Source of the DNA: Streptomyces roseirectus
GTDB lineage: Bacteria; Actinomycetota; Actinomycetes; Streptomycetales; Streptomycetaceae
Length of the DNA: 64,000 nucleotides
Direction of reading: 5' to 3'
Assembly (NCBI RefSeq): GCF_014489635.1
Contig: NZ_CP060828.1
Location: 4,378,001-4,442,000 of the forward strand
Part shown: one piece after another, positions 1 through 64,000 of the stretch
How the letters are laid out: the number at the start of each line of letters is the position of its first letter
Numbering within the stretch: position 1 is the first letter of the stretch
Program-made: the position numbers and the translations under genes
The notes under the pieces: generated by a model
Databases searched by the model: none
Told to the model about the DNA's origin: nothing
Seen by the model: the letters and a program-made list of their open reading frames with translations, nothing else

Positions 1-1205
1 CAGCCCTGCTTCGGGGCCTCGCCGACGCCGAGGGTGCGCAGCTTGGCCAGGACCTTCGGGTCCTGGGCGTCGAGCCAGTCGGAGAGCTGCCGGAAGGAGA
101 CGCAGCGCACGTCGGGCTTGTTGCAGACGCGCTCGATGGTCTCCTCGACGGCGCGCATGTAGGTGCCGCCGTTCCAGGACTCGAAGTGGTTGCCGATGAT
201 CAGGGGCGCGCGGTTGCCGTCATAGGCGCGACGGAAGCCCTTGAGGAGGCCGTCGCGCATCTGGTCGCCCCAGAACTCGTGCTTGCCGGGGTCGCCCTGG
301 GTGGTCGTGCCGGACTGGTTGACCATGAAGTTGTAGTCCATGGTCAGCTGCTCGTAGGAGTGGCCGGGGAATGGCACGAGCTGCATGGACAGGTCCCACA
401 GCCCTTCCTTCTTGCCGGGCCAGAGCTGGTTGTTGACGCCGCTGGTGTCGTAGCGGAAGCCGAGTTCGCGGGCGGCCTTGCGGAAGTTCTTCTGCCCTTC
501 GAGGCAGGGGGTGCGGGCGCCGATCAGCTCCTTGTCGTAGTCGAAGGGCAGCGGCGCCGCCTTCGTCATCCCGGTGGTGGTCTTCCAGGTCTTGACGAAT
601 CGTTTGGCCTGGGCGATCTCGTCCTTCCAGTCGGCCACGGACCACTCGCCGACGCCGCCGCCCTTGCCGCAGAAGTGGCCGTTGAAGTGCGTGCCGACCT
701 CGTTGCCCTCCAGCCAGGCCAGGCGCAGTTGCTTGACGGTGTCGGCGATGCCCTGCCGGTCGTTGAAGCCGATGTCGGAGCGGCCCGGCGAGTGCTGCGG
801 CGGCCGGTAGAGGTCACGTTTCTCCTCGGGCAGCAGGTACACGCCGCTCAGGAAGTACGTCATCGTCGCGTGGTTGGCCTTCGCGACCCCCCGGAAGTGC
901 GAGAACAGCTTCTGGCTGTCCTCGCCCGCGCCGTCCCAGGAGAAGACCACGAACTGCGGGGGCTTGGCGCCCGGCGCGAGGCGTTCGGGGCGGGGCAGGT
1001 GGGGCTGGGCGCCGGTGAAGGCGGTGGAGCCGTCGCCGATGAGGCGGACGGCGCTCTTCGGCGCCGGGGCGGCCGGCTTGGCCTTCTGCGGCCCCTGCGC
1101 CCCCTCCTTGAGCGCGGGCGAGCCCCCGCCCGCGCAGCCGGCGAGCGATGTGGCGACGGCCGCGGCGAGCACGGCGCACGTGGCGATCCTCTGGGTGGCG
1201 GCCAT
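1..1205 (-). CDS. Lipoprotein with polysaccharide-deacetylase-like domain (3' end outside window)
   Basis: Reads leftward from an ATG at 1205 and is still open at base 3, so the C-terminus is missing (401 codons visible). Residues 1-24 form a lipoprotein signal peptide with lipobox LAGC and Cys24 as the predicted lipidated residue, followed by a Pro/Ala-rich tether to about 50. The globular part opens with FVVFSWDGAGED (85-96), in the position of the TFDDG motif of polysaccharide deacetylases, and has a later THFNGH segment like the family's metal-binding His motif. Family members deacetylate cell-wall or extracellular polysaccharide. The first motif keeps an Asp but lacks the usual Asp pair, so activity is uncertain. 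Divergent from the SulP-carbonic anhydrase gene. Confidence 0.75.
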   Translation of the reverse strand, partial: MAATQRIATCAVLAAAVATSLAGCAGGGSPALKEGAQGPQKAKPAAPAPKSAVRLIGDGSTAFTGAQPHLPRPERLAPGAKPPQFVVFSWDGAGEDSQKLFSHFRGVAKANHATMTYFLSGVYLLPEEKRDLYRPPQHSPGRSDIGFNDRQGIADTVKQLRLAWLEGNEVGTHFNGHFCGKGGGVGEWSVADWKDEIAQAKRFVKTWKTTTGMTKAAPLPFDYDKELIGARTPCLEGQKNFRKAARELGFRYDTSGVNNQLWPGKKEGLWDLSMQLVPFPGHSYEQLTMDYNFMVNQSGTTTQGDPGKHEFWGDQMRDGLLKGFRRAYDGNRAPLIIGNHFESWNGGTYMRAVEETIERVCNKPDVRCVSFRQLSDWLDAQDPKVLAKLRTLGVGEAPKQG

Positions 1206-1292
1206 CTGGTTCCTCACTTCTCGGACGACGCTGGCGGCGCCGACAAGGTCCCACGAGGCCGAGTGCGGATTAGTACGACAAGCCGATCAAAG

Positions 1293-1317
1293 AATCACTT
1301 CATTCGGGGGAGTGATT
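1293..1317. promoter_or_regulatory. Inverted repeat in AT-rich divergent intergenic region
   Basis: The 259 bp between the lipoprotein gene and the SulP gene contain the most AT-rich stretch of the left half of the window. Within it, AATCACT (1293-1299) and AGTGATT (1311-1317) form a 7-bp inverted repeat with an 11-base spacer. The position suits an operator or promoter element for either divergent gene. No regulator is recognised. Confidence 0.35.
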
Positions 1318-1464
1318 TATTGGGCCATTTGCTCTTAAGTTCTATTCTTGCTCTTTACTCTGCATTACGATTCGTTTACCGAGCGTTGCCTCATCCCGCC
1401 GCTGTATTGCCGTGACCCACGGCCGCGATTCCGCGACCGCGCTGCCCCGGAGGAGACGGGAAAC

Positions 1465-4290
1465 ATGTTCGCCTGCGCCCCCACCCGAGCCGTCGACCCG
1501 TACGACCACACCCCGCGCCCCCACCGGCCGCACAGCCCGCCGCCGCGCCGCCGCCTCCGCCCCCGCCTCGCGGGCGCCGACGTGTCGGCCTCGATCGCGG
1601 TCTTCCTGATCGCGCTGCCCCTCTCCCTCGGCATCGCGCTCGCGACCGGCGCGCCGCTCCAGGCGGGCCTCGTCGCCGCCGCCGTCGGCGGACTCGTCGC
1701 CGGCCGGCTCGGCGGGTCCCCCTTGCAGGTCAGCGGCCCCGCCGCGGGCCTCACCGTGGTCACCGCCGACCTCATCCAGCGCTACGGCTGGCGGGCGACG
1801 TGCGCGATCACCGTCCTCGCCGGGCTCACCCAGCTCGCCCTCGGCTGTCTGCGTGTGGCGCGCACGGCGCTCGCCGTCAGCCCCGCCGTCGTCCACGGCA
1901 TGCTCGCCGGGATCGGCGTCACCATCGCCGTCGCGCAGTTGCACATCGTCCTCGGCGGCAGCCCGCAGAGTTCCGTCACGGACAACCTGCGCGCCCTGCC
2001 CGCCCAGCTCGCGGGGCTGCACCCCGGCGCCGTCGCGGTGAGCGCCCTCACGCTCGCGCTCCTGCTGCTGTGGCCGCGGCTGCCGGGGCGGATCGGGAGG
2101 GCGCTGCGGAAGGTGCCCGCCGCGCTCGTCGCCGTCACCGGCGCCACCGCCGCCGCCTCGCTCGCCGGACTCACGCAGCCCAAGGTCGAGCTGCCGTCCT
2201 GGTCCAGCCACGCGCTGGCCGGGATGCCGGAGGGGCCGGTGCTCGGCGTCGTAGCCGCCGTTCTGACGATCACGCTGGTGTGCAGCGTGCAGTCGCTGCT
2301 GGGCGCGGTCGCCGTGGACAAGATGATCGCCTCCCGGCAGGCGTCCGCGCCGGTCGCCGGCGGTGGCCCCGGGCCGCTGCCCGCCGCGCCCGCGCCGCGT
2401 GTCGGGCGCTCCGACCTCGACCGCGAACTCCTCGGCCAGGGCGCCGCGAACATCGTGTCCGGGGTGCTCGGCGGGCTGCCCGTCGCCGGGGTCGCGGTGC
2501 GCAGCTCGGCGAACGTGCACGCGGGCGCGGTGAGCCGGAACTCGACGATGCTGCACGGCGTTCTCGTGGTGATCGCCGCGCTGCTGCTGGTCCCCGTCCT
2601 GGAGCTGATCCCGCTCGCCTCGCTCGCCGCCCTGGTCATGGCCGTCGGCATCCAGATGGTGTCGCTGCACCACATCCGTACGGTCACGCGCCACCGCGAG
2701 GTGCTGGTCTACGCGGTCACCACCGCCGGCGTCGTGCTCCTCGGGGTCCTGGAGGGCGTGCTGCTCGGGGTCGCCGTCGCCGTGGCCGTCGCCCTGCGGC
2801 GGCTGGCGCGCACGCGCATCACCCACACGGAGCGCGGCGGCGTCCACCACGTCCACGTCCGGGGCCAGTTGACGTTCCTCGCGGTGCCCCGGCTCAGCCG
2901 CGCCCTGCACGTCGTCCCGCGCGGCGCGCACGCCGTCGTCGAGCTGGACGGCTCCTTCATGGACCACGCGGCGTACGAGGCGCTGCAGGACTGGCACAAG
3001 ACGCACACCGCGCAGGGCGGCACCGCCGACCTCTCCGGCCGGCGCGCGCCCGCCGCGCCCACCGAATGCCGGTGCCGGCCCTGGACGCCGTGGCGCAACC
3101 ACCAGTGCGGGAGCCTGATGCCGGGCGCCGAGCGGGAGGGCGGCGCGGGGACGGCGGCCGGAGCGTCGGGGCTGGGGGACATCACCGGTCACGCCGACCC
3201 GTCCGCCGGGACCGGCCACACCGGCGCGCCTGCCGGGACCCGCCGTACGGGCGCGCCGTACGGCGGCGGTCGTCCGAGCCCGTTCTTCGGCACGGGCCGC
3301 GCGGGCGCACCTGCCGACGCGGGCCGGACCGAGGCGTCCGGCACGACGGGCACGACGGGCACGACGGGGACGACAGGGACGACGCCCAGCCCGGCACACC
3401 CCTCAGCCGACCCGGCACACCCCGCGCCCGGCCAGGCCCGCCCCTCCACCGACCCGACCCGCTCCCCCAGCACCCCCGCCCACTCCCCGACCGACCCGAC
3501 CCACCTCCCCGACGACCCCAACACCCCCACCACCTCCGCCTCCACCACTGCCTCCGCCTCCCCCTCCGCCGGCACACCCCCGACCACACCCCCCACCCCC
3601 CTCACCCCCGCCCCCCAACCCAGCGGACACCAACTAGCCCGAGGCATCAGCGCGTTCCAGCGCAACACCGCCCCCCACGTACGCGGCGAACTCGCACGGC
3701 TCGCCAAGGAGGGCCAGCGCCCGGCGCAGTTGTTCCTGACCTGCGCGGACTCCCGGCTGGTGACGTCGATGATCACGTCCAGCGGCCCCGGCGACCTGTT
3801 CGTCGTGCGGAACGTCGGCAACCTCGTCCCGCTCCCCGGCGCGGAGAGCGGCGACGACTCGGTGGCGGCGGCGATCGAGTACGCCGTGGACGTGCTGAAC
3901 GTGCGGTCGATCACCGTGTGCGGGCACTCGGGGTGCGGGGCGATGCAGGCGCTGCTGAACTCCGAACCGGGCGGCACGCAGACCCCGTTGAAGCGGTGGC
4001 TGCGGCACGGGCGGCCCAGCCTGGAGCGCATGGCCGACGACAGCCGCCCCTGGGCGAGGCTGGCCGGGCGCGCGCCCGCCGACGCCGTGGAACAGCTCTG
4101 CCTCACCAACGTGGTCCAGCAGCTGGACCACCTGCGCGCGCACGAGTCGGTGTCCCGGGCCCTCACCGCGGGCGCGCTGGAGCTGCACGGCATGTACTTC
4201 CACGTCGGCGAGGCGCAGGCGTACCTGCTGACGGAGTCCCGCGAGGGCAAGCTCTTCGACCACGTGGGCACGGTCGAGCGGCCGTCCTGA
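1465..4290 (+). CDS. SulP anion transporter fused to beta-carbonic anhydrase
   Basis: Predicted 941-residue fusion. Residues about 35-470 form a SulP/SLC26 membrane domain with many helices and a partial STAS-like segment to about 540. A low-complexity Pro/Thr/Ser/Ala linker covers about 540-730, and a C-terminal beta-carbonic anhydrase carries the zinc motifs CADSR (near 760) and CGHSGC (near 820). The likely role is bicarbonate or sulfate uptake coupled to CO2/bicarbonate interconversion at the membrane; such fusions are known in actinobacteria. The ATG at 1465 is chosen because GGAGGAG lies 9 bases upstream; a longer in-frame reading from 1348 lacks a ribosome binding site. The linker carries a 9-bp tandem repeat. 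Monocistronic; acs follows after 214 bp. Confidence 0.9.
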   Translation: MFACAPTRAVDPYDHTPRPHRPHSPPPRRRLRPRLAGADVSASIAVFLIALPLSLGIALATGAPLQAGLVAAAVGGLVAGRLGGSPLQVSGPAAGLTVVTADLIQRYGWRATCAITVLAGLTQLALGCLRVARTALAVSPAVVHGMLAGIGVTIAVAQLHIVLGGSPQSSVTDNLRALPAQLAGLHPGAVAVSALTLALLLLWPRLPGRIGRALRKVPAALVAVTGATAAASLAGLTQPKVELPSWSSHALAGMPEGPVLGVVAAVLTITLVCSVQSLLGAVAVDKMIASRQASAPVAGGGPGPLPAAPAPRVGRSDLDRELLGQGAANIVSGVLGGLPVAGVAVRSSANVHAGAVSRNSTMLHGVLVVIAALLLVPVLELIPLASLAALVMAVGIQMVSLHHIRTVTRHREVLVYAVTTAGVVLLGVLEGVLLGVAVAVAVALRRLARTRITHTERGGVHHVHVRGQLTFLAVPRLSRALHVVPRGAHAVVELDGSFMDHAAYEALQDWHKTHTAQGGTADLSGRRAPAAPTECRCRPWTPWRNHQCGSLMPGAEREGGAGTAAGASGLGDITGHADPSAGTGHTGAPAGTRRTGAPYGGGRPSPFFGTGRAGAPADAGRTEASGTTGTTGTTGTTGTTPSPAHPSADPAHPAPGQARPSTDPTRSPSTPAHSPTDPTHLPDDPNTPTTSASTTASASPSAGTPPTTPPTPLTPAPQPSGHQLARGISAFQRNTAPHVRGELARLAKEGQRPAQLFLTCADSRLVTSMITSSGPGDLFVVRNVGNLVPLPGAESGDDSVAAAIEYAVDVLNVRSITVCGHSGCGAMQALLNSEPGGTQTPLKRWLRHGRPSLERMADDSRPWARLAGRAPADAVEQLCLTNVVQQLDHLRAHESVSRALTAGALELHGMYFHVGEAQAYLLTESREGKLFDHVGTVERPS
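3341..3384. repeat. 9-bp tandem repeat in SulP-carbonic anhydrase linker
   Basis: Five tandem units of GCACGACGG or close variants encode Gly-Thr-Thr within the disordered linker. The peptide product resembles the Thr-Thr-Gly product of the GGTACTACGGG family found in the right half of the window, but the codons are the ones normally preferred (ACG) rather than ACT. Confidence 0.8.
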
Positions 4291-4504
4291 GCGCGTACCC
4301 AAATCGAACCCCAACACCCCCAAGTGTGAAAGGCGTTACACCCCCTGAACTCCCCCACCCCGAGATCCGTGGGTACGAATGACCGGGCTGGTACCGGACC
4401 CCGAACAGGTCTAAACCACTGATCGGCCGACCCTTGTCATCGCCCCCCGGGTCTGATGAGCTGTGGCCTGGGACACAACGGACACCCTGGGAAAGGGAGA
4501 TGTC

Positions 4505-6460
<1,956 letters not shown>

Positions 6461-6478
6461 CCCCTCCGCCCGCGATCA

Positions 6479-6515
6479 ACGCCCCCGACGCCCGGCTTTT
6501 CGGCGCCGGGGGCGT
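6479..6515 (+). terminator. Hairpin terminator after acs
   Basis: 14-base arms ACGCCCCCGACGCC and GGCGCCGGGGGCGT pair with one mismatch around a short loop containing TTTT, 19 bases after the acs stop. No T-run follows, as is common for Streptomyces terminators. Confidence 0.65.
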
Positions 6516-6714
6516 CGCGCGTGGTCCCTGAGGAGCGGGGGCTTCTTCGCGCCGCCGAGCGCGGGCCGGCCGTGGCTGGTCGCGCCGCCCCCGCCTTCGG
6601 TACGCTGGTAAAAGTCGCGTCAAGATCGTGGCGAGGTCCGTCAGGATCGCCCAGGTGCGCCGGGAAGTCTGGTCGGCATGTGAGTCCGCATGTCCAGAGA
6701 CCGGAGGTTCCCCC

Positions 6715-8127
6715 GTGACCGCGCCCCGCAGCAATCGCAAGTTCCTCGGCAGGCTGTCGCTCCCGGAGCGGACGTTCGTCGTGGACGCGCTGCGGACGGA
6801 GACGGTCGGCGGGGTGCTGTTGCTCGTGGCGGCCGTGGCGGCGCTGATCTGGGCGAACGTGCCGGCGTTCGGGGGGAGTTACGAGAGCGTCAGCCACTTC
6901 CACCTGGGGCCGGCGGCCCTGGGTCTTGACCTGTCCGTCGCCCACTGGGCCGCCGACGGACTGCTGGCGATCTTCTTCTTCGTCGCCGGCATCGAGCTGA
7001 AACGTGAACTGGTCGCGGGCGACCTGAAGGACCCGAAGGCCGCCGCGCTGCCCGTCGTCGCCGCGCTGTGCGGGATGGCCGCACCGGCATTGGTCTATAC
7101 CGCTGTCAACGCGGGCGGGGGCGGCTCGCTCGCGGGGTGGGCGGTGCCGACGGCGACGGACATCGCGTTCGCGCTGGCGGTACTGGCCGTGATCGGGACG
7201 TCGCTGCCGAGCGCGCTGAGGGCGTTCCTGCTGACGCTGGCCGTCGTCGACGACCTGTTCGCGATCCTGATCATCGCCGTGTTCTTCACCGGCTCGCTGA
7301 ACTTCGCGGCGCTGGGCGGCGCGGTCGCGGGGCTCGCCCTGTTCTGGTGGCTGCTGCGCAGGGACGTCCGCGGCTGGTACGTGTACGTCCCGCTCGCCGT
7401 CGTCGTCTGGGCGCTGATGTACAACAGCGGCGTCCACGCGACGATCGCCGGTGTCGCGATGGGCCTGATGCTGCGGTGCACGACGCGCGACGGCGAGAAG
7501 AGGTCGCCCGGGGAGCGGATCGAGCACCTGGTGCGACCGGTGTCGGCGGGGTTCGCCGTCCCCCTGTTCGCCCTGTTCAGCGCGGGTGTGAGCGTGTCGG
7601 GCGGCGCGCTCGGCGACGTGTTCCGGCAGCCGGAGACACTGGGGGTGGTGCTCGGTCTGGTCGTCGGCAAGATCGTCGGCATCTTCGGCGGGACCTGGCT
7701 GACGGCACGTTTCACGCGGGCCTCGCTGAGTGACGACCTCGCCTGGGCCGACGTCTTCGCGCTGGCCTCGCTCGCGGGGATCGGCTTCACCGTCTCCCTG
7801 CTGATCGGCGAGCTGGCCTTCGACGGCGACGCGGCCCTGACCGACGAGGTGAAGGCCGCCGTCCTGCTCGGCTCGCTGATCTCGGCGTGCCTGGCGACCG
7901 TCCTGCTGAAGCTGCGCAACGCCAGGTACCGCGGGCTCGCCGAGGAGGAGGAGCGCGACGAGGACGCCGACGGCATCCCGGACGTGTACGAGAGGGACGA
8001 CCCGGCGTACCACCTGCGGATGGCCGCGATCCACGACCGCAAGGCGGCCGAGCACCGCCGGATCGCCCGGGACATGGCGGCCGATGTGGCGGGCGGGACG
8101 GGCGCCGGGGACGGGCGTCCGGCATGA
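6715..8127 (+). CDS. nhaA: Na+/H+ antiporter NhaA
   Basis: 470 residues, 11-12 predicted membrane helices. Family signatures are clear: VPTATDIAFALAVLA near residue 145 and LAVVDDLFAI near 178, the latter carrying the Asp pair that binds Na+ or H+ in E. coli NhaA (Asp163/Asp164). NhaA expels Na+ in exchange for H+ in pH and salt homeostasis. The C-terminal 50 residues are a charged cytoplasmic tail (EEEERDEDADGIPDVYERDD) containing an EF-hand-like acidic stretch; calcium binding is not claimed. The GTG at 6715 is preferred to upstream in-frame starts because GGAGG lies 7 bases before it. A holin-like gene follows 50 bp downstream. Confidence 0.95.
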   Translation: MTAPRSNRKFLGRLSLPERTFVVDALRTETVGGVLLLVAAVAALIWANVPAFGGSYESVSHFHLGPAALGLDLSVAHWAADGLLAIFFFVAGIELKRELVAGDLKDPKAAALPVVAALCGMAAPALVYTAVNAGGGGSLAGWAVPTATDIAFALAVLAVIGTSLPSALRAFLLTLAVVDDLFAILIIAVFFTGSLNFAALGGAVAGLALFWWLLRRDVRGWYVYVPLAVVVWALMYNSGVHATIAGVAMGLMLRCTTRDGEKRSPGERIEHLVRPVSAGFAVPLFALFSAGVSVSGGALGDVFRQPETLGVVLGLVVGKIVGIFGGTWLTARFTRASLSDDLAWADVFALASLAGIGFTVSLLIGELAFDGDAALTDEVKAAVLLGSLISACLATVLLKLRNARYRGLAEEEERDEDADGIPDVYERDDPAYHLRMAAIHDRKAAEHRRIARDMAADVAGGTGAGDGRPA

Positions 8128-8177
8128 TCTGACGGGACGGTACAAATCGAGAGCACGTGAAGACGAGGGAGAACGCG

Positions 8178-8666
8178 ATGAGCGCACCCGACGACAGCCC
8201 GGTCGGCGCCGAACGCAGCGTCGGTCAGCTGTTCGCCTCGGCGACGGCCGAGATGTCCGCGCTGGTGCACGACGAGATCGCGCTGGCGAAGGCACAGCTC
8301 AAGCGGGACGTGAAGCGGGGTGCGATCAGCGGCGGCGCGTTCACCGTCGCCGGCGTCGTCCTGCTGTTCTCCCTGCCGATGCTCAACTTCGCGCTGGCGT
8401 ACGGCATCCGGACCTGGAGCCACTGGAACCTCGCCCTCTGCTTCCTGCTGTCGTTCGCCGCGAACGTGCTGGTCGCGGCCGTGCTCGGGCTGGTCGGCGT
8501 GGCCATGGCGAAGAAGGCCGCGAAGAGCAAGGGCCCGCAGAAGGTCGCCGCCTCCATGAAGGAGACCGCCGGCGTCCTGCAGAACGCGAAGCCGCACCCG
8601 CGTCCCGAACTCGCGCAGGGCAAGTCCCCGAAGGCCGTCGAGGCTGTGGCACGCTCGACGTCATGA
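8178..8666 (+). CDS. Phage holin superfamily (DUF1469-type) membrane protein
   Basis: 162 residues with two hydrophobic helices near 55-75 and 88-110, preceded by an amphipathic segment typical of the Phage_holin_3_6/DUF1469 family. The equivalent position in M. tuberculosis (Rv3669) also holds a small membrane protein next to ephE. Function in the host is unknown; the family name does not imply a phage. ATG at 8178 is preceded by GAGGGA at 8165-8170; an in-frame ATG at 8157 is less likely. Its stop overlaps the start of the next gene (ATGA), so the two are probably translated together. Confidence 0.8.
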   Translation: MSAPDDSPVGAERSVGQLFASATAEMSALVHDEIALAKAQLKRDVKRGAISGGAFTVAGVVLLFSLPMLNFALAYGIRTWSHWNLALCFLLSFAANVLVAAVLGLVGVAMAKKAAKSKGPQKVAASMKETAGVLQNAKPHPRPELAQGKSPKAVEAVARSTS

Positions 8667-9592
8667 CGGACCCCTCGACAGCGCCCTCCTCAGTCGTACG
8701 GCCGGACGGTCCCTGGATCCACCGGGACGTCGCCGCCAACGGCGCCCGCTTCCACATCGCGGAGGCCGGCGAGGGACCGCTGGTCCTGCTGGTGCACGGC
8801 TTCCCCCAGTTCTGGTGGACCTGGCGCCACCAGCTGACGGCGCTCGCCGGCGCGGGGTTCCGCGCGGTCGCCCTCGACCTGCGCGGCGTCGGCGGCAGCG
8901 ACCGCACCCCGCGCGGCTACGACCCGGCGAACCTCGCGCTCGACATCACCGGCGTCATCCGCTCCCTCGGCGAGCCGGACGCGGCGCTCGTCGGGCACGA
9001 CCTCGGCGGGTATCTGGCGTGGACGGCGGCCGTGATGCGCCCCAAGCTGGTGCGCCGGCTCGCGGTCGCCTCGATGCCGCACCCCCGGCGCTGGCGCTCC
9101 GCGATGCTCGCCGACGTCAAGCAGACGACGGCGAGTTCACACATCTGGGGGTTCCAGCGGCCCTGGCTGCCCGAGCGGCGGCTCGTCGCGGACGACGGGG
9201 CGCTGGTCGGCGAGCTGATCCGGCAGTGGTCGGGGCCCGTGCCGCCGGACGAGGAGGCGCTGGAGGTGTACCGGCGCGCGATGTGCGTCCCGTCCACGGC
9301 GCACTGCTCGATCGAGCCGTACCGGTGGCTGGTGCGTTCGCTCGCGCGGCCCGACGGGGTGCAGTTCTACCGTCGGATGAAACGGCCGGTGCGCGTCCCG
9401 ACGCTGCATCTGCACGGTTCGCTGGACCCGGTGTCGCGGGCGCGGAGCGCGGCGGGCAGCGCGGAGTACGTCGAAGCACCGTACCGCTGGCGGCTGTTCG
9501 ACGGGCTCGGCCACTTCCCGCACGAGGAGGACCCGGTGGCGTTCTCGACCGAACTGGTCAACTGGCTGAAGGATCCCGAGCCGGACCGGTGA
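8663..9592 (+). CDS. Alpha/beta hydrolase, epoxide-hydrolase type
   Basis: 309 residues. Carries the epoxide hydrolase signatures: HGFPQFWWTW (oxyanion HGxP), nucleophile Asp in GHDLGGY, acidic residue in the SLDPVSRA region and catalytic His in GLGHFPHEEDP. Such enzymes open epoxides to diols in the cytosol; an Asp nucleophile rather than Ser separates it from esterases and lipases. Haloalkane dehalogenases share the Asp, so substrate is uncertain. Overlaps the upstream holin-like gene by ATGA. Position matches ephE in the M. tuberculosis order (acs, Rv3669, ephE, marP). Confidence 0.88.
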   Translation: MTDPSTAPSSVVRPDGPWIHRDVAANGARFHIAEAGEGPLVLLVHGFPQFWWTWRHQLTALAGAGFRAVALDLRGVGGSDRTPRGYDPANLALDITGVIRSLGEPDAALVGHDLGGYLAWTAAVMRPKLVRRLAVASMPHPRRWRSAMLADVKQTTASSHIWGFQRPWLPERRLVADDGALVGELIRQWSGPVPPDEEALEVYRRAMCVPSTAHCSIEPYRWLVRSLARPDGVQFYRRMKRPVRVPTLHLHGSLDPVSRARSAAGSAEYVEAPYRWRLFDGLGHFPHEEDPVAFSTELVNWLKDPEPDR

Positions 9593-9751
9593 GTGGCCGA
9601 AACACGGGCGGCCCCGGTGCGTGACTGAGCCGATGCGCCCGGTATCCGGACGGGAACTGCTGTCCTACGAACGGCCATGTGCCCGGCGCATAGGCCGATT
9701 GGCGGGCCGCCGGGAGGTTATCGACCTTGGGGCGGGGGCAGACGTCGGGGT

Positions 9752-9934
9752 ATGGGCTGGACGCACGACTACAGTGACGCAGCACGCAACCGCCGCTCGG
9801 CCGACGGCCTGAGCCCCCATCAGCGAGGCAGCGACCCGGAGTTGCCGGGCAGCGACCTCCGGGTGGGCATTCCGCGCATCCTGCGCCGCAGGGCCCGCTG
9901 GGTCTCGGTGCGCCTGCGTCACCCGCGAGGCTGA
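9752..9934 (+). CDS. Small basic hypothetical protein
   Basis: 60 residues, Arg-rich, starting MGWTHDYSDAARNRRS. Third codon positions are almost all G or C, which supports coding, but no Shine-Dalgarno sequence is visible before the ATG at 9752. Lies alone between the epoxide-hydrolase-like gene and convergent marP. No domain recognised. The rest of 9593-9973 shows nothing identifiable. Confidence 0.45.
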   Translation: MGWTHDYSDAARNRRSADGLSPHQRGSDPELPGSDLRVGIPRILRRRARWVSVRLRHPRG

Positions 9935-9973
9935 CGCCGCACTTCTTTTCACACCGGTCGCCGGCCACTTCCG

Positions 9974-11173
9974 CTACAGCGCGCAGTTGTCGCTGTCGAC
10001 CTGCTGCGACGCCGTGCGCCCCTCCGCGATGTCCTGCTGGATCTCGTCGGCGGTGAGGGCGTAGCCGGTCTGCGCGTCGTCGAGGGACTTCGCGAAGACG
10101 ACGCCGTAGACCTTGCCGTCGGGGGTCAGCAGGGGGCCGCCTGAGTTGCCCTGACGGACCGTCGCGTACAGGGAGTAGACGTCCCGGCGGACCGTGCCGC
10201 GCTTGTAGATGTCCGCGCCGGACGCCGTGATGCGCCCGCGCACGCGTGCCGCGCGGACGTCGTACGCGCCGTTCTCGGGGAACCCGGCGACGATCGCGCC
10301 GTCGTCGCTGGACGCGTCCTTCGTCGCGAAGCGCAGCGCCGGCGCGTCCAGGTCGGGGACGTCCAGGACGGCGATGTCGCGCCGCCAGTCGTACAGGACG
10401 ACCTTCGCGTCGTACTTGCGGCCCTCACCGCCTATCTGGACGGTCGGCTCGTCGACGCCGCCCACGACGTGCGCGTTGGTCATCACACGGCGTTCGCCGA
10501 AGACGAACCCGGTGCCCTCCAGGACCTTGCCGCAGCTCTCCGCCGTGCCCATCACCTTGACGATGGACCGCTTGGCGTTCAGCGCGACCTCGCTGCCCGC
10601 GAGCGCCGGGTCCGGCGGGTCGACCGCGCGGATCGGCTCGTTGGAGAACGGCGAGAAGACCTGCGGGAAGCCGTTCTGCGCGAGGACGGACGTGAAGTCC
10701 TTGAACCACGTGTCCGCCTGCACCGGCAGCGTCTCCGACACGCCCAGCAGGACCTTCGAGCCGCGCACCTCCTTGCCGAGCGTCGGCAGCGTCGTCTGCG
10801 CCAGCATCGAGCCCAGCAGCCACGCCACCAGCAGCATCGCCGCGACGTTCACCAGCGCGCCGCCCGTCGCGTCGAGCACGCGCGCGGGGGACCACGTGAT
10901 GTACCGGCGCAGCTTGCTGCCCAAGTGCGTGGTCAGCGCCTGCCCGACCGACGCGCAGACGATCACGACGACGACGGCGACGACCGCGGCCGTCGTACTG
11001 ACCGCCGAACCGTCCGTCAGCGCGTCCCAGATGACCGGCAGCAGGTACACGGCGACCAGGCCGCCGCCCAGGAACCCGACGACCGACAGGACGCCGACGA
11101 CGAAGCCCTGGCGGTAGCCGACGACCGCGAACCACACGGCCGCGACCAGCAACAGGATGTCCAGCACGTTCAC
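9974..11173 (-). CDS. marP: MarP-type membrane serine protease
   Basis: 399 residues. An N-terminal CvpA-like domain with four hydrophobic helices (about 1-125) anchors an extracytoplasmic trypsin-like domain. The triad is visible as His235 (MTNAHVV), Asp near 266 (DWRRDIAVL) and Ser near 343 (RQGNSGGPLL). Cys214 and a Cys near the C-terminus could form the disulfide described for M. tuberculosis MarP (Rv3671c), whose numbering is nearly identical. MarP is required for acid and oxidative-stress resistance in mycobacteria; the Streptomyces role is inferred. Starts with GTG at 11173, 19 bp after the decapeptide-repeat frame and downstream of the CoA-Nudix gene, which directly neighbours marP in mycobacteria. 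Confidence 0.93.
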   Translation of the reverse strand: MNVLDILLLVAAVWFAVVGYRQGFVVGVLSVVGFLGGGLVAVYLLPVIWDALTDGSAVSTTAAVVAVVVVIVCASVGQALTTHLGSKLRRYITWSPARVLDATGGALVNVAAMLLVAWLLGSMLAQTTLPTLGKEVRGSKVLLGVSETLPVQADTWFKDFTSVLAQNGFPQVFSPFSNEPIRAVDPPDPALAGSEVALNAKRSIVKVMGTAESCGKVLEGTGFVFGERRVMTNAHVVGGVDEPTVQIGGEGRKYDAKVVLYDWRRDIAVLDVPDLDAPALRFATKDASSDDGAIVAGFPENGAYDVRAARVRGRITASGADIYKRGTVRRDVYSLYATVRQGNSGGPLLTPDGKVYGVVFAKSLDDAQTGYALTADEIQQDIAEGRTASQQVDSDNCAL

Positions 11174-11192
11174 CGCTCGGCGCCTCGCCTAC

Positions 11193-12218
11193 TCAACTCG
11201 CCCTCACTACAGGTCGGCCGGGGGTCCCGGCACTCCGACGGGGCGACCGGGGGGTCCAGTACGCCACGGGGGCCACCGGGGTTCCGACTTCGCCCCGAGG
11301 CCCGCCGGACCGTCCCGACGTTCCCTTGAGACCGGCCGGTGTTTCCGGCGCACCCCCGAGGGCGGCCGGATCGCCCGGCGTTCCCTTGGGGCCGGCCAGG
11401 GGGTCCGGCGCGACCCCGAAGGCCACCGGAAACTCCGGCGTCCCCTGGAGCCCCGCCGATGCCTCCGGCGCGCCCCCGAGGCCGGCCGGATCGCCCGGTG
11501 CCCCACTGAGGCCCACCGGGCCTCCCGGCATCCCTCCGAGGTCCGCCGGATCGTCCGGCGTTGCTCTGCGAGCGGCCGGGGATCCTGGCGTGCCTCCGAA
11601 GGACGCCGGGAGGTCCGGCGTTCCCCTGAGGTCCGGCGTCCCACTGTGGCCCGTCGGGTCGTCCAGCATCCCATTGAGGTCCGCCGGGGATTCCAGCGCG
11701 TCCCTGAGGTTCACCGGGAGCGCCGGTTCACCCCCGGGGCCGACTGGATCGCCCGGTGCCCTCTTGAGGACCGCCGATGGCTCCGGCACGTCCCTAGGGG
11801 TCGCCGGGAGTGCTGGTGCGCGTCCGAGGCCGACCAGATCGCTCGGCGGCTTTCTGGGGTCTGTCGGTGGTTCCGGTGTGGTCCTAAGGGTCGCCGGGGT
11901 CGCCGGGGTTCCTTCGGGGGTGTTCGTTCGGAGGGCCGGGGTTTCCTTGGGGTGGGGGGTCGGGGTCCTGACGGGGGGCCAGGGGGCTGGCGGGGTGGGG
12001 TGCGAGGGGGTGTTTCGGTGCCGGTGTGTCGGGCTGAGGGGCCCTGCCTTCTCGCCGGGTGCCGGGGACTTCCCGGATTCCTGCGGGAGTGGCCATGAGA
12101 TCCCCGGGTTCCGACGAGTCGGGTGGGGAGTCTCCGTCTTCTCGCCGGGCGCCGGGGCGGCCCCGGTTTTCGGTGAGGGGTGCGGAGAGGGGGCCTCGTC
12201 CCGGGGACACCCTGTCAT
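11193..12218 (-). CDS. Possible Pro/Gly-rich decapeptide-repeat protein
   Basis: 341 codons open between the Nudix gene and marP on the same strand. The ATG at 12218 overlaps the Nudix stop (ATGA) and the frame stops 19 bp before marP, so gene arrangement favours coding. Residues about 105-310 consist of degenerate 10-residue repeats of the form G-x-A/T-P-x-x-P-A-x-L; the N-terminal 100 residues are Pro-rich and disordered. No signal peptide, membrane helix or known domain is seen. Against coding: third positions are only about two-thirds G/C, lower than in neighbouring genes, and other frames across the array are also open. May be a translated expansion of repeats rather than a functional protein. 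Confidence 0.4.
   Translation of the reverse strand: MTGCPRDEAPSPHPSPKTGAAPAPGEKTETPHPTRRNPGISWPLPQESGKSPAPGEKAGPLSPTHRHRNTPSHPTPPAPWPPVRTPTPHPKETPALRTNTPEGTPATPATLRTTPEPPTDPRKPPSDLVGLGRAPALPATPRDVPEPSAVLKRAPGDPVGPGGEPALPVNLRDALESPADLNGMLDDPTGHSGTPDLRGTPDLPASFGGTPGSPAARRATPDDPADLGGMPGGPVGLSGAPGDPAGLGGAPEASAGLQGTPEFPVAFGVAPDPLAGPKGTPGDPAALGGAPETPAGLKGTSGRSGGPRGEVGTPVAPVAYWTPRSPRRSAGTPGRPVVRAS
11285..11905. repeat. 30-bp degenerate tandem repeat array, about 20 units
   Basis: From about 11285 the sequence repeats every 30 bases with substitutions but almost no indels. A plus-strand unit reads CCGGCGC-CCCCGAGG-C-GCCGGATCG with dashes variable. Conserved features are CCGGCG, GAGG and GCCGG. Units decay toward 11905 but keep the period. 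The 30-bp period preserves frame (10 codons) on both strands. Confidence 0.85.
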
Positions 12219-12907
12219 GCGCGCCAGTCCAGTGGGACCCGCTTCTCGCGGTCCCAGGGCCGTTCCCAGCCGGCGAAGTGCAGGAGCCGGTCAATGACGC
12301 CGGCCGTGAACCCCCACACGAGGGCCGATTCGACCAGGAACGCCGGACCCGCGTGCCCACTGGGGTGCACGGCGGTGGCGCGGTGCGCGGGGTCCGTGAG
12401 GTCCACCACGGGGACGGTGAAGACGCGGGCGGTCTCGGCGGGGTCCACGGCGTCCACGGGGCTCGGCTTGCGCCACCAGCCCAGCACGGGCGTCACGACG
12501 AAGCTGCTCACGGGGATGTAGAGCTTGGGGAGGACGCCGAAGATCTGCACGCCCGCGGGGTCCAGCCCCGTCTCCTCCTCGGCCTCCCGCAGCGCGGCCC
12601 GCAGCGGCCCGTCCCCCTGCGGATCGCCGTCCTCCGGGTCCAGCGCGCCGCCGGGGAACGACGGCTGGCCCGCGTGCGAGCGCAACGAGCCGGCGCGCTC
12701 CATCAGCAGCAGCTCCGGCCCCCGCGGGCCCTCCCCGAACAGGATCAGCACCGCGGACTGCCGCCCCCGGCCATCCGCCGGCGGCAGGAAACTGCTCAGC
12801 TGCCGCGGCGCCACGGTCCGTACCGCCCGCACGACCGGCCCCAGCCACTCCGGCAGCCCCTCCTCGCTGACCTCCACCGGCGCACCCTCCACATGCCTCA
12901 CGACCAC
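12215..12907 (-). CDS. Nudix hydrolase, CoA pyrophosphatase type
   Basis: 230 residues. The segment LLLMERAGSLRSHAGQPSF before the Nudix box is the CoA-diphosphatase signature, and the box itself runs from PGGALD to REAEEETGL, with the REx2EEx motif that binds Mg2+. Predicted to cleave CoA and derivatives to 3',5'-ADP and phosphopantetheine. GTG start at 12907 with AAGGA about 15 bases upstream; alternative GTG codons follow within ten residues. Stop overlaps the next frame by ATGA. The Nudix-marP adjacency matches Rv3672c-Rv3671c. Confidence 0.85.
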   Translation of the reverse strand: MVVRHVEGAPVEVSEEGLPEWLGPVVRAVRTVAPRQLSSFLPPADGRGRQSAVLILFGEGPRGPELLLMERAGSLRSHAGQPSFPGGALDPEDGDPQGDGPLRAALREAEEETGLDPAGVQIFGVLPKLYIPVSSFVVTPVLGWWRKPSPVDAVDPAETARVFTVPVVDLTDPAHRATAVHPSGHAGPAFLVESALVWGFTAGVIDRLLHFAGWERPWDREKRVPLDWRA

Positions 12908-13416
12908 ACCACCCCCGTTCCTTTCCTACCCAACGCCCACCACCCCCGAGATCGTTCCGCCCCACGCGGATGGTCCTCCCCGGTTTCCCCCGAGTTCATG
13001 TGACCGTCCACATCACGAACGGGGGTGGGGCGGCCGGCGGGGAGTCAGCGCCGGGCACCTCACCGAGCGGCACACCGCCTACGCGGGCACCCGCACAACG
13101 TGCGATGCCGACCGGCAGTCGCTGAACGGTCAGCGCCGACGGCCGGGGCAGCCGGGCCCTCCCGCAGGCCCGGCCCCGGCCTCGGGGTGACCGCAGCCGC
13201 CGGGGCGACCGACGTCCACAGGTTCACGCTCGCCGGCGGGCCGGCACTCCGTCCGGACGTAGGGCGCTCCCGTTCCGCCGGCCTCAGCCTCCCAACGCAT
13301 CCGCAACCCCGTCTCCCGAGTCTCCCGAGCCAGCGGGCACGCACGCGTGGAACACCCGTCCAGCGGTTCAAGCCGGGGCCGCAGGGCCAGGCCCCTTCAC
13401 CGGCCGGCGGCCACCC
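12908..13416. other. Intergenic region between nth and Nudix gene, with palindrome
   Basis: 509 bp without a convincing gene; the open frames on both strands lack start signals and codon bias. The only clear element is ATGTG-N6-CACAT at 12998-13013, about 90 bp upstream of the Nudix start, a possible operator. The half-sites resemble those of Crp/FNR proteins but the spacing is two bases short of the Streptomyces Crp motif. Confidence 0.4.
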
Positions 13417-14259
13417 TTACGCGCTGCCCAGCGGCGGTGCCGGCTTGCCGCCCGCGTCGAGGTAGGACTGCGGCGGGTTGAGGCGCTGGCCGGGGAAGCC
13501 GCCCTTCTCGTACTTGAGGAGTTTGCGGGCCTTGTCGGGGTCGGTCTCGCCCTCGCCGTAGGCGGGGCAGAGGGGGGCGATGGGGCAGGCCCCGCACGCG
13601 GGCTTGCGCGCGTGGCAGATGCGGCGCCCGTGCCAGATGACGTGGTGGGAGAGATCGGTCCAGGCGGACTTGGGGAAGAGCTCGGAGATCGCGGCCTCGA
13701 TCTTCTCGGGGTCCGTCTCGGCCGTCCAGCGGAACCGGCGCACGAGGCGCTGGAAGTGCGTGTCGACGGTGATGCCGGGCCGCCCGTAGGCGTTGCCGAG
13801 GACCACGAACGCCGTCTTGCGGCCGACGCCGGGCAGCTTGACCAGGTCCTCAAGCCGCCCCGGCACCTCCCCGCCGAAGTCCTCCACGAGCGCCTTGGAG
13901 AGCCCGATGACGGACTTGGTCTTGGCGCGGAAGAACCCGGTGGGCCGCAGGATCTCCTCGACCTCCTCGGGGTTCGCGGCGGCGAGGTCTTCCGGCGTGG
14001 GGTACTTGGCGAAGAGCGCGGGCGTCGTCTGGTTGACCCGCAGGTCGGTCGTCTGGGCCGACAGGACGGTCGCGACGACGAGCTGGAAGGGGTTCTCGAA
14101 GTCGAGTTCGGGGTGCGCGTACGAATAGACCTCGGCGAGTTCGCGGTCGATCCTGCGCGCGCGGCGGACCAGCGCGGTGCGGGACTCGGGTTTCCCGGCC
14201 CCCGCCGGTTTCCCGCGCCCGCTTTCGGACGCTTTCTTCCCAGAAGCCTTCTCTGTCAT
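13417..14259 (-). CDS. nth: Endonuclease III
   Basis: 280 residues from the ATG at 14259. DNA glycosylase/AP lyase of base excision repair that removes oxidised pyrimidines. The helix-hairpin-helix LPGVGRKTA holds the catalytic Lys, and [10 protein letters not shown] holds the catalytic Asp. The C-terminal [4Fe-4S] ligands are in [17 protein letters not shown], giving C-x6-C-x2-C-x5-C. The first 35 residues are a Lys/Gly-rich extension. A longer frame reaches 14481, but the added residues are low complexity and would run into the crp promoter region. Divergent from crp, as in mycobacteria (Rv3674c/Rv3676). Confidence 0.93.
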
Positions 14260-14484
14260 TTCCGCCCTTTTCGTGCCGCCACCAGAGATCCCCCCGCCGT
14301 CCTGTTCGCCCACGGCGGAATTCCGCCGCGATCCCGCCCGGCCGCCCCCGTGAGCCCGCGCTCTCACCGGCGATTTGGACACTCGACCAGCGTAGAGCCC
14401 GGCACTGACATCCGCCCCGGCCCCCGGCGACCGGCCCCCGATTGGACCCCTGCCGCTTACCTCGGGACAGGTGTGCGGCATCCT

Positions 14485-14498
14485 TGTGACAGATCACA
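14485..14498. promoter_or_regulatory. Candidate Crp site in the nth-crp intergenic region
   Basis: TGTGACAGATCACA is a palindrome of TGTGA and TCACA half-sites with a 4-base spacer. It also contains GTG-N8-CAC, the spacing of the Streptomyces Crp motif GTG(N)6GNCAC except for one G. It lies about 90 bp upstream of the crp start, suggesting autoregulation. The remainder of 14260-14588 shows no gene. Confidence 0.5.
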
Positions 14499-14588
14499 CT
14501 GTTTGGACCGTCCGGCAAAATGGGCACCACGGTCCCCTGGTACGTGGGGGCGCAAGATCCCCTGAGCAGGTCGACAAGGAGAGAACTC

Positions 14589-15263
14589 GTGGACGACGTT
14601 CTGCGGCGCAACCCGCTCTTCGCGGCTCTCGACGACGAGCAGGCCGCGGAGCTGCGCGCCTCCATGAGTGAGGTGACCCTCGCGCGTGGTGACTCGCTGT
14701 TCCACGAGGGCGATCCGGGCGACCGGCTCTACGTCGTCACCGAGGGCAAGGTGAAGCTCCACCGCACCTCCCCGGACGGCCGCGAGAACATGCTGGCGGT
14801 GGTCGGCCCCGGCGAGCTGATCGGCGAGCTGTCGCTGTTCGACCCGGGCCCGCGCACGGCGACGGCGACGGCGCTGACGGAGGTCAAGCTGCTGGGCCTC
14901 GGCCACGGCGACCTCCAGCCCTGGCTGAACGCGCGCCCCGAGGTCGCCGGCGCGCTCCTGCGCGCGGTCGCGCGGCGGCTGCGCAAGACCAACGACCAGA
15001 TGTCCGACCTGGTCTTCTCCGACGTCCCCGGACGTGTCGCGCGCGCGTTGCTCGACCTGTCGCGCCGGTTCGGCGTCCAGTCGGAGGAGGGCATCCACGT
15101 CGTCCACGACCTCACGCAGGAGGAGCTGGCGCAGCTCGTCGGCGCGTCGCGGGAGACCGTGAACAAGGCGCTGGCGGACTTCGCGCAGCGGGGCTGGCTG
15201 CGCCTTGAGGCGCGGGCCGTGATCCTCCTGGACGTCGAGCGGCTGGCCAAGCGGTCGCGCTGA
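14589..15263 (+). CDS. crp: cAMP receptor protein family regulator Crp
   Basis: 224 residues, the length of S. coelicolor Crp. An N-terminal cyclic-nucleotide-binding beta barrel includes GELIGELSLFDPGPRTATATA (phosphate-binding cassette), followed by a long dimerisation helix. The C-terminal winged helix contains LTQEELAQLVGASRETVNKAL. In S. coelicolor Crp controls spore germination, development and many antibiotic clusters. The GTG at 14589 is chosen because AAGGAGAG precedes it by about 6 bases; in-frame ATG at 14520 lacks one. Monocistronic, with a candidate own binding site upstream. Confidence 0.96.
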   Translation: MDDVLRRNPLFAALDDEQAAELRASMSEVTLARGDSLFHEGDPGDRLYVVTEGKVKLHRTSPDGRENMLAVVGPGELIGELSLFDPGPRTATATALTEVKLLGLGHGDLQPWLNARPEVAGALLRAVARRLRKTNDQMSDLVFSDVPGRVARALLDLSRRFGVQSEEGIHVVHDLTQEELAQLVGASRETVNKALADFAQRGWLRLEARAVILLDVERLAKRSR

Positions 15264-15344
15264 GCGTCGTCCTGGAGGCTGATTCCGTCGGGCCGCCCCG
15301 AAAATGAGCTGCCCGACCGCTCTCCCTCCACGCACAGTGGGCGC

Positions 15345-16163
15345 ATGACGGAACCGATCTCCCACCGAGGTCTCGACGCCCAGGGCTGCATCGCCAGGGA
15401 GGGCTCCCTCGCGCGCGTGCAGCCTCGGTTCCGGCCCGTCGTCGCGGCGGCCCGGGACCGCGTCCTCGATCTCTTCGGGACGCGGCTGCACAGCGCGTAC
15501 CTCTACGGCTCGGTCCCGCGCGGCACCGCGCGCGTGGGCCGCAGCGACCTGGACCTCCTGATCGTCCCGCGCGCGGAGCCCTCCGAGGCCGACTGGGACG
15601 CCGTCCGCACGCTCGGGGAGCACCTGGACAAGGAGTTCCCCGAGATCGACGGCGCGGGGGCCCTCCTGTACGGCCGTGACCGGCTCCTGAGCGACGCCGA
15701 GACGTACGACATGGGTTTCTTCGTCGCCTGCCTCTGCACGCCCCTCCTGGGCGACGACCTCGCCGAATACCTCCCGCGCTACCGCCCCACCTCCCTCCTC
15801 GCCCGCGAGACCAACGGCGACCTCGCCGCACTCCTGCCCCACTGGCGCACCCGCGCCGCCGAGGCGGACTCCCCCGAGGCCCGCGTCCGCCTCGTCCGGT
15901 TCCAGTCCCGCCACCTGGTCCGCACCGCCTTCACCCTCGTCATGCCCCGCTGGAACGGCTGGACGAGCGACCTGCACGACATGGCCGGCGCGTTCGCCGA
16001 GTACTACCCCGCGCGCGGGGCCCAGCTCCGTACGGCAGCCGCACGCGGCTACGACCCGACGGACTCCCCGGAGGTACTGGCGGAGTACACGCGGGACCTG
16101 GGTCCGTGGCTGGCGGAGGAGTACGCACGCGTGCACGGCGTGAAGGGCGAACAGGCGTCCTGA
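15345..16163 (+). CDS. Nucleotidyltransferase-fold protein
   Basis: 272 residues. The Pol-beta-superfamily active site is intact: GSVPRG (55-60) and the metal-binding DLD (68-70), as in aminoglycoside and MNT-type nucleotidyltransferases. The C-terminal half is helical and contains a conserved-looking RLVRFQSRHLVRTAF segment. Substrate unknown; it could modify a small molecule or a protein. It is not paired with a HEPN toxin gene, and the neighbours are crp and a convergent MBL gene, so a toxin-antitoxin role is not supported. Confidence 0.7.
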   Translation: MTEPISHRGLDAQGCIAREGSLARVQPRFRPVVAAARDRVLDLFGTRLHSAYLYGSVPRGTARVGRSDLDLLIVPRAEPSEADWDAVRTLGEHLDKEFPEIDGAGALLYGRDRLLSDAETYDMGFFVACLCTPLLGDDLAEYLPRYRPTSLLARETNGDLAALLPHWRTRAAEADSPEARVRLVRFQSRHLVRTAFTLVMPRWNGWTSDLHDMAGAFAEYYPARGAQLRTAAARGYDPTDSPEVLAEYTRDLGPWLAEEYARVHGVKGEQAS

Positions 16164-16205
16164 AGGCGCGGTCCTCCGCCGCGTGAACAGGTGCGTGCGC
16201 GCCCG

Positions 16206-17036
16206 CTAGATCAGCCCGTGGTCCCGCAAGTACTCCAGCTGGGCCCTGACCGAGAGTTCGGCCGCCGGCCAGAGGGAGCGGTCGACGTCGGCGTAGACGT
16301 GGGCGACGATCTCGGGGGCGGTGCGGTGGCCGTTCTCGACGGCGGTCTCGACCTGGGCGAGGCGGTTGGCGCGGTGGGCGAGGTAGAACTCGACGGCGCC
16401 CTGGGCGTCGTCGAGGACGGGGCCGTGGCCGGGGAGCACGGTGCTCACGCCGTCGTCGACCGTGAGGGAGCGCAGGCGGCGCAGGGAGTCCAGGTAGTCG
16501 CCGAGGCGGCCGTCGGGGTGGGCGACGACGGTGGTGCCGCGGCCCAGGACGGTGTCGCCGGTGAGGATCGCGCGGTCGGCCGGGAGGTGGAAGCAGAGGG
16601 AGTCGGCGGTGTGGCCGGGCGTGGGGACGACGCGCAGTTCGAGGCCGCCGGTCGTGATGACGTCGCCTGCGGCCAAGCCCTCGTCACCGAGGCGGAGAGC
16701 GGGGTCCAGCGCGCGTACGCGGGTACGCGTGAGGTCGGCGAAGCGGGCGGCGCCCTCCGCGTGGTCGGGGTGGCCGTGGGTGAGGAGCGTGAGGGCGATG
16801 CGGTGGCCCGCGCGCTCGGCGGTGTCGACGACCGCGCGGAGGTGGCCCTCGTCCAGGGGACCGGGGTCGACGACGACGGCGAGGTCGGAGCCGGGTTCGG
16901 CGAGGATCCAGGTGTTGGTGCCGTCCAGGGTCATCGCGGAGGCGTTGGGGGCGAGGACGTTGACCGCGCGCGGGGTGGCGGGACCGGAGAGGACCGTGCC
17001 ACGCGGCTGGCCGGGCAGGGCGCCGGCTTGGGTCAT
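16206..17036 (-). CDS. Metallo-beta-lactamase-fold hydrolase
   Basis: 276 residues from an ATG overlapping the stop of the upstream Nudix gene. Metal ligands are visible as HGHPDH (87-92), a later His in TPGHTADS and Asp in ILTGDTVLG, with a final His in PGHGP. The glyoxalase II/LACTB2-like layout includes a C-terminal helical tail. Possible thioester or phosphodiester hydrolase, or RNase of the LACTB2 type; the substrate cannot be read from sequence. Corresponds in order to Rv3677c, next to crp and the RidA gene. Confidence 0.85.
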   Translation of the reverse strand: MTQAGALPGQPRGTVLSGPATPRAVNVLAPNASAMTLDGTNTWILAEPGSDLAVVVDPGPLDEGHLRAVVDTAERAGHRIALTLLTHGHPDHAEGAARFADLTRTRVRALDPALRLGDEGLAAGDVITTGGLELRVVPTPGHTADSLCFHLPADRAILTGDTVLGRGTTVVAHPDGRLGDYLDSLRRLRSLTVDDGVSTVLPGHGPVLDDAQGAVEFYLAHRANRLAQVETAVENGHRTAPEIVAHVYADVDRSLWPAAELSVRAQLEYLRDHGLI

Positions 17037-17902
17037 GCGGGGGCTCCAGGGATCGGGATGTGCTTGGTGAACTCGGCGTGCCCCGGCCAGGACAGGACGA
17101 TCTCGTCGTCCGTGAGGCGGGCGTGCGCGAGGACCGGCGTGAGGTCGCGCTCCCGCGCGGCGGACAGGGCCTCGGCGGCGCTTGCCCAGGGCGCGAGCTG
17201 GCGCAGGGTGGCGATGGTGGGCGGCATCATCAGCAGGTCGCCCGCGTCGTAGGAGGCGGCGGCCTCGGCGGGCCGGATCCAGACCGTGCGGTCGGCCTCC
17301 GTGGAGACGTCGCGGGTGCGCTGGCCGGCGGGGAGGGCGGCGGCGAAGAACCACGTGTCGTAGCGCCGGGGTTCGAACTCGGGGGTGATCCAGCGCGTCC
17401 AGGCCCCCAGGAGGTCCGAACGCAGCACGAGGCCCCGCCGGTCCAGGAACTCCGCGAACGACAGCTCACGGGCCACCAGGGCCGTTCTGTCGGCCTCCCA
17501 GTCGTCGCCGGTGGTGTCCTCGATCACCGTGTCGGCCGTCGGCCCCGCGAGCAGGACGCCGGCCTCCTCGTACGTCTCCCGCACGGCCGCGCACACGATC
17601 GCCTGCGCCGACGCGCCGTCCACGCCGAGCCGGTCGGCCCACCACGCGCGCGAGGGGCCCGCCCAGCGGACCGTGCGGTCGTCGTCGCGGGGGTCGACGC
17701 CACCGCCGGGGTACGCGTACGCGCCCGCGGCGAACGCCATCGACGTGCGCCTGCGCAGCATGTGGACGACGGGGCCGGTGCCGGTGTCCTTGAGGAGCAT
17801 GACGGTGGCCGCCCGTCTGGGGGTGACCGGGGTGAGTGTGCCGTCCGCCAGCGCGCGGATGAGATCCGGCCAGTCCGGTGGGAACCACTGCCCATTCGCC
17901 AT
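17033..17902 (-). CDS. Nudix hydrolase
   Basis: 289 residues. The Nudix box is split: YPGGGVDPRDDD near 62-73, then an insertion of about 25 residues, then AAVRETYEEAGVLL carrying the REx2EEAG core. The split box resembles the NUDT19/RP2 type that acts on CoA derivatives, but this is inference. Co-transcribed with the MBL hydrolase (ATGA overlap), so both may act on the same metabolite class. Confidence 0.8.
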   Translation of the reverse strand: MANGQWFPPDWPDLIRALADGTLTPVTPRRAATVMLLKDTGTGPVVHMLRRRTSMAFAAGAYAYPGGGVDPRDDDRTVRWAGPSRAWWADRLGVDGASAQAIVCAAVRETYEEAGVLLAGPTADTVIEDTTGDDWEADRTALVARELSFAEFLDRRGLVLRSDLLGAWTRWITPEFEPRRYDTWFFAAALPAGQRTRDVSTEADRTVWIRPAEAAASYDAGDLLMMPPTIATLRQLAPWASAAEALSAARERDLTPVLAHARLTDDEIVLSWPGHAEFTKHIPIPGAPA

Positions 17903-17957
17903 GGCCGGAGGCTATCCGCTGGGGAGCGAATGTTCGAGAGGGGGCAGGAAACACGGA

Positions 17958-17977
17958 AACCCCCCGGCAGGAGGGTT
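17958..17977 (-). terminator. Hairpin terminator after the RidA gene
   Basis: On the minus strand AACCCTCC pairs with GGGGGGTT (one G-T pair) around a TGCC loop, followed by TTTCC. It lies 25 bases beyond the RidA stop and separates that operon from the Nudix-MBL pair. Confidence 0.5.
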
Positions 17978-18001
17978 CCCGGCGGCTTGTCGGTCGGGCT
18001 G

Positions 18002-18466
18002 TCAGTCGCTCACTTCGACCAGGAACTCGACCTCGACCGGCGCGTCCAGCGGAAGCACCGCGACGCCGACCGCGCTGCGCGCGTGCACGCCCCTGTCGCC
18101 CAGGATCTCACCGAGCAGTTCACTGGTGCCGTTGATCACCGCGGGCTGGCCGGTGAAGTCCGGCGCGGAGGCGACGAAGCCGACGACCTTCACGACGCGC
18201 ACGACGCGGTCCAGGTCGCCGACGACGGCCTTGACGGCGGCCAGGCCGTTCAGCGCGCAGCGCGCCGCCAGCTCCTTGGCCTCCTCCGGGGTGACCTCCG
18301 CGCCGACCTTGCCGGTGACGGGCAGCTTGCCGTCGACCATGGGCAGCTGGCCGGACGTGTAGACGTACGCGCCCGAGCGCACGGCGGGCTGATAGGCCGC
18401 GAGCGGCGGGACGACGTCCGGGAGGGTCAGGCCCAGTTCGGCGATCCGGTCCTCGACCGCGCTCAC
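18002..18466 (-). CDS. RidA family protein
   Basis: 154 residues. RidA/YjgF family trimers hydrolyse reactive enamine/imine intermediates of amino acid metabolism. The family pattern is seen in AYQPAVRSGAYVYTSGQLP and, near the end, GVAVLPLDAPVEVEFLVEV. The usual catalytic Arg of canonical RidA (…xRPARxxV…) is not obvious; instead ARSAVGVAVLP is present, as in the RidA subgroup found next to DUF4177 genes. GTG start overlaps the DUF4177 stop (GTGA). Matches the Rv3678c position. Confidence 0.85.
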   Translation of the reverse strand: MSAVEDRIAELGLTLPDVVPPLAAYQPAVRSGAYVYTSGQLPMVDGKLPVTGKVGAEVTPEEAKELAARCALNGLAAVKAVVGDLDRVVRVVKVVGFVASAPDFTGQPAVINGTSELLGEILGDRGVHARSAVGVAVLPLDAPVEVEFLVEVSD

Positions 18467-18618
18467 GCCTTGGCCCGCTTCAGGTAGGCCACCAGCTGCT
18501 CGGGGTTGGGGCCGGGCACGACCTGGACCAGCTCCCAGCCGTCCTCGCCCCAGGTGTCCAGAATCTGCTTGGTCGCGTGCACGAGGAGCGGCACGGTCAC
18601 GTATTCCCACTTGGTCAT
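18463..18618 (-). CDS. DUF4177 small protein
   Basis: 51 residues starting MTKWEYVTVPLLVHATKQIL, with the family's central WGEDGWELVQVVPGP. Cytosolic, function unknown. Conserved in actinobacteria directly upstream of RidA and divergent from the ArsA-like pair (Rv3678A in M. tuberculosis). Shares an operon with RidA through the overlapping GTGA. Confidence 0.85.
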   Translation of the reverse strand: MTKWEYVTVPLLVHATKQILDTWGEDGWELVQVVPGPNPEQLVAYLKRAKA

Positions 18619-18649
18619 GGGGCGACTGTAGCCGCCTGGGGCGAGGGGG

Positions 18650-18704
18650 TTGTCCACAGGCTGGGGACGGGGTGTTCATGCGACTGTCGTACCGGTTATC
18701 CACA
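18650..18704. promoter_or_regulatory. Two DnaA-box sequences
   Basis: TTGTCCACA (18650-18658), the Streptomyces DnaA-box consensus, and TTATCCACA (18696-18704), the perfect E. coli-type box, lie 37 bases apart on the same strand. They sit in the 130-bp intergenic space between DUF4177 and the ArsA-like genes, close to the proposed promoter of the latter. Confidence 0.55.
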
Positions 18705-18747
18705 GCCTGCTGATTGGTCCGGGCGCCGAGTGGTTACGCTCGAAGAC

Positions 18748-19725
18748 GTGAGCAGGCTCCAGGTCGTCAGCGGCAAGGGCGGGACCGGAAAGACGACGGT
18801 CGCCGCGGCCCTCGCGCTGGCCCTCGCGACGGAGGGGAAGCGGACGCTTCTCGTCGAGGTCGAGGGCCGGCAGGGCATCGCGCAGCTCTTCGAGACGGAG
18901 GCCCTTCCGTACGAGGAGCGGAAGATCGCCGTCGCGCCCGGGGGCGGGGAGGTGTACGCGCTGGCCATCGACCCCGAACTGGCCCTGCTGGACTACCTCC
19001 AGATGTTCTACAAGCTCGGCAGCGCCGGGCGGGCGCTGAAGAAGCTCGGCGCGATCGACTTCGCGACGACGATCGCGCCGGGCCTGCGGGACGTCCTGCT
19101 GACCGGCAAGGCGTGCGAGGCGGTGCGGCGCAAGGACAAATCCGGGCGGTTCGCCTACGACTACGTCGTCATGGACGCGCCACCGACGGGCCGGGTGACG
19201 CGCTTCCTGAACGTCAACGACGAGGTGGCCGGGCTCGCGAGGATCGGGCCGATACACAATCAGGCGCAGGCCGTGATGCGGGTGCTGAAGTCCCCGGAGA
19301 CCGCGGTGCACCTGGTGACGCTGCTGGAGGAGATGCCCGTCCAGGAGACCGCCGACGGCATCGCCGAGCTGCGCGCCGCGCGGCTGCCGGTGGGGCGGGT
19401 CGTCGTCAACATGGTGCGGCCCGAGGTGCTGGACGGCGAGACGCTGGAACTCGTGGACGGCGTCGCGCGTTCCTCTGTCGCACGGTCGCTGTCCTCGGCC
19501 GGCCTCGGCGGGGCGCGCCGCGGGGGCAACGCGGAGAAGCTGGTCGGCCCCCTCCTGGCGGAGGCCGAGGAGTACGCCGAGCGCCACCGCCTCGAACACG
19601 ACCAGCGCGCGGTCCTCACCGACCTCGGCCTCCCCACCCACGAACTCCCCCTCCTCACCGAAGGCATGGACCTGGCAGGACTCTTCGCACTCGCCACCGA
19701 ACTGCGGAAGCAGGGCATCGCATGA
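18748..19725 (+). CDS. ArsA/GET3-like ATPase, first of pair
   Basis: 325 residues. Deviant Walker A GKGGTGKTT (9-17) with the signature Lys of the ArsA/Get3/MinD class, and switch II DAPPTGRVTRFL. Homologous in order to M. tuberculosis Rv3679 (BagA), which with its partner is linked to redox and nitric-oxide tolerance and glycerol metabolism. Likely forms a heterodimer with the next gene (ATGA overlap). GTG at 18748 chosen: no Shine-Dalgarno is visible, but a TACGCT -10-like element ends 8 bases before it, suggesting a leaderless transcript. An in-frame GTG at 18730 is the alternative. Confidence 0.88.
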   Translation: MSRLQVVSGKGGTGKTTVAAALALALATEGKRTLLVEVEGRQGIAQLFETEALPYEERKIAVAPGGGEVYALAIDPELALLDYLQMFYKLGSAGRALKKLGAIDFATTIAPGLRDVLLTGKACEAVRRKDKSGRFAYDYVVMDAPPTGRVTRFLNVNDEVAGLARIGPIHNQAQAVMRVLKSPETAVHLVTLLEEMPVQETADGIAELRAARLPVGRVVVNMVRPEVLDGETLELVDGVARSSVARSLSSAGLGGARRGGNAEKLVGPLLAEAEEYAERHRLEHDQRAVLTDLGLPTHELPLLTEGMDLAGLFALATELRKQGIA

Positions 19726-21101
19726 CCACGCACCCGTCCGACCGCCCCGCCACCGTCACCCCCGGACCCGAGGCCGGCACCGAGGCAGCACCGGCCGCCA
19801 CCCCCCGCCCCCTCTCCCCCGCGCGCGTGCTCGACATCGACCCCGTGCTCGACGACCCGGCGACGCGGATCGTCGTGTGCTGCGGCTCCGGCGGGGTCGG
19901 GAAGACGACGACAGCGGCGGCCCTGGGGCTGCGGGCGGCCGAGCGGGGGCGGAAGGTCGTCGTCCTGACGATCGACCCCGCGCGCCGGCTCGCGCAGTCC
20001 ATGGGGATCGACTCGCTGGACAACACCCCGCGCCGGGTGAAGGGCGTCGAGGGCGCCGGCGAGCTGCACGCGATGATGCTGGACATGAAGCGCACGTTCG
20101 ACGAGATCGTCGAGGCGCACGCGGAGCCCGACCGGGCGGCCGCGATCCTGGGGAACCCCTTCTACCAGTCGCTCTCCGCCGGGTTCGCCGGCACGCAGGA
20201 GTACATGGCGATGGAGAAGCTGGGCCAGCTGAGGTCGCGGGACGAGTGGGACCTGATCGTCGTCGACACGCCCCCGTCGCGTTCCGCGCTGGACTTCCTG
20301 GACGCGCCCAAGCGCCTGGGCTCGTTCCTGGACGGCAAGCTGATCCGCGTGCTGCTGGCGCCCGCGAAGGTCGGCGGCCGGGCGGGGATGAAGTTCCTGA
20401 ACGTCGGGATGTCGATGATGACCGGCGCGCTCGGCAAGCTGCTCGGCGGCCAGCTCCTGAAGGACGTCCAGACGTTCGTCGCGGCGATGGACTCGATGTT
20501 CGGCGGCTTCCGCACGCGCGCGGACGCGACGTACAAGCTCCTCCAGGCCCCCGGCACCGCGTTCCTGGTCGTCGCGGCGCCGGAGCGGGACGCACTGCGG
20601 GAGGCGGCGTACTTCGTCGAGCGGCTGGCCGCCGAGGACATGCCGCTCGCCGGGCTGGTCCTCAACCGGGTGCACGGCAGCGGGGCCGCGCAGCTCTCCG
20701 CCGAGCGGGCGCTGAGCGCGGCGGAAAATCTTGACCGCTCCGGCATTGTGGATCAGGACCCAGGGAAGGCTGACCTAGGTAACTCTCCCGACCCACTTGG
20801 CAGTTCATCCCCCTCCGCCACCGACGAACCCGCCCCCGACGAAGGTTCCCCCGCCGGCGTCGACACGGAGCGGTCCGTCGACCGGCTCACCGCGGGCCTG
20901 CTGAGGCTCCACGCGGACCGGATGCGCCTGCTCTCCCGCGAGCAGCGCACGCGTGACCGTTTCACCGCGCTCCACCCCGAGGTCGCCGTGACCGAGGTGG
21001 CCGCGCTCCCCGGTGACGTACACGACCTGGCGGGCCTGCGCGACATCGGCGCACGCCTGGCGGCGAACCGTCCGGAACTGCCGGAGGACGCGGTGAGCTG
21101 A
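19722..21101 (+). CDS. ArsA/GET3-like ATPase, second of pair
   Basis: 459 residues. P-loop GSGGVGKTT (55-63) has Ser where the ArsA/Get3 signature Lys is expected, so ATP hydrolysis may depend on the partner subunit; switch II is DTPPSRSALDFL. An acidic, Ser/Pro-rich stretch near 345-385 is a likely disordered insert before a helical C-terminus. Counterpart of Rv3680 (BagB), adjacent to whiB4 in mycobacteria as here to wblA. Overlaps the upstream gene by ATGA. Its last codons lie in a 16-bp tandem repeat. Confidence 0.88.
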   Translation: MTTHPSDRPATVTPGPEAGTEAAPAATPRPLSPARVLDIDPVLDDPATRIVVCCGSGGVGKTTTAAALGLRAAERGRKVVVLTIDPARRLAQSMGIDSLDNTPRRVKGVEGAGELHAMMLDMKRTFDEIVEAHAEPDRAAAILGNPFYQSLSAGFAGTQEYMAMEKLGQLRSRDEWDLIVVDTPPSRSALDFLDAPKRLGSFLDGKLIRVLLAPAKVGGRAGMKFLNVGMSMMTGALGKLLGGQLLKDVQTFVAAMDSMFGGFRTRADATYKLLQAPGTAFLVVAAPERDALREAAYFVERLAAEDMPLAGLVLNRVHGSGAAQLSAERALSAAENLDRSGIVDQDPGKADLGNSPDPLGSSSPSATDEPAPDEGSPAGVDTERSVDRLTAGLLRLHADRMRLLSREQRTRDRFTALHPEVAVTEVAALPGDVHDLAGLRDIGARLAANRPELPEDAVS

Positions 21102-21133
21102 GGACGCGGTGAGTTGGGGACGCGGTGAGCCAA
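21086..21133. repeat. Three 16-bp tandem repeats spanning the ArsA-like stop codon
   Basis: GGACGCGGTGAGCTGA, GGACGCGGTGAGTTGG and GGACGCGGTGAGCCAA follow head to tail; the first 12 bases are identical. The stop codon of the ArsA-like gene is the TGA closing the first unit, so the duplication has occurred in and after the gene's 3' end. Confidence 0.85.
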
Positions 21134-21316
21134 GGGCACGTCGAGGGCGCACGGACGAGAAACCCTCGTACGAAAAGCGCCGTACGGGCCGAATACCCCG
21201 AGCCGAGAAAGGCCCCCACTCGGCTCGGAAGGAATTCAGCGCACGACGAGACGAAATGTGGTGCTCAACCGCTCACCACCGTGAAACCGAAGGCCCACGA
21301 GAACCCCGGTGCGCGG

Positions 21317-21673
21317 CTATCCCACCGCCGCGTAACTCTCGTACACCCGCTCGTCGTCGAGCGAGACGACACCGGCGACGCTCACGACGCCCGTGCCCCG
21401 CTCGTACTCCGAGCGTGCGGTCTCCAGGAGCCTGCGCCAGGAGGTGACGGTCGGCCGGCGGCGCAGCAGGGCCCGCCGTTCACGCTCCGTCATCCCTCCC
21501 CACACGCCGAACTCGACGCGGTTGTCGAGCGCGTCCGCCAGGCACTCGGTGCGTACCGGGCAACCGGTGCACACCGCCTTGGCCCTGTTCTGCGCTGCTC
21601 CCTGAACGAACAGTTCATCCGGATCAGTAGTGCGGCAGGCAGCCTGCGCACTCCAGTCGGTTACCCAGCCCAT
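21317..21673 (-). CDS. wblA: WhiB-family regulator WblA
   Basis: 118 residues starting MGWVTDWSAQAAC. Four iron-sulfur ligands Cys13, Cys35, Cys38 and Cys44 (C-x21-C-x2-C-x5-C) and the GVWGG turn (56-60) are intact, followed by a basic RRALLRRRP segment for DNA contact. In S. coelicolor WblA is a global regulator needed for sporulation and represses antibiotic production; the mycobacterial orthologue is WhiB4. ATG at 21673 is preceded by GGGAGAGGA; an in-frame start at 21730 lacks a binding site. The C-terminal tail (VVSVAGVVSLDDERVYESYAAVG) is about six residues longer than I recall for S. coelicolor. Confidence 0.95.
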   Translation of the reverse strand: MGWVTDWSAQAACRTTDPDELFVQGAAQNRAKAVCTGCPVRTECLADALDNRVEFGVWGGMTERERRALLRRRPTVTSWRRLLETARSEYERGTGVVSVAGVVSLDDERVYESYAAVG

Positions 21674-22236
21674 ACCGGCGCCGTCCTCTCCCGAATCGAG
21701 GCTCCCCCACGGCGGCAGCGGCATATTCACCGCCGCCAGTTGAGGACGTTACGGAAGGTGGGCACAGCGCAACACCCCCTTCGGGTCCAATCTTGAATGG
21801 CCCGAACGGACTATGCGCATCCGGCAGATCACCCGCGCGAGTGAGGCCGCGACATACGTGACTTTCCCGGCGAATCGGGGCAGTTCACTGGTGCCACAAC
21901 GGGCGTCAGCTGACACACGAGACGGATTCGGGCACGCCCCCGGCAGAAATTGTCGGGCCTCTCCGCAACGATTCGGGGTCGGCGGACGTATGGATACGTG
22001 GCCCTGCCGCTGTGACAGCTGAGAGCAGCTTAGGCCAACGCCTGTCCGCGTGTCCGGGGAATGAGAAGGTACGCGCGCCAGGCGCGTCCGAATGCCCTCG
22101 GAGCACCTGAACGCGCCCGCGCGTCTGCGCTCCGGGCGGCGTCAAACGCGTCCGCACGTCACAATCCTGTCCCCGAACAGCCGCACGGCCGCCCACTCCG
22201 GCGAAGCCCCCAGGAGTACGGATTAGGCTGGCCCCC
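21674..22236. other. Long wblA-PBP divergent intergenic region
   Basis: 563 bp between divergent starts, long for this genome. No open frame with codon bias is seen. A broad promoter and leader region for wblA is likely, since this regulator is developmentally controlled. GTGAC at about 21857 and GTTCACT near 21884 are imperfect halves of a BldD-like box, too weak to call. Confidence 0.4.
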
Positions 22237-24579
22237 ATGCCAAAGAAGCGCTCGGGCGGTGGTCTGTCCACGACGCAGCAGGCCGCCAAGTTCCTCGGTG
22301 TCAGTGTGCTGTCGGGAGCCGTCCTGGCGGGGATCGCGCTGCCCGCAGCCGGCGCGCTGGGGCTCGCCGCGAAGGGGTCGGTGGAGTCGTTCGACGAACT
22401 CCCGGCCAACCTGAAGACGCCCCCGCTCAGCCAGCGCACCTCGATCCTGGACGCCAAGGGCAACCAGATCGCGTCGGTCTACTCGCGCGACCGCACGGTC
22501 GTCGACCTCAAGAACATCTCGCCGTACATGCAGAAGGCGATCGTCGCGATCGAGGACTCGCGCTTCTACCAGCACGGCGCGGTGGACCTGAAGGGCATCC
22601 TGCGCGCGCTGAACAAGAACGCGCAGAGCGGCGGCGTCTCCGAGGGCGCCTCGACGCTGACCCAGCAGTACGTGAAGAACGTCTTCGTCGAGGAGGCGGG
22701 CGACGACCCGACGAAGGTCGCCGAGGCCACCCAGCAGACCATCGGCCGCAAGATCCGCGAACTGAAGTACGCGATCCAGGTCGAGGAGGAGCTGGGCAAG
22801 AAGAAGATCCTGGAGAACTACCTCAACATCACGTTCTTCGGGCAGCAGGCGTACGGCGTCGAGGCCGCCTCGCAGCGGTACTTCTCCAAGCACGCCAAGG
22901 ACCTGAACCTCCAGGAGTCGGCGCTGCTCGCCGGCATCGTCCAGTCGCCGAGCCTCTACGACCCGATCAACGACGAGAAGCAGGCGACCCTGCGCCGCAA
23001 CGTCGTCCTCCAGCGGATGGCCGACCTCGGCGACATCTCGCAGGCCGACGCGGACAAGGCGAAGGCCGCGCCGCTCGGGCTCAAGGTCACCCAGCCGAAG
23101 AACGGCTGCATCACCGCCGTCAAGGGCGCCGGGTTCTTCTGCAAGTACGTCGAGAAGGTCTTCCTCAACGACCCGGTCTTCGGCCGGACCAAGGAGGACC
23201 GGGCCAAGATCTGGAACCAGGGCGGGCTGACGATCCGCACGACCCTGGACCCGCAGGCGCAGGACTCCGTGCAGGAGTCGATCCAGGACCACGTCTACCA
23301 GTCCGACGCGGTCGCCACGGCCGTCACGCTCGTCGAGCCCGGCACCGGCAAGATCCTCGGGATGGGGCAGTCCAGGCCGTACGGCTACGGCAAGAACGAG
23401 ACCGAGTACAACTACTCCGTCGACTCGGCGTACGGCGGGTCCAACTTCGGCTGGCCGACCGGTTCGACGTTCAAGCCGTTCCTCGCGGCGGCGGCGCTGG
23501 AGAAGGGGCGGCCGGCGAACCAGGTGTATCCCGCGCCGTTCGAGATGCCCTACCCGGAGCGGGTCTCCGCGTGCGGTGGCAAGGACTGGCGCAACACCGG
23601 TAACGACACGGTCGAGAACGAGAGCGAGTCCGAGGTCGGGCCGTACGACCTGCGCAAGGCGATGGAGCTCTCCGTCAACACGTACTTCGTGCAGATGCTG
23701 GAGGACATCGGGATGTGCCCGGTGTCCAAGATGATCGACGGGCTCGGGGTCGTCCAGGGCAACGGCGACAAGGTTCCCCAGGTGCCGTCGTCGATGACCC
23801 TCGGCTCCACCGGTCTCTCCCCGCTCACCATGGCCAGCGCGTACGCCGCGTTCGCCTCGCGCGGGATGTACTGCACGCCGGTCGCCATCGAGTCGATCAC
23901 ACAGACCGTGGGGAACACCAAGAAGTCCCTTGAGGTGCCCAAGTCGACGTGCTCGCGCGCGATGAGCGAGAAAACGGCAGACACGATCAACACGCTGCTC
24001 AGCGGGGTCGTCGACTCCGGTACCGGTAAGACGGCCGGCCTCAAGGACCGCGCCAACGCCGGCAAGACGGGTACGACCGACTCCCGCAAGAACGCCTGGT
24101 TCGTCGGCTACACGCCGAACCTCTCCGGCGCCGTCTGGGTCGGCAGTGCCACGCAGAAGGTCGAGATGCAGAACATCTGGATCGGCGGCGAGTACCACTC
24201 CCTCGTCTACGGCGGTGACACCCCCGGTCCCATCTGGAAGGACGCCATGACCGGCGCCCTCGCGGGCAAGGACTCCCCCGACTTCCGCACCGTCACCATC
24301 CCCGGCAGCAAGGTCGACCGCGACCGCGGCAACAACGGCCCGGGCAACGGCAACGGGCGTGGCCGGGGTCGTGGCAACGACAACAACAACGGTGACGACG
24401 GCGGCTTCATCGGCGGGCTGCTGACGGGCGGCACGACCGGCACGAACACGTCGACCGGCGGTTCCAACGGGGGCTCCGGCGGGGGCGATTTCCCCACCCC
24501 GACGATCACCGGGCTCCCCGAGGGGCTGTTCCGGGGGCAGAACGGCAACAACGGGAACGGGAACGGGGGGCGGGGCTGA
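22237..24579 (+). CDS. Class A penicillin-binding protein (PonA-type)
   Basis: 780 residues. One N-terminal membrane helix (about 18-45), then a GT51 transglycosylase with EDSRFYQHGAVD (106-117) and a transpeptidase with TGSTFKPF (active Ser near 410), SVNTY (near 478) and KTGTT (near 610). Polymerises and cross-links peptidoglycan outside the membrane. The last 90 residues are a Gly/Asn/Arg-rich disordered tail. Position corresponds to ponA2 next to whiB4 in M. tuberculosis and to the PBP gene next to wblA in S. coelicolor. No PASTA domain is seen. Ends at a strong terminator. Confidence 0.95.
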   Translation: MPKKRSGGGLSTTQQAAKFLGVSVLSGAVLAGIALPAAGALGLAAKGSVESFDELPANLKTPPLSQRTSILDAKGNQIASVYSRDRTVVDLKNISPYMQKAIVAIEDSRFYQHGAVDLKGILRALNKNAQSGGVSEGASTLTQQYVKNVFVEEAGDDPTKVAEATQQTIGRKIRELKYAIQVEEELGKKKILENYLNITFFGQQAYGVEAASQRYFSKHAKDLNLQESALLAGIVQSPSLYDPINDEKQATLRRNVVLQRMADLGDISQADADKAKAAPLGLKVTQPKNGCITAVKGAGFFCKYVEKVFLNDPVFGRTKEDRAKIWNQGGLTIRTTLDPQAQDSVQESIQDHVYQSDAVATAVTLVEPGTGKILGMGQSRPYGYGKNETEYNYSVDSAYGGSNFGWPTGSTFKPFLAAAALEKGRPANQVYPAPFEMPYPERVSACGGKDWRNTGNDTVENESESEVGPYDLRKAMELSVNTYFVQMLEDIGMCPVSKMIDGLGVVQGNGDKVPQVPSSMTLGSTGLSPLTMASAYAAFASRGMYCTPVAIESITQTVGNTKKSLEVPKSTCSRAMSEKTADTINTLLSGVVDSGTGKTAGLKDRANAGKTGTTDSRKNAWFVGYTPNLSGAVWVGSATQKVEMQNIWIGGEYHSLVYGGDTPGPIWKDAMTGALAGKDSPDFRTVTIPGSKVDRDRGNNGPGNGNGRGRGRGNDNNNGDDGGFIGGLLTGGTTGTNTSTGGSNGGSGGGDFPTPTITGLPEGLFRGQNGNNGNGNGGRG

Positions 24580-24609
24580 GTAGGGGGTAAGGGTCGGGGT
24601 TGAGCGTTG

Positions 24610-24664
24610 AAAGGGCCCCCTCGCCGTCGTACGGAGGACTCGTACGGTGGTGAGGGGGCCCTTT
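24610..24664 (+). terminator. Strong hairpin terminator after PBP gene
   Basis: Perfect 13-base arms AAAGGGCCCCCTC and GAGGGGGCCCTTT enclose a 29-base loop that itself contains paired CGTACG segments. Lies 30 bases after the PBP stop; the convergent YqeY-like gene ends 75 bases further. Confidence 0.85.
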
Positions 24665-24739
24665 GGTGTGGTGGGCGGCGTGGGTTCGTCGCCGGAGGCC
24701 ACTGCGGGGTCGGTCCGCCGGAGGCCGCTGCGGGGTCGG

Positions 24740-25204
24740 TCAGCTCGCGAGGAGTTTCTTGACCGTGGCCGCCACTCGGCCGCCCTCCGCGAGGCCCGCG
24801 ACCTTGGGGTTGACGATCTTCATGACGGCGCCCATCGCGCGGGGGCCCTCGGCGCCGGCGGCCTTGGCCTCGGCCACCGCGGCGGCGACGATCTCGGTCA
24901 GCTCGTCGTCGTCGAGCTGCTTGGGCAGGTACTCGGCAAGGACCTCGCCCTCCGCCTTCTCCCGCTCCGCCTGCTCGGTCCGGCCGCCCTGTGCGAACGC
25001 GTCCGCCGCCTCGCGGCGCTTCTTCGCCTCGCGGGCGAGCACCTTCAGGACCTCGTCGTCGGAGAGCTCGCGCTTCTCCGTGCCCGCGACCTCTTCCTTG
25101 GTGATCGCGGTGAGCGTGAGCCGCAGGGTCGAGGAGCGCAGTTCGTCGCGGGCCTTGATCGCGGTGTTGAGGTCTTCCTGGAGCTTGGACTTGAGCGTGG
25201 TCAT
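24740..25204 (-). CDS. GatB/YqeY domain protein
   Basis: 154 residues, highly charged and helical, covering the whole YqeY family length. It shows LKSKLQEDLNTAIKARDE at the start and GAVMKIVNPKVAGLAEGGRV at the end. YqeY resembles the tail domain of GatB, which contacts tRNA in the amidotransferase complex, but stand-alone members have no proven role. ATG at 25204. Single gene, convergent with the PBP gene. Confidence 0.88.
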   Translation of the reverse strand: MTTLKSKLQEDLNTAIKARDELRSSTLRLTLTAITKEEVAGTEKRELSDDEVLKVLAREAKKRREAADAFAQGGRTEQAEREKAEGEVLAEYLPKQLDDDELTEIVAAAVAEAKAAGAEGPRAMGAVMKIVNPKVAGLAEGGRVAATVKKLLAS

Positions 25205-25505
25205 GGGGTTGATTGTGGCAGGTGCGGGTGGGTGGGGGCGTGGCTATTACGGGCGGGGGCGGGGTGGGGTGGGGTCGGGAGCGGCTTTTCGAGGTGGCTT
25301 CTGCGGGCGGCGTCGGGCGAGGTCGGTGGGGTTCTCCGAGGCGTGGGCGGGGCGTTGGTGGGGCGGGACATTGCCAGGGCGTAGGCGGGGCGTTGGTGGG
25401 GCGGGTCTCGGGGTTTTGGCCAGAGGTGCACCTAGGGGGCGGATGAGGGTCGGATCAGGGGGGCGGGCGGGGAAACGGAGGGGCGGGGTCTGACACGATG
25501 GCCGT
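25205..25505. repeat. G-rich intergenic region with 22-bp direct repeat
   Basis: 301 bp without a gene. It is very G-rich on the plus strand. GGCGGGGCGTTGGTGGGGCGGG occurs at 25346-25367 and again at 25384-25405. Promoters for the two divergent flanking genes must lie here but none is distinct. Confidence 0.55.
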
Positions 25506-26432
25506 ATGCAAGCGCGATACGGAGTCCCCCTGGGAATCGCGGCGGTCGGCGCCGCCGGACTGCTCTACTCGGCCGGGTTCGAGGCCCGTTCGTTCCGGCT
25601 GCGGCGGGTGACCGTCCCCGTCCTGCCCCCGGGGATGCGTCCGCTGCGCGTGCTTCAGGTCTCCGACATCCACATGGTCGGCGGGCAGCGCAAGAAGCAG
25701 CGCTGGCTGCGCTCCCTCGCCGGCCTGCGCCCCGACTTCGTGATCAACACGGGCGACAACCTCTCCGACCCGGAGGGCGTCCCGGAGACGCTGGACGCGC
25801 TGGGCCCGCTGATGGAGTTCCCGGGCGCGTACGTCTTCGGCTCCAACGACTACTACGGGCCGAAGCTGCGCAACCCCGCGAGGTACCTCGCGGAGAAGGT
25901 GAGCGGCAAGCACGGTCTCAACGGCAACGCCCCAGCCGTCGGCATCGTCCACAACCCCTGGGAAGACCTGCGTGACGGTTTCGACGGCGCCGGCTGGCTC
26001 AACCTCACGAACACGCGCGGCGTCCTGAAGATCGACGGCGTCTCCGTCGAGCTGACCGGGCTCGACGATCCGCACATCCGCCGTGACCGGTACGAGCAGG
26101 TGGCCGGCGGGCCGTCCGCCTCCGCCGACTTCTCCATGGGCGTCGTCCACGCGCCCTACCTGCGCGCCCTCGACTCCTTCACCGCCGACGACTATCCGCT
26201 GATCCTCGCCGGGCACACGCACGGGGGGCAGTTGTGCGTGCCGTTCTACGGGGCGTTGGTGACGAACTGCGATCTGGACACCGGGCGGGTTAAAGGGTTG
26301 TCGACGCATACGGCCGGGGGGCGGACTGCGTACATGCACGTCTCCGCGGGGTGCGGGACGAACCGCTACACGCCGGTGCGGTTCGCGTGCCCGCCGGAGG
26401 TGACGTTGCTGACGCTGGTGGAACGGGGGTAG
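25506..26432 (+). CDS. Membrane-anchored metallophosphoesterase
   Basis: 308 residues. An N-terminal hydrophobic helix (about 7-25) precedes a calcineurin-like phosphoesterase domain with all metal motifs: SDIH, NTGDN, GSND, and GHTHGGQ. YkuE-like enzymes of this layout act at the membrane, possibly on lipid-linked phosphates; substrate unknown. Position matches Rv3683 beside ponA2. ATG at 25506 begins MQARYGVPLG. Confidence 0.88.
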   Translation: MQARYGVPLGIAAVGAAGLLYSAGFEARSFRLRRVTVPVLPPGMRPLRVLQVSDIHMVGGQRKKQRWLRSLAGLRPDFVINTGDNLSDPEGVPETLDALGPLMEFPGAYVFGSNDYYGPKLRNPARYLAEKVSGKHGLNGNAPAVGIVHNPWEDLRDGFDGAGWLNLTNTRGVLKIDGVSVELTGLDDPHIRRDRYEQVAGGPSASADFSMGVVHAPYLRALDSFTADDYPLILAGHTHGGQLCVPFYGALVTNCDLDTGRVKGLSTHTAGGRTAYMHVSAGCGTNRYTPVRFACPPEVTLLTLVERG

Positions 26433-26905
26433 GGGCTTGGGGTGAGGGGGGGTTCGCTGGGGTGGGTGCTTTCCCGGCGCCGGTCGCGGCTTTCGTGACC
26501 GGCCGGGGGGCGGTTCGACGCCGGGCGGGGGGCGCGGCGCCAGGCGGGGGTGGGGTGGGCGGAGCTTGTGGGGCGGCGCCGTGAACGGGCCGGATGGGGT
26601 GTTCGGCGTGGTGCGGGAACGGTCGACGCGATGTGGGAACGGTCGGCGCGGTGCGGGAACGGTCGGCCGGAGGCTCCAGTTCAGGACCGGGCTCGCGGGA
26701 CGGCGTGGTGAACGGGCGGGAGGCTTGGCGAGGGCATCGGGGTGCGGTGACGGACGGGTGGTGCTCCGGCGTGGGCTGGAGGCGGGGCGGTGGTGGGGTG
26801 TCGGGGCGGGTCGGACGTCCGCGTCGGTGGTGGGTGGCTGAGTGGCGTCCCCCACACAGCCCACCCGGATCGCCCGGTATGCGGGGTTTGCCTAGCTTGG
26901 GGGGC
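26433..26905. other. Intergenic region with 20-bp tandem repeat
   Basis: 473 bp lacking a credible gene and very G-rich. Three tandem copies of about 20 bp built on GTGCGGGAACGGTCGGCGCG lie at 26611-26670. Nothing else is identifiable apart from a GGGGGG just before the next start. Confidence 0.5.
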
Positions 26906-27691
26906 ATGACCGCTCCGATACCCCGGGACATCCCGGACCTGCCGGCGATCCCCCGTACGCACGCGCTCTTCCCCTCGTACGTCTCCCAGGTACCGGCGAC
27001 GGCGGTGGTCGCCCCGGTGCGCAGACCGCTGGCGGCGATGCTGCGGCTGCTGCTGACGGGGACGGCGCTGGCGGCCGTCGGGATGGCGGTGGCGCTGGGC
27101 GAACCGTTGACCGTGCTGAGCCGTTTCTCCGTGCAGAGCACGTTGTTGCTGGCGCTGGTGACGGCGGCGTCGGCGCGGCGGGCGTGGTCGGCGCGGCGCC
27201 CCCTCTCCGGCGCGCTGACCGGCGCGGCCCTGCTCTACACGGTCACCGGCGCCCTGACGTACCACCTGCTGCTGGCGGACAACGCGCAGGCGGCGCCGCT
27301 GACCGGCGGCACGACGGGCTGGCACGCGATCACCGGGCACCTCCTGCACACGGCGATCCCCGCGGCGGCCGTCCTCGACTGGCTGCTGCTGACTCCGCCG
27401 GCCCGCCTGCGACTGCGTCAGGCCGCGCCCTGGCTCGTGTATCCCCTCCTGTACCTGGCGTTCACGCTCACCCGGGGCCACCTCCTCCCGTCCGCCTCCC
27501 CCTCCCGCTACCTCTACCCCTTCCTCGACGCCGCCGCCGACGGCTACCGCCACACCCTCGCCAACGCCCTCCTCCTCGGCCTCGCCATCTACGCCCTCGC
27601 GCTCCTCCTCACCGCCCTCGACCACGTCCGCCCCAGCCCCGTCCGCCCCCACCCCAAAACCGGATTTCGTCTCCAGCCGCCCGTGGGCTAA
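26906..27691 (+). CDS. Pr6Pr family integral membrane protein
   Basis: 261 residues with six or seven hydrophobic helices and a 40-residue cytoplasmic N-terminus. Recognisable Pr6Pr features are FSVQSTLLLALV in helix 2, LLHTAIPAAAVLDWLL in helix 4 and PWLVYPLLYLAFTL. The family (related to FAR-17a/AIG1) has no firmly known bacterial function. ATG at 26906 begins MTAPIPRDIPD. Runs toward the tRNA gene. Confidence 0.8.
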   Translation: MTAPIPRDIPDLPAIPRTHALFPSYVSQVPATAVVAPVRRPLAAMLRLLLTGTALAAVGMAVALGEPLTVLSRFSVQSTLLLALVTAASARRAWSARRPLSGALTGAALLYTVTGALTYHLLLADNAQAAPLTGGTTGWHAITGHLLHTAIPAAAVLDWLLLTPPARLRLRQAAPWLVYPLLYLAFTLTRGHLLPSASPSRYLYPFLDAAADGYRHTLANALLLGLAIYALALLLTALDHVRPSPVRPHPKTGFRLQPPVG

Positions 27692-27737
27692 AGTTAACGA
27701 CGTCGCCGCGACAAGCAAGCAGTAGCCGTAGCGACAT

Positions 27738-27811
27738 CGGGGTGTAGCGCAGCTTGGCAGCGCGCTTCGTTCGGGACGAAGAGGTCGTGGGTTCAAATCC
27801 CGCCACCCCGA
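27738..27811 (+). tRNA. tRNA-Pro (anticodon CGG)
   Basis: Acceptor arms CGGGGTG (27738-27744) and CACCCCG (27804-27810) pair fully. The anticodon stem CTTCG/CGAAG closes the loop TTCGGGA with anticodon CGG, decoding CCG. The T arm contains GGTTCAAATCC. The discriminator is A at 27811 and CCA is not encoded. The gene borders the RHS toxin region. Confidence 0.97.
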
Positions 27812-27823
27812 CAGTGTTTCACC

Positions 27824-27865
27824 AGGTCAGGCCCGGTGCTGAGAGATCAGCGCCGGGCCTGACCT
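27824..27865 (+). terminator. Hairpin after tRNA-Pro
   Basis: Perfect 13-base arms AGGTCAGGCCCGG and CCGGGCCTGACCT, with further pairing CTGA/TCAG inside. Thirteen bases beyond the tRNA; probable terminator. Confidence 0.8.
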
Positions 27866-28205
27866 GCGTTGTGGGCATGTTCTGGGTGCCAACTGGGTGT
27901 GATCTTCGGTGTCCGGCTCCCCGGCAAGGGAGAGGCCCTTTCCTCGACGACCACGGGGTGTTCACCGGCGAGTTCAAGCGGCAACCAGGTCAAACACGGG
28001 ACGGGTCGGCGGAGACCAGCGGCAGGTCCACGTCAGTGGCGCCGCTCCCGAAAGCCGCGTCCTCACTCGGCCGTCCCTTCGATCAACTCGCTCCCGGAGC
28101 CCCGCACAACCGGGACTCCGTCCGGAAGGTCCCCGTCGGTAGAGTTTCGGGGCACATGTGACAGCCGGGCACCGGGCTGCGGAGGACACACGGGGGACAA
28201 CGCGG
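27866..28205. other. Non-coding region between tRNA-Pro and RHS gene
   Basis: 340 bp. No intact gene and no integrase-like frame is seen, and no second copy of the tRNA 3' end was found within the window. The RHS promoter and leader presumably lie in the last 150 bp. Confidence 0.4.
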
Positions 28206-31200
28206 ATGGGTTACACGATTCCGGGCTGGCTGGACGACGTCCTGGACTTCATCGGGATCAGCTTCCCCAACGTGGATGAGGACGACTACCGCGAAATGGC
28301 CGAGGCCATGCGGGAGTTCGCGGACCGGTTCGAGGGCCAGGGCGGCAACGCGCACAGGGCGATCGCCCGGATCCTGTCCTCCTCCGAGGGCTGGGCCGTG
28401 GACGCGTTCGAGAAGCACTGGTACCAGGTGAAGGCCGGCCACCTGGAGAAACTCCCGGAGCTGGCAAGGCTGTTCGCGGACGCCTGTGACGTCCTGGCGG
28501 ACATCGTCCACGGGATGAAGACCAAGGCCGAGATCGAACTGGGGGTGATGGCGGCCTCGGTGGGCATCTCGGCCGGGCTCGCCGTCGTCACCGGCGGCCT
28601 GTCCGCCCTGATCGGCGCGGCCGAGGTCACGGCGATGCGGCAGGTGGTCAAGCGGATCATCGACGAGGCGGTGGAGCGGATCGTCGACGAGGTCCTGGCC
28701 AAGCTCACCGAACCGGTCAACGCCAAGCTGGAGGCGATGGCCGAGGACATGGTGCTCGACCTGGCCGAGGGGGCGTTCTCCATGCCGGCCTCCATGCCGA
28801 CCGGTGACGGGCACGGCGGGCACGGCGGGCACGGCCAGAGCGGGATGCAGCTCGCCTCGGCCGGCGGCGAGGCCGGCAGCGGCTCCGTGCCGGTCACCAG
28901 GATCGACCACGTCGAGTTCGAGGACGGCGCGGGAAAGGTCTCGCGGCACGGCAACGACCTGCACACGGCGGCGAGTTCACCCCTGGGAAGGGCAAGGAAC
29001 GCGTTCGGCCGGAGCAAGGGCCGCGACCCGTTCACCCAGGCGTTCGACAGCGTGCTGCACGGCGCGCTCAAGGGCACGGACAACGCGCTCGGCAAGATCG
29101 TCAAGCATGTCGGTGAAACCGTCCCCGACCGGGTGAAGGCCACCTCCCGGCTGCACAAGGGCAACGACCACGGCGTCGGGGACAAGGCCAACAGCATCGA
29201 CGTGGGAAAGCACGGCGACGGCAGGGGCGACGGTGACGGGCTGCCCGGCTCAGGCTCCCGGCGCCGGACCGACGCGAACGCCGAGCACGATCCTGACCTG
29301 CCGCAGCGCGCCAAGGACGCCCGAGCCCTGGCGAACAAGGAGACCTGCGGCGACCCGATCGACATGGCCACCGGCCAGCTGGTCATGGCGCAGACCGACG
29401 TCGACCTGCCCGGCACCCTGTCGCTCACGCTGCGCCGCACCCACCTGACCGGCTACGCGCACGGCATCTGCTTCGGCCCGTCCTGGGCCTCCACCCTCGA
29501 CGAGCGACTGGAGCGTGACCCCGGGGCCGACGGCGTGTGGTGGCGCAGGGAGGACGGATCCAGCCTGTACTACCCGCGCACCCCGGACATCGTCGGCGAC
29601 CGCGTCGACCCGGTGGCGGGCGAGCGCCTGCCGCTGACCTACCGGTCCGACGGCGCCCGGTACGTACTCGTGGTGCGGGACCAGCACTCCGGCCTGACCC
29701 GGTACTTCGAGCCTGCCGAGACCGCCGTCGGCATCTGGTGGCTGACCAGGATCGAGGACCGCAACCACAACCACGTCACCCTCGAACGCGACGCGGACGA
29801 CGTCCTGCTGTCGGTCGCCCACTCCGGTGGCTACCGTCTGACGCCGACCTGCGCCGAGGGCACCGGCCGGGTGACCGCCGTGCACGCGCTCACCGAGGCC
29901 GGCCCGCTGCGGCTGCGCGGCTACCACTACGACGCGGGCGGTGACCTGACCGAGGTGATCGACGCCGTCGGCGCGGCCACCCGCCTCACCTACGACGGCG
30001 CCCACCGCATCACCGGCTGGCGCGACAGCAACGACACCGTCTTCACGTACGTCTACGACGACCTGGGCCGGGTCGCCGCCACCCGGGGCAGCGGGGGATT
30101 CCTCAACTCCCGTGTCACATACGGCGGTACGAGTACCGACGGCACCACCACCGCCACCTACACCGACTCCCTCGGGCACGCCACCGTCTACCGTGCCAAC
30201 GTGCGCGGCCAGATCGTCGCGATCACCGATCCGCTCGGGAACACCACCACCCGGACCTGGGACGACCGCGACCGCCTCCTCAGCCGCACCGACCCGCTGG
30301 GCCACAGCGTGGTCCACCGCTACGACGACGCGGGGCGCCTCATCGCGGTGGTGCGTCCCGACGGCAGCGAGACCACCGCCGAGTACGGCGAGTTCCCGGA
30401 GCCTCTCAGCGTCCGCACCCCCGACGGCAACGTCACCCTGCGCGCCTACGACGACCGCGGCAACCTCGCCTCCCTCACCACTCCTGGGGGTCGCACCACC
30501 CGTTTCACCCACGACGAGGCGGGCCGGCCCACCGAGGTCATCGACCCGCTCGGCAACATCACCACCATTCGCTGCGACGCGGCGGGCCTGCCGCAGGAGA
30601 TCACGGACCCGCTCGGCGCGGTCACCCGCCAGACCCACGACGCTCTCGGCCGCCCCGTCACGCGGACGGATCCGACGGGCGCGACGACCCGCCTGGAGTG
30701 GACGCCCGAGGGGCAGTTGGCCAGGCGTATCCGGCCGGACGGCACCAGCGAGTCCTGGACCTACGACGGCGAAGGGAACTGCACCGCTCACGTCGACCCG
30801 CTCGGCGGCGAGACCCGCTTCGAGTACACCCACTTCGACCTGCTCACCGCCCGCACGACCCCCGACGGCGTGCGCCACGAGTTCGGCCACGACACCGAGC
30901 TGCGTCTCACCCGGGTCACCAACCCCCAAGGACTCACCTGGAGTTACACCCGCGACGCGGCGGGCCGTCCGGTCGCCGAGACCGACTTCGACGGCCACGT
31001 GCTCAGCTACCGGCACGATGCCGCGGGCCGCCTCACCGCCCGCACGAACGGCCTGGGCGAGACCACCACCTTCGAGCGCGACGCGCTGGGCCAGGTCCTC
31101 CGCAAGGACGCCGCGGGCCGGGTCACCACGTACACCTACGACGGCAACGGCCGGCTCGCCGAAGCCGTCAGCCCCGACGGCACCCGTCTGACCGTGACAC

Positions 31201-32882
31201 GGGACCAGTACGGCCTCGTCCGCTCCGAGACCGTGGACGGCCGGGAAATCACCTACAGCTACGATGAGTTGGGGCGCCGCAGCGGGCGCACGACCCCCGT
31301 CGGCGCGACCACCACGTGGTCGTACGACGCGGCGGGCCGGCGTACGCGCCTGGTCGTCTCCGGACGTCCCGTCGACATCGCGTACGACGCGGCCGGCCGC
31401 GAACTCACGCGCCACGTCGGCGACTTCCTCACGCTGCACAGCACCTACGACGCGCGGGGAAGGCTCGCCACCCAGTCCGCCGTCGGCCGCCGGGAAGATT
31501 CCGTCCTCCAGCGCCGCGCCTACACCTATCGGGACGACGGGTATCTCACCGCTCTCGACGACCAGTTGAACGGCACGCGCCGCTTCGGCGTCGACGCGGT
31601 CGGCCGCGTCACCGCCGTCCACGCCGAGGGCTGGACCGAGACGTATGCCTACGACGCGGCCGGCAACCAGGCCCACGCCTCCTGGCCCGCCCCGCATCCC
31701 GGTCAGGAAGCCACCGGCGACCGCACCTACACCGGCACCCGCATCACCCGCGCCGGTAACGTCCGCTACGAGCACGACGCCCTGGGCCGGATCACCCTGC
31801 GTCAGCAGACCCGGCTGTCGCGCAAGCCGGAGACCTGGCGTTACGTGTGGGACACGGACGACCGGCTCGTCCAGGTCACCACCCCGGACGGCACCCGCTG
31901 GCGGTACACCTACGATCCGCTGGGCCGCCGCGCCGCGAAGCTCCGTCTCGGCGCCGACGGTGAAACGGTCGTCGAGCGGGTCGACTTCACCTGGGACGGC
32001 GCCACGCTGTGCGAGCAGACGACACGCTCCGACGGCCTGCCGAACCCGGTCAGCCTCACCTGGGACCACCAGGGGCTGAAGCCCATCACCCAGACCGAGC
32101 GCATCACCACGGCCGAGGCACCGCAGCGGGAGATCGACTCCCGTTTCTTCGCGATCGTCACCGACCTCGTCGGCTCGCCCCGCGAACTCGTCGACGAGCA
32201 GGGCGAGATCGCCTGGCGCACCCGCACCACCCTGTGGGGTTCCACCACTTGGCACACCGGCGCCACCGCCTACACCCCGCTGCGGTTCCCCGGCCAGTAC
32301 AGCGACCCCGAGACCGGTCTGCACTACAACTGCTTCCGCCACTACGACCCGGAGACCGCCCGCTACCTCACCGGCGACCCTCTGGGCCTGGCGCCCGCGC
32401 CCAACCCCGCGTCGTACGTGCACAATCCGCACACGTGGGCGGACCCGCTGGGGCTCGCGCCCTGTGACGAGGACACGATCTCGGTCTACCGCAAGCAGAC
32501 CGACCATCCGCTGAGCCGGCGCATTCACATCGGTGAGAACGGTGAGGTGACGCTCACCGGCAAGGGCAAGCTCTATGTGAACATGAGCGACGACATCAGG
32601 CACACCATCGAATACCGGGGTGACGGCGGCCAGATCGTCTCCTTCGACGTCTCCAGGGAATACCGGGACTGGATCAGAGAATCCGCTCTGCCACAGAACA
32701 AGGACGATCATCCGGACGGTGACTCCTTCACCCGGGGAGAGTGGAAGGAACTGCTCAAGGAATACCCGGAGATCTCCGATCCGACCAAGGGGAGCGACCT
32801 CTACGGAATTCCGCACAAACTCTTCGACGGCCTGCGTTCCGAGATCATCCGCAACTCCGGGCGCGTCGTGCAGGACGGGTAG
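28206..32882 (+). CDS. RHS-repeat polymorphic toxin
   Basis: 1558 residues. The N-terminal 100 residues (WLDDVLDFIGISFPNVDEDD…) match the helical CpnT/WXG100-like export domain of actinobacterial toxins. A hydrophobic segment lies near 115-145 and a Gly/His-rich stretch near 200. DUF6531 begins near 380 (CGDPIDMATGQ), followed by more than 20 YD/RHS repeats. The cage closes with RYLTGDPLGLAPAPNPASYV and WADPLGLAPC near 1385-1419. The remaining 139 residues form the variable toxin tip, with VYRK, LYVNMSDD and YRGDGGQIVSFDV, a pattern that could be an ADP-ribosyltransferase-like fold but is not assigned. ATG at 28206 has GGGGGA upstream. The immunity gene follows after 10 bp. Confidence 0.9.
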   Translation: MGYTIPGWLDDVLDFIGISFPNVDEDDYREMAEAMREFADRFEGQGGNAHRAIARILSSSEGWAVDAFEKHWYQVKAGHLEKLPELARLFADACDVLADIVHGMKTKAEIELGVMAASVGISAGLAVVTGGLSALIGAAEVTAMRQVVKRIIDEAVERIVDEVLAKLTEPVNAKLEAMAEDMVLDLAEGAFSMPASMPTGDGHGGHGGHGQSGMQLASAGGEAGSGSVPVTRIDHVEFEDGAGKVSRHGNDLHTAASSPLGRARNAFGRSKGRDPFTQAFDSVLHGALKGTDNALGKIVKHVGETVPDRVKATSRLHKGNDHGVGDKANSIDVGKHGDGRGDGDGLPGSGSRRRTDANAEHDPDLPQRAKDARALANKETCGDPIDMATGQLVMAQTDVDLPGTLSLTLRRTHLTGYAHGICFGPSWASTLDERLERDPGADGVWWRREDGSSLYYPRTPDIVGDRVDPVAGERLPLTYRSDGARYVLVVRDQHSGLTRYFEPAETAVGIWWLTRIEDRNHNHVTLERDADDVLLSVAHSGGYRLTPTCAEGTGRVTAVHALTEAGPLRLRGYHYDAGGDLTEVIDAVGAATRLTYDGAHRITGWRDSNDTVFTYVYDDLGRVAATRGSGGFLNSRVTYGGTSTDGTTTATYTDSLGHATVYRANVRGQIVAITDPLGNTTTRTWDDRDRLLSRTDPLGHSVVHRYDDAGRLIAVVRPDGSETTAEYGEFPEPLSVRTPDGNVTLRAYDDRGNLASLTTPGGRTTRFTHDEAGRPTEVIDPLGNITTIRCDAAGLPQEITDPLGAVTRQTHDALGRPVTRTDPTGATTRLEWTPEGQLARRIRPDGTSESWTYDGEGNCTAHVDPLGGETRFEYTHFDLLTARTTPDGVRHEFGHDTELRLTRVTNPQGLTWSYTRDAAGRPVAETDFDGHVLSYRHDAAGRLTARTNGLGETTTFERDALGQVLRKDAAGRVTTYTYDGNGRLAEAVSPDGTRLTVTRDQYGLVRSETVDGREITYSYDELGRRSGRTTPVGATTTWSYDAAGRRTRLVVSGRPVDIAYDAAGRELTRHVGDFLTLHSTYDARGRLATQSAVGRREDSVLQRRAYTYRDDGYLTALDDQLNGTRRFGVDAVGRVTAVHAEGWTETYAYDAAGNQAHASWPAPHPGQEATGDRTYTGTRITRAGNVRYEHDALGRITLRQQTRLSRKPETWRYVWDTDDRLVQVTTPDGTRWRYTYDPLGRRAAKLRLGADGETVVERVDFTWDGATLCEQTTRSDGLPNPVSLTWDHQGLKPITQTERITTAEAPQREIDSRFFAIVTDLVGSPRELVDEQGEIAWRTRTTLWGSTTWHTGATAYTPLRFPGQYSDPETGLHYNCFRHYDPETARYLTGDPLGLAPAPNPASYVHNPHTWADPLGLAPCDEDTISVYRKQTDHPLSRRIHIGENGEVTLTGKGKLYVNMSDDIRHTIEYRGDGGQIVSFDVSREYRDWIRESALPQNKDDHPDGDSFTRGEWKELLKEYPEISDPTKGSDLYGIPHKLFDGLRSEIIRNSGRVVQDG

Positions 32883-32892
32883 GCTTGTGCCC

Positions 32893-33456
32893 ATGATCCA
32901 TAGCGAGGAGAGCGTCGCCGCTGAACGGGACCGGGTGCGGCAACGGTCCAGGATCGAGGCGGCTCCGCCTGTTCTGGCGGTCTTCACCGTCGAGGTCGCC
33001 GAGGGCTCCACGGAGGTGTACGTACAGCGGGTGCGTGATGTTCTTTCGGCGGCGCTCCAGTTGGCCTGTACGGCGGAGTTCGGCGATGACGATCTGCCGG
33101 TGGACGAATTTCCCGAGTGGTTCACGGAGATCTCCACGCGGGATGGCGAGACCTCGCATGAATTCTCCCGGAACGGCCGTGCCGCTTTCCTCGCCGCAAG
33201 TGGTGGAGCCAATCCCTGGCGCCTCCAGAACTGGATCTACCGGTTCGATCCGGACGAGGAGTCCCGCGGCTGGGAATTCTGGGACGTCGTCTCCGCGGGT
33301 CCGGCGCGGGTCCGTGTCTGGGTGGACAGTTGGGGAGAGTCCTTCTTCGGCTCCCTGGAGCTGCGGTGGCTGCTGTACGTGGCCGGCGCCGCGCACGTCG
33401 AGGGGCCGGAGGTCCACACGGCGGGTAGGTGGGCGGCGGAGACGGGCGGGCTGTGA
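32893..33456 (+). CDS. Probable immunity protein for the RHS toxin
   Basis: 187 residues, acidic and Trp-rich (PEWFTEIS, NPWRLQNWIYRF, RGWEFWDVVS), without signal peptide or membrane helix, as expected for a cytosolic immunity protein. No family recognised. The evidence is position: immediately downstream of the toxin tip (10-bp gap) with visibly lower G+C than core genes. Start is ATG 32893 or GTG 32887; neither has a clear binding site, so translation may be coupled to the toxin. Confidence 0.7.
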   Translation: MIHSEESVAAERDRVRQRSRIEAAPPVLAVFTVEVAEGSTEVYVQRVRDVLSAALQLACTAEFGDDDLPVDEFPEWFTEISTRDGETSHEFSRNGRAAFLAASGGANPWRLQNWIYRFDPDEESRGWEFWDVVSAGPARVRVWVDSWGESFFGSLELRWLLYVAGAAHVEGPEVHTAGRWAAETGGL

Positions 33457-33601
33457 GCTCAGTGGGTCGGCTCGGGTGTGGGTGCTCAGGGTTGCGGCCG
33501 ACAGCGGTTTGCGAGGGGAAGCACAACCCTGTGAGGAGGCTCCCTATGAGGGGGTTCCATGAGGGGGCTTCCCTGTCGCTCGGCCGCGAAGGCTGTGGTG
33601 A

Positions 33602-34143
33602 AGTGCTCGCCTCGGCGGTGGTGGCCGAGCTGAAAGGCTGTCGTCCGCATGGGCAGCCGGGACGCCGGAGTTGTCGGAGTTGTCGGAGGAATGCCTCAGC
33701 CACGAGACGTGGCAGGCCGATCAACAGCTCGCGGGGTTGCGTACGGCGATCGAACGCAACCCGGGGGATCCTGCGGCGGTGTCGCGCGGCGCTGGGAGAC
33801 CCCGGTCAGGTCACTGTCCGCGAACTCGCCGGCGCTTCCGAGGAAATCCTCGGCGGCTACCTGGCACGGTGTGCCGGGGACGACGCCCTCGTGGAACTCG
33901 TGCTGCTGTCCTCCGCCTTCTCTTCATTCCGGTCGAAGCCGGCGTTCCCGGAGGTCTTGGCCCGCCGTTCCTCCCCGGAGAAGGCGCTGATCCGGATCAC
34001 CTCGGATCTCCGGAAGCACCTGGACGGTGGGCTCCACTTGAGGGAGGCGTGGGCCCGTGTGGTCCTGGCGCTTCCAGGGCTCACACCGGAGGTGATCCGC
34101 GCCTTCGGTCAGCCCGGCCTCGTGCTCTGGGGCGACGGCCCGG
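33602..34143 (+). pseudogene. Frameshifted remnant, possibly a second immunity-type gene
   Basis: Two coding-like segments lie in different frames. The first (33602-33787) contains ERLSSAWAAG and HETWQADQQLAGLRTAIERN; the second (from 33789) contains VTVRELAGASEEILGGYLA, LVELVLLSSAFSSF and LREAWARVVLALPGL. Removing one G near 33788 joins them into a single helical protein. No start codon with a binding site is visible, and the reading frame runs on into the convergent ATPase gene. Probably a decayed accessory gene; a sequencing error is the alternative. The 145 bp before it hold nothing identifiable. Confidence 0.55.
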
Positions 34144-37100
34144 CTACGGCTCGGGGACGTTCTCGACGCTGTCACGAAGGGGACGGACTCCCCTGCTGCT
34201 CATCGCCGATCGGACGATGGCCTCCTCGACCGCTGTCATTCGCTCGGCGAGTATGTTCAGGGCGGTGACGGCACGCTCTATCGGGTCTGTGCCGCCTGCT
34301 GGAATGTAGGACGCCTTTATCGACTCCCAGCGTTTCAGGGGAGGGCCGGAGAGGGTTCCTTGCAGTTCGCAGAGTTTCAGGAGGTTTGCTTCGGCGTCGT
34401 GGGAAAGGGTATGCGCCTCGGCGGTGAAGTGGTCGGCGATGATGGCGTCGAGTTCTCGGTCGTTCATCGCGGGGCGTATGCGCTGGACGATTCTGTTCAT
34501 CGTCCGGTAGGAGCCTTGGAGGCGGAACGGGGGTTCGGTGCGGGATTTCTCGGATTGGGCGGCGGATGCGATGTAGGCCGAATTCACGGTGAGGACTGTC
34601 TCGCGGGCGCGTAGTGCGTGTCGTAGGACGGAGAGGATTTTCTCGATTTCGGCGGGGGTGTAGGGGTGACGCAGCCGGTCCGGGGTGGCGGTGGGGTCGT
34701 GCTGGGCCAGGCGGGCGAGGAGGTGGAGGTCGGAGCGGTCGCGTCCGGCCAGGGGGGACAGGACGGGGTGGGAGGTGAGGGCGTTCTCCAGGAAGCTTTC
34801 CGCGAAGGCGGATTCCTTTCCGGTGAGGACGTCGCCGAGGTTCCATACGTCGGCGCGGTTGGCGAGCATGTCGGGGACGCGGAATCGCGCGCCGGATTCG
34901 GTGAAAGGGTTTCCGGCCATGCAGACGGCGAATCGCTTGCCCCGGAGATCGAAGGTCCGGGGTTCACCGTCCCATACTCCGTCGATACGCCGGGTCGCGT
35001 CGCACAGCGGGATGAATTTCTGCAGGAACTCGGCGGAGACGTGCTGGATGTCGTCGACATGGAGGAGGGTGTTGTTTCCGGCGGCCAGCGCGAAGTTGGC
35101 TTTCTCGACCTCTTGGCGGGACGTCGCGTTCGGCGCCTCGGCGGGGTCGAGCGAGGTGACTCCGTTTCCGAGTGCGGGGCCGCTGATTTTGACCAGCATC
35201 AGGCCGAGCCGGTGTGCCACGTATTCCATCAGGGTCGTTTTTCCGTATCCCGGCGGGGAAATCAGCAGCAACAGGCCGCCGGTGTCCGTCCGCTTCGTCT
35301 CCCCCACGGTGCCGATCTGCCGCGCGAGGCTGTCCCCGATCAGCGGCAGGTACACCTCGTCGATCAGACGGTTGCGGACGAACGCCGTCATGGGCCGGGG
35401 CCGGTGTTCCGCCAGGCGCAGTCGTGCCCGTTCCGCCGCGACCAGTTGGGCCCGGCGCTGCTGGTACGCGCGGAAGGCGGGCACGTCGTGGTCGGCGAAC
35501 TGGCCTGTGCGGGCGAGGAATTCGTCGATGCGGAGGACCAACTTGCCGTCCACGAACCGTGGGTGGGCGGACAGCAGTCCTTCGATCGTGACCACGGGCG
35601 ATACTTCGGGCGGGTATCGGGTCGACTCCGGGCACAGTTCGGCCGATACGGCCTCCGCCAGCTCACCTTCCGTGATGTCCAGGCCGGTTGAGGAGGCGTA
35701 CGCCGACAGCCATGCCGTCACCAGTTGCCGCCGCTCCGCCGGCCCGCCGAGAGCCGCGAGGTCGTCCGCGTACGCCTCGTAGGCCGAACTGCCCACGGTG
35801 GAGCGGAACTTGTCCAGCAGGGTCCGCGCCGGATCGCTCAGGACGAACCCCTCGGGCCCGCCGGTGATCTCCTCGAAGAGGTAGGTGGCTGCCGCGTCCG
35901 ACTCCCCCAGAGCCGAGGCCAACTCCCGTGTGAACTCGGGGAGTCCGGGTGCCGTGCCGAAGATCTCGCCGACCCGCGCCAGCGACACCGCTCGCCGGGT
36001 CAGCGTCTCGCGCTCGCCGGGGCCGACGCCGTGCGTCCAGCTCACGAGGGCGGCCGCGCGGACGGCCGGCTCGTGGCGGAGGGTGCCGGCGCGGTCGTAC
36101 AGGGGCAGCAGCGCGCGCAGGATCGCGGTCGCGTCGTGGTCGTGGATACCCCGCTCGTATCCCTCGTCGTACGACTCCTGAGCTACCCGGCGTACGAGGG
36201 CGGGCAGGTCGTCGGTGGTGGCGAGGGCGGTGGGGCCGGGGTCGCGCAGGAGGCGGGCGGCGAGGTGTTCGGCGCGGCTGACCTGCGGGGACTCGGAGGG
36301 GAGTGAGCGGTCCCAGTGGGGGCGGGTGTCGGTGAAGGCGGGGTCGGTGACGGGGGCGCGGTAGTCGGTGCCGGTCAGGGCGAAGGCGAGGGTGTCACCC
36401 TGGGGGACCAGGGTGAGGTCCAGGGGTTCGGTGGTGACGGCGAAGCGGTGGGCGCCGAGGCGCAGGGTGCGGCCGTCGTCGGCGTAGAGGTCGGTGCGGT
36501 CGCGCAGGGCGCGGGTCGCCTCCTGGCGTGCGGCGCGGAGCCGGCCGTCCAGCTCCTCCGCCCGTACCATGTCGCCGAGTTCGCGTAGTTCACCGGCCGT
36601 GCGGCGGATCTTGGCGACCATCGGGTCGGAGGCGAAGTGGGTGCTGACCGCGTCGGCGTCGGGCAGGGTCGCCGCGCGGCGGGCGATGGTCTCCAGGACG
36701 CGGGTGGCGGAGGCGGCGAGGTGTTCGGCGCGGCGGGCTCGGGCGTCCAGCAGGCTCTGCTTGCGGGCGGCGAAGGCGTCGGCCAACTCGGTTCGCCGGT
36801 CGTCGAGTTGGGTGAGGAAGTCGTCGAACTCGGCGAACCTCGACTCCAGGTTCTCCAACCGGACGAGTACGCCTGCGAGTTGGGTGTCGCAGGCGTCCGG
36901 CGTGTCCGCCGCCGCGAGCGCGCCGGTGACGGTCTGCCCCAACAGGGCGAATTCGGCGGCGAATTCGGCACGTCCCTCGCTGTCGCGCAGGGCCCGCCGA
37001 CGGGTGTCGAGGACGGCACGGGCGCGGTTGACGCCGCCGAGGACGTCGGCGATCCGCTCCAGTACGGACGTCCGGACGGTCGCGTCCGCGATGTCGAGGC

Positions 37101-39030
37101 CCGTCACGACCTCGGTGACCGTGCGCAGGCCCTCCCCGGCCGTGTCGATGCGATCGGCGACGGAACCGGCCTGCGCGACGGTCGTGATGGCGGCCGCGTC
37201 GGCCAACAGGGCTTCCACTTCGGCCTGTTGGGTGTCGAAGGCGTCCGGTTTCGCCAGGTGTTCGACGGCCCGGCGTCCGAACCGGTCCAGGTCGGCGCCG
37301 GCTTGTTCGGCCAGCGCGTCGATGCGGGGCAGGTCCGCGTACCGGACCTCTTTCAGCGTCAGCAAGTGGCCCTGGGCGCGGCGGAGTTCGGTCAGTGCGG
37401 TCACCCAGGCGGAGGCGGTGCGCGGGGTCTCGCCGCGCAGCCGGCGCACGGTCGAGGCGAGCCGTTCGGCGGCTTCGTCGAGGGCGTCGGCGGCCTGCCG
37501 GGTGAGGGTGCGGACGGTGCGGAACTCGGCGAGGACCTGTTCGGCGGTAGCCTGGACGGCGGCCAACAGGGCGCCGAGGCCGCCGAGTTCGGCGTCCGCG
37601 AGCCAGTGGTGGGTGTCGGCCGCGCGTACGCAGGCGGCGACCAGTGCCTCGTGCCCCTCGACCGTCGCGGTGGTCTCCCCCACCGACCGCGCGATCGAGA
37701 GGCAGTCGGCGATCCCCCGCACCAGGTCGGCGTTCCCCACCCGGCCCAGTGCCTCGCCGCCTCCCCCTGTCTCCGCGTGTGTGTCGGAGACGTACGGCGA
37801 CGTCCAGCGCTGCACGGCGTGCACGCGTCCCGGTTCGTCGCCCGCCCGCAGCACCACCAGCTCCCCGTCGTCCCAGCGGGCCCAGCCCTGGCAGGGCAGC
37901 GGTGCGGCGAACTCCTTGCGGATGGTGTTGTACGACAGCAGCAGCGTCGTACCCGTAGTACTGAAGGCCGGACTCGTAGCACTGGAGGTCGCCCCCGTAG
38001 TACTGAAGGCGTACAGGACGTCCTCCCCGTACGGGGAGCGCACCTCCCGTTCGAACTCCAGGCCCTCTGTGTCGAGGTCGAAGGTCTTGTGCGCCCCGGA
38101 GGCGAGGCAGTAGCCGCCGGGGAAGACGATGCCCTGGTCGTCGGGGAGGCGCCGGCACGCCTGTCCGATTCCGTCGAGCCGGACGGCCGTCCGCGTCAGG
38201 GTGTTGGCGACCAGGTAGCGGTGGGTGTCCTCCCGGTAGGGGCGGACCCGGACGAGGATCAGGGGGCCGACGCGGGCGTGGGCGATGTCGGCGTCGGCCA
38301 GGGACTGCAGGGCCTCGGTGACGGGCTCGGTGTGGAGGGTGTCGCCGGTGTCCGTCGTGAGGGTGAGGGCGGCGTCGGACGTCGAGATCCGCAGGCCCTC
38401 GGGGAGCCGGGCGTAGCGGCCCTGGACATGGTCGTCCCGTAGTACCTCGGTCCAGGGGAAGTCGTGGCTCTCAGGTCGTACGTGGTCCCGGTCGCCCCGC
38501 GCGTCGAGGAATTCCGGGTGTCCGGTCGGGGCCTGCGACCAGCGCAGCACCTTGGTGTCGTCCGTCTTCTCGCCGGTCCTGAAGACGGCCAGCAGCCGGT
38601 CGTCGGTGAGGCGGAGCCTGAGGAGGCTCGCCTGGCGGTAGTAGCGGTGGAGGGCGGTGAACTCCCGCAGGAATTCCGGGGAGTCGAGGAGGCCGGGGAG
38701 CGAGTCGCCCGGGACGCGGTTCAACTCGCGGTCGTACAGGGCGAGTACGTCGGCGACCTGCCGCTCGGGGCGGCCGTGGACATCGGCGGCGGTGTCGTAC
38801 CCGAAGAGGAGAAAGTCGCCGATGGCCACGATGTCCCGGGGCAGGCCGGGGTGTTCGGTGCGCAGCGTGTCCGTGCCGGTGAGGGCGAGACCGGTGGCGC
38901 CGAACTCCTGGATGCGGCGGGCGTTCAACTCCTCGGTATGCCGGGTGAGTTCGGCGGCCTGGGCGGTGAGGCGGTCGCGGAGGAGTTCGTAGGTGCCGGG
39001 GTCGGCACCGTCGTGGGCGCGTGAACTCAA
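34144..39030 (-). CDS. Large AAA ATPase, DUF3686 family
   Basis: 1628 residues. The N-terminal ~420 residues match the DUF3686 'DNA repair ATPase' region, the middle (about 430-850) is largely coiled coil, and a C-terminal AAA domain has Walker A PPGYGKTT near 1260, Walker B LLHVDDIQ near 1325 and sensor-1 CMAGNPFTESG near 1372. The family's function is not established. In Streptomyces it neighbours an SPFH protein, as here, suggesting an ATPase acting with a membrane scaffold. Apparent start TTG at 39030 with GGGGGAG very close upstream. Residues near 341-361 consist of three 7-residue repeats from the dispersed GTACTACGGG family, inserted without breaking the frame. Confidence 0.85.
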   Translation of the reverse strand: MSSRAHDGADPGTYELLRDRLTAQAAELTRHTEELNARRIQEFGATGLALTGTDTLRTEHPGLPRDIVAIGDFLLFGYDTAADVHGRPERQVADVLALYDRELNRVPGDSLPGLLDSPEFLREFTALHRYYRQASLLRLRLTDDRLLAVFRTGEKTDDTKVLRWSQAPTGHPEFLDARGDRDHVRPESHDFPWTEVLRDDHVQGRYARLPEGLRISTSDAALTLTTDTGDTLHTEPVTEALQSLADADIAHARVGPLILVRVRPYREDTHRYLVANTLTRTAVRLDGIGQACRRLPDDQGIVFPGGYCLASGAHKTFDLDTEGLEFEREVRSPYGEDVLYAFSTTGATSSATSPAFSTTGTTLLLSYNTIRKEFAAPLPCQGWARWDDGELVVLRAGDEPGRVHAVQRWTSPYVSDTHAETGGGGEALGRVGNADLVRGIADCLSIARSVGETTATVEGHEALVAACVRAADTHHWLADAELGGLGALLAAVQATAEQVLAEFRTVRTLTRQAADALDEAAERLASTVRRLRGETPRTASAWVTALTELRRAQGHLLTLKEVRYADLPRIDALAEQAGADLDRFGRRAVEHLAKPDAFDTQQAEVEALLADAAAITTVAQAGSVADRIDTAGEGLRTVTEVVTGLDIADATVRTSVLERIADVLGGVNRARAVLDTRRRALRDSEGRAEFAAEFALLGQTVTGALAAADTPDACDTQLAGVLVRLENLESRFAEFDDFLTQLDDRRTELADAFAARKQSLLDARARRAEHLAASATRVLETIARRAATLPDADAVSTHFASDPMVAKIRRTAGELRELGDMVRAEELDGRLRAARQEATRALRDRTDLYADDGRTLRLGAHRFAVTTEPLDLTLVPQGDTLAFALTGTDYRAPVTDPAFTDTRPHWDRSLPSESPQVSRAEHLAARLLRDPGPTALATTDDLPALVRRVAQESYDEGYERGIHDHDATAILRALLPLYDRAGTLRHEPAVRAAALVSWTHGVGPGERETLTRRAVSLARVGEIFGTAPGLPEFTRELASALGESDAAATYLFEEITGGPEGFVLSDPARTLLDKFRSTVGSSAYEAYADDLAALGGPAERRQLVTAWLSAYASSTGLDITEGELAEAVSAELCPESTRYPPEVSPVVTIEGLLSAHPRFVDGKLVLRIDEFLARTGQFADHDVPAFRAYQQRRAQLVAAERARLRLAEHRPRPMTAFVRNRLIDEVYLPLIGDSLARQIGTVGETKRTDTGGLLLLISPPGYGKTTLMEYVAHRLGLMLVKISGPALGNGVTSLDPAEAPNATSRQEVEKANFALAAGNNTLLHVDDIQHVSAEFLQKFIPLCDATRRIDGVWDGEPRTFDLRGKRFAVCMAGNPFTESGARFRVPDMLANRADVWNLGDVLTGKESAFAESFLENALTSHPVLSPLAGRDRSDLHLLARLAQHDPTATPDRLRHPYTPAEIEKILSVLRHALRARETVLTVNSAYIASAAQSEKSRTEPPFRLQGSYRTMNRIVQRIRPAMNDRELDAIIADHFTAEAHTLSHDAEANLLKLCELQGTLSGPPLKRWESIKASYIPAGGTDPIERAVTALNILAERMTAVEEAIVRSAMSSRGVRPLRDSVENVPEP
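37948..38010. repeat. Three 21-bp repeats inside the DUF3686 gene
   Basis: Units CGTACCCGTAGTACTGAAGGC, CGGACTCGTAGCACTGGAGGT and CGCCCCCGTAGTACTGAAGGC follow head to tail. Read on the coding strand they give AFSTTGA/TSSATSP-type heptapeptides. Outer units contain CCCGTAGTAC of the dispersed family; a further single copy lies at 38436-38446 in the same gene (Val-Leu-Arg). Confidence 0.85.
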
Positions 39031-39067
39031 CTTCTCCCCCAGGGGTGTTGACGTGGTGGTCGTGCGG

Positions 39068-39116
39068 GCGGGACGCCGCAGCTGCTGCCCCCCGCGCGGC
39101 AGCTGCGGCGTCCCGC
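39068..39116. terminator. Perfect 18-bp hairpin between SPFH and ATPase genes
   Basis: GCGGGACGCCGCAGCTGC (39068-39085) and its exact reverse complement (39099-39116) are separated by 13 bases. It occupies most of the 92-bp gap and could terminate, attenuate or process the SPFH-ATPase transcript. Confidence 0.75.
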
Positions 39117-39122
39117 CGGGGA

Positions 39123-41174
39123 TCAGGGCCTCGCGGTGGCGTTCAGCTCGGCGAGGCCCGACTGGGCTGTGGTGTCGAGGAGTTGACTCAGCTGCGGCGG
39201 GACGGTGACGCCGGACTTCATGAGCTTCGTCAGCAGGGCGGAGACGGTGAGGTTCTGGACGTCGGACGTGCTGATCGAGCCCAGCATCCGAGTGAGGTCG
39301 TCGGTGAAGGGGGTCGTGCCGTCGAGCCAGGGCTTGGCCAACGTCTGTGCGGTGTCGGAGTGTTGGACGAATCCGTCGACGCCCTTGCCGAGCGCGATCG
39401 AGCCGACGAGGCGGTCGAGGAAGACCGAGTCGCCGCCGACGATGTCGATGTCCGCGTTCTCCAGGCCCGTCGCGAGGACGGTGGCCTGTGCCTCGGCGAT
39501 CTGCCGCTGCGTGTCGAGCCCGGCGAGGCGGATCTCCTTCTCCGCCGCGAGCCGCAGGCGGTACTCCTCGTGGGTGCGGGACGCCTCGTCGAGGGCGGCC
39601 ATCGCGGCGGCCTTGTCGGTGAGCCCCGCCGCCTCGGCCTTCAGCTTCTCGCCGATGGCCTTGGCGTCGGCGAGGGCCTGCGCCTCGGCGCCCTCGGCGC
39701 GGGCGAGGGCGGTCGCGCGGGTGCCCTCGGCCTCGGCGCGCATCCTCGCCGCCGCCGCTTCGGCCTCGGCGCGGCCGGTCTTCTCGATGACCTCGGCCTC
39801 CTTGTCGCGCACCTGCACGGCGGCGAGCCCTTCGGCGGCGGCCTCGGCCTGGATGCCCTCCGCTAGCCGCAGCTTGGCCTGCGCGTCGAGGTCGGCGCTC
39901 TTCAACCGGGCCTCGGCCAGGGTGAGTTCTTCAGCGGCGCGGTGAACTGCCGCCGCCTCGGCGGCCTCTGCGGCCTTGATGTCCTTGACCAGCTTCTCCT
40001 GAGCCTCGGCCTCGGCGGCGATGACGACGGCCTGCCGCTCGCGCTCCGCCTCCTCCACGGCCCTCAACTTCTTGATGGCTTCTTCCTGTTCGGCGACCGT
40101 CCGGTCCACGGCGACCCGTTCGCGCACCACCTCGGCGATCTCCCGGCGCTCCGCCTCGACCTCCTTGTCGGCGGCGATCCGCGTCAGCTGGGTCTCCCGC
40201 TCACGGGCGATGACCTCCAACAGGCGGTCCTTCTCGATGCGTTCGCTCTCGACGGCGATGACGCGCTCGCGGTTCTTCGCGGCGACGGCGACCTCGCGGG
40301 CCTGGTTCTCGCGCTGGACGCCGAGTTGTTCCTCGGTGCGCAGGAACGCGCCCTGGGAGCGCAGCCGTTCCTCCTCGATCACCCGCGCGGTCTCGGCCTC
40401 CTCGCGCGCCCGCGTCGTCTCGATCTCGCGCCGCTGCTTGATCTCGGCGTCGGCCTGGCGGCGTTCGAGTTCGAGGATGGCCTCGCGCGCGTCGACGTTC
40501 TGGCGCGTGATCTCCTTCTCCTCGGTGCGCTGGGCCTCGTTGGTGCGGACGTGCTCGGTGGCGGTGAGTTCGGTGATCTTCCGAATGCCTTGCGCGTCAA
40601 GGACGTTGGCGGGGTCGAGCTGGCTGAGCGGCGTCTGCTCCAGGTAGTCGATCGCCGCGTCCTCCAGGTGGTAGCCGTTGAGGTCGACGCCGATGACCTC
40701 GATGATGCGGTATCTCAACTCCTCGCGCTTGGTGTAGAGATCGGTGAAGTCCAGTTGTTTTCCCACGGTCTTGAGGGCTTCGGAGAACTTCGCGTGGAAC
40801 AGTTCCTGGAGGGTGCGCTGGTCGCTGGCGCGGGCCGTGCCGACCGCCTGCGCGACCTTGACGACGTCCTCGACCGTCTTGTTGACCTTGACGAAGAACG
40901 AGATGCGGATGTCGGCGCGGATGTTGTCCCGGCAGATCAGCCCCTCCTTGCCGGCGCGGGTGATCTCGATCGTCTTGACCGAGATGTCCATCGTCTCGGC
41001 CTTGTGCAGGACCGGCAGCACGATCTGTCCGGTGAACGTCACGTCCACCTTGCGCATCTTGGACACGATCAGCGCCTTGCCCTGCTCGACCTTGCGGAAG
41101 AGCCGGGAGACGAGGAACAGGGCGGCGAGCAGCAGGATCAGGCCGACGGCTGTCAGCACGCCTATGACATCCAT
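39123..41174 (-). CDS. SPFH/flotillin-like membrane protein
   Basis: 683 residues. One N-terminal membrane helix (4-24) followed by an SPFH (band 7) domain to about 230, then a long Glu/Ala/Arg-rich coiled coil (about 240-600) and a C-terminal 80-residue globular end. Flotillins oligomerise at the inner membrane and organise membrane microdomains or quality-control ATPases. ATG at 41174 has GAGGA 7 bases upstream; the frame extends farther but without support. Upstream of the DUF3686 ATPase in the same direction, so probably one transcription unit interrupted by the hairpin. Confidence 0.9.
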   Translation of the reverse strand: MDVIGVLTAVGLILLLAALFLVSRLFRKVEQGKALIVSKMRKVDVTFTGQIVLPVLHKAETMDISVKTIEITRAGKEGLICRDNIRADIRISFFVKVNKTVEDVVKVAQAVGTARASDQRTLQELFHAKFSEALKTVGKQLDFTDLYTKREELRYRIIEVIGVDLNGYHLEDAAIDYLEQTPLSQLDPANVLDAQGIRKITELTATEHVRTNEAQRTEEKEITRQNVDAREAILELERRQADAEIKQRREIETTRAREEAETARVIEEERLRSQGAFLRTEEQLGVQRENQAREVAVAAKNRERVIAVESERIEKDRLLEVIARERETQLTRIAADKEVEAERREIAEVVRERVAVDRTVAEQEEAIKKLRAVEEAERERQAVVIAAEAEAQEKLVKDIKAAEAAEAAAVHRAAEELTLAEARLKSADLDAQAKLRLAEGIQAEAAAEGLAAVQVRDKEAEVIEKTGRAEAEAAAARMRAEAEGTRATALARAEGAEAQALADAKAIGEKLKAEAAGLTDKAAAMAALDEASRTHEEYRLRLAAEKEIRLAGLDTQRQIAEAQATVLATGLENADIDIVGGDSVFLDRLVGSIALGKGVDGFVQHSDTAQTLAKPWLDGTTPFTDDLTRMLGSISTSDVQNLTVSALLTKLMKSGVTVPPQLSQLLDTTAQSGLAELNATARP

Positions 41175-41360
41175 GGGTACGTCCTCGGGCCGTTGGGTTG
41201 GTGCCGTCATCGTGCCCGCGGCCCGGATCTTCGCGCATTGCCGGTTCTCGGCAGTGTTCTCAGGGGTGTTGATGCCGAGCCCTGTCAAGATTCCGTCAAG
41301 AGGGCCCGACAGTAGGGGAGTTGGAGGTTCAAGGGCGTGGGTCCGGGTGTCGTCGTCCGG

Positions 41361-42821
41361 TCACGAGGCCGAGGGGCGCAGGGGGTGTTCGGCGGGGCGT
41401 GCCTCGCTTCTCCCGTGCAGGGCACTGCCCTTGAGCCAGGTGCGCCAAGGCATGTTCCAGTCGCCGACGCCGTTCTCGAACGGCGTCATCTCCTGGCCCC
41501 GGGTGTGCACGGTCCGCGTGATGTCGCCCTCGCCGAGGATCAGGAACAGCCACGCCGCGTCCTCGTCGCTCATCCCGACGCAGCCGTGGCTGACGTCCCT
41601 GCGCCCGAACGACGACGTCGCCCAGGGGGCGGCGTGCAGGAACTCGCCGCTGCGGGTGAGCCGGACGGCGTGGCGCACAGGCAGGTCGTACGTCTCGTCG
41701 GTGCCGGAGGGGATGCCGATGGTCGTGCTGCGCATCCTGAGGACGGCCTGCTTGTCGAGGACGACCTTGACGCCGGCCCGGGTGCGGTAGCCCTCCTTGC
41801 CGGTCGTCACCGGGATGACCCTGAGGGTCATGCCGTCGCGCAGGACGCTCATCCGGTGGGCGGCGGCGTCGATGACGGCCTCCACGTGGGCGCCGGTGGC
41901 GAAGCTCAGGGGTTGTACGGGGGCCACCCTGAGGTGGTCGGTGAGGCGCAGGCCGGCGAGGTCGTCGGCGGTGACCCGGATCTCGGCACGGGCCGGCCAG
42001 TAGGTGCGGGGGCGGTAGTGGAGGGTGGTCGCGTCGAGCCAGTGCCAGGCGCCGGAGGCGGCCTGTGGGGTGGAGGTGACCCTGAGGTGGCTCTCCAGGA
42101 GGGCGCGGCTCTCGGGGGGTACGGGGTGGCTGAGGTGGGCGGTGATGATCTGGCCCACGCCGTAGGTACTACGGGTCTCCCCGACGCCGGCTGCCGCCTG
42201 CCCCTGGGTACTGCGGGCGCCGTCGGGGTCGGCTGGCCCCTGGGGGCTACGGGTACTACGGGTGCTGTCACGGCCGGCTGCCACCCGGGTACTACGGGTC
42301 TCCCCCGCCCCGGGTCCCAGGGTGATCGTGAGGAGGCCGCTGCGGGCGCGGGCGGTGGTGAACTCCGTGCGGTGGGGGGTGCCGCCGGTGCGGGGTTCGG
42401 TCCGGACCTCGGCGACGTAGTGGGTGGCGGCCCGTAGTACGTGGGTACTGCGCCATACGCGCGAGGAGGCGTCGAGCCGTCCGGCCACGCGGTGGCCCGC
42501 GTCGTCCCTGAGGGTGACGTCCGTGAGGCTGCCCTGTCCGTTCAGGGTGACGGTGACCGGGGCGTCGGGGTCGACGGGACCCGTACGTCCCAGGGTGTGC
42601 GCGCCGACCCGCACCTCGGGCCGGGGCGGGGCGGGCTTGCTGTCGCCGTCCGGGGTGTCGGCGTGGGGTCGGAGGGCTGCGGTCAGGGCAACGGCCAGGA
42701 CGGCGGCGGCTGTTGCGGCCGTGCCGTACGTCTTCGGGGCCCTGCCGCCGGGGCTGCTCGGGATGCTCGGCGCCAACCTGTGCTCCAGCGGGGTCGAGGG
42801 GGCGGATGGGTCGGCTCGCAT
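41361..42821 (-). CDS. L,D-transpeptidase with Ig-like domains
   Basis: 486 residues. One N-terminal membrane helix (near 38-55) without lipobox, then two Ig-like domains and a YkuD catalytic domain with SFGRRDVSHGCVGM (active Cys near 414). Makes 3-3 cross-links in peptidoglycan outside the membrane, as LdtMt2-type enzymes do. ATG at 42821 preferred; GTG at 42878 is possible. Residues about 175-225, between the Ig-like domains, contain repeated Arg-Ser-Thr (ETRST, DSTRSTRSPQ) created by several GGTACTACGGG copies read antisense. This is an insertion by comparison with the domain layout of the family. Confidence 0.88.
   Translation of the reverse strand: MRADPSAPSTPLEHRLAPSIPSSPGGRAPKTYGTAATAAAVLAVALTAALRPHADTPDGDSKPAPPRPEVRVGAHTLGRTGPVDPDAPVTVTLNGQGSLTDVTLRDDAGHRVAGRLDASSRVWRSTHVLRAATHYVAEVRTEPRTGGTPHRTEFTTARARSGLLTITLGPGAGETRSTRVAAGRDSTRSTRSPQGPADPDGARSTQGQAAAGVGETRSTYGVGQIITAHLSHPVPPESRALLESHLRVTSTPQAASGAWHWLDATTLHYRPRTYWPARAEIRVTADDLAGLRLTDHLRVAPVQPLSFATGAHVEAVIDAAAHRMSVLRDGMTLRVIPVTTGKEGYRTRAGVKVVLDKQAVLRMRSTTIGIPSGTDETYDLPVRHAVRLTRSGEFLHAAPWATSSFGRRDVSHGCVGMSDEDAAWLFLILGEGDITRTVHTRGQEMTPFENGVGDWNMPWRTWLKGSALHGRSEARPAEHPLRPSAS
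42165..42298. repeat. Cluster of GGTACTACGGG copies in the L,D-transpeptidase gene
   Basis: Copies at 42165-42175, 42207-42217 (one mismatch), 42251-42262 and 42287-42298, plus a reverse copy at 42431-42440. All lie within the inter-domain linker of the protein. Confidence 0.9.
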
Positions 42822-43144
42822 GTAACCGGCTGATACCTCGGAGCCACCCGTACGTCCCCGGCGTGTCCCGAGAACCACGGATGATCAGCATCCGATCAGA
42901 CGAAAAGGCGGCCTCCGGGCCGTCGTCCTATGCCGCGCGTCCGACCCCGGCAGACCGTGCGGGACAGGTCCGGCCGGGCGGGAGAGGGCCGTCCGAGTAG
43001 CTGGGGGACGTCCTCATCTCCCCCTGCGGAACACTCAATTGGCCCGTACGCCCTCCACCGGCCGCCCGCCAAAAGGACGGGGTGAATCCATGCGCCCATA
43101 TGACGTCCGCTGCGCGCGCCGCCGCCGCGGCGCCCACAACCATA
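42822..43144. other. Divergent intergenic region with AT-rich element
   Basis: 323 bp between the L,D-transpeptidase and surface-protein starts. No small gene is recognised. Just at its right edge, TGATCA occurs at 43146-43151 and 43161-43166 in a locally AT-rich stretch, a candidate operator that overlaps the possible starts of the next gene. Confidence 0.35.
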
Positions 43145-44722
43145 ATGATCAATACGTTCATGATCATCCGATTTCCCCAGTGCAACGAGCACACCGGCGC
43201 CCCGGTCTCCCGGGCCGGCACCGGCACGCTGGTCCGGCGGGCGGTTCTGCCGCTGGTCCTGGCGTGCAGCGCCCTCGCCACCTGCTGGCCCACCCATGCC
43301 GCCCCGGCCGCGGCCCCTGCGGACGGGACCGGCACGAGGGGACTGGTACTACGGGTGATCGTCAACAAACGGCCCGGCATCGGCGCCGTCGACCCGGGCA
43401 TCCGTACCGGTCACCCCGTACTCAAGGAGTACCGCCTCACCAACAAGGGCGGCGCCGACCTGCACGACGTCCGCGTCGTCGACCCCGGCATGAAGGGGGC
43501 CCGCATCACCTGCGCGGGCGGCTCGGACCGGGTCCGGCTGCTGCCCGGCCTGACCTCGACGACCTGTACGGCGGAGGGCGGCGCGCGGAAGGGCAGGCGG
43601 ATCGCGCAGGCCACCGCCGCCGGGCGGATCCCCTCGCTGAACGCGCCGGTCCGGGCGACGGCCCGCTCCGGGTACTCCGGGGTCGGCGGCACCCTGACCC
43701 TGAGCCAGCGCGCGACGATCGCCGCGCCCGCGAAACCCGGCGACCCGGCCCGCGTCACTCTCAAGTACGCCCTCGTCAACACGGGCAACCTCCCCGTTCA
43801 CTCCGTCAGCATCACCGACCGCCGGCTGGCCCCCAAGGGAGTGAGGTGCGCGGAGGGTACCTCGGTACTACGCCGGGTAGCTCCGGGGCAGAGCGTGCGG
43901 TGCACGGCGCGGCTGCGTCTCGACCCCGGCGAGCAGGTCAGCGAAGGGTTCGCCGAGGGCAGCGACCGCACCAGCACCCTGGACCGCAAGGGCCGGCTGA
44001 TCGGCGCGCCCATGCTGCGGGCGCACAGCATGCTGCGGTTCGGGGTGCCGTACCAGGGCGCCGTGGTGGACCCGGTCCCGATGCCCCTGGGGGTCGAAGC
44101 GGGGCCCGAGCCGGACGCCGCCGACGACGAGCCCGCGCCCGGTACACCCGTGCCGGGCCAGACGACGACGGACGACCCCGGTGTCGCGGCCGGCGTCGAC
44201 CCCGGCGAGATCCCCTCCACGGGGTATGACGACGTACCCGATGTGGTCCCCGGGTTCCTCCCCGGCGAACTGCCCGCGGGGTACCTCCCGGGTATCCCCT
44301 CCACCCATCCCTCGGGCACCCAGGTCCCCGGCGAACTGCCCGCCTTCTCGCTGCTCCCGCCCGGACACCACTTCTCGGACCCGGCGCTCCCCGGCACCCA
44401 CACCGACGCCCCCGGGTCCCGTAGTACCCCTGGTACGTCCGGCGCCCACGACGGACCCCACCAGACCGGCGCCGCCCACCCCTCGGCCTCCCACGACCCG
44501 GCCCGTAGTACTCAGGTACCCGACCCGTACGACCACGGAGCCGCGACCGCGACCCTCGAACCCGGCACCGCCCTCCCCCGGGGCGCCTCGGAACTGGGCT
44601 GGTTCGGCATCCCCCGCAACACCTTCCTCATCGGCGCGGTCCTGCTCGGGGCGTCGGCGGTGGCGGGGGCGGCGCTGTTCCTACGGCGGCGCGGGAGCGG
44701 GCCGGACGATCTGGCGTTCTGA
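43145..44722 (+). CDS. Cell-surface protein with C-terminal membrane anchor
   Basis: Up to 525 residues. Signal peptide near 25-55 (LVRRAVLPLVLACSALATC), then two DUF11/Ig-like modules (about 65-300: YRLTNKGGADLHDVRVVDPG and YALVNTGNLPVHSVSITD). A Pro/Gly-rich stalk covers about 310-490, and a C-terminal hydrophobic helix ends in RRRGSGPDDLAF. The end resembles a sortase-type anchor but no LPxTG or LAxTG is visible. Likely exposed on the cell surface; binding partner unknown. The start is uncertain (43145, 43160 or upstream 43082). Several dispersed-repeat copies lie within it (43345, 43864, 44418, 44502). Confidence 0.75.
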   Translation: MINTFMIIRFPQCNEHTGAPVSRAGTGTLVRRAVLPLVLACSALATCWPTHAAPAAAPADGTGTRGLVLRVIVNKRPGIGAVDPGIRTGHPVLKEYRLTNKGGADLHDVRVVDPGMKGARITCAGGSDRVRLLPGLTSTTCTAEGGARKGRRIAQATAAGRIPSLNAPVRATARSGYSGVGGTLTLSQRATIAAPAKPGDPARVTLKYALVNTGNLPVHSVSITDRRLAPKGVRCAEGTSVLRRVAPGQSVRCTARLRLDPGEQVSEGFAEGSDRTSTLDRKGRLIGAPMLRAHSMLRFGVPYQGAVVDPVPMPLGVEAGPEPDAADDEPAPGTPVPGQTTTDDPGVAAGVDPGEIPSTGYDDVPDVVPGFLPGELPAGYLPGIPSTHPSGTQVPGELPAFSLLPPGHHFSDPALPGTHTDAPGSRSTPGTSGAHDGPHQTGAAHPSASHDPARSTQVPDPYDHGAATATLEPGTALPRGASELGWFGIPRNTFLIGAVLLGASAVAGAALFLRRRGSGPDDLAF

Positions 44723-44737
44723 ATTCCCGAGCGGGGT

Positions 44738-45487
44738 TCAGCCGTTCCACGTCTCGTCGTAGGGATCCGTCGGCTCGGTCACCGGCTGCGCGCGGCTCAC
44801 CTGGATGAAGGGAATGGGGCCGCCGTTCACCGGGTCCGCCATTCGGCGCGGTGAATAGGTTCCGGTGATCAGCAGCCAGGTGTCGGGCTGGAGGACCGGC
44901 GGAATCTCCCCGGTGAGCGCGACTTTCACCGGCTGGGCATCGGCGGCACAGCAACTCAGTGCCATGCGCACCAGATACGGTGTTCCGTCCTTGCCCAGTG
45001 CCAGGAATCCGGCGATCTGGATCGTACGTCCCTTTATTTTCTCGTTGTCATAGATCGCCCGCCCCGCGTAATCGACGAGCGCGAGCCGAAGAGGACCGGT
45101 GGCGGGCAGTTCTCCGTAGACCACGGGTTCCTGGAGCGCGGTTCCGGTGCGGGTGGCGGTGTAGGAACCGAGCGCGGGCGGCGCGATGAGAATCAGCGCG
45201 AGCAAAGGGAGGACGAGCAGCCAGGAAATCCGGGGCTCGCGGTGGGAATGCCCGCTTTCCCCTTCGGCCGTGTGCGCTTCCGCCTCTCCCGGGCCGTCCT
45301 CGGTCTGCCCCTGTCGCCGCTCGTACCACCAGGTCGCCACCGCCGCGATCACCAGCACCACGCCCGCGGCCAGCAGCAACGGCCGCAGACCGGCCTTGAC
45401 GTACCGGAGGTAGAGGTCGGTGGTCCCGGCGTGCAGCAGCGCGGCGCCGAGCAGGAAGAGAACAGCCGACTGAGCCTGACGATTCAC
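44738..45487 (-). CDS. TIGR03943/YcgQ-type membrane protein
   Basis: 249 residues: N-terminal membrane helices (about 8-25 and 38-55), a cytoplasmic charged loop, a further helix near 90-110 and a C-terminal extracytoplasmic domain with ALSCCAADAQPVKVALTGE. Forms a conserved pair with a permease (ATGA overlap with the upstream gene). In several bacteria such pairs are controlled by Zur and linked to metal handling; no Zur box was recognised here. Confidence 0.85.
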   Translation of the reverse strand: MNRQAQSAVLFLLGAALLHAGTTDLYLRYVKAGLRPLLLAAGVVLVIAAVATWWYERRQGQTEDGPGEAEAHTAEGESGHSHREPRISWLLVLPLLALILIAPPALGSYTATRTGTALQEPVVYGELPATGPLRLALVDYAGRAIYDNEKIKGRTIQIAGFLALGKDGTPYLVRMALSCCAADAQPVKVALTGEIPPVLQPDTWLLITGTYSPRRMADPVNGGPIPFIQVSRAQPVTEPTDPYDETWNG

Positions 45488-46527
45488 AGCAGTACCGCCC
45501 CGGTGAGCACGGAGACCACCACGGCGAGCACGAACGTCGCCGGCGCGAATCGCAGCGCGAAACTCCGGCCGAACGTTCCGGTCTGCATGGCGAACAATTT
45601 GAGGTCGATCATCGGCCCGACGACCAGGAAAGCCAGCCGGGCGGTCAGGGAGAACTGGGTCAGGGAAGCGGCGACGAACGCGTCCGCCTCCGAGCAGATG
45701 GAGAGGACCACCGCGAGAACGGCCAGTGCCAGCACGGCGATCACGGGATTGTCGGCGGCGGTCCGCAGCCAGCTCTCGGGCGCGACCGCTTTCAGCGTGG
45801 CCGCGGCCATCGCGCCGACCACCAGGAATCCCCCGGCGTGCATGACGTCGTGCCGCACGGAATCCCAGAAAGCCGCGCCTTTCGTCCGTCCTTCATGAAT
45901 GGCGCGGGCCGGCGGTTTCAGCAGATCGGTCCGGCCGAGCCGCAACCACAGCCACCCCATCGCGCAGGCGACGACAAGGCTGGCGGCGAAACGCGCCACG
46001 ACCATTTCGGGATTGCGCGGAAAAGCGACCGCGGTGGCCGTCAGCACGATCGGATTGATCGCGGGCGCCGACAGCAGAAAGGCGAGCGCGGCGGCCTGGG
46101 GCACGCCCCTGCGGACGAGGGCTCCCGCCACCGGCACGGACGCGCACTCGCACCCCGGCAGGGCGACCCCGGCCACTCCCGCGACCGGTACCGCGAGCGC
46201 GGGCCGCTTCGGCAGGGCGCGCGCGAAGAACGACGGGGGCACGTACACGGCGATCGCCGCCGAGAGCAGTACCCCTAGTACCAGGAAGGGCAGGGCCTGG
46301 ACGACGACGGCGACGAACACGGTCGTCCAGCTCTGCATGACGGGGGCGCCCAGCGCGCGCCTGAGGGGCGACTGGAACAGCACCATCAGCAGCATGCCGA
46401 GGACGAGGACCAGGGGGGAGTTGAGCCGGGCAGGCCGCTGCGGCGCCGGGCGGCCCGCGCCCTCGGGACGCCCGTCGTCCTCGGGGTGCCCGTCCTCCGT
46501 GTCCTGGCCGGTGACGACGGTCGTCAC
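45484..46527 (-). CDS. Permease of the ArsP/YraQ family
   Basis: 347 residues with about eight or nine membrane helices. The hallmark PGCECASVPVAGALVRRG (compare PLCSCGVLPVA in ArsP) and LSAPAINPIVLTATAV are present. Family members move organoarsenicals or are of unknown substrate; paired with TIGR03943 proteins a metal-related role is more likely. First gene of a two-gene operon, divergent from the channel gene. A CCCCTAGTACC copy of the dispersed repeat lies at 46272-46282. Confidence 0.85.
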   Translation of the reverse strand: MTTVVTGQDTEDGHPEDDGRPEGAGRPAPQRPARLNSPLVLVLGMLLMVLFQSPLRRALGAPVMQSWTTVFVAVVVQALPFLVLGVLLSAAIAVYVPPSFFARALPKRPALAVPVAGVAGVALPGCECASVPVAGALVRRGVPQAAALAFLLSAPAINPIVLTATAVAFPRNPEMVVARFAASLVVACAMGWLWLRLGRTDLLKPPARAIHEGRTKGAAFWDSVRHDVMHAGGFLVVGAMAAATLKAVAPESWLRTAADNPVIAVLALAVLAVVLSICSEADAFVAASLTQFSLTARLAFLVVGPMIDLKLFAMQTGTFGRSFALRFAPATFVLAVVVSVLTGAVLL

Positions 46528-46725
46528 GGCCGGGCTACCTCAGTGCTACCGGATCGCATGCACGGCCTCCGCTCTCCACGATCCCTACGCCCCCTACGAC
46601 TCAAGTACGGCCAAAACGCCCGCTCCGTTCAGCTCGTTGCTGGAACCACCTGTCTCGATGAGGCAGTCTTCTCCGTCGTGGGGAGCGTTCCGAATCCGGC
46701 CAGACCGATCGACACCGAGGCACAC

Positions 46726-48540
46726 ATGGTGGTGTGCGGTGACGACGGTCTCGCGCACCGTCTCGCCGCCGAACTCCGGGGCGTCTACGGCGAACAGGTC
46801 ACCCTCGTCGTCCCGCCCGCACAGCGCACGGTACGCCCTCCCGTGGTGGGCCGGGCCCGCGCGGTCTCGGCGGCGCTGCTCGACCGGGTGGTCAGCGCGG
46901 CCGTCAACAGGGCCTCGGGCAACGGCGGTTCGGCGACCGCCGAGCCGGCTCCCGTGGGCGACGAACGGACCCTGGAGGCCGCCGAGCCCACCGAGGCGGT
47001 CCTGTCGGAGGCGGGCGTGACCAGGGCGGCGGCGCTCGCCCTGGTCTATGACGACGACGAGACCAACATCCGCGCCGCCCTCACCGCGCGCCGCCTCAAC
47101 CCCCGGCTGCGGCTCGTACTGCGCCTCTACAACCGGAGGTTGGGCCAGCACATCGAGGAACTGCTCGACCAGGCCGCCGTGTTGGCGTCCGGCGACGAAG
47201 ACCTCACCGCCGGCACGACGACGGTCCTGTCCGACGCCGACACCGCCGCGCCCGCCCTCGCGGCGACGGCGATCGCCGGGACCACCAAGGTCGTCCAGAC
47301 GGACGGCCTGCTGCTGCGGGCGGTCGAGCACCACGGCGAGGGGGCCGCGCCCGGCCTCGCCACGCTCGCGCTGCTCTCCCCGGAGACCGAGGGCAGCGGC
47401 GAGCAGGGGCCCCAACTCCTGCCGGACGCCGAGGCGGTGGGGGCGGCGCCGGGGCGCGGGACCGTCGTCCTGGAACAGGTGTCGTACGCCTCGGAGGGCG
47501 GCGTCTCGACGGGGCGCGGGACGGGGCTCATCGCGCCGATGGCGTCGCTCTTCTCGCGCCGGCTGCGGTGGTCGCTGGCGGGGCTGATCGGCTGCGTCCT
47601 CGCGCTGGCGGTGGCACTGTGGCTGACGACGGGCATCCATCCGCTGGGCGCGCTGTACCTGACGCTGCTGGACCTGTTCGCCATCAACGACCCTGCCGTG
47701 GGCGACCCGTTGGCCCGGCAGATCCTCCAACTCCTGTCCGGGCTCATGGGGTTGCTGCTGCTTCCGGTGCTGCTGGCCGCCGCGCTCGAAGCGTTGGGGA
47801 CGTTCCGCAGCGCGGGGGCGCTGCGCAAGCCGCCGCGGGGGATGAGCGGGCACGTCGTCCTGCTGGGGCTCGGCAAGATCGGCACCCGGGTGCTGATCCG
47901 GCTGCGGGAGCTGGACATCCCCGTGGTGTGCGTGGAGGCCGGGCCCGAGGCGCGGGGGCTGGCGGTGGCCCGGCGGCTCAGGGTTCCCGTAGTACTCGGG
48001 GACGTCACCCAGGAGGGGGTCCTGGAGGCGGCGAAGATCCAGCGCGCGGGCGCCCTGCTGGCCGTCACCAGCTCCGACACCACCAACCTTGAGGCCGTCC
48101 TCTACGCCCGTTCCCTGCGCCAGGACCTGAACGCGGTGCTGCGCCTGTACGACGACGACTTCGCGACGGCCGTCTACCGCACCCTGCGCGCCGCGCACCC
48201 CTACGCCAAGACCCGTAGCCGCAGCGTCTCCCATCTGGCGGCGCCCTCCTTCGCCGGGGCGATGATGGGCCGCCAGATCCTGGGGGCGATCTCCGTGGAG
48301 CGCCGGGTGCTGCTGTTCGCGGCGCTGGAGGCGGGCGGGCACTCCCAGCTGGCGGGGCACACCATGGGCGAGGCGTTCCGTCCCGGGCACTGGCGGGTCC
48401 TCGCCCTCGACACCGGGACCGGCCTCGCCTGGGACCTGCCGGCCGACCGGGTGCTGCGGCCGACGGACCGGGTCATCCTGGCGGCGACCCGGCAGGGCAT
48501 GGCGGATCTGCTGCGCCGGCAGGGACGGCGGGAGGGGTAG
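46726..48540 (+). CDS. CASTOR/POLLUX-type channel with RCK/TrkA-N domains
   Basis: 604 residues from the ATG at 46726 (GAGG 6 bases upstream). An N-terminal RCK-like domain (MVVCGDDGLAHRLAAELRG…), two hydrophobic segments near 285-315 and 335-360, then a second Rossmann domain GHVVLLGLGKIGTRVLIRL with conserved acidic residue in VCVEAGPEARG. Bacterial relatives of the plant ion channels CASTOR/POLLUX are thought to gate K+ or other cations by ligand binding. The pore selectivity sequence is not obvious. Contains CCCGTAGTAC at 47986-47995, encoding Val-Val with rare GTA codons. Confidence 0.82.
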   Translation: MVVCGDDGLAHRLAAELRGVYGEQVTLVVPPAQRTVRPPVVGRARAVSAALLDRVVSAAVNRASGNGGSATAEPAPVGDERTLEAAEPTEAVLSEAGVTRAAALALVYDDDETNIRAALTARRLNPRLRLVLRLYNRRLGQHIEELLDQAAVLASGDEDLTAGTTTVLSDADTAAPALAATAIAGTTKVVQTDGLLLRAVEHHGEGAAPGLATLALLSPETEGSGEQGPQLLPDAEAVGAAPGRGTVVLEQVSYASEGGVSTGRGTGLIAPMASLFSRRLRWSLAGLIGCVLALAVALWLTTGIHPLGALYLTLLDLFAINDPAVGDPLARQILQLLSGLMGLLLLPVLLAAALEALGTFRSAGALRKPPRGMSGHVVLLGLGKIGTRVLIRLRELDIPVVCVEAGPEARGLAVARRLRVPVVLGDVTQEGVLEAAKIQRAGALLAVTSSDTTNLEAVLYARSLRQDLNAVLRLYDDDFATAVYRTLRAAHPYAKTRSRSVSHLAAPSFAGAMMGRQILGAISVERRVLLFAALEAGGHSQLAGHTMGEAFRPGHWRVLALDTGTGLAWDLPADRVLRPTDRVILAATRQGMADLLRRQGRREG

Positions 48541-48590
48541 TTCTTGAGAGGTAGAGGGGTACCTCGGAGGTACCCCCCACCTCCCGGCCC

Positions 48591-50381
48591 CTACTTCCCG
48601 AGGTGCCGTTCCGCGAACTCCAGCTCCAGCCGGACCTGCTTGATCCGCTCGTCCACGACCAGCGAACCGTGCCCGGCGTCGTACCGGTACACCTCGTGGA
48701 CGGCGCCCCGCGCCTCCAGGCGGCGTACGTAGTTGTCGACCTGCCGGATGGGGCAGCGCGGGTCGTTGACGCCGGCGGAGATGTAGACGGGCGCCTTCAC
48801 CTGGTCGACGTACGTGAGGGGCGAGGACGCCTCGTACCTCTCGGGTACCTCCTCCGGGGTACCTCCCAGGAGGGTGCGGTCCATCGCCTTCAGGGCCTCC
48901 ATCTCGTCGTGATACGCGGTGACGTAGTCCGCGACCGGCACCGCGGCGATGCCCAGCGCCCACGCGTCCGGCTGGGTGCCGAGGCCGAGGAGGGTGAGGT
49001 AGCCGCCCCAGGAGCCGCCGGTCAGGACGAGCCGGGCGGGGTCCGCGAGCCCGGAGGAGACGGCCCACTCACGGACCGCGGCGATGTCCTCCAGCTCGAT
49101 GAGGCCGACGCGGTGCTTGAGCGCGTCGGTCCAGGCCCGGCCGTACCCGGTGGAACCGCGGTAGTTGACGCGGACGACGGCGTACCCGTGGTCGACCCAG
49201 GCGGCGGGCGCGGCGGCGAAGGCGTCGCTGTCGTGCCAGGTGGGACCGCCGTGGATGTCGAAGACGGTGGGCAGCGGGCCCCGGGCGCCGGCCGGTTTCT
49301 GGACGAGCGCGTGGATACGGCCGCCGGGGCCCTCCACCCACACGTCCTCGACCGGCACCGAGCCCGGTGACCTCATACCTGGGGGGTCGAGTACTACCCC
49401 TCCGGAGGTGGACCGCACGACCGGCGGCTCGGCGGCGGAGGACCACAGGTACTCGGCGCTGCCGTCGGGGCGCGCGGAGGCGCCGGAGACGGTGCCGGCG
49501 GGGGTGGGGACGCGCTCCAGCTCTCCCCGGGCGAGGTCGTAGCGGAAGAGTTCGCTGCGGGCCTCGTGGCTGTGGGCGATCAGCAGGGAGCCGCCGTCCG
49601 GGAACCACTCCGCGTTGACGTCGCCGGGCAGGTCGAGGAGGAGTTCGGTCTGCTCGCCGGAGGCCACGTCCCACACCAGCGGCTCCCAGCGTCCGCGCCG
49701 CTGGTGTCCGATGAGCAGCCGGGTGTCCCCGGCGACGGGCGCGAACCCGAGGATCTCCAGGCCGAGTTCTTCCGTGCCGCCGCGCGTGTCGTCGAGTTCG
49801 GCGACCGTCGTGCCGTCGAGTCTCAGCACGCGCAGCGCGGAGTGCATGGCGTCGCCGTGCTCGGTGTGCTCGATGGCGATCAGGGTGCCGTCGTGGGACA
49901 GGTCGCCGACGCCCGCGGACTCGCGGTGCCGGTAGATCTCCCGGGGTTCCTCCCCCTCACGTACTACGTGGATGGTCGTGCCGTCCTCGTCGGTGGAGCG
50001 TCCCACCACGGAGGTACGACCGTCCCTCGCGAGAGCCAGTCCGGCGGGGTAGGAGGGGTCGAGGCCGGGGGTGGCGGGTTCGTCGGCACCGCCCTCGAAC
50101 GGCTGCCGCCGCCAGACGCCGAACTCGTCACCGTCCTTGTCGTCGAACCACCAGATCCAGGCGCCGTCCGGGGACAGCCTGCCGTCCGTCGTCCCGTTGG
50201 CCCGGTCCGTCACCTGCCGCTGCTCACCGCTGACGCGGTCCCAGGCGTACAGCTCGTACGTCCCGGTCGCGTTCGACGTGAACAGCGAGCGGTCCGGGGC
50301 GTCCTCCGCCCAGTCGGGCAGGGAGACCCGCGGCGCTCGGAACCGCTTCTCCCACTCGGGCATGGCCTCAGCGTCACTCAT
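48591..50381 (-). CDS. S9 family prolyl oligopeptidase-like peptidase
   Basis: 596 residues. An N-terminal beta-propeller (about 40-330) precedes an alpha/beta-hydrolase domain whose triad is visible: Ser in GGSWGGYL (near 457), Asp in NDPRCP (near 540) and His in DAGHGSLV (near 570). No signal peptide, so probably cytosolic; cleaves short peptides. ATG at 50381 assumed; a Met six residues later is possible. Copy of a dispersed-repeat variant (GAGTACTACCCC) at 49389-49400 falls in the loop joining propeller and catalytic domain. Confidence 0.88.
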   Translation of the reverse strand: MSDAEAMPEWEKRFRAPRVSLPDWAEDAPDRSLFTSNATGTYELYAWDRVSGEQRQVTDRANGTTDGRLSPDGAWIWWFDDKDGDEFGVWRRQPFEGGADEPATPGLDPSYPAGLALARDGRTSVVGRSTDEDGTTIHVVREGEEPREIYRHRESAGVGDLSHDGTLIAIEHTEHGDAMHSALRVLRLDGTTVAELDDTRGGTEELGLEILGFAPVAGDTRLLIGHQRRGRWEPLVWDVASGEQTELLLDLPGDVNAEWFPDGGSLLIAHSHEARSELFRYDLARGELERVPTPAGTVSGASARPDGSAEYLWSSAAEPPVVRSTSGGVVLDPPGMRSPGSVPVEDVWVEGPGGRIHALVQKPAGARGPLPTVFDIHGGPTWHDSDAFAAAPAAWVDHGYAVVRVNYRGSTGYGRAWTDALKHRVGLIELEDIAAVREWAVSSGLADPARLVLTGGSWGGYLTLLGLGTQPDAWALGIAAVPVADYVTAYHDEMEALKAMDRTLLGGTPEEVPERYEASSPLTYVDQVKAPVYISAGVNDPRCPIRQVDNYVRRLEARGAVHEVYRYDAGHGSLVVDERIKQVRLELEFAERHLGK

Positions 50382-50629
50382 ATGTCCATCAAACCTGATG
50401 GGGAGGGCCGAGCGGACCTTGCCGGACGACGAGACGCGCCGCATCCGTCAGAAAGTGCGGGGTCGGTGAAGGACCGGGGGTGATGCCTCGCGCGTACATC
50501 GGAGGTACTAGGGGTGCTGCTCCCTCCTCCGTCCGGCTTCTCCTGCCTCCGGCCGCTTCCTCCCGCCTCTGGCCGTCTCCTCGCACCCCGCCGCCCGCCG
50601 TCCGGGCCCCGGCGCGTACGGTTGAAGGC

Positions 50630-51523
50630 GTGTACCGGTTTCTGCTGACGCCTCGCTGGTGGGGAATCAACGTCTTCGTGCTGCTGGCCATCCCGTTCTG
50701 TGTGTTCATGGGGTCGTGGCAGCTGAGCCGGTTCGAGTCGCGGATGGATGATCACCGGGCGCTCGACCGGGCCGCGGAGACGGGGAAGTCGCAGCCCGCG
50801 CGGCCGTTGGAGCAGATGCTGCCGGTGGACAAGGCGACCGTGGGAAAGCGGATCACGGCGAGCGGGCGGTACGGGGAGCAGTTGCTCGTGCCGGACCGGG
50901 AGGTCGGCGAGAGGCGCGGGTACTACGTGCTCACGCTGCTGCGGACCGACTCCGGGAAGGCCCTGCCAGTGGTACGGGGCTGGCTCCCAGGTAGCGCGGA
51001 CGCTGCGAAGGCCCCGGCCGCGCCGCGTGGCGAGGTCAGTGTGACCGGCGCGCTTCAGGCGTCGGAGACGCCCGGCGACAACGGCGTCAGCGCCCGCGGC
51101 GGACTGCCCGCCGGTCAGGTCGGCGCGATCAGCACCGCCTCACTGGTCAACCTCGTCCCGTACGACCTGTACGACGCGTGGGTGACGCTGGACAGGGGCG
51201 ACCCAGGTATGAAGACCGTGCCGGCCGAGGCGCCCGCCAACACCGGGCTCGACCTCAAGGCGTTCCAGAACCTCGGTTACACCGGCGAGTGGTTCGTCTT
51301 CGCGGGGTTCGTGGTCTTCATGTGGTTCCGGCTGCTGCGGCGCGAGGTGGAGGCGGCCCGGGACGCCGAGCTGGGGCTGGCCCCGGAGGACTCCGACGGC
51401 ACCGGTGGCGCCGGTGGCTCCGGCGGCCCCGACAACTCCGGTGGCCCCGGCGGCGGTTCAGCGGGGCCCGACGCCCCCGAAGCGCCCTCGTCCGCGTCCC
51501 CCGTCGCGTCCGGCACCTCCTGA
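50630..51523 (+). CDS. SURF1 family protein
   Basis: 297 residues. Two membrane helices (about 10-30 and 222-242) flank the extracytoplasmic SURF1 domain with GSWQLSRF, RGYYVLTLLR and PVVRGWLPG. SURF1 helps assemble cytochrome c oxidase and binds haem a in characterised members. The last 55 residues are a Gly/Ser/Pro-rich tail. GTG at 50630 has no Shine-Dalgarno, but TACGGT at 50617-50622 is placed as a -10 box for a leaderless transcript. Confidence 0.88.
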   Translation: MYRFLLTPRWWGINVFVLLAIPFCVFMGSWQLSRFESRMDDHRALDRAAETGKSQPARPLEQMLPVDKATVGKRITASGRYGEQLLVPDREVGERRGYYVLTLLRTDSGKALPVVRGWLPGSADAAKAPAAPRGEVSVTGALQASETPGDNGVSARGGLPAGQVGAISTASLVNLVPYDLYDAWVTLDRGDPGMKTVPAEAPANTGLDLKAFQNLGYTGEWFVFAGFVVFMWFRLLRREVEAARDAELGLAPEDSDGTGGAGGSGGPDNSGGPGGGSAGPDAPEAPSSASPVASGTS

Positions 51524-51597
51524 GGGCCGGGCGGTCGAGCGTCCGGCGTCTCCGAAGGAAGCGCCTCAGGGCTGTGAACCTCCGCTGACGCCCCCGC

Positions 51598-52794
51598 TCA
51601 CGACGCCGCCAGCACGCCCGTCCGGTAGATCGTCCCCGCGCACGCGTCCGGCACGGTCGCGGTGACCGAGGGTGAGCCCGCGTCGGCGGTGTAGGTCACC
51701 GTCACGCTGCCCGGGTCGGTCGTGGTCGCGTCCTCGCGGATCAGCTGTGGGCTGGTACCCGTAGTACCCGTACTGGTCCCCGTCGTCTGCTCGGAGGGGG
51801 ACGGGGAGGGTGTCGGGGAGGAACCGGTGTCTCCGCCCGTAGTGCTTCCGCCGGTGCCGCCCCCGTCGCTGGGACAGTCCTCCGACTTCACCCAGGCGAA
51901 CTTCACGTCGTACGCGGAGCCGGGCGCCAGCGCCAGCTGGGTCACGTAGAGGGAGGGGTCGGGGAGCTGGGCCGCGGCGTCCCCGGCGACATGCTCGGTG
52001 ACGCTGATCTTCATCGCGTCGGCGGCGCCCTGGGCGCCCGGGTTGAGGGCGACGGCCCCGCCGACGGTACAGCTCGTGGCGGAGACGTTGACGACGCGGA
52101 AGGTGCCGTACACCACGCCCGTGGAGTCCGGGCCGTCGACCGACGAGGTGGCCGAGCCGAGCTGGTCGGCGGTGCAGGCGGGGGCGACCGGGCTGAGCGA
52201 CTGTGAGGGGCCCGCGCCGCTGGAGGCTCCCGGCGTGGGGGTCTCCTTGCCGCCGCCGGTGCCCTTGGAGGCGCCCGAGCTCGTACCCGTAGTACCTCCG
52301 GTGGACTCGCCCACCTTGCCCTCGGAGCCCCCGTCGGGGTTCTTGCCCTGGCCGGTGGAGCCGCCGGTCTGCGACGCCTGGCCCGCGACCGCGGGGTTCG
52401 CGTCGGTGTCACCGGTGCTGGAGACGGTCATCAGGGCGGGGACGGCCACGCCGGCGAACAGGACCGCGGCCGCCACCCCCACGATCGCCTGCCGCTTGCG
52501 CGCCTTGCGGGCGGGGACGGCCCGGCGGAGGTGGTCGAGGGCGCCGTCGCGCGGTGCCATCTCGTGCACCGCCCGGTGCAGCATGCGGCGCAGCTCCAGC
52601 TCGTCCGAGTCGAGCCCGTCCGGGCCCTGGTCGTCGAGGTGGTGGTTCACAGTCCTGTTCCCAGCGTGTGGTTGCTTCGGTTCGTTCCCGTACGACGGTC
52701 CCGAACCGCCCTTGTCGTACGACAGGTCGCTCTCCCCCAGGGGATCTCCCCGTCCCTCCAGAGGGTTACTACTCCTGTCCGGTTCCCCGCTCAC
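51598..52794 (-). CDS. Membrane partner of the ECF sigma factor (possible anti-sigma)
   Basis: 398 residues. Cytoplasmic N-terminus of about 105 residues (with LRRMLHRAVHEMAPRDGALDHL), one membrane helix (near 105-125), and a long Gly/Ser/Thr-rich extracytoplasmic part with Cys-containing beta-rich segments (ACTADQLGS, ATSCTVGG, SEDCPSD). The order sigma factor then membrane protein, with ATGA overlap, suggests regulation of the sigma factor; the zinc anti-sigma motif HxxxCxxC is absent. Two CCCGTAGTACC copies (51758, 52286) lie in its low-complexity segments. Confidence 0.7.
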   Translation of the reverse strand: MSGEPDRSSNPLEGRGDPLGESDLSYDKGGSGPSYGNEPKQPHAGNRTVNHHLDDQGPDGLDSDELELRRMLHRAVHEMAPRDGALDHLRRAVPARKARKRQAIVGVAAAVLFAGVAVPALMTVSSTGDTDANPAVAGQASQTGGSTGQGKNPDGGSEGKVGESTGGTTGTSSGASKGTGGGKETPTPGASSGAGPSQSLSPVAPACTADQLGSATSSVDGPDSTGVVYGTFRVVNVSATSCTVGGAVALNPGAQGAADAMKISVTEHVAGDAAAQLPDPSLYVTQLALAPGSAYDVKFAWVKSEDCPSDGGGTGGSTTGGDTGSSPTPSPSPSEQTTGTSTGTTGTSPQLIREDATTTDPGSVTVTYTADAGSPSVTATVPDACAGTIYRTGVLAAS

Positions 52795-53459
52795 GCCGAT
52801 GCCTCCATGGCCGTACGCAGCGCCGCGATCCCCCGCGAGCCGTACGCCTTCACGGAGCCCAGGGATATCCCGAGCGCTTCGGCGACCTGCGCCTCGGTCA
52901 TGTCGGCGAAGTAGCGCAGGACCAGCACCTCGCGCTGGCGGCGCTGGAGGCCCTTCATCGCCTTGATCAGGGAGTCGCGCTCCAGCTGGTCGTAGGCGCC
53001 CTCCTCCGCGCTGGCCATGTCCGGCATCGGCTTGGAGAGGAGCTTCAGGCCGAGGATGCGGCGGCGCAGGGCGGAGCGGGAGAGGTTGACGACCGTCTGC
53101 CTCAGGTAGGCCAGGGTCTTCTCGGGGTCGCGGACGCGTTTGCGCGCCGAGTGGACGCGGATGAACGCCTCCTGGACGACGTCCTCGCAGGACGCGGTGT
53201 CGTCGAGCAGGAGCGCGGCGAGACCCAGGAGGGAGCGGTAGTGCGCCCGGTAGGTCTCGGTGAGGTGGTCGACTGTCGTGCCGGCCGCCACGGTGTCGTC
53301 GGCACGCGGGCTGGGGATGCGGGCGGGCCGCGCTGCGGGCATGGGCGCGATCACCGGCAGGCCGCCGGGCGCCCCGCCGGCGCGGGGGCGGGCGGTCCTG
53401 CGGGGCGGACGCAGGGCTGTGCCGCGCGCCGCCGCTGTGAAGTCGAGTACCTCAGCCAC
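52791..53459 (-). CDS. ECF RNA polymerase sigma factor
   Basis: 222 residues. Region 2 near 66-130 (YRSLLGLAALLLDDTASCED, VVQEAFIRVHSARKRV) and region 4 near 165-215 (REVLVLRYFADMTEAQVAEAL, GSVKAYGSRGI) fit the SigE-like actinobacterial group. The first 55 residues are Pro/Arg/Ala-rich and may not be translated: the GTG at 53459 has no binding site, and an in-frame ATG lies near residue 40. Upstream are Tyr-Tyr-Gly repeats of the dispersed family. Probably autoregulated with its membrane partner. Confidence 0.85.
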   Translation of the reverse strand: MAEVLDFTAAARGTALRPPRRTARPRAGGAPGGLPVIAPMPAARPARIPSPRADDTVAAGTTVDHLTETYRAHYRSLLGLAALLLDDTASCEDVVQEAFIRVHSARKRVRDPEKTLAYLRQTVVNLSRSALRRRILGLKLLSKPMPDMASAEEGAYDQLERDSLIKAMKGLQRRQREVLVLRYFADMTEAQVAEALGISLGSVKAYGSRGIAALRTAMEASA

Positions 53460-53519
53460 GCCAGTTGGACACCCGTGCCCCGGAGGAGGTTGTACGTGTC
53501 GGCGGTCACTTTTGCCCGC

Positions 53520-53695
53520 CGGCCCAGCACGCAGGCCCCGTACGACCCGTCATACCCGTACGACCCGTAGTACTCGGGCGCCCCCACAGACACCCCGTAG
53601 TACCCGTAGCCCTCGGGCCGCGCGCCCGGCTCCCCGTAATACCCGTAGCCCTCAAGCCGCGCACCCGGCGCCCCGTAGCACCCGTAGTACCCGCG
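53520..53695. repeat. Dense cluster of CCCGTAGTAC repeats upstream of sigma gene
   Basis: At least eight full or one-mismatch copies (53564, 53594, 53601, 53633, 53641, 53672, 53680 and variants CCCGTACGACCCGTCATACC at 53538) separated by GC-rich spacers. Two longer units containing GCCCTCGGGCCGCGCGCCCGG-like spacers are repeated at about 38-bp intervals. A minus-strand frame gives Gly-Tyr-Tyr-Gly repeats but has no start signals. Confidence 0.9.
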
Positions 53696-53699
53696 CGCC

Positions 53700-54120
53700 T
53701 CCGACGCCACCGGCACCGGCCTCGTCGCCACCCCCGTCGCCGGAATCGTTTCTCCACCGGCGCTCACGCCGGATCTGCCGAGCCGCGCGGCCGGCCGTCT
53801 GCCGGCCCGCGCCCCCTCATCTACCCTCATACGTCCCGCTCTTCCCCTATGTTCCCTATGTCCCATAGGAAGTGTCCCCATACGAAACGGGCGTCCCCAC
53901 GCCCGTCCACAGGCTTCCGACAGCTACAGCCCGTGGTCACACGCCTGCGCACCCGGAAAGGGTGACCGCAAAGACGCTCCCCGCGCACCGCACGGTTGCG
54001 GGGTACGGGGAGAAAAATCTTCGAACGCCGACCCGCCCGGGGACAAGGCGGCACGACCGTCTTCCGGCTCACACTTCTCACACAAATCCTACAAAGCCGT
54101 CCGCCCTGGCCAGCGGGTTT
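53700..54120. other. Intergenic region between sigma factor and asd
   Basis: About 420 bp. No gene accepted. A locally AT-richer segment with GAGAAAAATCTTCGAACG lies near 54018-54035 and may be part of a promoter reading toward the sigma gene. Nothing else is identifiable. Confidence 0.35.
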
Positions 54121-55311
54121 TCACTCGGGGCGGGATCCGGCGGAGGAACCGGCGGAGGACGTCCACTCGGCGGCGACCAGTTCCGCGATCTGCGCGGTGT
54201 TGAGGGCGGCGCCCTTGCGGAGGTTGTCGCCGCAGACGAAGAGTTCGAGCGCGGTCGGGTCGTCGAGCGCGCGCCGGACCCGGCCGACCCAGGTGGGGTC
54301 GGTGCCCACCACGTCCGCCGGGGTGGGGAACTCGCCCGCCGCCGGGTTGTCGAACAGCACGACCCCGGGCGCGGTGGCCAGGATCTCGCGCGCCCCGGCG
54401 ACGGTGACCTCGTCCTGGAACCGGGCGTGCACGGTCAGGGAGTGCGTGGTGACGACGGGGACGCGGACGCAGGTGACGGCGACCGGCAGCTTCGGCAGCC
54501 CGAGGATCTTGCGGGACTCGTCCCGCACCTTGCGCTCCTCCGAGGACCAGCCGTCCTCGGTGAGCGAACCGGCCCACGGGACGACATTCAGCGCGATCGG
54601 CGCCGGGAACGGCCCGGTGTCGTCCCCCACGACCCGCCGTACGTCTCCGGGGGTAGTCCCCAGGGCTCCCCCTAGACCCCCTACCCCTCCGGTACCCCCG
54701 ACGCCTCCCGTACCGGCGGAGCCCAAGGACCCAGGACCCGTACCCGTACCCGTAGTACCTCCGGACGACGCCTCCACCACCTGCGCCAACTGCCGCCGCA
54801 GCGTCTCGACGCCCTCCCGGCCCGCCCCGCTCACCGCCTGGTACGACGAGACCACCAGCTCACGCAGACCGAACTCGGCGTGCAGCGCGCCGAGGGCGAC
54901 GATCATCGACAGCGTCGTGCAGTTCGGGTTGGAGACGATGCCGTGCGGCCGGACCCGGACGGCGTGCGGGTTCACCTCGGGTACGACGAGGGGTACGCCG
55001 GGGTCCATCCGGAAGGCCCCGGAGTTGTCGACGACGACCGCGCCCTTGGCGACCGCGACCGGCGCCCAGCGCGCGGCCACCTCGTCGGGGACGTCGAACA
55101 TCGCGACGTCGACCCCGTCGAACGCCTCCTCCGAAAGAGCTACGACCTCGACCTCCTCGCCGCGCACGGCCAGCTTGCGGCCGGCCGAGCGCGGGGAGGC
55201 GACGAGGCGGATCTCGCCCCAGACGTCGGCACGCTGGGAGAGGATCGTGAGCATGACCGAGCCGACGGCCCCGGTCGCTCCCACGACCGCGAGCGTCGGT
55301 CGTGCGGTCAT
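54121..55311 (-). CDS. asd: Aspartate-semialdehyde dehydrogenase
   Basis: 396 residues. Reduces aspartyl phosphate to aspartate semialdehyde for Lys, Thr, Met and diaminopimelate synthesis. NADP-binding [11 protein letters not shown] (11-21), catalytic Cys131 in SNPNCTTLS, and substrate-binding [14 protein letters not shown] are present. Co-transcribed with aspartokinase (ATGA overlap). Odd: residues 183-220 are a Gly/Thr-rich stretch ([14 protein letters not shown]…) absent from other bacterial Asd proteins, which are about 340-350 long. It contains CCCGTAGTACC at 54749-54759. The insertion lies between substrate-binding helix and the conserved [16 protein letters not shown]. Confidence 0.95.
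54652..54765. repeat. In-frame low-complexity insertion in asd
   Basis: 114 bp encoding 38 residues, built on the dispersed repeat at one end (CCCGTACCCGTAGTACC) and on GGTACC/GGTAGTCCC-like variants elsewhere. Length is a multiple of three and the flanking protein is conserved. Confidence 0.75.
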
Positions 55312-55829
55312 CGCCCGGTGCCTCCATAGACGACGGCCTCGTCGCTGTCGGAGTCGAGGCCGAACGCCGAGTGGACGGCGCGGACGGCCTCGTTGACGTC
55401 GTCCGCACGGGTGACGACCGAGATGCGGATCTCGGATGTCGAGATCAGCTCGATGTTGACGCCTGCGTCCGAGAGGGCGGTGAAGAAGTCGGCCGTGACG
55501 CCCGGGTTGGTCTTCATCCCCGCGCCGACCAGGGAGATCTTGCCGATCTGGTCGTCGTAGCGGAGGGATTCGAAGCCGATTCCCGAGCGGTTCTTCTCCA
55601 GCGCGTCGATCGCCTTGCGACCCTCGGACTTGGGGAGCGTGAAGGAGATGTCCGTCAGGCCGGTCGAGGCGGCGGAGACGTTCTGCACGATCATGTCGAT
55701 GTTGATCTCGGCATCCGAGATCGTCCGGAAGATCGCGGCGGCCTCGCCCGGCTTGTCCGGCACGCCGACGACCGTGATCTTGGCCTCGGAGGTGTCGTGC
55801 GCGACACCGGAGATGATGGCCTGCTCCAC
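55308..55829 (-). CDS. Internal aspartokinase beta subunit
   Basis: The GTG at 55829 ([12 protein letters not shown]…) inside lysC is preceded by AAGGGGAC at a suitable distance. Starting there gives 173 residues comprising only the ACT domains, matching the ~172-residue beta subunits made from in-frame starts in corynebacterial and mycobacterial ask genes. In those organisms the alpha2beta2 enzyme binds Lys and Thr at the subunit interface. Inferred from sequence and family behaviour. Confidence 0.7.
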
Positions 55830-56600
55830 CTTCTGGTCCCCTTGCTGCTGTGTCTTCGAAGCGAGTGGCTGACTGCTGACCCAGGTGCCCTGCAGCCCGC
55901 TGAAGCTGGAGCGGACGTGGATCGGGATGTCATACCTGCGGGCGTACTCCACACACCGGTGGAGCAATACCTTGGAGCCAGACGATGCCAGCTCCAGCAT
56001 GTCCTGGAAGTGGATCCAGTCGATCTTGCGGGCCTTCTTCACCACGCGCGGGTCGGCGGTGAAGACGCCGTCGACGTCGGTGTAGATCTCGCAGACCTCG
56101 GCCTGGAGCGCGGCGGCGAGGGCCACGGCCGTCGTGTCGGAACCACCGCGGCCGAGCGTGGTGATGTCCTTCTTGTCCTGGCTGACGCCCTGGAAACCGG
56201 CGACGATCGCGATGTTGCCCTTGTCCAGGGACTCGCGGATGCGGCCGGGCGTGACGTCGATGATCCGGGCTTTGTTGTGGACGGAGTCGGTGATGACGCC
56301 TGCCTGGCTGCCGGTGAAGGACTGGGCCTCGTGGCCCAGGTTCTTGATCGCCATCGCCAGCAGGGCCATGGAGATCCGCTCTCCGGCGGTCAGCAGCATG
56401 TCGAACTCACGCCCGGCGGGCATCGGAGACACCTGCTCGGCGAGATCGATCAGCTCGTCCGTCGTGTCGCCCATCGCGGAAACGACGACGACCACCTGGT
56501 GGCCGTTCTTCTTCGCTTCCACGATCCGCTTGGCGACGCGCTTGATGCCCTCGGCATCGGCTACGGATGAGCCTCCGTACTTCTGCACGACAAGGCCCAC
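55308..56600 (-). CDS. lysC: Aspartokinase (alpha subunit, full length)
   Basis: 430 residues. Phosphorylates aspartate, the first step of the aspartate pathway. N-terminal kinase motif [19 protein letters not shown], later [16 protein letters not shown], then two ACT domains (about 270-430) including [20 protein letters not shown], where concerted Lys/Thr feedback resistance mutations occur in relatives. ATG at 56600. A promoter must lie in the 190-bp gap to the divergent response regulator. Encodes an internal beta subunit (separate entry). Known as ask in Streptomyces. Confidence 0.96.
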
Positions 56601-56789
56601 GTGCGCTCCTCGCTCAATTAGTCGATTGCACCGGTCAGTCTAACGAGCGTCCGTTTTTCCCCTCCGAGGTATCGCATGGTGAGATGTCCGACACTCGTTT
56701 CCGGTCTGGTCCGGGGGAGCTACTACCCAGGTCGTACGGGTTACGCGCGTGAATGCTGTGAATTAAGTTTCAAGCACTAGGGTGCCGCT

Positions 56790-57506
56790 GTGCGCGTACT
56801 TCTGGTGGAAGACGACGAGCCCGTCGCGGAATCCCTGCGGCGCGGGCTGAAGCGGTACGGCTTCGAGGTGGACTGGGTGACGACCGGCGCCGCCGCGCTC
56901 GCTCACGCCGACCCCCACGACGTGGTCCTCCTCGACCTCGGCCTGCCCGACACCGACGGGCTCGACGTCTGCAAGGAGCTGCGGGCCCGCAGCGACGTCC
57001 CGATCATCGTGATCAGCGCCCGCAGCGACGAGACGGACCGGGTGGTCGGGCTCGAACTCGGCGCCGACGACTACGTCTCCAAGCCGTTCGGGGTGCGTGA
57101 GGTCATCGCGCGGATAAGGGCCGTCATGCGGCGCGTCCAGCCCCGGACGCCCGCGGAGGCAGGGCCCGACCGGTACGGCTCCGGCCTCACCGTCGACCGC
57201 AAGGCCGCGCGCGTCCGGCTGAACGGGGAGGAGATCTCCCTGGCTCCCAAGGAGTACGACCTGCTCGCCTTCCTCACCGAGGAGCCGGGGGCCCTGATGA
57301 CCCGCGAGCAGATCATGGAAGCCGTCTGGGACGCGAACTGGTTCGGGCCGACGAAGACGCTGGACGTCCACGTCGCCGCGTTGCGCCGGAAGCTGGCCGG
57401 GGCGATCACGATCGAGGCGGTGCGGGGGGTGGGGTTCCGGCTGGAGATCGTGGGGGGTGCGGGTACTACGGGTACTACGGGTGCCCCAGGAGATACGTCC
57501 GTATGA
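56790..57506 (+). CDS. OmpR-family response regulator
   Basis: 238 residues. Receiver domain with phospho-acceptor Asp49 (VVLLDLGLPD), acidic pocket EDDE and Lys in SKPFG; winged-helix DNA-binding domain with ALRRKLAGAITIEAVRGVGFRLE. Cytoplasmic. GTG at 56790 lies 6 bases after TAGGGT, a -10-like box, so the transcript may be leaderless. The conserved protein ends at GFRLEIV; the tail GGAGTTGTTGAPGDTSV comes from two tandem GGGTACTACGG copies at 57461-57481. Overlaps the kinase gene by ATGA. Confidence 0.93.
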   Translation: MRVLLVEDDEPVAESLRRGLKRYGFEVDWVTTGAAALAHADPHDVVLLDLGLPDTDGLDVCKELRARSDVPIIVISARSDETDRVVGLELGADDYVSKPFGVREVIARIRAVMRRVQPRTPAEAGPDRYGSGLTVDRKAARVRLNGEEISLAPKEYDLLAFLTEEPGALMTREQIMEAVWDANWFGPTKTLDVHVAALRRKLAGAITIEAVRGVGFRLEIVGGAGTTGTTGAPGDTSV

Positions 57507-58891
57507 TCCGGCAGCTCATCCTCAGCTACGTCCTGCTCGTCGCCGTCGCGATCGGCCTGTTCACCCTCCCCGTGGCCTTCACCCTCACCAACCAGCTGCG
57601 CGACGACACCGAGCTGTCGGTGAAGCGCGAGGCGACGACGATGGCGGTGCTGCTCAGCAACGGCGACCCCGCGTCGTGCCAGGCACTGACCCAGCTCGCC
57701 CGCGCGTACGCCAAGGAGACGAAGGACGACGTCCAGGTCACGGCGACCGCCCAGTGCGCGGCCCCGCTGCCCCGCCCCGACGCCGGCCAGGCCCTGGAGC
57801 GCGCGCTGACGCGGGGCAAGGACACCACCGACTGGGGCTCGGACTTCATCTGGGGCGAGGAGCTGACGATCACCGTCCCGGCGAAGGCCGATGACAAGGT
57901 CGTCGGCGCCGTGCGCATCGTCTACTCGACCCACGGGATGACCAAACGGCTGTGGAACATCTGGGGGTTCAGGGCCGGGCTCGCCGTCGCCGTACTCGGT
58001 GTCGCCGCCGTGATCGGCGCGGTGGTGGCCCGCCGGCTCACCCGCCCGCTGCGTCAACTCAACGATATGGCGACCAAGTTCAGCGACGGCGACCTGACGG
58101 CCCGTACCCCTGAGACGGGACCGCAGGAGACCCGGACCCTGGCTCGCACCCTGAATCAGGCGGGCGAGCGGCTCGACACCCTCATCGCTTCGCAGCGCAT
58201 CTTCGTCGCCGACGCCTCGCACCAACTCCGCACGCCACTCACGGCGTTGAGGCTGTCGCTGGACAACATCGCGGACGGCGTGGACGACGAATTCGTGCGT
58301 GAGGACGTGGAACAGGCGACCGCGGAGGTCGTCCGGATGAGCCGTCTGGTCAACGGTCTGCTGGTGCTGGCGCGGGCCGAGGCGAAGGTAACTGCCGCGG
58401 AACCGCTGCCACTTGCCGAGATCGTGAACGAACGGCTCGCGGTGTGGAGGCCGGCCGCCGACGAGCGCGGAGTCACCATCGCGCTCATGGGGGGAAGTAT
58501 CGACGACCGGCCGCTCGTGTTGGCCGCGCCCGGCCATCTCGACCAGGTGCTGGACAACGTGCTCTCCAACGCCCTGGAGGTCTCGCCGGACGGCGGGACC
58601 ATCACCGTGCGCTGGGATTCGAGCACCGCCCGCTGGGATTCGGGCCAGCGGGCGGTGGTCCTGTCGGTCCTCGACCAGGGACCGGGCATGTCGGACCAGG
58701 AGAAGTCGAGGGCGTTCGACCGCTTCTGGCGTGGTCAGGGCCTCACCGGCCGGGGCGGTTCGGGGCTCGGCCTCGCCGTCGTCAAGCAGTTGGTGACGGA
58801 CGACGGCGGCGCGGTGTCCCTGGCGGACGCCCCCGGCGGCGGGCTCTGTGTCTCGATCAGCCTTCGGGCATCTTCGAGGAGTGGTGGTTGA
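57503..58891 (+). CDS. Sensor histidine kinase
   Basis: 462 residues. Two membrane helices (about 8-30 and 155-178) flank an extracytoplasmic sensor of about 120 residues with a Cys pair (ASCQALTQ, TAQCAAP). HAMP domain follows, then DASHQLRTPLTAL with phospho-His near 240, and an ATPase domain with N (NVLSNALE), G1 (DQGPGMS) and G2 (GGSGLGLAVV) boxes. Partner of the upstream regulator. Signal unknown. Its 3' end overlaps the convergent SgcJ/EcaC-type gene by 35 bp. Confidence 0.93.
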   Translation: MIRQLILSYVLLVAVAIGLFTLPVAFTLTNQLRDDTELSVKREATTMAVLLSNGDPASCQALTQLARAYAKETKDDVQVTATAQCAAPLPRPDAGQALERALTRGKDTTDWGSDFIWGEELTITVPAKADDKVVGAVRIVYSTHGMTKRLWNIWGFRAGLAVAVLGVAAVIGAVVARRLTRPLRQLNDMATKFSDGDLTARTPETGPQETRTLARTLNQAGERLDTLIASQRIFVADASHQLRTPLTALRLSLDNIADGVDDEFVREDVEQATAEVVRMSRLVNGLLVLARAEAKVTAAEPLPLAEIVNERLAVWRPAADERGVTIALMGGSIDDRPLVLAAPGHLDQVLDNVLSNALEVSPDGGTITVRWDSSTARWDSGQRAVVLSVLDQGPGMSDQEKSRAFDRFWRGQGLTGRGGSGLGLAVVKQLVTDDGGAVSLADAPGGGLCVSISLRASSRSGG

Positions 58892-59375
58892 CGATCTTCC
58901 AGTCGCCGTCGGCCTGCTTCTCGTACTCGTAGGAGTAGCGGGCCTTGACGACGCTCTTCGCCTTGGTCTTCGGGTCGGTGAGCGTGAACTGGTAAATGCC
59001 CGTGTCGATCGCGGAGTTGTTGTCGAGCACGGTCACGATGGTCGTGAGCTTCTTGCCGACGGGCTTGTTGGCGAGGAAGTGCTCGAAGTAGTCGACGATG
59101 CCGGCGTGGTCCGTGCGGATCTTGTTGGAGACGGTGGGCAGCAGGACCGCGTTGTCCGCGTAGAGGTCGGCCACCTTCTCCGGATCGCCGGTTCTCAGCG
59201 TGGAGTTCCAGGTGTCGAAGAGGCCGGCGATCTGGGTCTTCGTCGCCCTCTTGGACTGCGGCTTGTGCTCGGGGCCGGCGAAGCTGACACCGGCGCCGAC
59301 CGTACCCGCGACGACCAGCGACGCCGTGCCGATGGCCAGGGCCCGCCTGCTGATGGAACGAGGACGACGGTTCAT
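58857..59375 (-). CDS. Secreted SgcJ/EcaC-type (SnoaL-like fold) protein
   Basis: 172 residues. Signal peptide with twin-arginine core SRRALAIG followed by a hydrophobic stretch and AGP; probable Tat export. The mature part is a cystatin-like alpha+beta domain (IAGLFDTWNSTLRTGDPEKV, ADLYADNAVLLPTVSNKIR, KIVNHHSSKMP) as in SgcJ/EcaC and CaMKII-association proteins. No enzyme activity can be assigned. ATG at 59375 with GGAG 6 bases upstream. Confidence 0.85.
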   Translation of the reverse strand: MNRRPRSISRRALAIGTASLVVAGTVGAGVSFAGPEHKPQSKRATKTQIAGLFDTWNSTLRTGDPEKVADLYADNAVLLPTVSNKIRTDHAGIVDYFEHFLANKPVGKKLTTIVTVLDNNSAIDTGIYQFTLTDPKTKAKSVVKARYSYEYEKQADGDWKIVNHHSSKMPEG

Positions 59376-59520
59376 CACAACTCCAGTGCGTATGAGGGGA
59401 GTTCGTTTCCCTCCGGTTCTCCTGTGGAGGAAGTGACTCCAGACTCCCGTCTCACCGGTTAGCGCCCGTGCAGCCGTCGTACAAGGCAGATCCAGGGATG
59501 TTCCAATCCTTGCCCCGCCC

Positions 59521-59640
59521 TTACCGGGCGATGCCGTGCCGGCCGCCGCGGTCACGGACCAGGGAGACGCCGGCGACGAGGTCGTTGAACAGGAACAGGA
59601 ACCACAGGACGGCGTGGGAGGAGAGCCCGCACCCGGACCT
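59521..59640 (-). pseudogene. C-terminal fragment of a membrane protein
   Basis: A frame ending in TAA at 59521 encodes SSHAVLWFLFLFNDLVAGV and SLVRDRGGRHGIAR with almost every third base G or C, strongly coding-like, with a membrane helix. No ATG, GTG or TTG start exists in frame for at least 60 codons upstream, and coding character fades beyond about 59640 at a perfect palindrome. Probably a truncated gene end. The remainder of 59376-59714 has no other gene. Confidence 0.45.
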
Positions 59641-59684
59641 GAGGTGTAGCGGGCTACACCTCAGGGGGAGGATCAGCTCCCCCT
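59638..59684. promoter_or_regulatory. Two adjacent perfect hairpins before the MazG-like gene
   Basis: CCTGAGGTGTAGC and GCTACACCTCAGG (59638-59650, 59653-59665) form a perfect 13-bp inverted repeat around GG. AGGGGGAG and CTCCCCCT (59663-59670, 59677-59684) form a second around GATCAG. Either an operator (GTGTAGC-GG-GCTACAC) with attenuator, or tandem terminators. Confidence 0.6.
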
Positions 59685-59714
59685 GCCTGGGAGTGACGAC
59701 CTGAGGAGGACCTG

Positions 59715-60086
59715 GTGGACGATCTGGCGTGGGAGCAGGTACGGCGGCTGGTGGGCTGGCTCGACGAGCACGCGGAACCGGCCGCCGCGGGCGATGTCCG
59801 GCTGCTGCGGGTGCTGAAGATCGGCGAGGAGTTCGGCGAGGTCGCCGAGGCGCTGCACGGCGCGCTGGGCGCCAACCCCCGCAAGGGGGCGTCGCACACG
59901 TGGGACGACGTGCGTCAGGAGCTGTGCGACGTGATCGTGACGGCGATGGTGGCGCTGGCGACGTGCACGGACGGCGGGGACGGCGGCGACGGTCCCGGCG
60001 GGCCGGCGGAGGTGCTGGCGGGCAGGCTGAGGCTGCTGGTGGAGCGGGCGGGGTTGGACGCGCCGCCGGGGGACGGTGTGCGGTGA
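59715..60086 (+). CDS. MazG-like NTP pyrophosphohydrolase-family protein
   Basis: 123 residues, all-alpha. EEFGEVAEALHGA and ELCDVIVTAMVAL give the E-x3-E and E-x2-D metal-binding motifs of the MazG/all-alpha NTP pyrophosphatase fold. House-cleaning hydrolysis of abnormal NTPs is the family role. GTG at 59715 has a strong GAGGAGG 5-6 bases upstream. Downstream 60087-60206 carries a repeat copy only. Confidence 0.82.
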   Translation: MDDLAWEQVRRLVGWLDEHAEPAAAGDVRLLRVLKIGEEFGEVAEALHGALGANPRKGASHTWDDVRQELCDVIVTAMVALATCTDGGDGGDGPGGPAEVLAGRLRLLVERAGLDAPPGDGVR

Positions 60087-60153
60087 TCCGGCGGGGGCGC
60101 GGGGGGCGGTGCGCGTACTCGGGGGGTGTGCGTACGCGGGGGAGGGCGCCGCG

Positions 60154-60174
60154 AGTACTACGGGTACTACGGGG
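60154..60174. repeat. Tandem GTACTACGGG copies, intergenic
   Basis: Two 10-bp-spaced copies (AGTACTACGGG then GGTACTACGGG) in the gap between the MazG-like gene and the convergent DUF5063 gene, showing that the element is not confined to coding DNA. Confidence 0.9.
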
Positions 60175-60206
60175 CGCCCCCAGGCGTACGGGAACTCCCG
60201 TAGGGG

Positions 60207-60881
60207 TTACTTCGGCGTCTTCAGCCCCAGCGGCTCCGCGATCTCCTCCGTCATCACGCGGCCGGCCTCGATCTCCAGCGTCTCGTCACCCATGTCCTGG
60301 TCGGTGTCGAGGCCGTCCAGCTCGGCCAGCGGCTGGTCGAGGCGGACGTGGGCGAGGACCGAGTGCAGCGCGCGCAGCGTCGCCGAGGCCGTCGTCCCCC
60401 AGTTGGAGAAGTACGAGAACTGCCACCACCACAGCGCCTCGGTCGTACGACCCGCGCGGTAGTGGGCCATGCCGTGGCGCAGGTCGGTGATGACGTCGGC
60501 GAGGTCGTCGGAGATCCGGGCCGGTACCGGAGCCTTACGGGGCTCATAGGGGTCGAAGACCTCGGAGTAGACGTCGACCGGCTCCAGGAGGCGGGCCAGG
60601 TTCTCGCGGAGTTCGTCGACGTCGGCGTCGGGGCCCGCGTCGGGCTCGTACCGCTCGTCCGGGACGATGTCCTCGTGGGCGCCCAACCGGCCGCCGGCCA
60701 GCAGGAGTTGGCTGACCTCCAGGAGGAGGAAGGGGACCGCGGAACCCGGTTCGTCGCCCTTGGCGACCTCGGTGACCGCGACCAGGAAACTCTCCACCTG
60801 GTCGGCGATCTGGACCGCGAAGTCGTCCGGGTTCTGGCCGGTCGCGTGCAGCGTGGCGTCGGGCATCGTGACGTCAGACAT
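60207..60881 (-). CDS. DUF5063 protein
   Basis: 224 residues, acidic, helical, no membrane segment. Conserved pieces include [19 protein letters not shown] and [24 protein letters not shown]. Always downstream of recR in Streptomyces (the recR stop overlaps its start by 8 bases), implying co-expression; biochemical function unknown. Confidence 0.85.
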
Positions 60882-61473
60882 CTAGGAGTCGTCTCCCCTC
60901 GAAGGCGCGGCCGAGGGTCACCTCGTCCGCGTATTCCAGGTCGCCACCCACCGGGAGGCCGCTGGCCAGGCGGGTGACCTTCAGGCCCATGGGCTTGATC
61001 ATGCGGGCGAGGTACGTCGCTGTCGCCTCGCCCTCCAGGTTCGGGTCCGTGGCCAGGATCAGCTCGTTGACGGTGCCGTCCGCGAGGCGGGCCAGGAGTT
61101 CCCTTATCCGCAGGTCGTCGGGGCCGACGCCCTCGATGGGGCTGATCGCGCCGCCGAGCACGTGGTACTTGCCCCGGAACTCGCGCGTGCGCTCGATCGC
61201 GACGACGTCCTTCGGCTCCTCGACGACGCAGATCACCGAGGGGTCGCGGCGGGGGTCGCGGCAGATGCCGCACAGCTCTTCCTGCGCGACGTTTCCGCAG
61301 GTCGCGCAGAAGCGGACCTTCGCCTTGACCTCCATCAGGGCGTGCGCGAGACGGCGCACATCCGTCGGCTCCGCCTGGAGAATGTGGAAGGCGATCCGCT
61401 GCGCGCTCTTGGGACCGACGCCGGGCAGCCGACCCAGCTCGTCGATGAGGTCCTGGACCACGCCTTCGTACAC
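60874..61473 (-). CDS. recR: Recombination protein RecR
   Basis: 199 residues, the family length. N-terminal HhH ([20 protein letters not shown]), zinc finger [16 protein letters not shown], Toprim domain with [13 protein letters not shown] and [12 protein letters not shown], and the C-terminal Walker-B-like region. Works with RecO/RecF loading RecA at gaps. ATG at 61473. In an operon with DUF5063 and, upstream, the YbaB gene. Confidence 0.97.
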
Positions 61474-61592
61474 GGACTGCCGTCCTTCCCGGGGTTCCTT
61501 CAGTGCGTACGGTAGTTGCCGGATGCCTCTCCCAGAAAGGCGACCGGCGTGAAGAAACCGGTCTGGCCTCGGGAAAGGGGGCCGGGGTTACA

Positions 61593-61629
61593 GGGTCTAC
61601 GGGTAGGTATTACGGGGTCTACGGGTAGG
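61593..61629. repeat. Repeat variant between ybaB and recR
   Basis: GGGTCTACGGGTAGG occurs twice (61593-61607 and 61615-61629) around TATTACGG, a diverged relative of the GTACTACGGG family, in the 167-bp gap between YbaB and RecR genes. Confidence 0.75.
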
Positions 61630-61640
61630 GGTTCCCGGGG

Positions 61641-61985
61641 TCAGAAGGGCAGGCCCGGGATGCCGCCACCGCCCAGGCCCTGGGCCAGCGGGCCGAGCTT
61701 CTGCTGCTGGAGGGTCTGCGCGTTCTGGTTGGCCGCCTGCACGGCCGCGACGACCAGGTCGGCAAGGGTCTCCGTGTCCTCCGGGTCCACCGCCTTCGGG
61801 TCGATCACCAGGGCCCGCAGCTCGCCGGAGCCGGTGACCGTGGCCTTCACGAGGCCGCCGCCCGCCTGCCCGTCGACCTCCGTGTTCGCCAGTTCCTCCT
61901 GCGCCTGCTGGAGGTCCTGCTGCATCTTCTGGGCCTGCTGGAGCAACTGCTGCATGTTGGGCTGGCCACCACCGGGAAACACCAT
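61641..61985 (-). CDS. YbaB/EbfC nucleoid-associated protein
   Basis: 114 residues from the ATG at 61985 (AGGAG 4-5 bases upstream). Gln-rich N-terminal helix ([20 protein letters not shown]) followed by the YbaB core [21 protein letters not shown] and a Gly-rich end. YbaB binds DNA without strong sequence preference and is conserved upstream of recR. A longer frame to 62093 lacks support. Confidence 0.93.
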
Positions 61986-62246
61986 CGGCTCCTGTGTCGT
62001 ACGACGTCTCGGGCGGGGGTTTCCCGCTCGGCACGAGCCTACGTGGTCTGTGCGGGCGCTGCCCCGGCACTCTTTCGAGTGAGTCTCTTCCACGGCCTAT
62101 ACCTGATCAAGGCCCACTTCCGGGCGTAAAAGCGGCGAAACCTTCCTCTTCGCCACCCATTGGGAGGTAGGAAGTGTCAGACGCACCGACGGACACGTCC
62201 GGGTGCCACACGGGGTGCCGTCCGGCGGTATACGCGGGGCGGCGCT

Positions 62247-62452
62247 GCGGGGTGGCTCTGCGGGGTGGCTCTCGGGTAGTGCCCCTCGCGGGGTGGCTCT
62301 GGGGAGGTGGCTCCGGGGAGGTGACTCTCGGGGTGCGGCTCTCGGGGTGGCTCTGAAGCGGTAGCCCTCGGGGGGTCGCTCCCGAGGCGTAGCCCCTGAA
62401 GGCCGGCCCTGGAGTGTGGCTCCCGGGGTGTACCCCCTGAGGGTTCACCCGG
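62247..62452. repeat. G-rich 12-15-bp degenerate tandem array
   Basis: About fourteen head-to-tail units modelled on GCGGGGTGGCTCT, the first two identical, later ones such as GGGGAGGTGGCTCC and CGGGGTGCGGCTCT more diverged. It ends about 45 bp before the start of the SLATT gene. Lies within a 513-bp intergenic region (61986-62498) that has no gene otherwise. Confidence 0.8.
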
Positions 62453-62498
62453 TGTGTCAGGTCAGGCAGTGGGAACGGGGTTCAGGAGGGAGTGCCGG

Positions 62499-63254
62499 GT
62501 GGGTCAGCAGCCGGAGATGCAGCCCGAGGGTCCGCCTCAGGACGGACGGGACGAGGGGGCGGCCGGGCTGCGGCCGGGCGATCTCACCGGGCGGATGTTC
62601 CCGCACGGCGACTGGGGCGAGCCCGCGGTGCGGCTCGACGAGCTGTACCGGTGGGTGGAGCAGGGGGCGCTGGAGACGGCGGCCTGGTACCTCGCCGACC
62701 GGGGGTGGAAGCGGCGCGGGGCGCGGATCCTGCGGGGCGCCGCGGCGGGCGGTGCCGTGATCGGCGCCGCGCTGCCGCTGCTCGACCTCGCCGGCCTGTT
62801 GCGGGGCGCCTCCCCGTGGGGGTACCTCGCGCTGCTGATCGCCGTGTCCTGCGTCGCCGTCGACCGGTCCTTCGGGCTGACCTCGGGGTGGATGCGGGAC
62901 GTCGCCACCGCGCAGGCCGTCCAGCGCCGGCTCCAGATCCTCCAGTTCGACTGGGCCTCGGAGAGCGTCCGCGAGGTGCTGGGCCCCGCCGAGGGGACGG
63001 CCGGTGAGGCGGCCGAACGGTGCCTGGGCGTGCTGCGCCGCTTCTCGGAGGACGTCACGGATCTGGTGCGTACGGAGACGGCGGACTGGATGATCGAGTT
63101 CCGGACGTCGTCCACGTCCCTCGCGCTCCAGACCACCGCACCCACAGTCCCGCGCCAGGAGCCTCCCGGCCCGCACCAGGGGCGTTTCTCCCCTCCGCCG
63201 GTGAACGGGACGCGTCCGAACATGCCGAGGCAGAGGCCGCCGGAGCCGCGGTGA
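62499..63254 (+). CDS. SLATT-domain membrane protein
   Basis: 251 residues. Two membrane helices near 80-102 and 106-128 in the SLATT arrangement, preceded by ELYRWVEQGALETAAWYL and followed by a helical cytoplasmic part and a Pro-rich tail (PPGPHQGRFSPPP). SLATT proteins are predicted pore-forming effectors in nucleotide-second-messenger defence, but no SMODS nucleotidyltransferase or TIR gene is adjacent, and the gene is part of the core order after ybaB. GTG at 62499 has AGGAGGG 8 bases upstream. Confidence 0.8.
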   Translation: MGQQPEMQPEGPPQDGRDEGAAGLRPGDLTGRMFPHGDWGEPAVRLDELYRWVEQGALETAAWYLADRGWKRRGARILRGAAAGGAVIGAALPLLDLAGLLRGASPWGYLALLIAVSCVAVDRSFGLTSGWMRDVATAQAVQRRLQILQFDWASESVREVLGPAEGTAGEAAERCLGVLRRFSEDVTDLVRTETADWMIEFRTSSTSLALQTTAPTVPRQEPPGPHQGRFSPPPVNGTRPNMPRQRPPEPR

Positions 63255-63321
63255 GGGGCGGGGCGGTGAGGGGCGGGCCGGGGCGGGGCGTCATACGGCA
63301 CCTGCACCCCGTACGACCACC

Positions 63322-64000
63322 TCACCCCCGTACGGCGACCTCGCCCTCGTCCTCCTCCTCGTCCCGTCCACCCCGTACCCCTCCTGCCGTACGTCCCGTA
63401 GTACCCGTACGTCCCGTAGCCCCCGTACGCCCCGTAGTCCCCGTGATACCCGTAGTACCCCCTGGGCCCCCTTCCGGCAGGCGTAGTACGGCCTCCGCGC
63501 CGCCCTCCGGGTGGTTGCGGAAGGTCAGGCGGGCGCCGAGGAGGCGGGTCTGCCCCGCGGCGATGCTGAGGCCGAGGCCCGTCCCGGCGGACGCGCACCC
63601 GGTGCGGAAACGTTGCGGCCCCGAGGTGGTGAGGACGGCGAGGGCGTCGAGCGGGAAGCCGGGCCCGTGGTCGCGGACGCGGACGACGGGGCCGTCGCCG
63701 CAGCGGTCGACGTCGACGGTGACCGGGGCCGCGCCGTGGCGCAGCGCGTTGGTGACGAGGTTGGTGAGGACCCGTTCCACCCGGCGCGGGTCGGTCTCCA
63801 CGAGCGTGTCCGCGACGATCCGCACCGCGACCCCTTCGAGCCCGGCGACCGCACGCCGCGCCATCGCGCTGACCTGCCGGAACTCGGTCTCGACGACCGC
63901 GCAGTCGGCGTCGAGGCGGGCGATCTCCAGGACGTCCTCGACGAGCCCGTGCAGCTTGCGCACCCCGCCCGCGACGAGGTCGCCGGCGGGTCCCGGCGGC
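63322..64000 (-). CDS. Sensor histidine kinase, C-terminal part (5' end outside window)
   Basis: Still open at the right edge; the phospho-His box lies outside. Visible are the end of the dimerisation helix (KLHGLVEDVLEIARLDA), N box (NLVTNALRHG), G1 (DHGPGFPL) and G2 (GTGLGLSIAA). The kinase fold ends at AEAVLRLPEG. The final 45 residues are a Thr/Gly repeat (GTTGITGTTGRTGATGRTG) from dispersed-repeat copies, then an acidic EEEDEGE tail. Response regulator probably farther right. Confidence 0.85.
   Translation of the reverse strand, partial: PPGPAGDLVAGGVRKLHGLVEDVLEIARLDADCAVVETEFRQVSAMARRAVAGLEGVAVRIVADTLVETDPRRVERVLTNLVTNALRHGAAPVTVDVDRCGDGPVVRVRDHGPGFPLDALAVLTTSGPQRFRTGCASAGTGLGLSIAAGQTRLLGARLTFRNHPEGGAEAVLRLPEGGPGGTTGITGTTGRTGATGRTGTTGRTAGGVRGGRDEEEDEGEVAVRG
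63391..63461. repeat. CCCGTAGTACC cluster in 3' end of kinase gene
   Basis: Full copies at 63395-63407 and 63449-63461 with variants CCCGTACG, CCCGTAGC and CCCGTAGT between them, spaced 9 bp apart. Encodes the Thr-Gly-rich tail. Confidence 0.9.

Follow-up and report, generated by a model that had tools for sequence, protein, structure and literature searches.

It is an old open question why a single short word, such as HIP1 or an uptake sequence, comes to crowd certain genomes. A DNA uptake sequence is a non-palindromic word of 10-12 bp, the STRR heptamers of heterocystous cyanobacteria are short units arranged in tandem in gaps, and REP sequences and MITEs are palindromic units of 20-40 bp or longer that are moved by transposases. 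Sites of chromosome-organising proteins are usually conserved across a genus, and tandem arrays are unusual for them. For cyanobacteria, one account describes HIP1 and alternate HIPs as short oligonucleotides that are greatly over-represented, differ in frequency between related lineages, and have patterned one-off variants (PMC4390886). For the Neisseriaceae, another describes lineage dialects of uptake sequences, which occupy permissive core-genome positions (PMC3630211); for Streptomyces, a third describes TraB recognition repeats, i.e. short repeats read by an FtsK-like protein, and clt-like sequences on chromosomes (PMC4170104).

The DNA studied here is a stretch of 64,000 nt of Streptomyces roseirectus (GCF_014489635.1, contig NZ_CP060828.1, 4,378,001-4,442,000, forward strand), hereafter the window, in which a preliminary description had noticed a dispersed 11-letter word.

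Copies of the motif in the window

The motif is GGTACTACGGG (11 letters), with GTACTACGG as its core 9-mer. On both strands of the window, 33 matches at no more than one mismatch were found, 17 of them exact; dinucleotide shuffles of the window (100 shuffles) gave a mean of 0.69 and a maximum of 3. All matches but one (32 of 33) lie in 37952-63459; the left 37 kb has a single match, at position 5300 within an acs-like gene. The preliminary description had claimed exactly this, many near-exact copies in the right part and a left part nearly empty apart from the acs copy, and its coordinates proved right to within 1 bp; its account of copies in both orientations, single and in tandem, in genes and gaps, and in several frames was likewise borne out. 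Genes were called by a simple GC-frame script, so the coding and intergenic labels are approximate (the first call set differs at 42165-42298 and 50504). The copies are listed below, with counterparts in S. niveiscabiei, which at 88% DNA identity was the closest named relative found.

5300..5310, plus strand: isolated GGTACTACGGG in the acs-like gene, peptide SGTTGKP
37952..38004, minus strand: two AGTACTACGGG copies (37952-37962 and 37994-38004) in a DUF3686 gene (34144-39030)
38436..38446, minus strand: GGTACTACGGG in the same DUF3686 gene, read as EVLRD
42165..42298, plus strand: cluster of copies at 42165, 42207 (one mismatch), 42252 and 42288; non-genic by the later gene calls, within a long ORF by the first
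43345..43355, plus strand: GGTACTACGGG read as GLVLRV; S. niveiscabiei counterpart GGTCCTCCGGG, without indel
44418..44512, minus strand: copies at 44418-44428 (gapped in S. niveiscabiei) and 44502-44512 (common to S. niveiscabiei), antisense in a gene ending at 44722
46272..46282, minus strand: GGTACTAGGGG variant in synonymous rare codons (LVLGV) of an ArsP_1 permease gene; alignment indel-free against the 8 relatives shown
47986..47996, minus strand: AGTACTACGGG through synonymous changes in a TrkA-N gene, VPVVLG kept; copy common to S. niveiscabiei, commonest form elsewhere GTGCCGGTGGTGCTCGG
50504..50514, plus strand: GGTACTAGGGG variant, non-genic in the later gene calls, ORF-internal in the first
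51758..51768, minus strand: GGTACTACGGG in a Thr/Gly linker; S. niveiscabiei counterpart GGTACCACGGG
52286..52296, minus strand: GGTACTACGGG in a Thr/Gly linker, common to S. niveiscabiei
53564..53691, minus strand: array of copies and near-copies (53564, 53594, 53633, 53672, 53681) upstream of a sigma-factor gene, mostly missing from S. niveiscabiei
54749..54759, minus strand: GGTACTACGGG at an 18-bp in-frame insertion in an aspartate-semialdehyde dehydrogenase gene, as compared with the 7 named species displayed and leaving aside S. niveiscabiei, whose contig stops close to the site
57462..57481, plus strand: tandem dimer of 9-bp period at the C-terminal end of a response-regulator gene, present in S. 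niveiscabiei too, with an adjoining insertion
60154..60173, plus strand: tandem dimer, intergenic, within a predicted hairpin
61606..61616, plus strand: GGTATTACGGG variant, intergenic
63395..63459, minus strand: array at 63395, 63431 (one mismatch) and 63449, in a histidine-kinase-like gene that starts beyond the window

The tandem pairs at 9 bp in the window are 57462/57471, 60154/60163 and 53672/53681. At the acs-like site, the codons GGT ACT ACG GGT are also present in S. prunicolor L272.

Abundance, codon choice and consensus

The whole genome (9.95 Mb) holds 278 exact 11-mers, versus 1 for the reversed-sequence control, in the genome-wide count that the preliminary description had proposed. 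In 704 kb, 342 profile sites were found, patchily placed; the genome as a whole falls short of about one copy per kb. For the codon null, proposed likewise, synonymous codons were shuffled in the 587 genes of these 704 kb: the exact 9-mer GTACTACGG occurs 69 times on both strands versus a mean of 9.3 (largest count among 60 shuffles, 15), and the motif family ranks first in codon-shuffle excess among 9-mers occurring at least 12 times. The excess over codon and composition nulls is strong in genes and in gaps, contrary to the match with expectation that the preliminary description would have counted as a refutation.

Selection on the protein, for Tyr-Tyr-Gly, Thr-Thr-Gly or Val-Leu-Arg repeats, would suit the frequent placement of coding copies in Thr/Gly or Pro/Val linkers, but it is contradicted by the synonymous shuffle. 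Furthermore, 83 of the 155 exact 9-mers lie outside called genes, although genes make up about 0.8 of the DNA, and coding copies use several frames and both strands, with synonymous rare codons placed in conserved peptides. The preliminary view that protein selection does not explain the word therefore stands, and we consider this alternative hardly credible.

Single-base neighbour counts give the consensus R-GTA-Y-TAC-GGG plus the variant GGTACTAGGGG: three of the 33 single-base neighbours of the 11-mer are abundant (31, 33 and 10 copies), the remaining 30 range from 0 to 6 copies each, and the intact word has 114. Compared with its own reverse complement, RGTAYTACGGG is not palindromic, the palindrome being confined to the inner GTANTAC. 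Weaker preferences in the flanks (C at -4, T at +11, A or C at +12, C at +16) are alike in single copies whether coding (54) or not (47), and are stronger in the non-coding ones. Variant types do not cluster along the DNA, which argues against sub-families copied locally. That few variants are tolerated and that flank preferences depend on position fits the protein-binding site that the preliminary description had offered among its options; the binding factor itself is putative only.

Formation of copies and their distribution

Synonymous base substitution, with no indel, created the copies at 47986, 46272 and genome position 4684968; alignments over copies such as 47986, 46272 and 43345 are gapless and show no discrete insertion versus an empty site. 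Other copies stem from local 9-bp duplication or insertion. Within 60 bp there are 59 direct neighbour pairs versus 2 inverted; 34 of the 59 are spaced by a multiple of 9 bp, 22 pairs at exactly 9 bp, and head-to-tail units of fixed 9-bp period account for part of the copies.

In the comparison with S. niveiscabiei, the two species share 15 motif positions, and the gap-free one-sided copies number 13 own-only and 2 S. niveiscabiei-only, a count in which the choice of 20 S. niveiscabiei contigs for having copies favours S. niveiscabiei and the omission of its copies with a nearby indel disfavours it. A further 17 own copies have a nearby indel. Shared copies are not clearly better conserved than the background, where 49% of 11-mers are unchanged. 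Since the majority of copies may be of recent origin, the scarcity of decayed ones need not imply maintenance.

The regular spacing, the copies with nearby indels, the presence of degenerate arrays, and a flank similarity between copies 60-500 bp apart that exceeds all 200 shuffles are in line with the main rival explanation, a microsatellite-like 9-bp repeat (GTACTACGG)n that replication slippage expands and that decay reduces to single copies, with no recognition and no function. However, 101 of 179 copies stand alone, with no neighbour within 40 bp, the three substitution-made copies named above are free of indels, and decay should give many one-off variants, whereas just three types are common. 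We regard slippage as a possible but rather doubtful explanation; the term 'microsatellite-like' of the preliminary description fits the local tandem growth, but not the single copies made by base substitution.

At position 4673607, 5 of 9 bases differ from S. niveiscabiei, all within the motif, versus 1 of 40 in the flank, and a 29-bp identity is common to two sites 104 kb apart. Both would suit a mobile or templated element, i.e. short conversion or template switching that copies the motif from existing copies, but the five-base case is not polarised by any outgroup, and copies 0.5-400 kb apart share neither flank nor variant similarity. BLAST searches of plasmid and phage records with the low-complexity filter on, including a tandem (GTACTACGG) query against plasmids, gave no match to the motif, and a plasmid or phage origin found no support in these searches. 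A mobile or templated element appears very unlikely, and the retro or transposition process raised in the preliminary description finds no support in the several gapless alignments or in the flanks beyond 500 bp. The motif was also seen in 14 viral contigs, as one dimer each.

Among the streptomycetes, S. niveiscabiei has 70 copies, which makes an assembly error unlikely, S. rishiriensis, the next branch in the tree, has 6, and 391 other genomes of the genus hold 0-14 exact copies each. Conservation across distant Streptomyces, which the preliminary description had set against its own claim, was absent: in 1301 called genes from the loci of 79 relatives (genes holding N dropped), GTACTACGG occurs 0 times versus 1.1 expected. 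In the G376 orthologue check, the 400 kb used left most coding copies uncovered, so that 9 of the 40 tried were alignable, two of them poorly (27% and 31% identity); this 400-kb stretch contains 5 exact 9-mers of its own. S. prunicolor and S. hokutonensis, which form a branch of their own in the tree, show a second, weaker outbreak of the motif. The idea that other species have dispersed words of their own was dropped after inspection of five of the ranked loci of relatives, where the top words were mainly local repeats in all five (WD40-like protein repeats, as judged from their period, and minisatellites).

Along the chromosome, copies are mostly central and patchy (variance-to-mean 2.9 versus 1.0, reached by 0 of 2000 random sets). 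The contrast between dense and sparse domains, whose boundaries were set post hoc after the density was seen, is visible in coding and other DNA, and one sparse stretch sampled beyond the patches holds no copies in either S. roseirectus or S. niveiscabiei. These observations are compatible with a nucleoid or chromosome-organising protein whose sites mark domains of the central chromosome. Against this stand the low counts in the other 391 genomes, the tandem arrays, and the absence of clear strand bias about dnaA at 4.926 Mb (23+/26- and 31+/20- on the two sides), on which KOPS- or Chi-like polarity was rejected as well; we consider this reading improbable. Symmetry of the patches about the origin was dropped without formal test because their apparent centre is at 5.04 Mb and dnaA is not.

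Introgressed patches are not supported, S. niveiscabiei identity being 88% in dense and sparse stretches alike, and a higher intergenic content does not account for the patches (rank correlation -0.13, p 0.26, 71 bins). Dense domains have a halo of partial motifs, as slippage would leave, and away from detected sites the motif codons GTA, GGT, CTA and ACT are raised there, but 7 other A/T-ending codons are not. The domains also differ in motif-unrelated words (fewer CGCGCG, more ACCGAC or CCTGAG in dense ones), and general composition may thus account for some of the codon contrast. Preference for gap type is mild (1.25 convergent, 0.95 tandem and 0.63 divergent per kb). A terminator or hairpin role was rejected, as mean fold energies equal those of control gaps, though single sites lie in strong hairpins; a scan of seven sequences for known RNA families found one tRNA.

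Interpretation and comparison with known systems

The findings suggest that something reads or favours the 11-letter word in DNA, and the codon changes in conserved genes of this high-GC actinomycete point to pressure at the DNA level that is able to shift codon choice. To a hyper-iterated, lineage-specific recognition-type motif, under DNA-level pressure from a putative sequence-specific factor, we assign a probability of about one half. A lineage-specific factor (a DNA-binding, modification, repair or DNA-transfer protein) would favour DNA that bears the motif, near-matches would drift to it where the DNA is permissive (gaps, linkers, synonymous positions), and tandem slippage would then multiply it locally. 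With 6 copies in S. rishiriensis, 70 in S. niveiscabiei and 278 here, the outbreak looks recent and lineage-limited, and gains can thus be watched in close relatives.

More speculatively, and rather unlikely as it stands, the word may be a 'chromosomal watermark', read by a dedicated and possibly horizontally transferred protein for DNA exchange or chromosome handling, which would drive its own target through selected chromosome domains by biased substitution; the S. prunicolor/S. hokutonensis outbreak would then be an independent acquisition of the reader.

No described family to which the motif belongs was met among the papers listed by the literature searches, subscription journals being largely outside their reach, in line with the preliminary description, which knew of none. 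REP sequences and MITEs resemble it in their many dispersed short copies, but the motif is 11 bp, forms no palindrome, and arose in part by gapless substitution. STRR heptamers differ from its 9-bp unit, its many single genic copies, and the substitution-made origin of some. TraB repeats are 8-bp units at a plasmid locus, whereas the tandem (GTACTACGG) query gave no plasmid match (low-complexity filter on).

With DNA uptake sequences the motif shares the form of a non-palindromic 9-12 bp word at permissive core-genome positions; however, those of the Neisseriaceae number thousands of copies with frequent inverted pairs, versus 278 exact copies and 2 inverted against 59 direct pairs here, with a mean fold energy like that of control gaps, and we know of no competence in this Streptomyces lineage. 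With HIP1 it shares over-representation, variation between lineages, and patterned one-off variants, but HIPs are palindromes with cognate methyltransferases at about one per kb, whereas the motif is non-palindromic, patchy, and forms 9-bp tandem arrays. The recognition-type reading is modelled by analogy on cyanobacterial HIP1 or Neisseria uptake sequences, and the motif would be a member of neither.

Abundance of the motif and codon-level nulls

The 11-mer GGTACTACGGG occurs with at most one mismatch at 33 places in the window, 17 of them exact (shuffled sequence: mean 0.69, maximum 3); one place lies at 5300 and 32 lie at 37952-63459, which bears out the preliminary description of many copies in the right part of the window. 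The genome of S. roseirectus GCF_014489635.1 is a single contig of 9,947,447 bp, with the window at bases 4378001-4442000, and carries 278 exact copies (141 forward, 137 reverse) and one copy of the reversed control.

Two contiguous stretches of this genome (464 kb and 240 kb, window included; hereafter the 704 kb), in which 587 genes were called with a simple script occupying 0.80 and 0.84 of the respective stretch, contain 155 exact copies of the 9-mer GTACTACGG, 72 within called genes and 83 outside. When synonymous codons were shuffled per gene in these 587 genes (60 shuffles), 9.3 genic copies were expected (maximum 15) and 69 were observed, and the motif and its overlaps ranked top for excess among 9-mers with at least 12 occurrences. 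The excess thus stands against a shuffled-codon null, as does the earlier claim that protein selection fails to explain the motif. Relatives' loci were the best 80 from titled GTDB records, with the window's sigma-factor gene next to the array at 53.6 kb as query; the same shuffle on 1301 genes from 79 of these gave 0 copies versus 1.1 expected. At position 47986, in a TrkA-N gene, the peptide VPVVLG is unchanged while the DNA differs between species: GTGCCGGTGGTGCTCGG is commonest in relatives, S. roseirectus has GTTCCCGTAGTACTCGG, and S. niveiscabiei has GTACCCGTAGTACTCGG (12 commonest forms shown, out of 63 aligned rows). Synonymous rewriting of like kind was seen at window position 46272, and also at genome position 4684968 in comparison with another genome, G376 (9 of 40 coding copies alignable). 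Codon usage and protein sequence do not account for the motif.

The words GGGAGTTGG, CGAGGAGTT and related 9-mers are likewise commoner than under shuffling of synonymous codons, both in S. roseirectus and in relatives (CGAGGAGTT in relatives' genes: 74 versus 20.7 expected), which is probably a genus-wide codon-pair effect.

Tolerated variants, arrays and the origin of copies

Of the 33 words that differ from the 11-mer by a single base, three are abundant in the 704 kb (position 1 G>A, 31 copies; position 5 C>T, 33; position 8 C>G, 10) and the other 30 have 0-6 copies each, versus 114 intact 11-mers. A factor that recognises the motif would be expected to leave such a narrow variant set; a recent burst of three sub-families could mimic it. 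The variant type showed no spatial clustering. Of the 179 copies fitting the consensus RGTAYTACGGG, 101 are single and show further preferences on both flanks, in columns that are largely alike whether the copy is coding (54) or non-coding (47), and weaker in the coding ones. A profile with its threshold calibrated on relatives' loci (5% false discovery) found 342 sites in the 704 kb.

Head-to-tail arrays are represented by 22 neighbour pairs spaced 9 bp; 34 of 59 direct neighbour pairs at most 60 bp apart are spaced by multiples of 9, only two neighbour pairs are inverted, and raised flank similarity is limited to copies 60-500 bp apart. Alignments with S. niveiscabiei gave 15 motif positions common to both genomes, 13 gapless positions in S. 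roseirectus only, two gapless in S. niveiscabiei only, and 17 S. roseirectus copies near an indel, in a tally that leaves out S. niveiscabiei copies near an indel and is skewed by ascertainment in both directions. The own-only copy at 4673607 differs in 5 of 9 bases, with 1 of 40 changed in the flanks, and in this two-genome comparison without outgroup may reflect several steps in either lineage. The copy at 54749 lies where S. roseirectus has an in-frame insertion of 18 bp compared with the seven named species shown (S. niveiscabiei excluded). From the gapless changes and the indel-associated copies, both substitution and local insertion generate copies.

These observations agree with a DNA-level preference for a word that is nearly fixed in sequence and multiplied locally by slippage. 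That the driver is a putative sequence-specific factor is given about even odds; such a candidate factor would favour DNA bearing the motif, and slippage would multiply it locally. We infer the factor, how it would act chemically and whatever benefit it may bring.

Arrays of (GGGTACTAC)n, at window 57462-57481, 60154-60173 and elsewhere, match the G3-N6 spacing rule of G-quadruplex motifs. Two further coding features were observed in this region:
53351-53881, minus strand, 176-aa ORF with a GYYG-like array; it shares DNA with the sigma-factor gene but is read in a different frame, and could represent either an upstream ORF or a frameshifted extension
62454-63254, plus strand, gene with a strong SLATT_2 domain (E 7e-107), predicted to be of the SMODS/SLOG-associated membrane effector type

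Distribution among genomes and along the chromosome

In a genus survey of 392 genomes (S. roseirectus included; a subset of a larger group), one or more exact GGTACTACGGG copies occur in 332, and the 391 others have 0-14 each; in these the reversed control, judged by eye, generally equals or exceeds the 11-mer, with exceptions including the Streptomyces genomes G181 (14 versus 8) and G183 (13 versus 6). The 13-mer GTACTACGGGTAC occurs 105 times in S. roseirectus and at most four times in each of 149 other actinobacterial genomes. The closest of the 80 relatives' loci is that of S. niveiscabiei (88% DNA identity across 3.6 kb). Among 30 of the 80 relatives counted, S. niveiscabiei has 70 copies, S. 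prunicolor 21, S. hokutonensis 15, S. lincolnensis 9, and the remaining 26 at most six each. In a FastTree tree of up to six gene segments, S. roseirectus appears to pair with S. niveiscabiei (present in 36% of columns), S. rishiriensis (6 copies) is the next branch, and S. prunicolor and S. hokutonensis sit together on a different branch. The own-only excess and the genome counts of 278 versus 70 suggest ongoing gain in the S. roseirectus lineage, or loss in S. niveiscabiei.

For patchiness, 100 of the 105 13-mer positions were merged within 1 kb to 70 sites at 3.45-6.65 Mb. Their variance-to-mean ratio in 100-kb bins is 2.90 (random 1.01; equalled by 0 of 2000 random sets) and their widest gap 463 kb (3 of 2000); 20-kb probes contained zero copies at 4.10, 5.10 and 5.20 Mb and 15 at 5.99 Mb. 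In dense versus sparse domains, drawn post hoc, density is 1.35 versus 0.14 per kb in non-genic and 0.204 versus 0.009 per kb in genic DNA. With sites masked, these dense domains are enriched in codons GTA (p 1e-7), GGT (p 7e-11), CTA and ACT (p 0.012 each), with no rise in CGT, AGT, GTT, ACA, CCA, TCA or GCA; part of this shift may be general composition, since the domains differ also in words unrelated to the motif. Aligned dense stretches contain 30 copies in 57.6 kb of S. roseirectus and 16 in 73.9 kb of S. niveiscabiei (overlapping loci unmerged), and 14 kb of aligned sparse stretch has none in either; identity is 88% in both. S. hokutonensis has zero copies across 61.5 kb aligned to dense stretches. 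No clear strand bias was seen either side of dnaA (4.926 Mb).

Other dispersed words were observed. GGAGACGCGGAG and its overlaps are enriched in the non-coding part of the 704 kb (12-mer, 26 versus 0.08 expected; the copies may form one local array) and commoner outside 11-mer-rich domains. A longer repeat with core GGGGCGCGGGGAACTGCGCGA lies at genome 4753081-4753160 (locus L142:11081-11160), with 12 more sites across 1.25 Mb of S. roseirectus DNA and more than 30 listed matches in S. niveiscabiei (42-83 bp, 78-100% identity). Of the 79 relatives' loci, 16 contain this longer repeat, and bins rich in the 11-mer tend to be avoided by its sites (rho -0.27, p 0.034; 2x2 p 0.19; post hoc).

Comparison with known systems

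The literature matches listed, in a collection with few subscription papers, showed no description of the 9-mer or of such a family among over-represented, highly iterated or other short dispersed repeats in Streptomyces or actinobacteria, and the tandem form had no match in 72,556 plasmid records searched with low-complexity filtering on. In Streptomyces, 8-bp repeats are recognised during conjugation, and clt-like sites on the chromosome have been reported (PMC4170104). The nearest kinds are HIP1, linked to methyltransferases and to a bias in repair that has been proposed (PMC4390886), and uptake sequences, linked to uptake and permissive core-genome sites (PMC3630211). The motif works like HIP1 and uptake sequences but is classed as neither, because it was examined for features that define each kind and lacks some of them.
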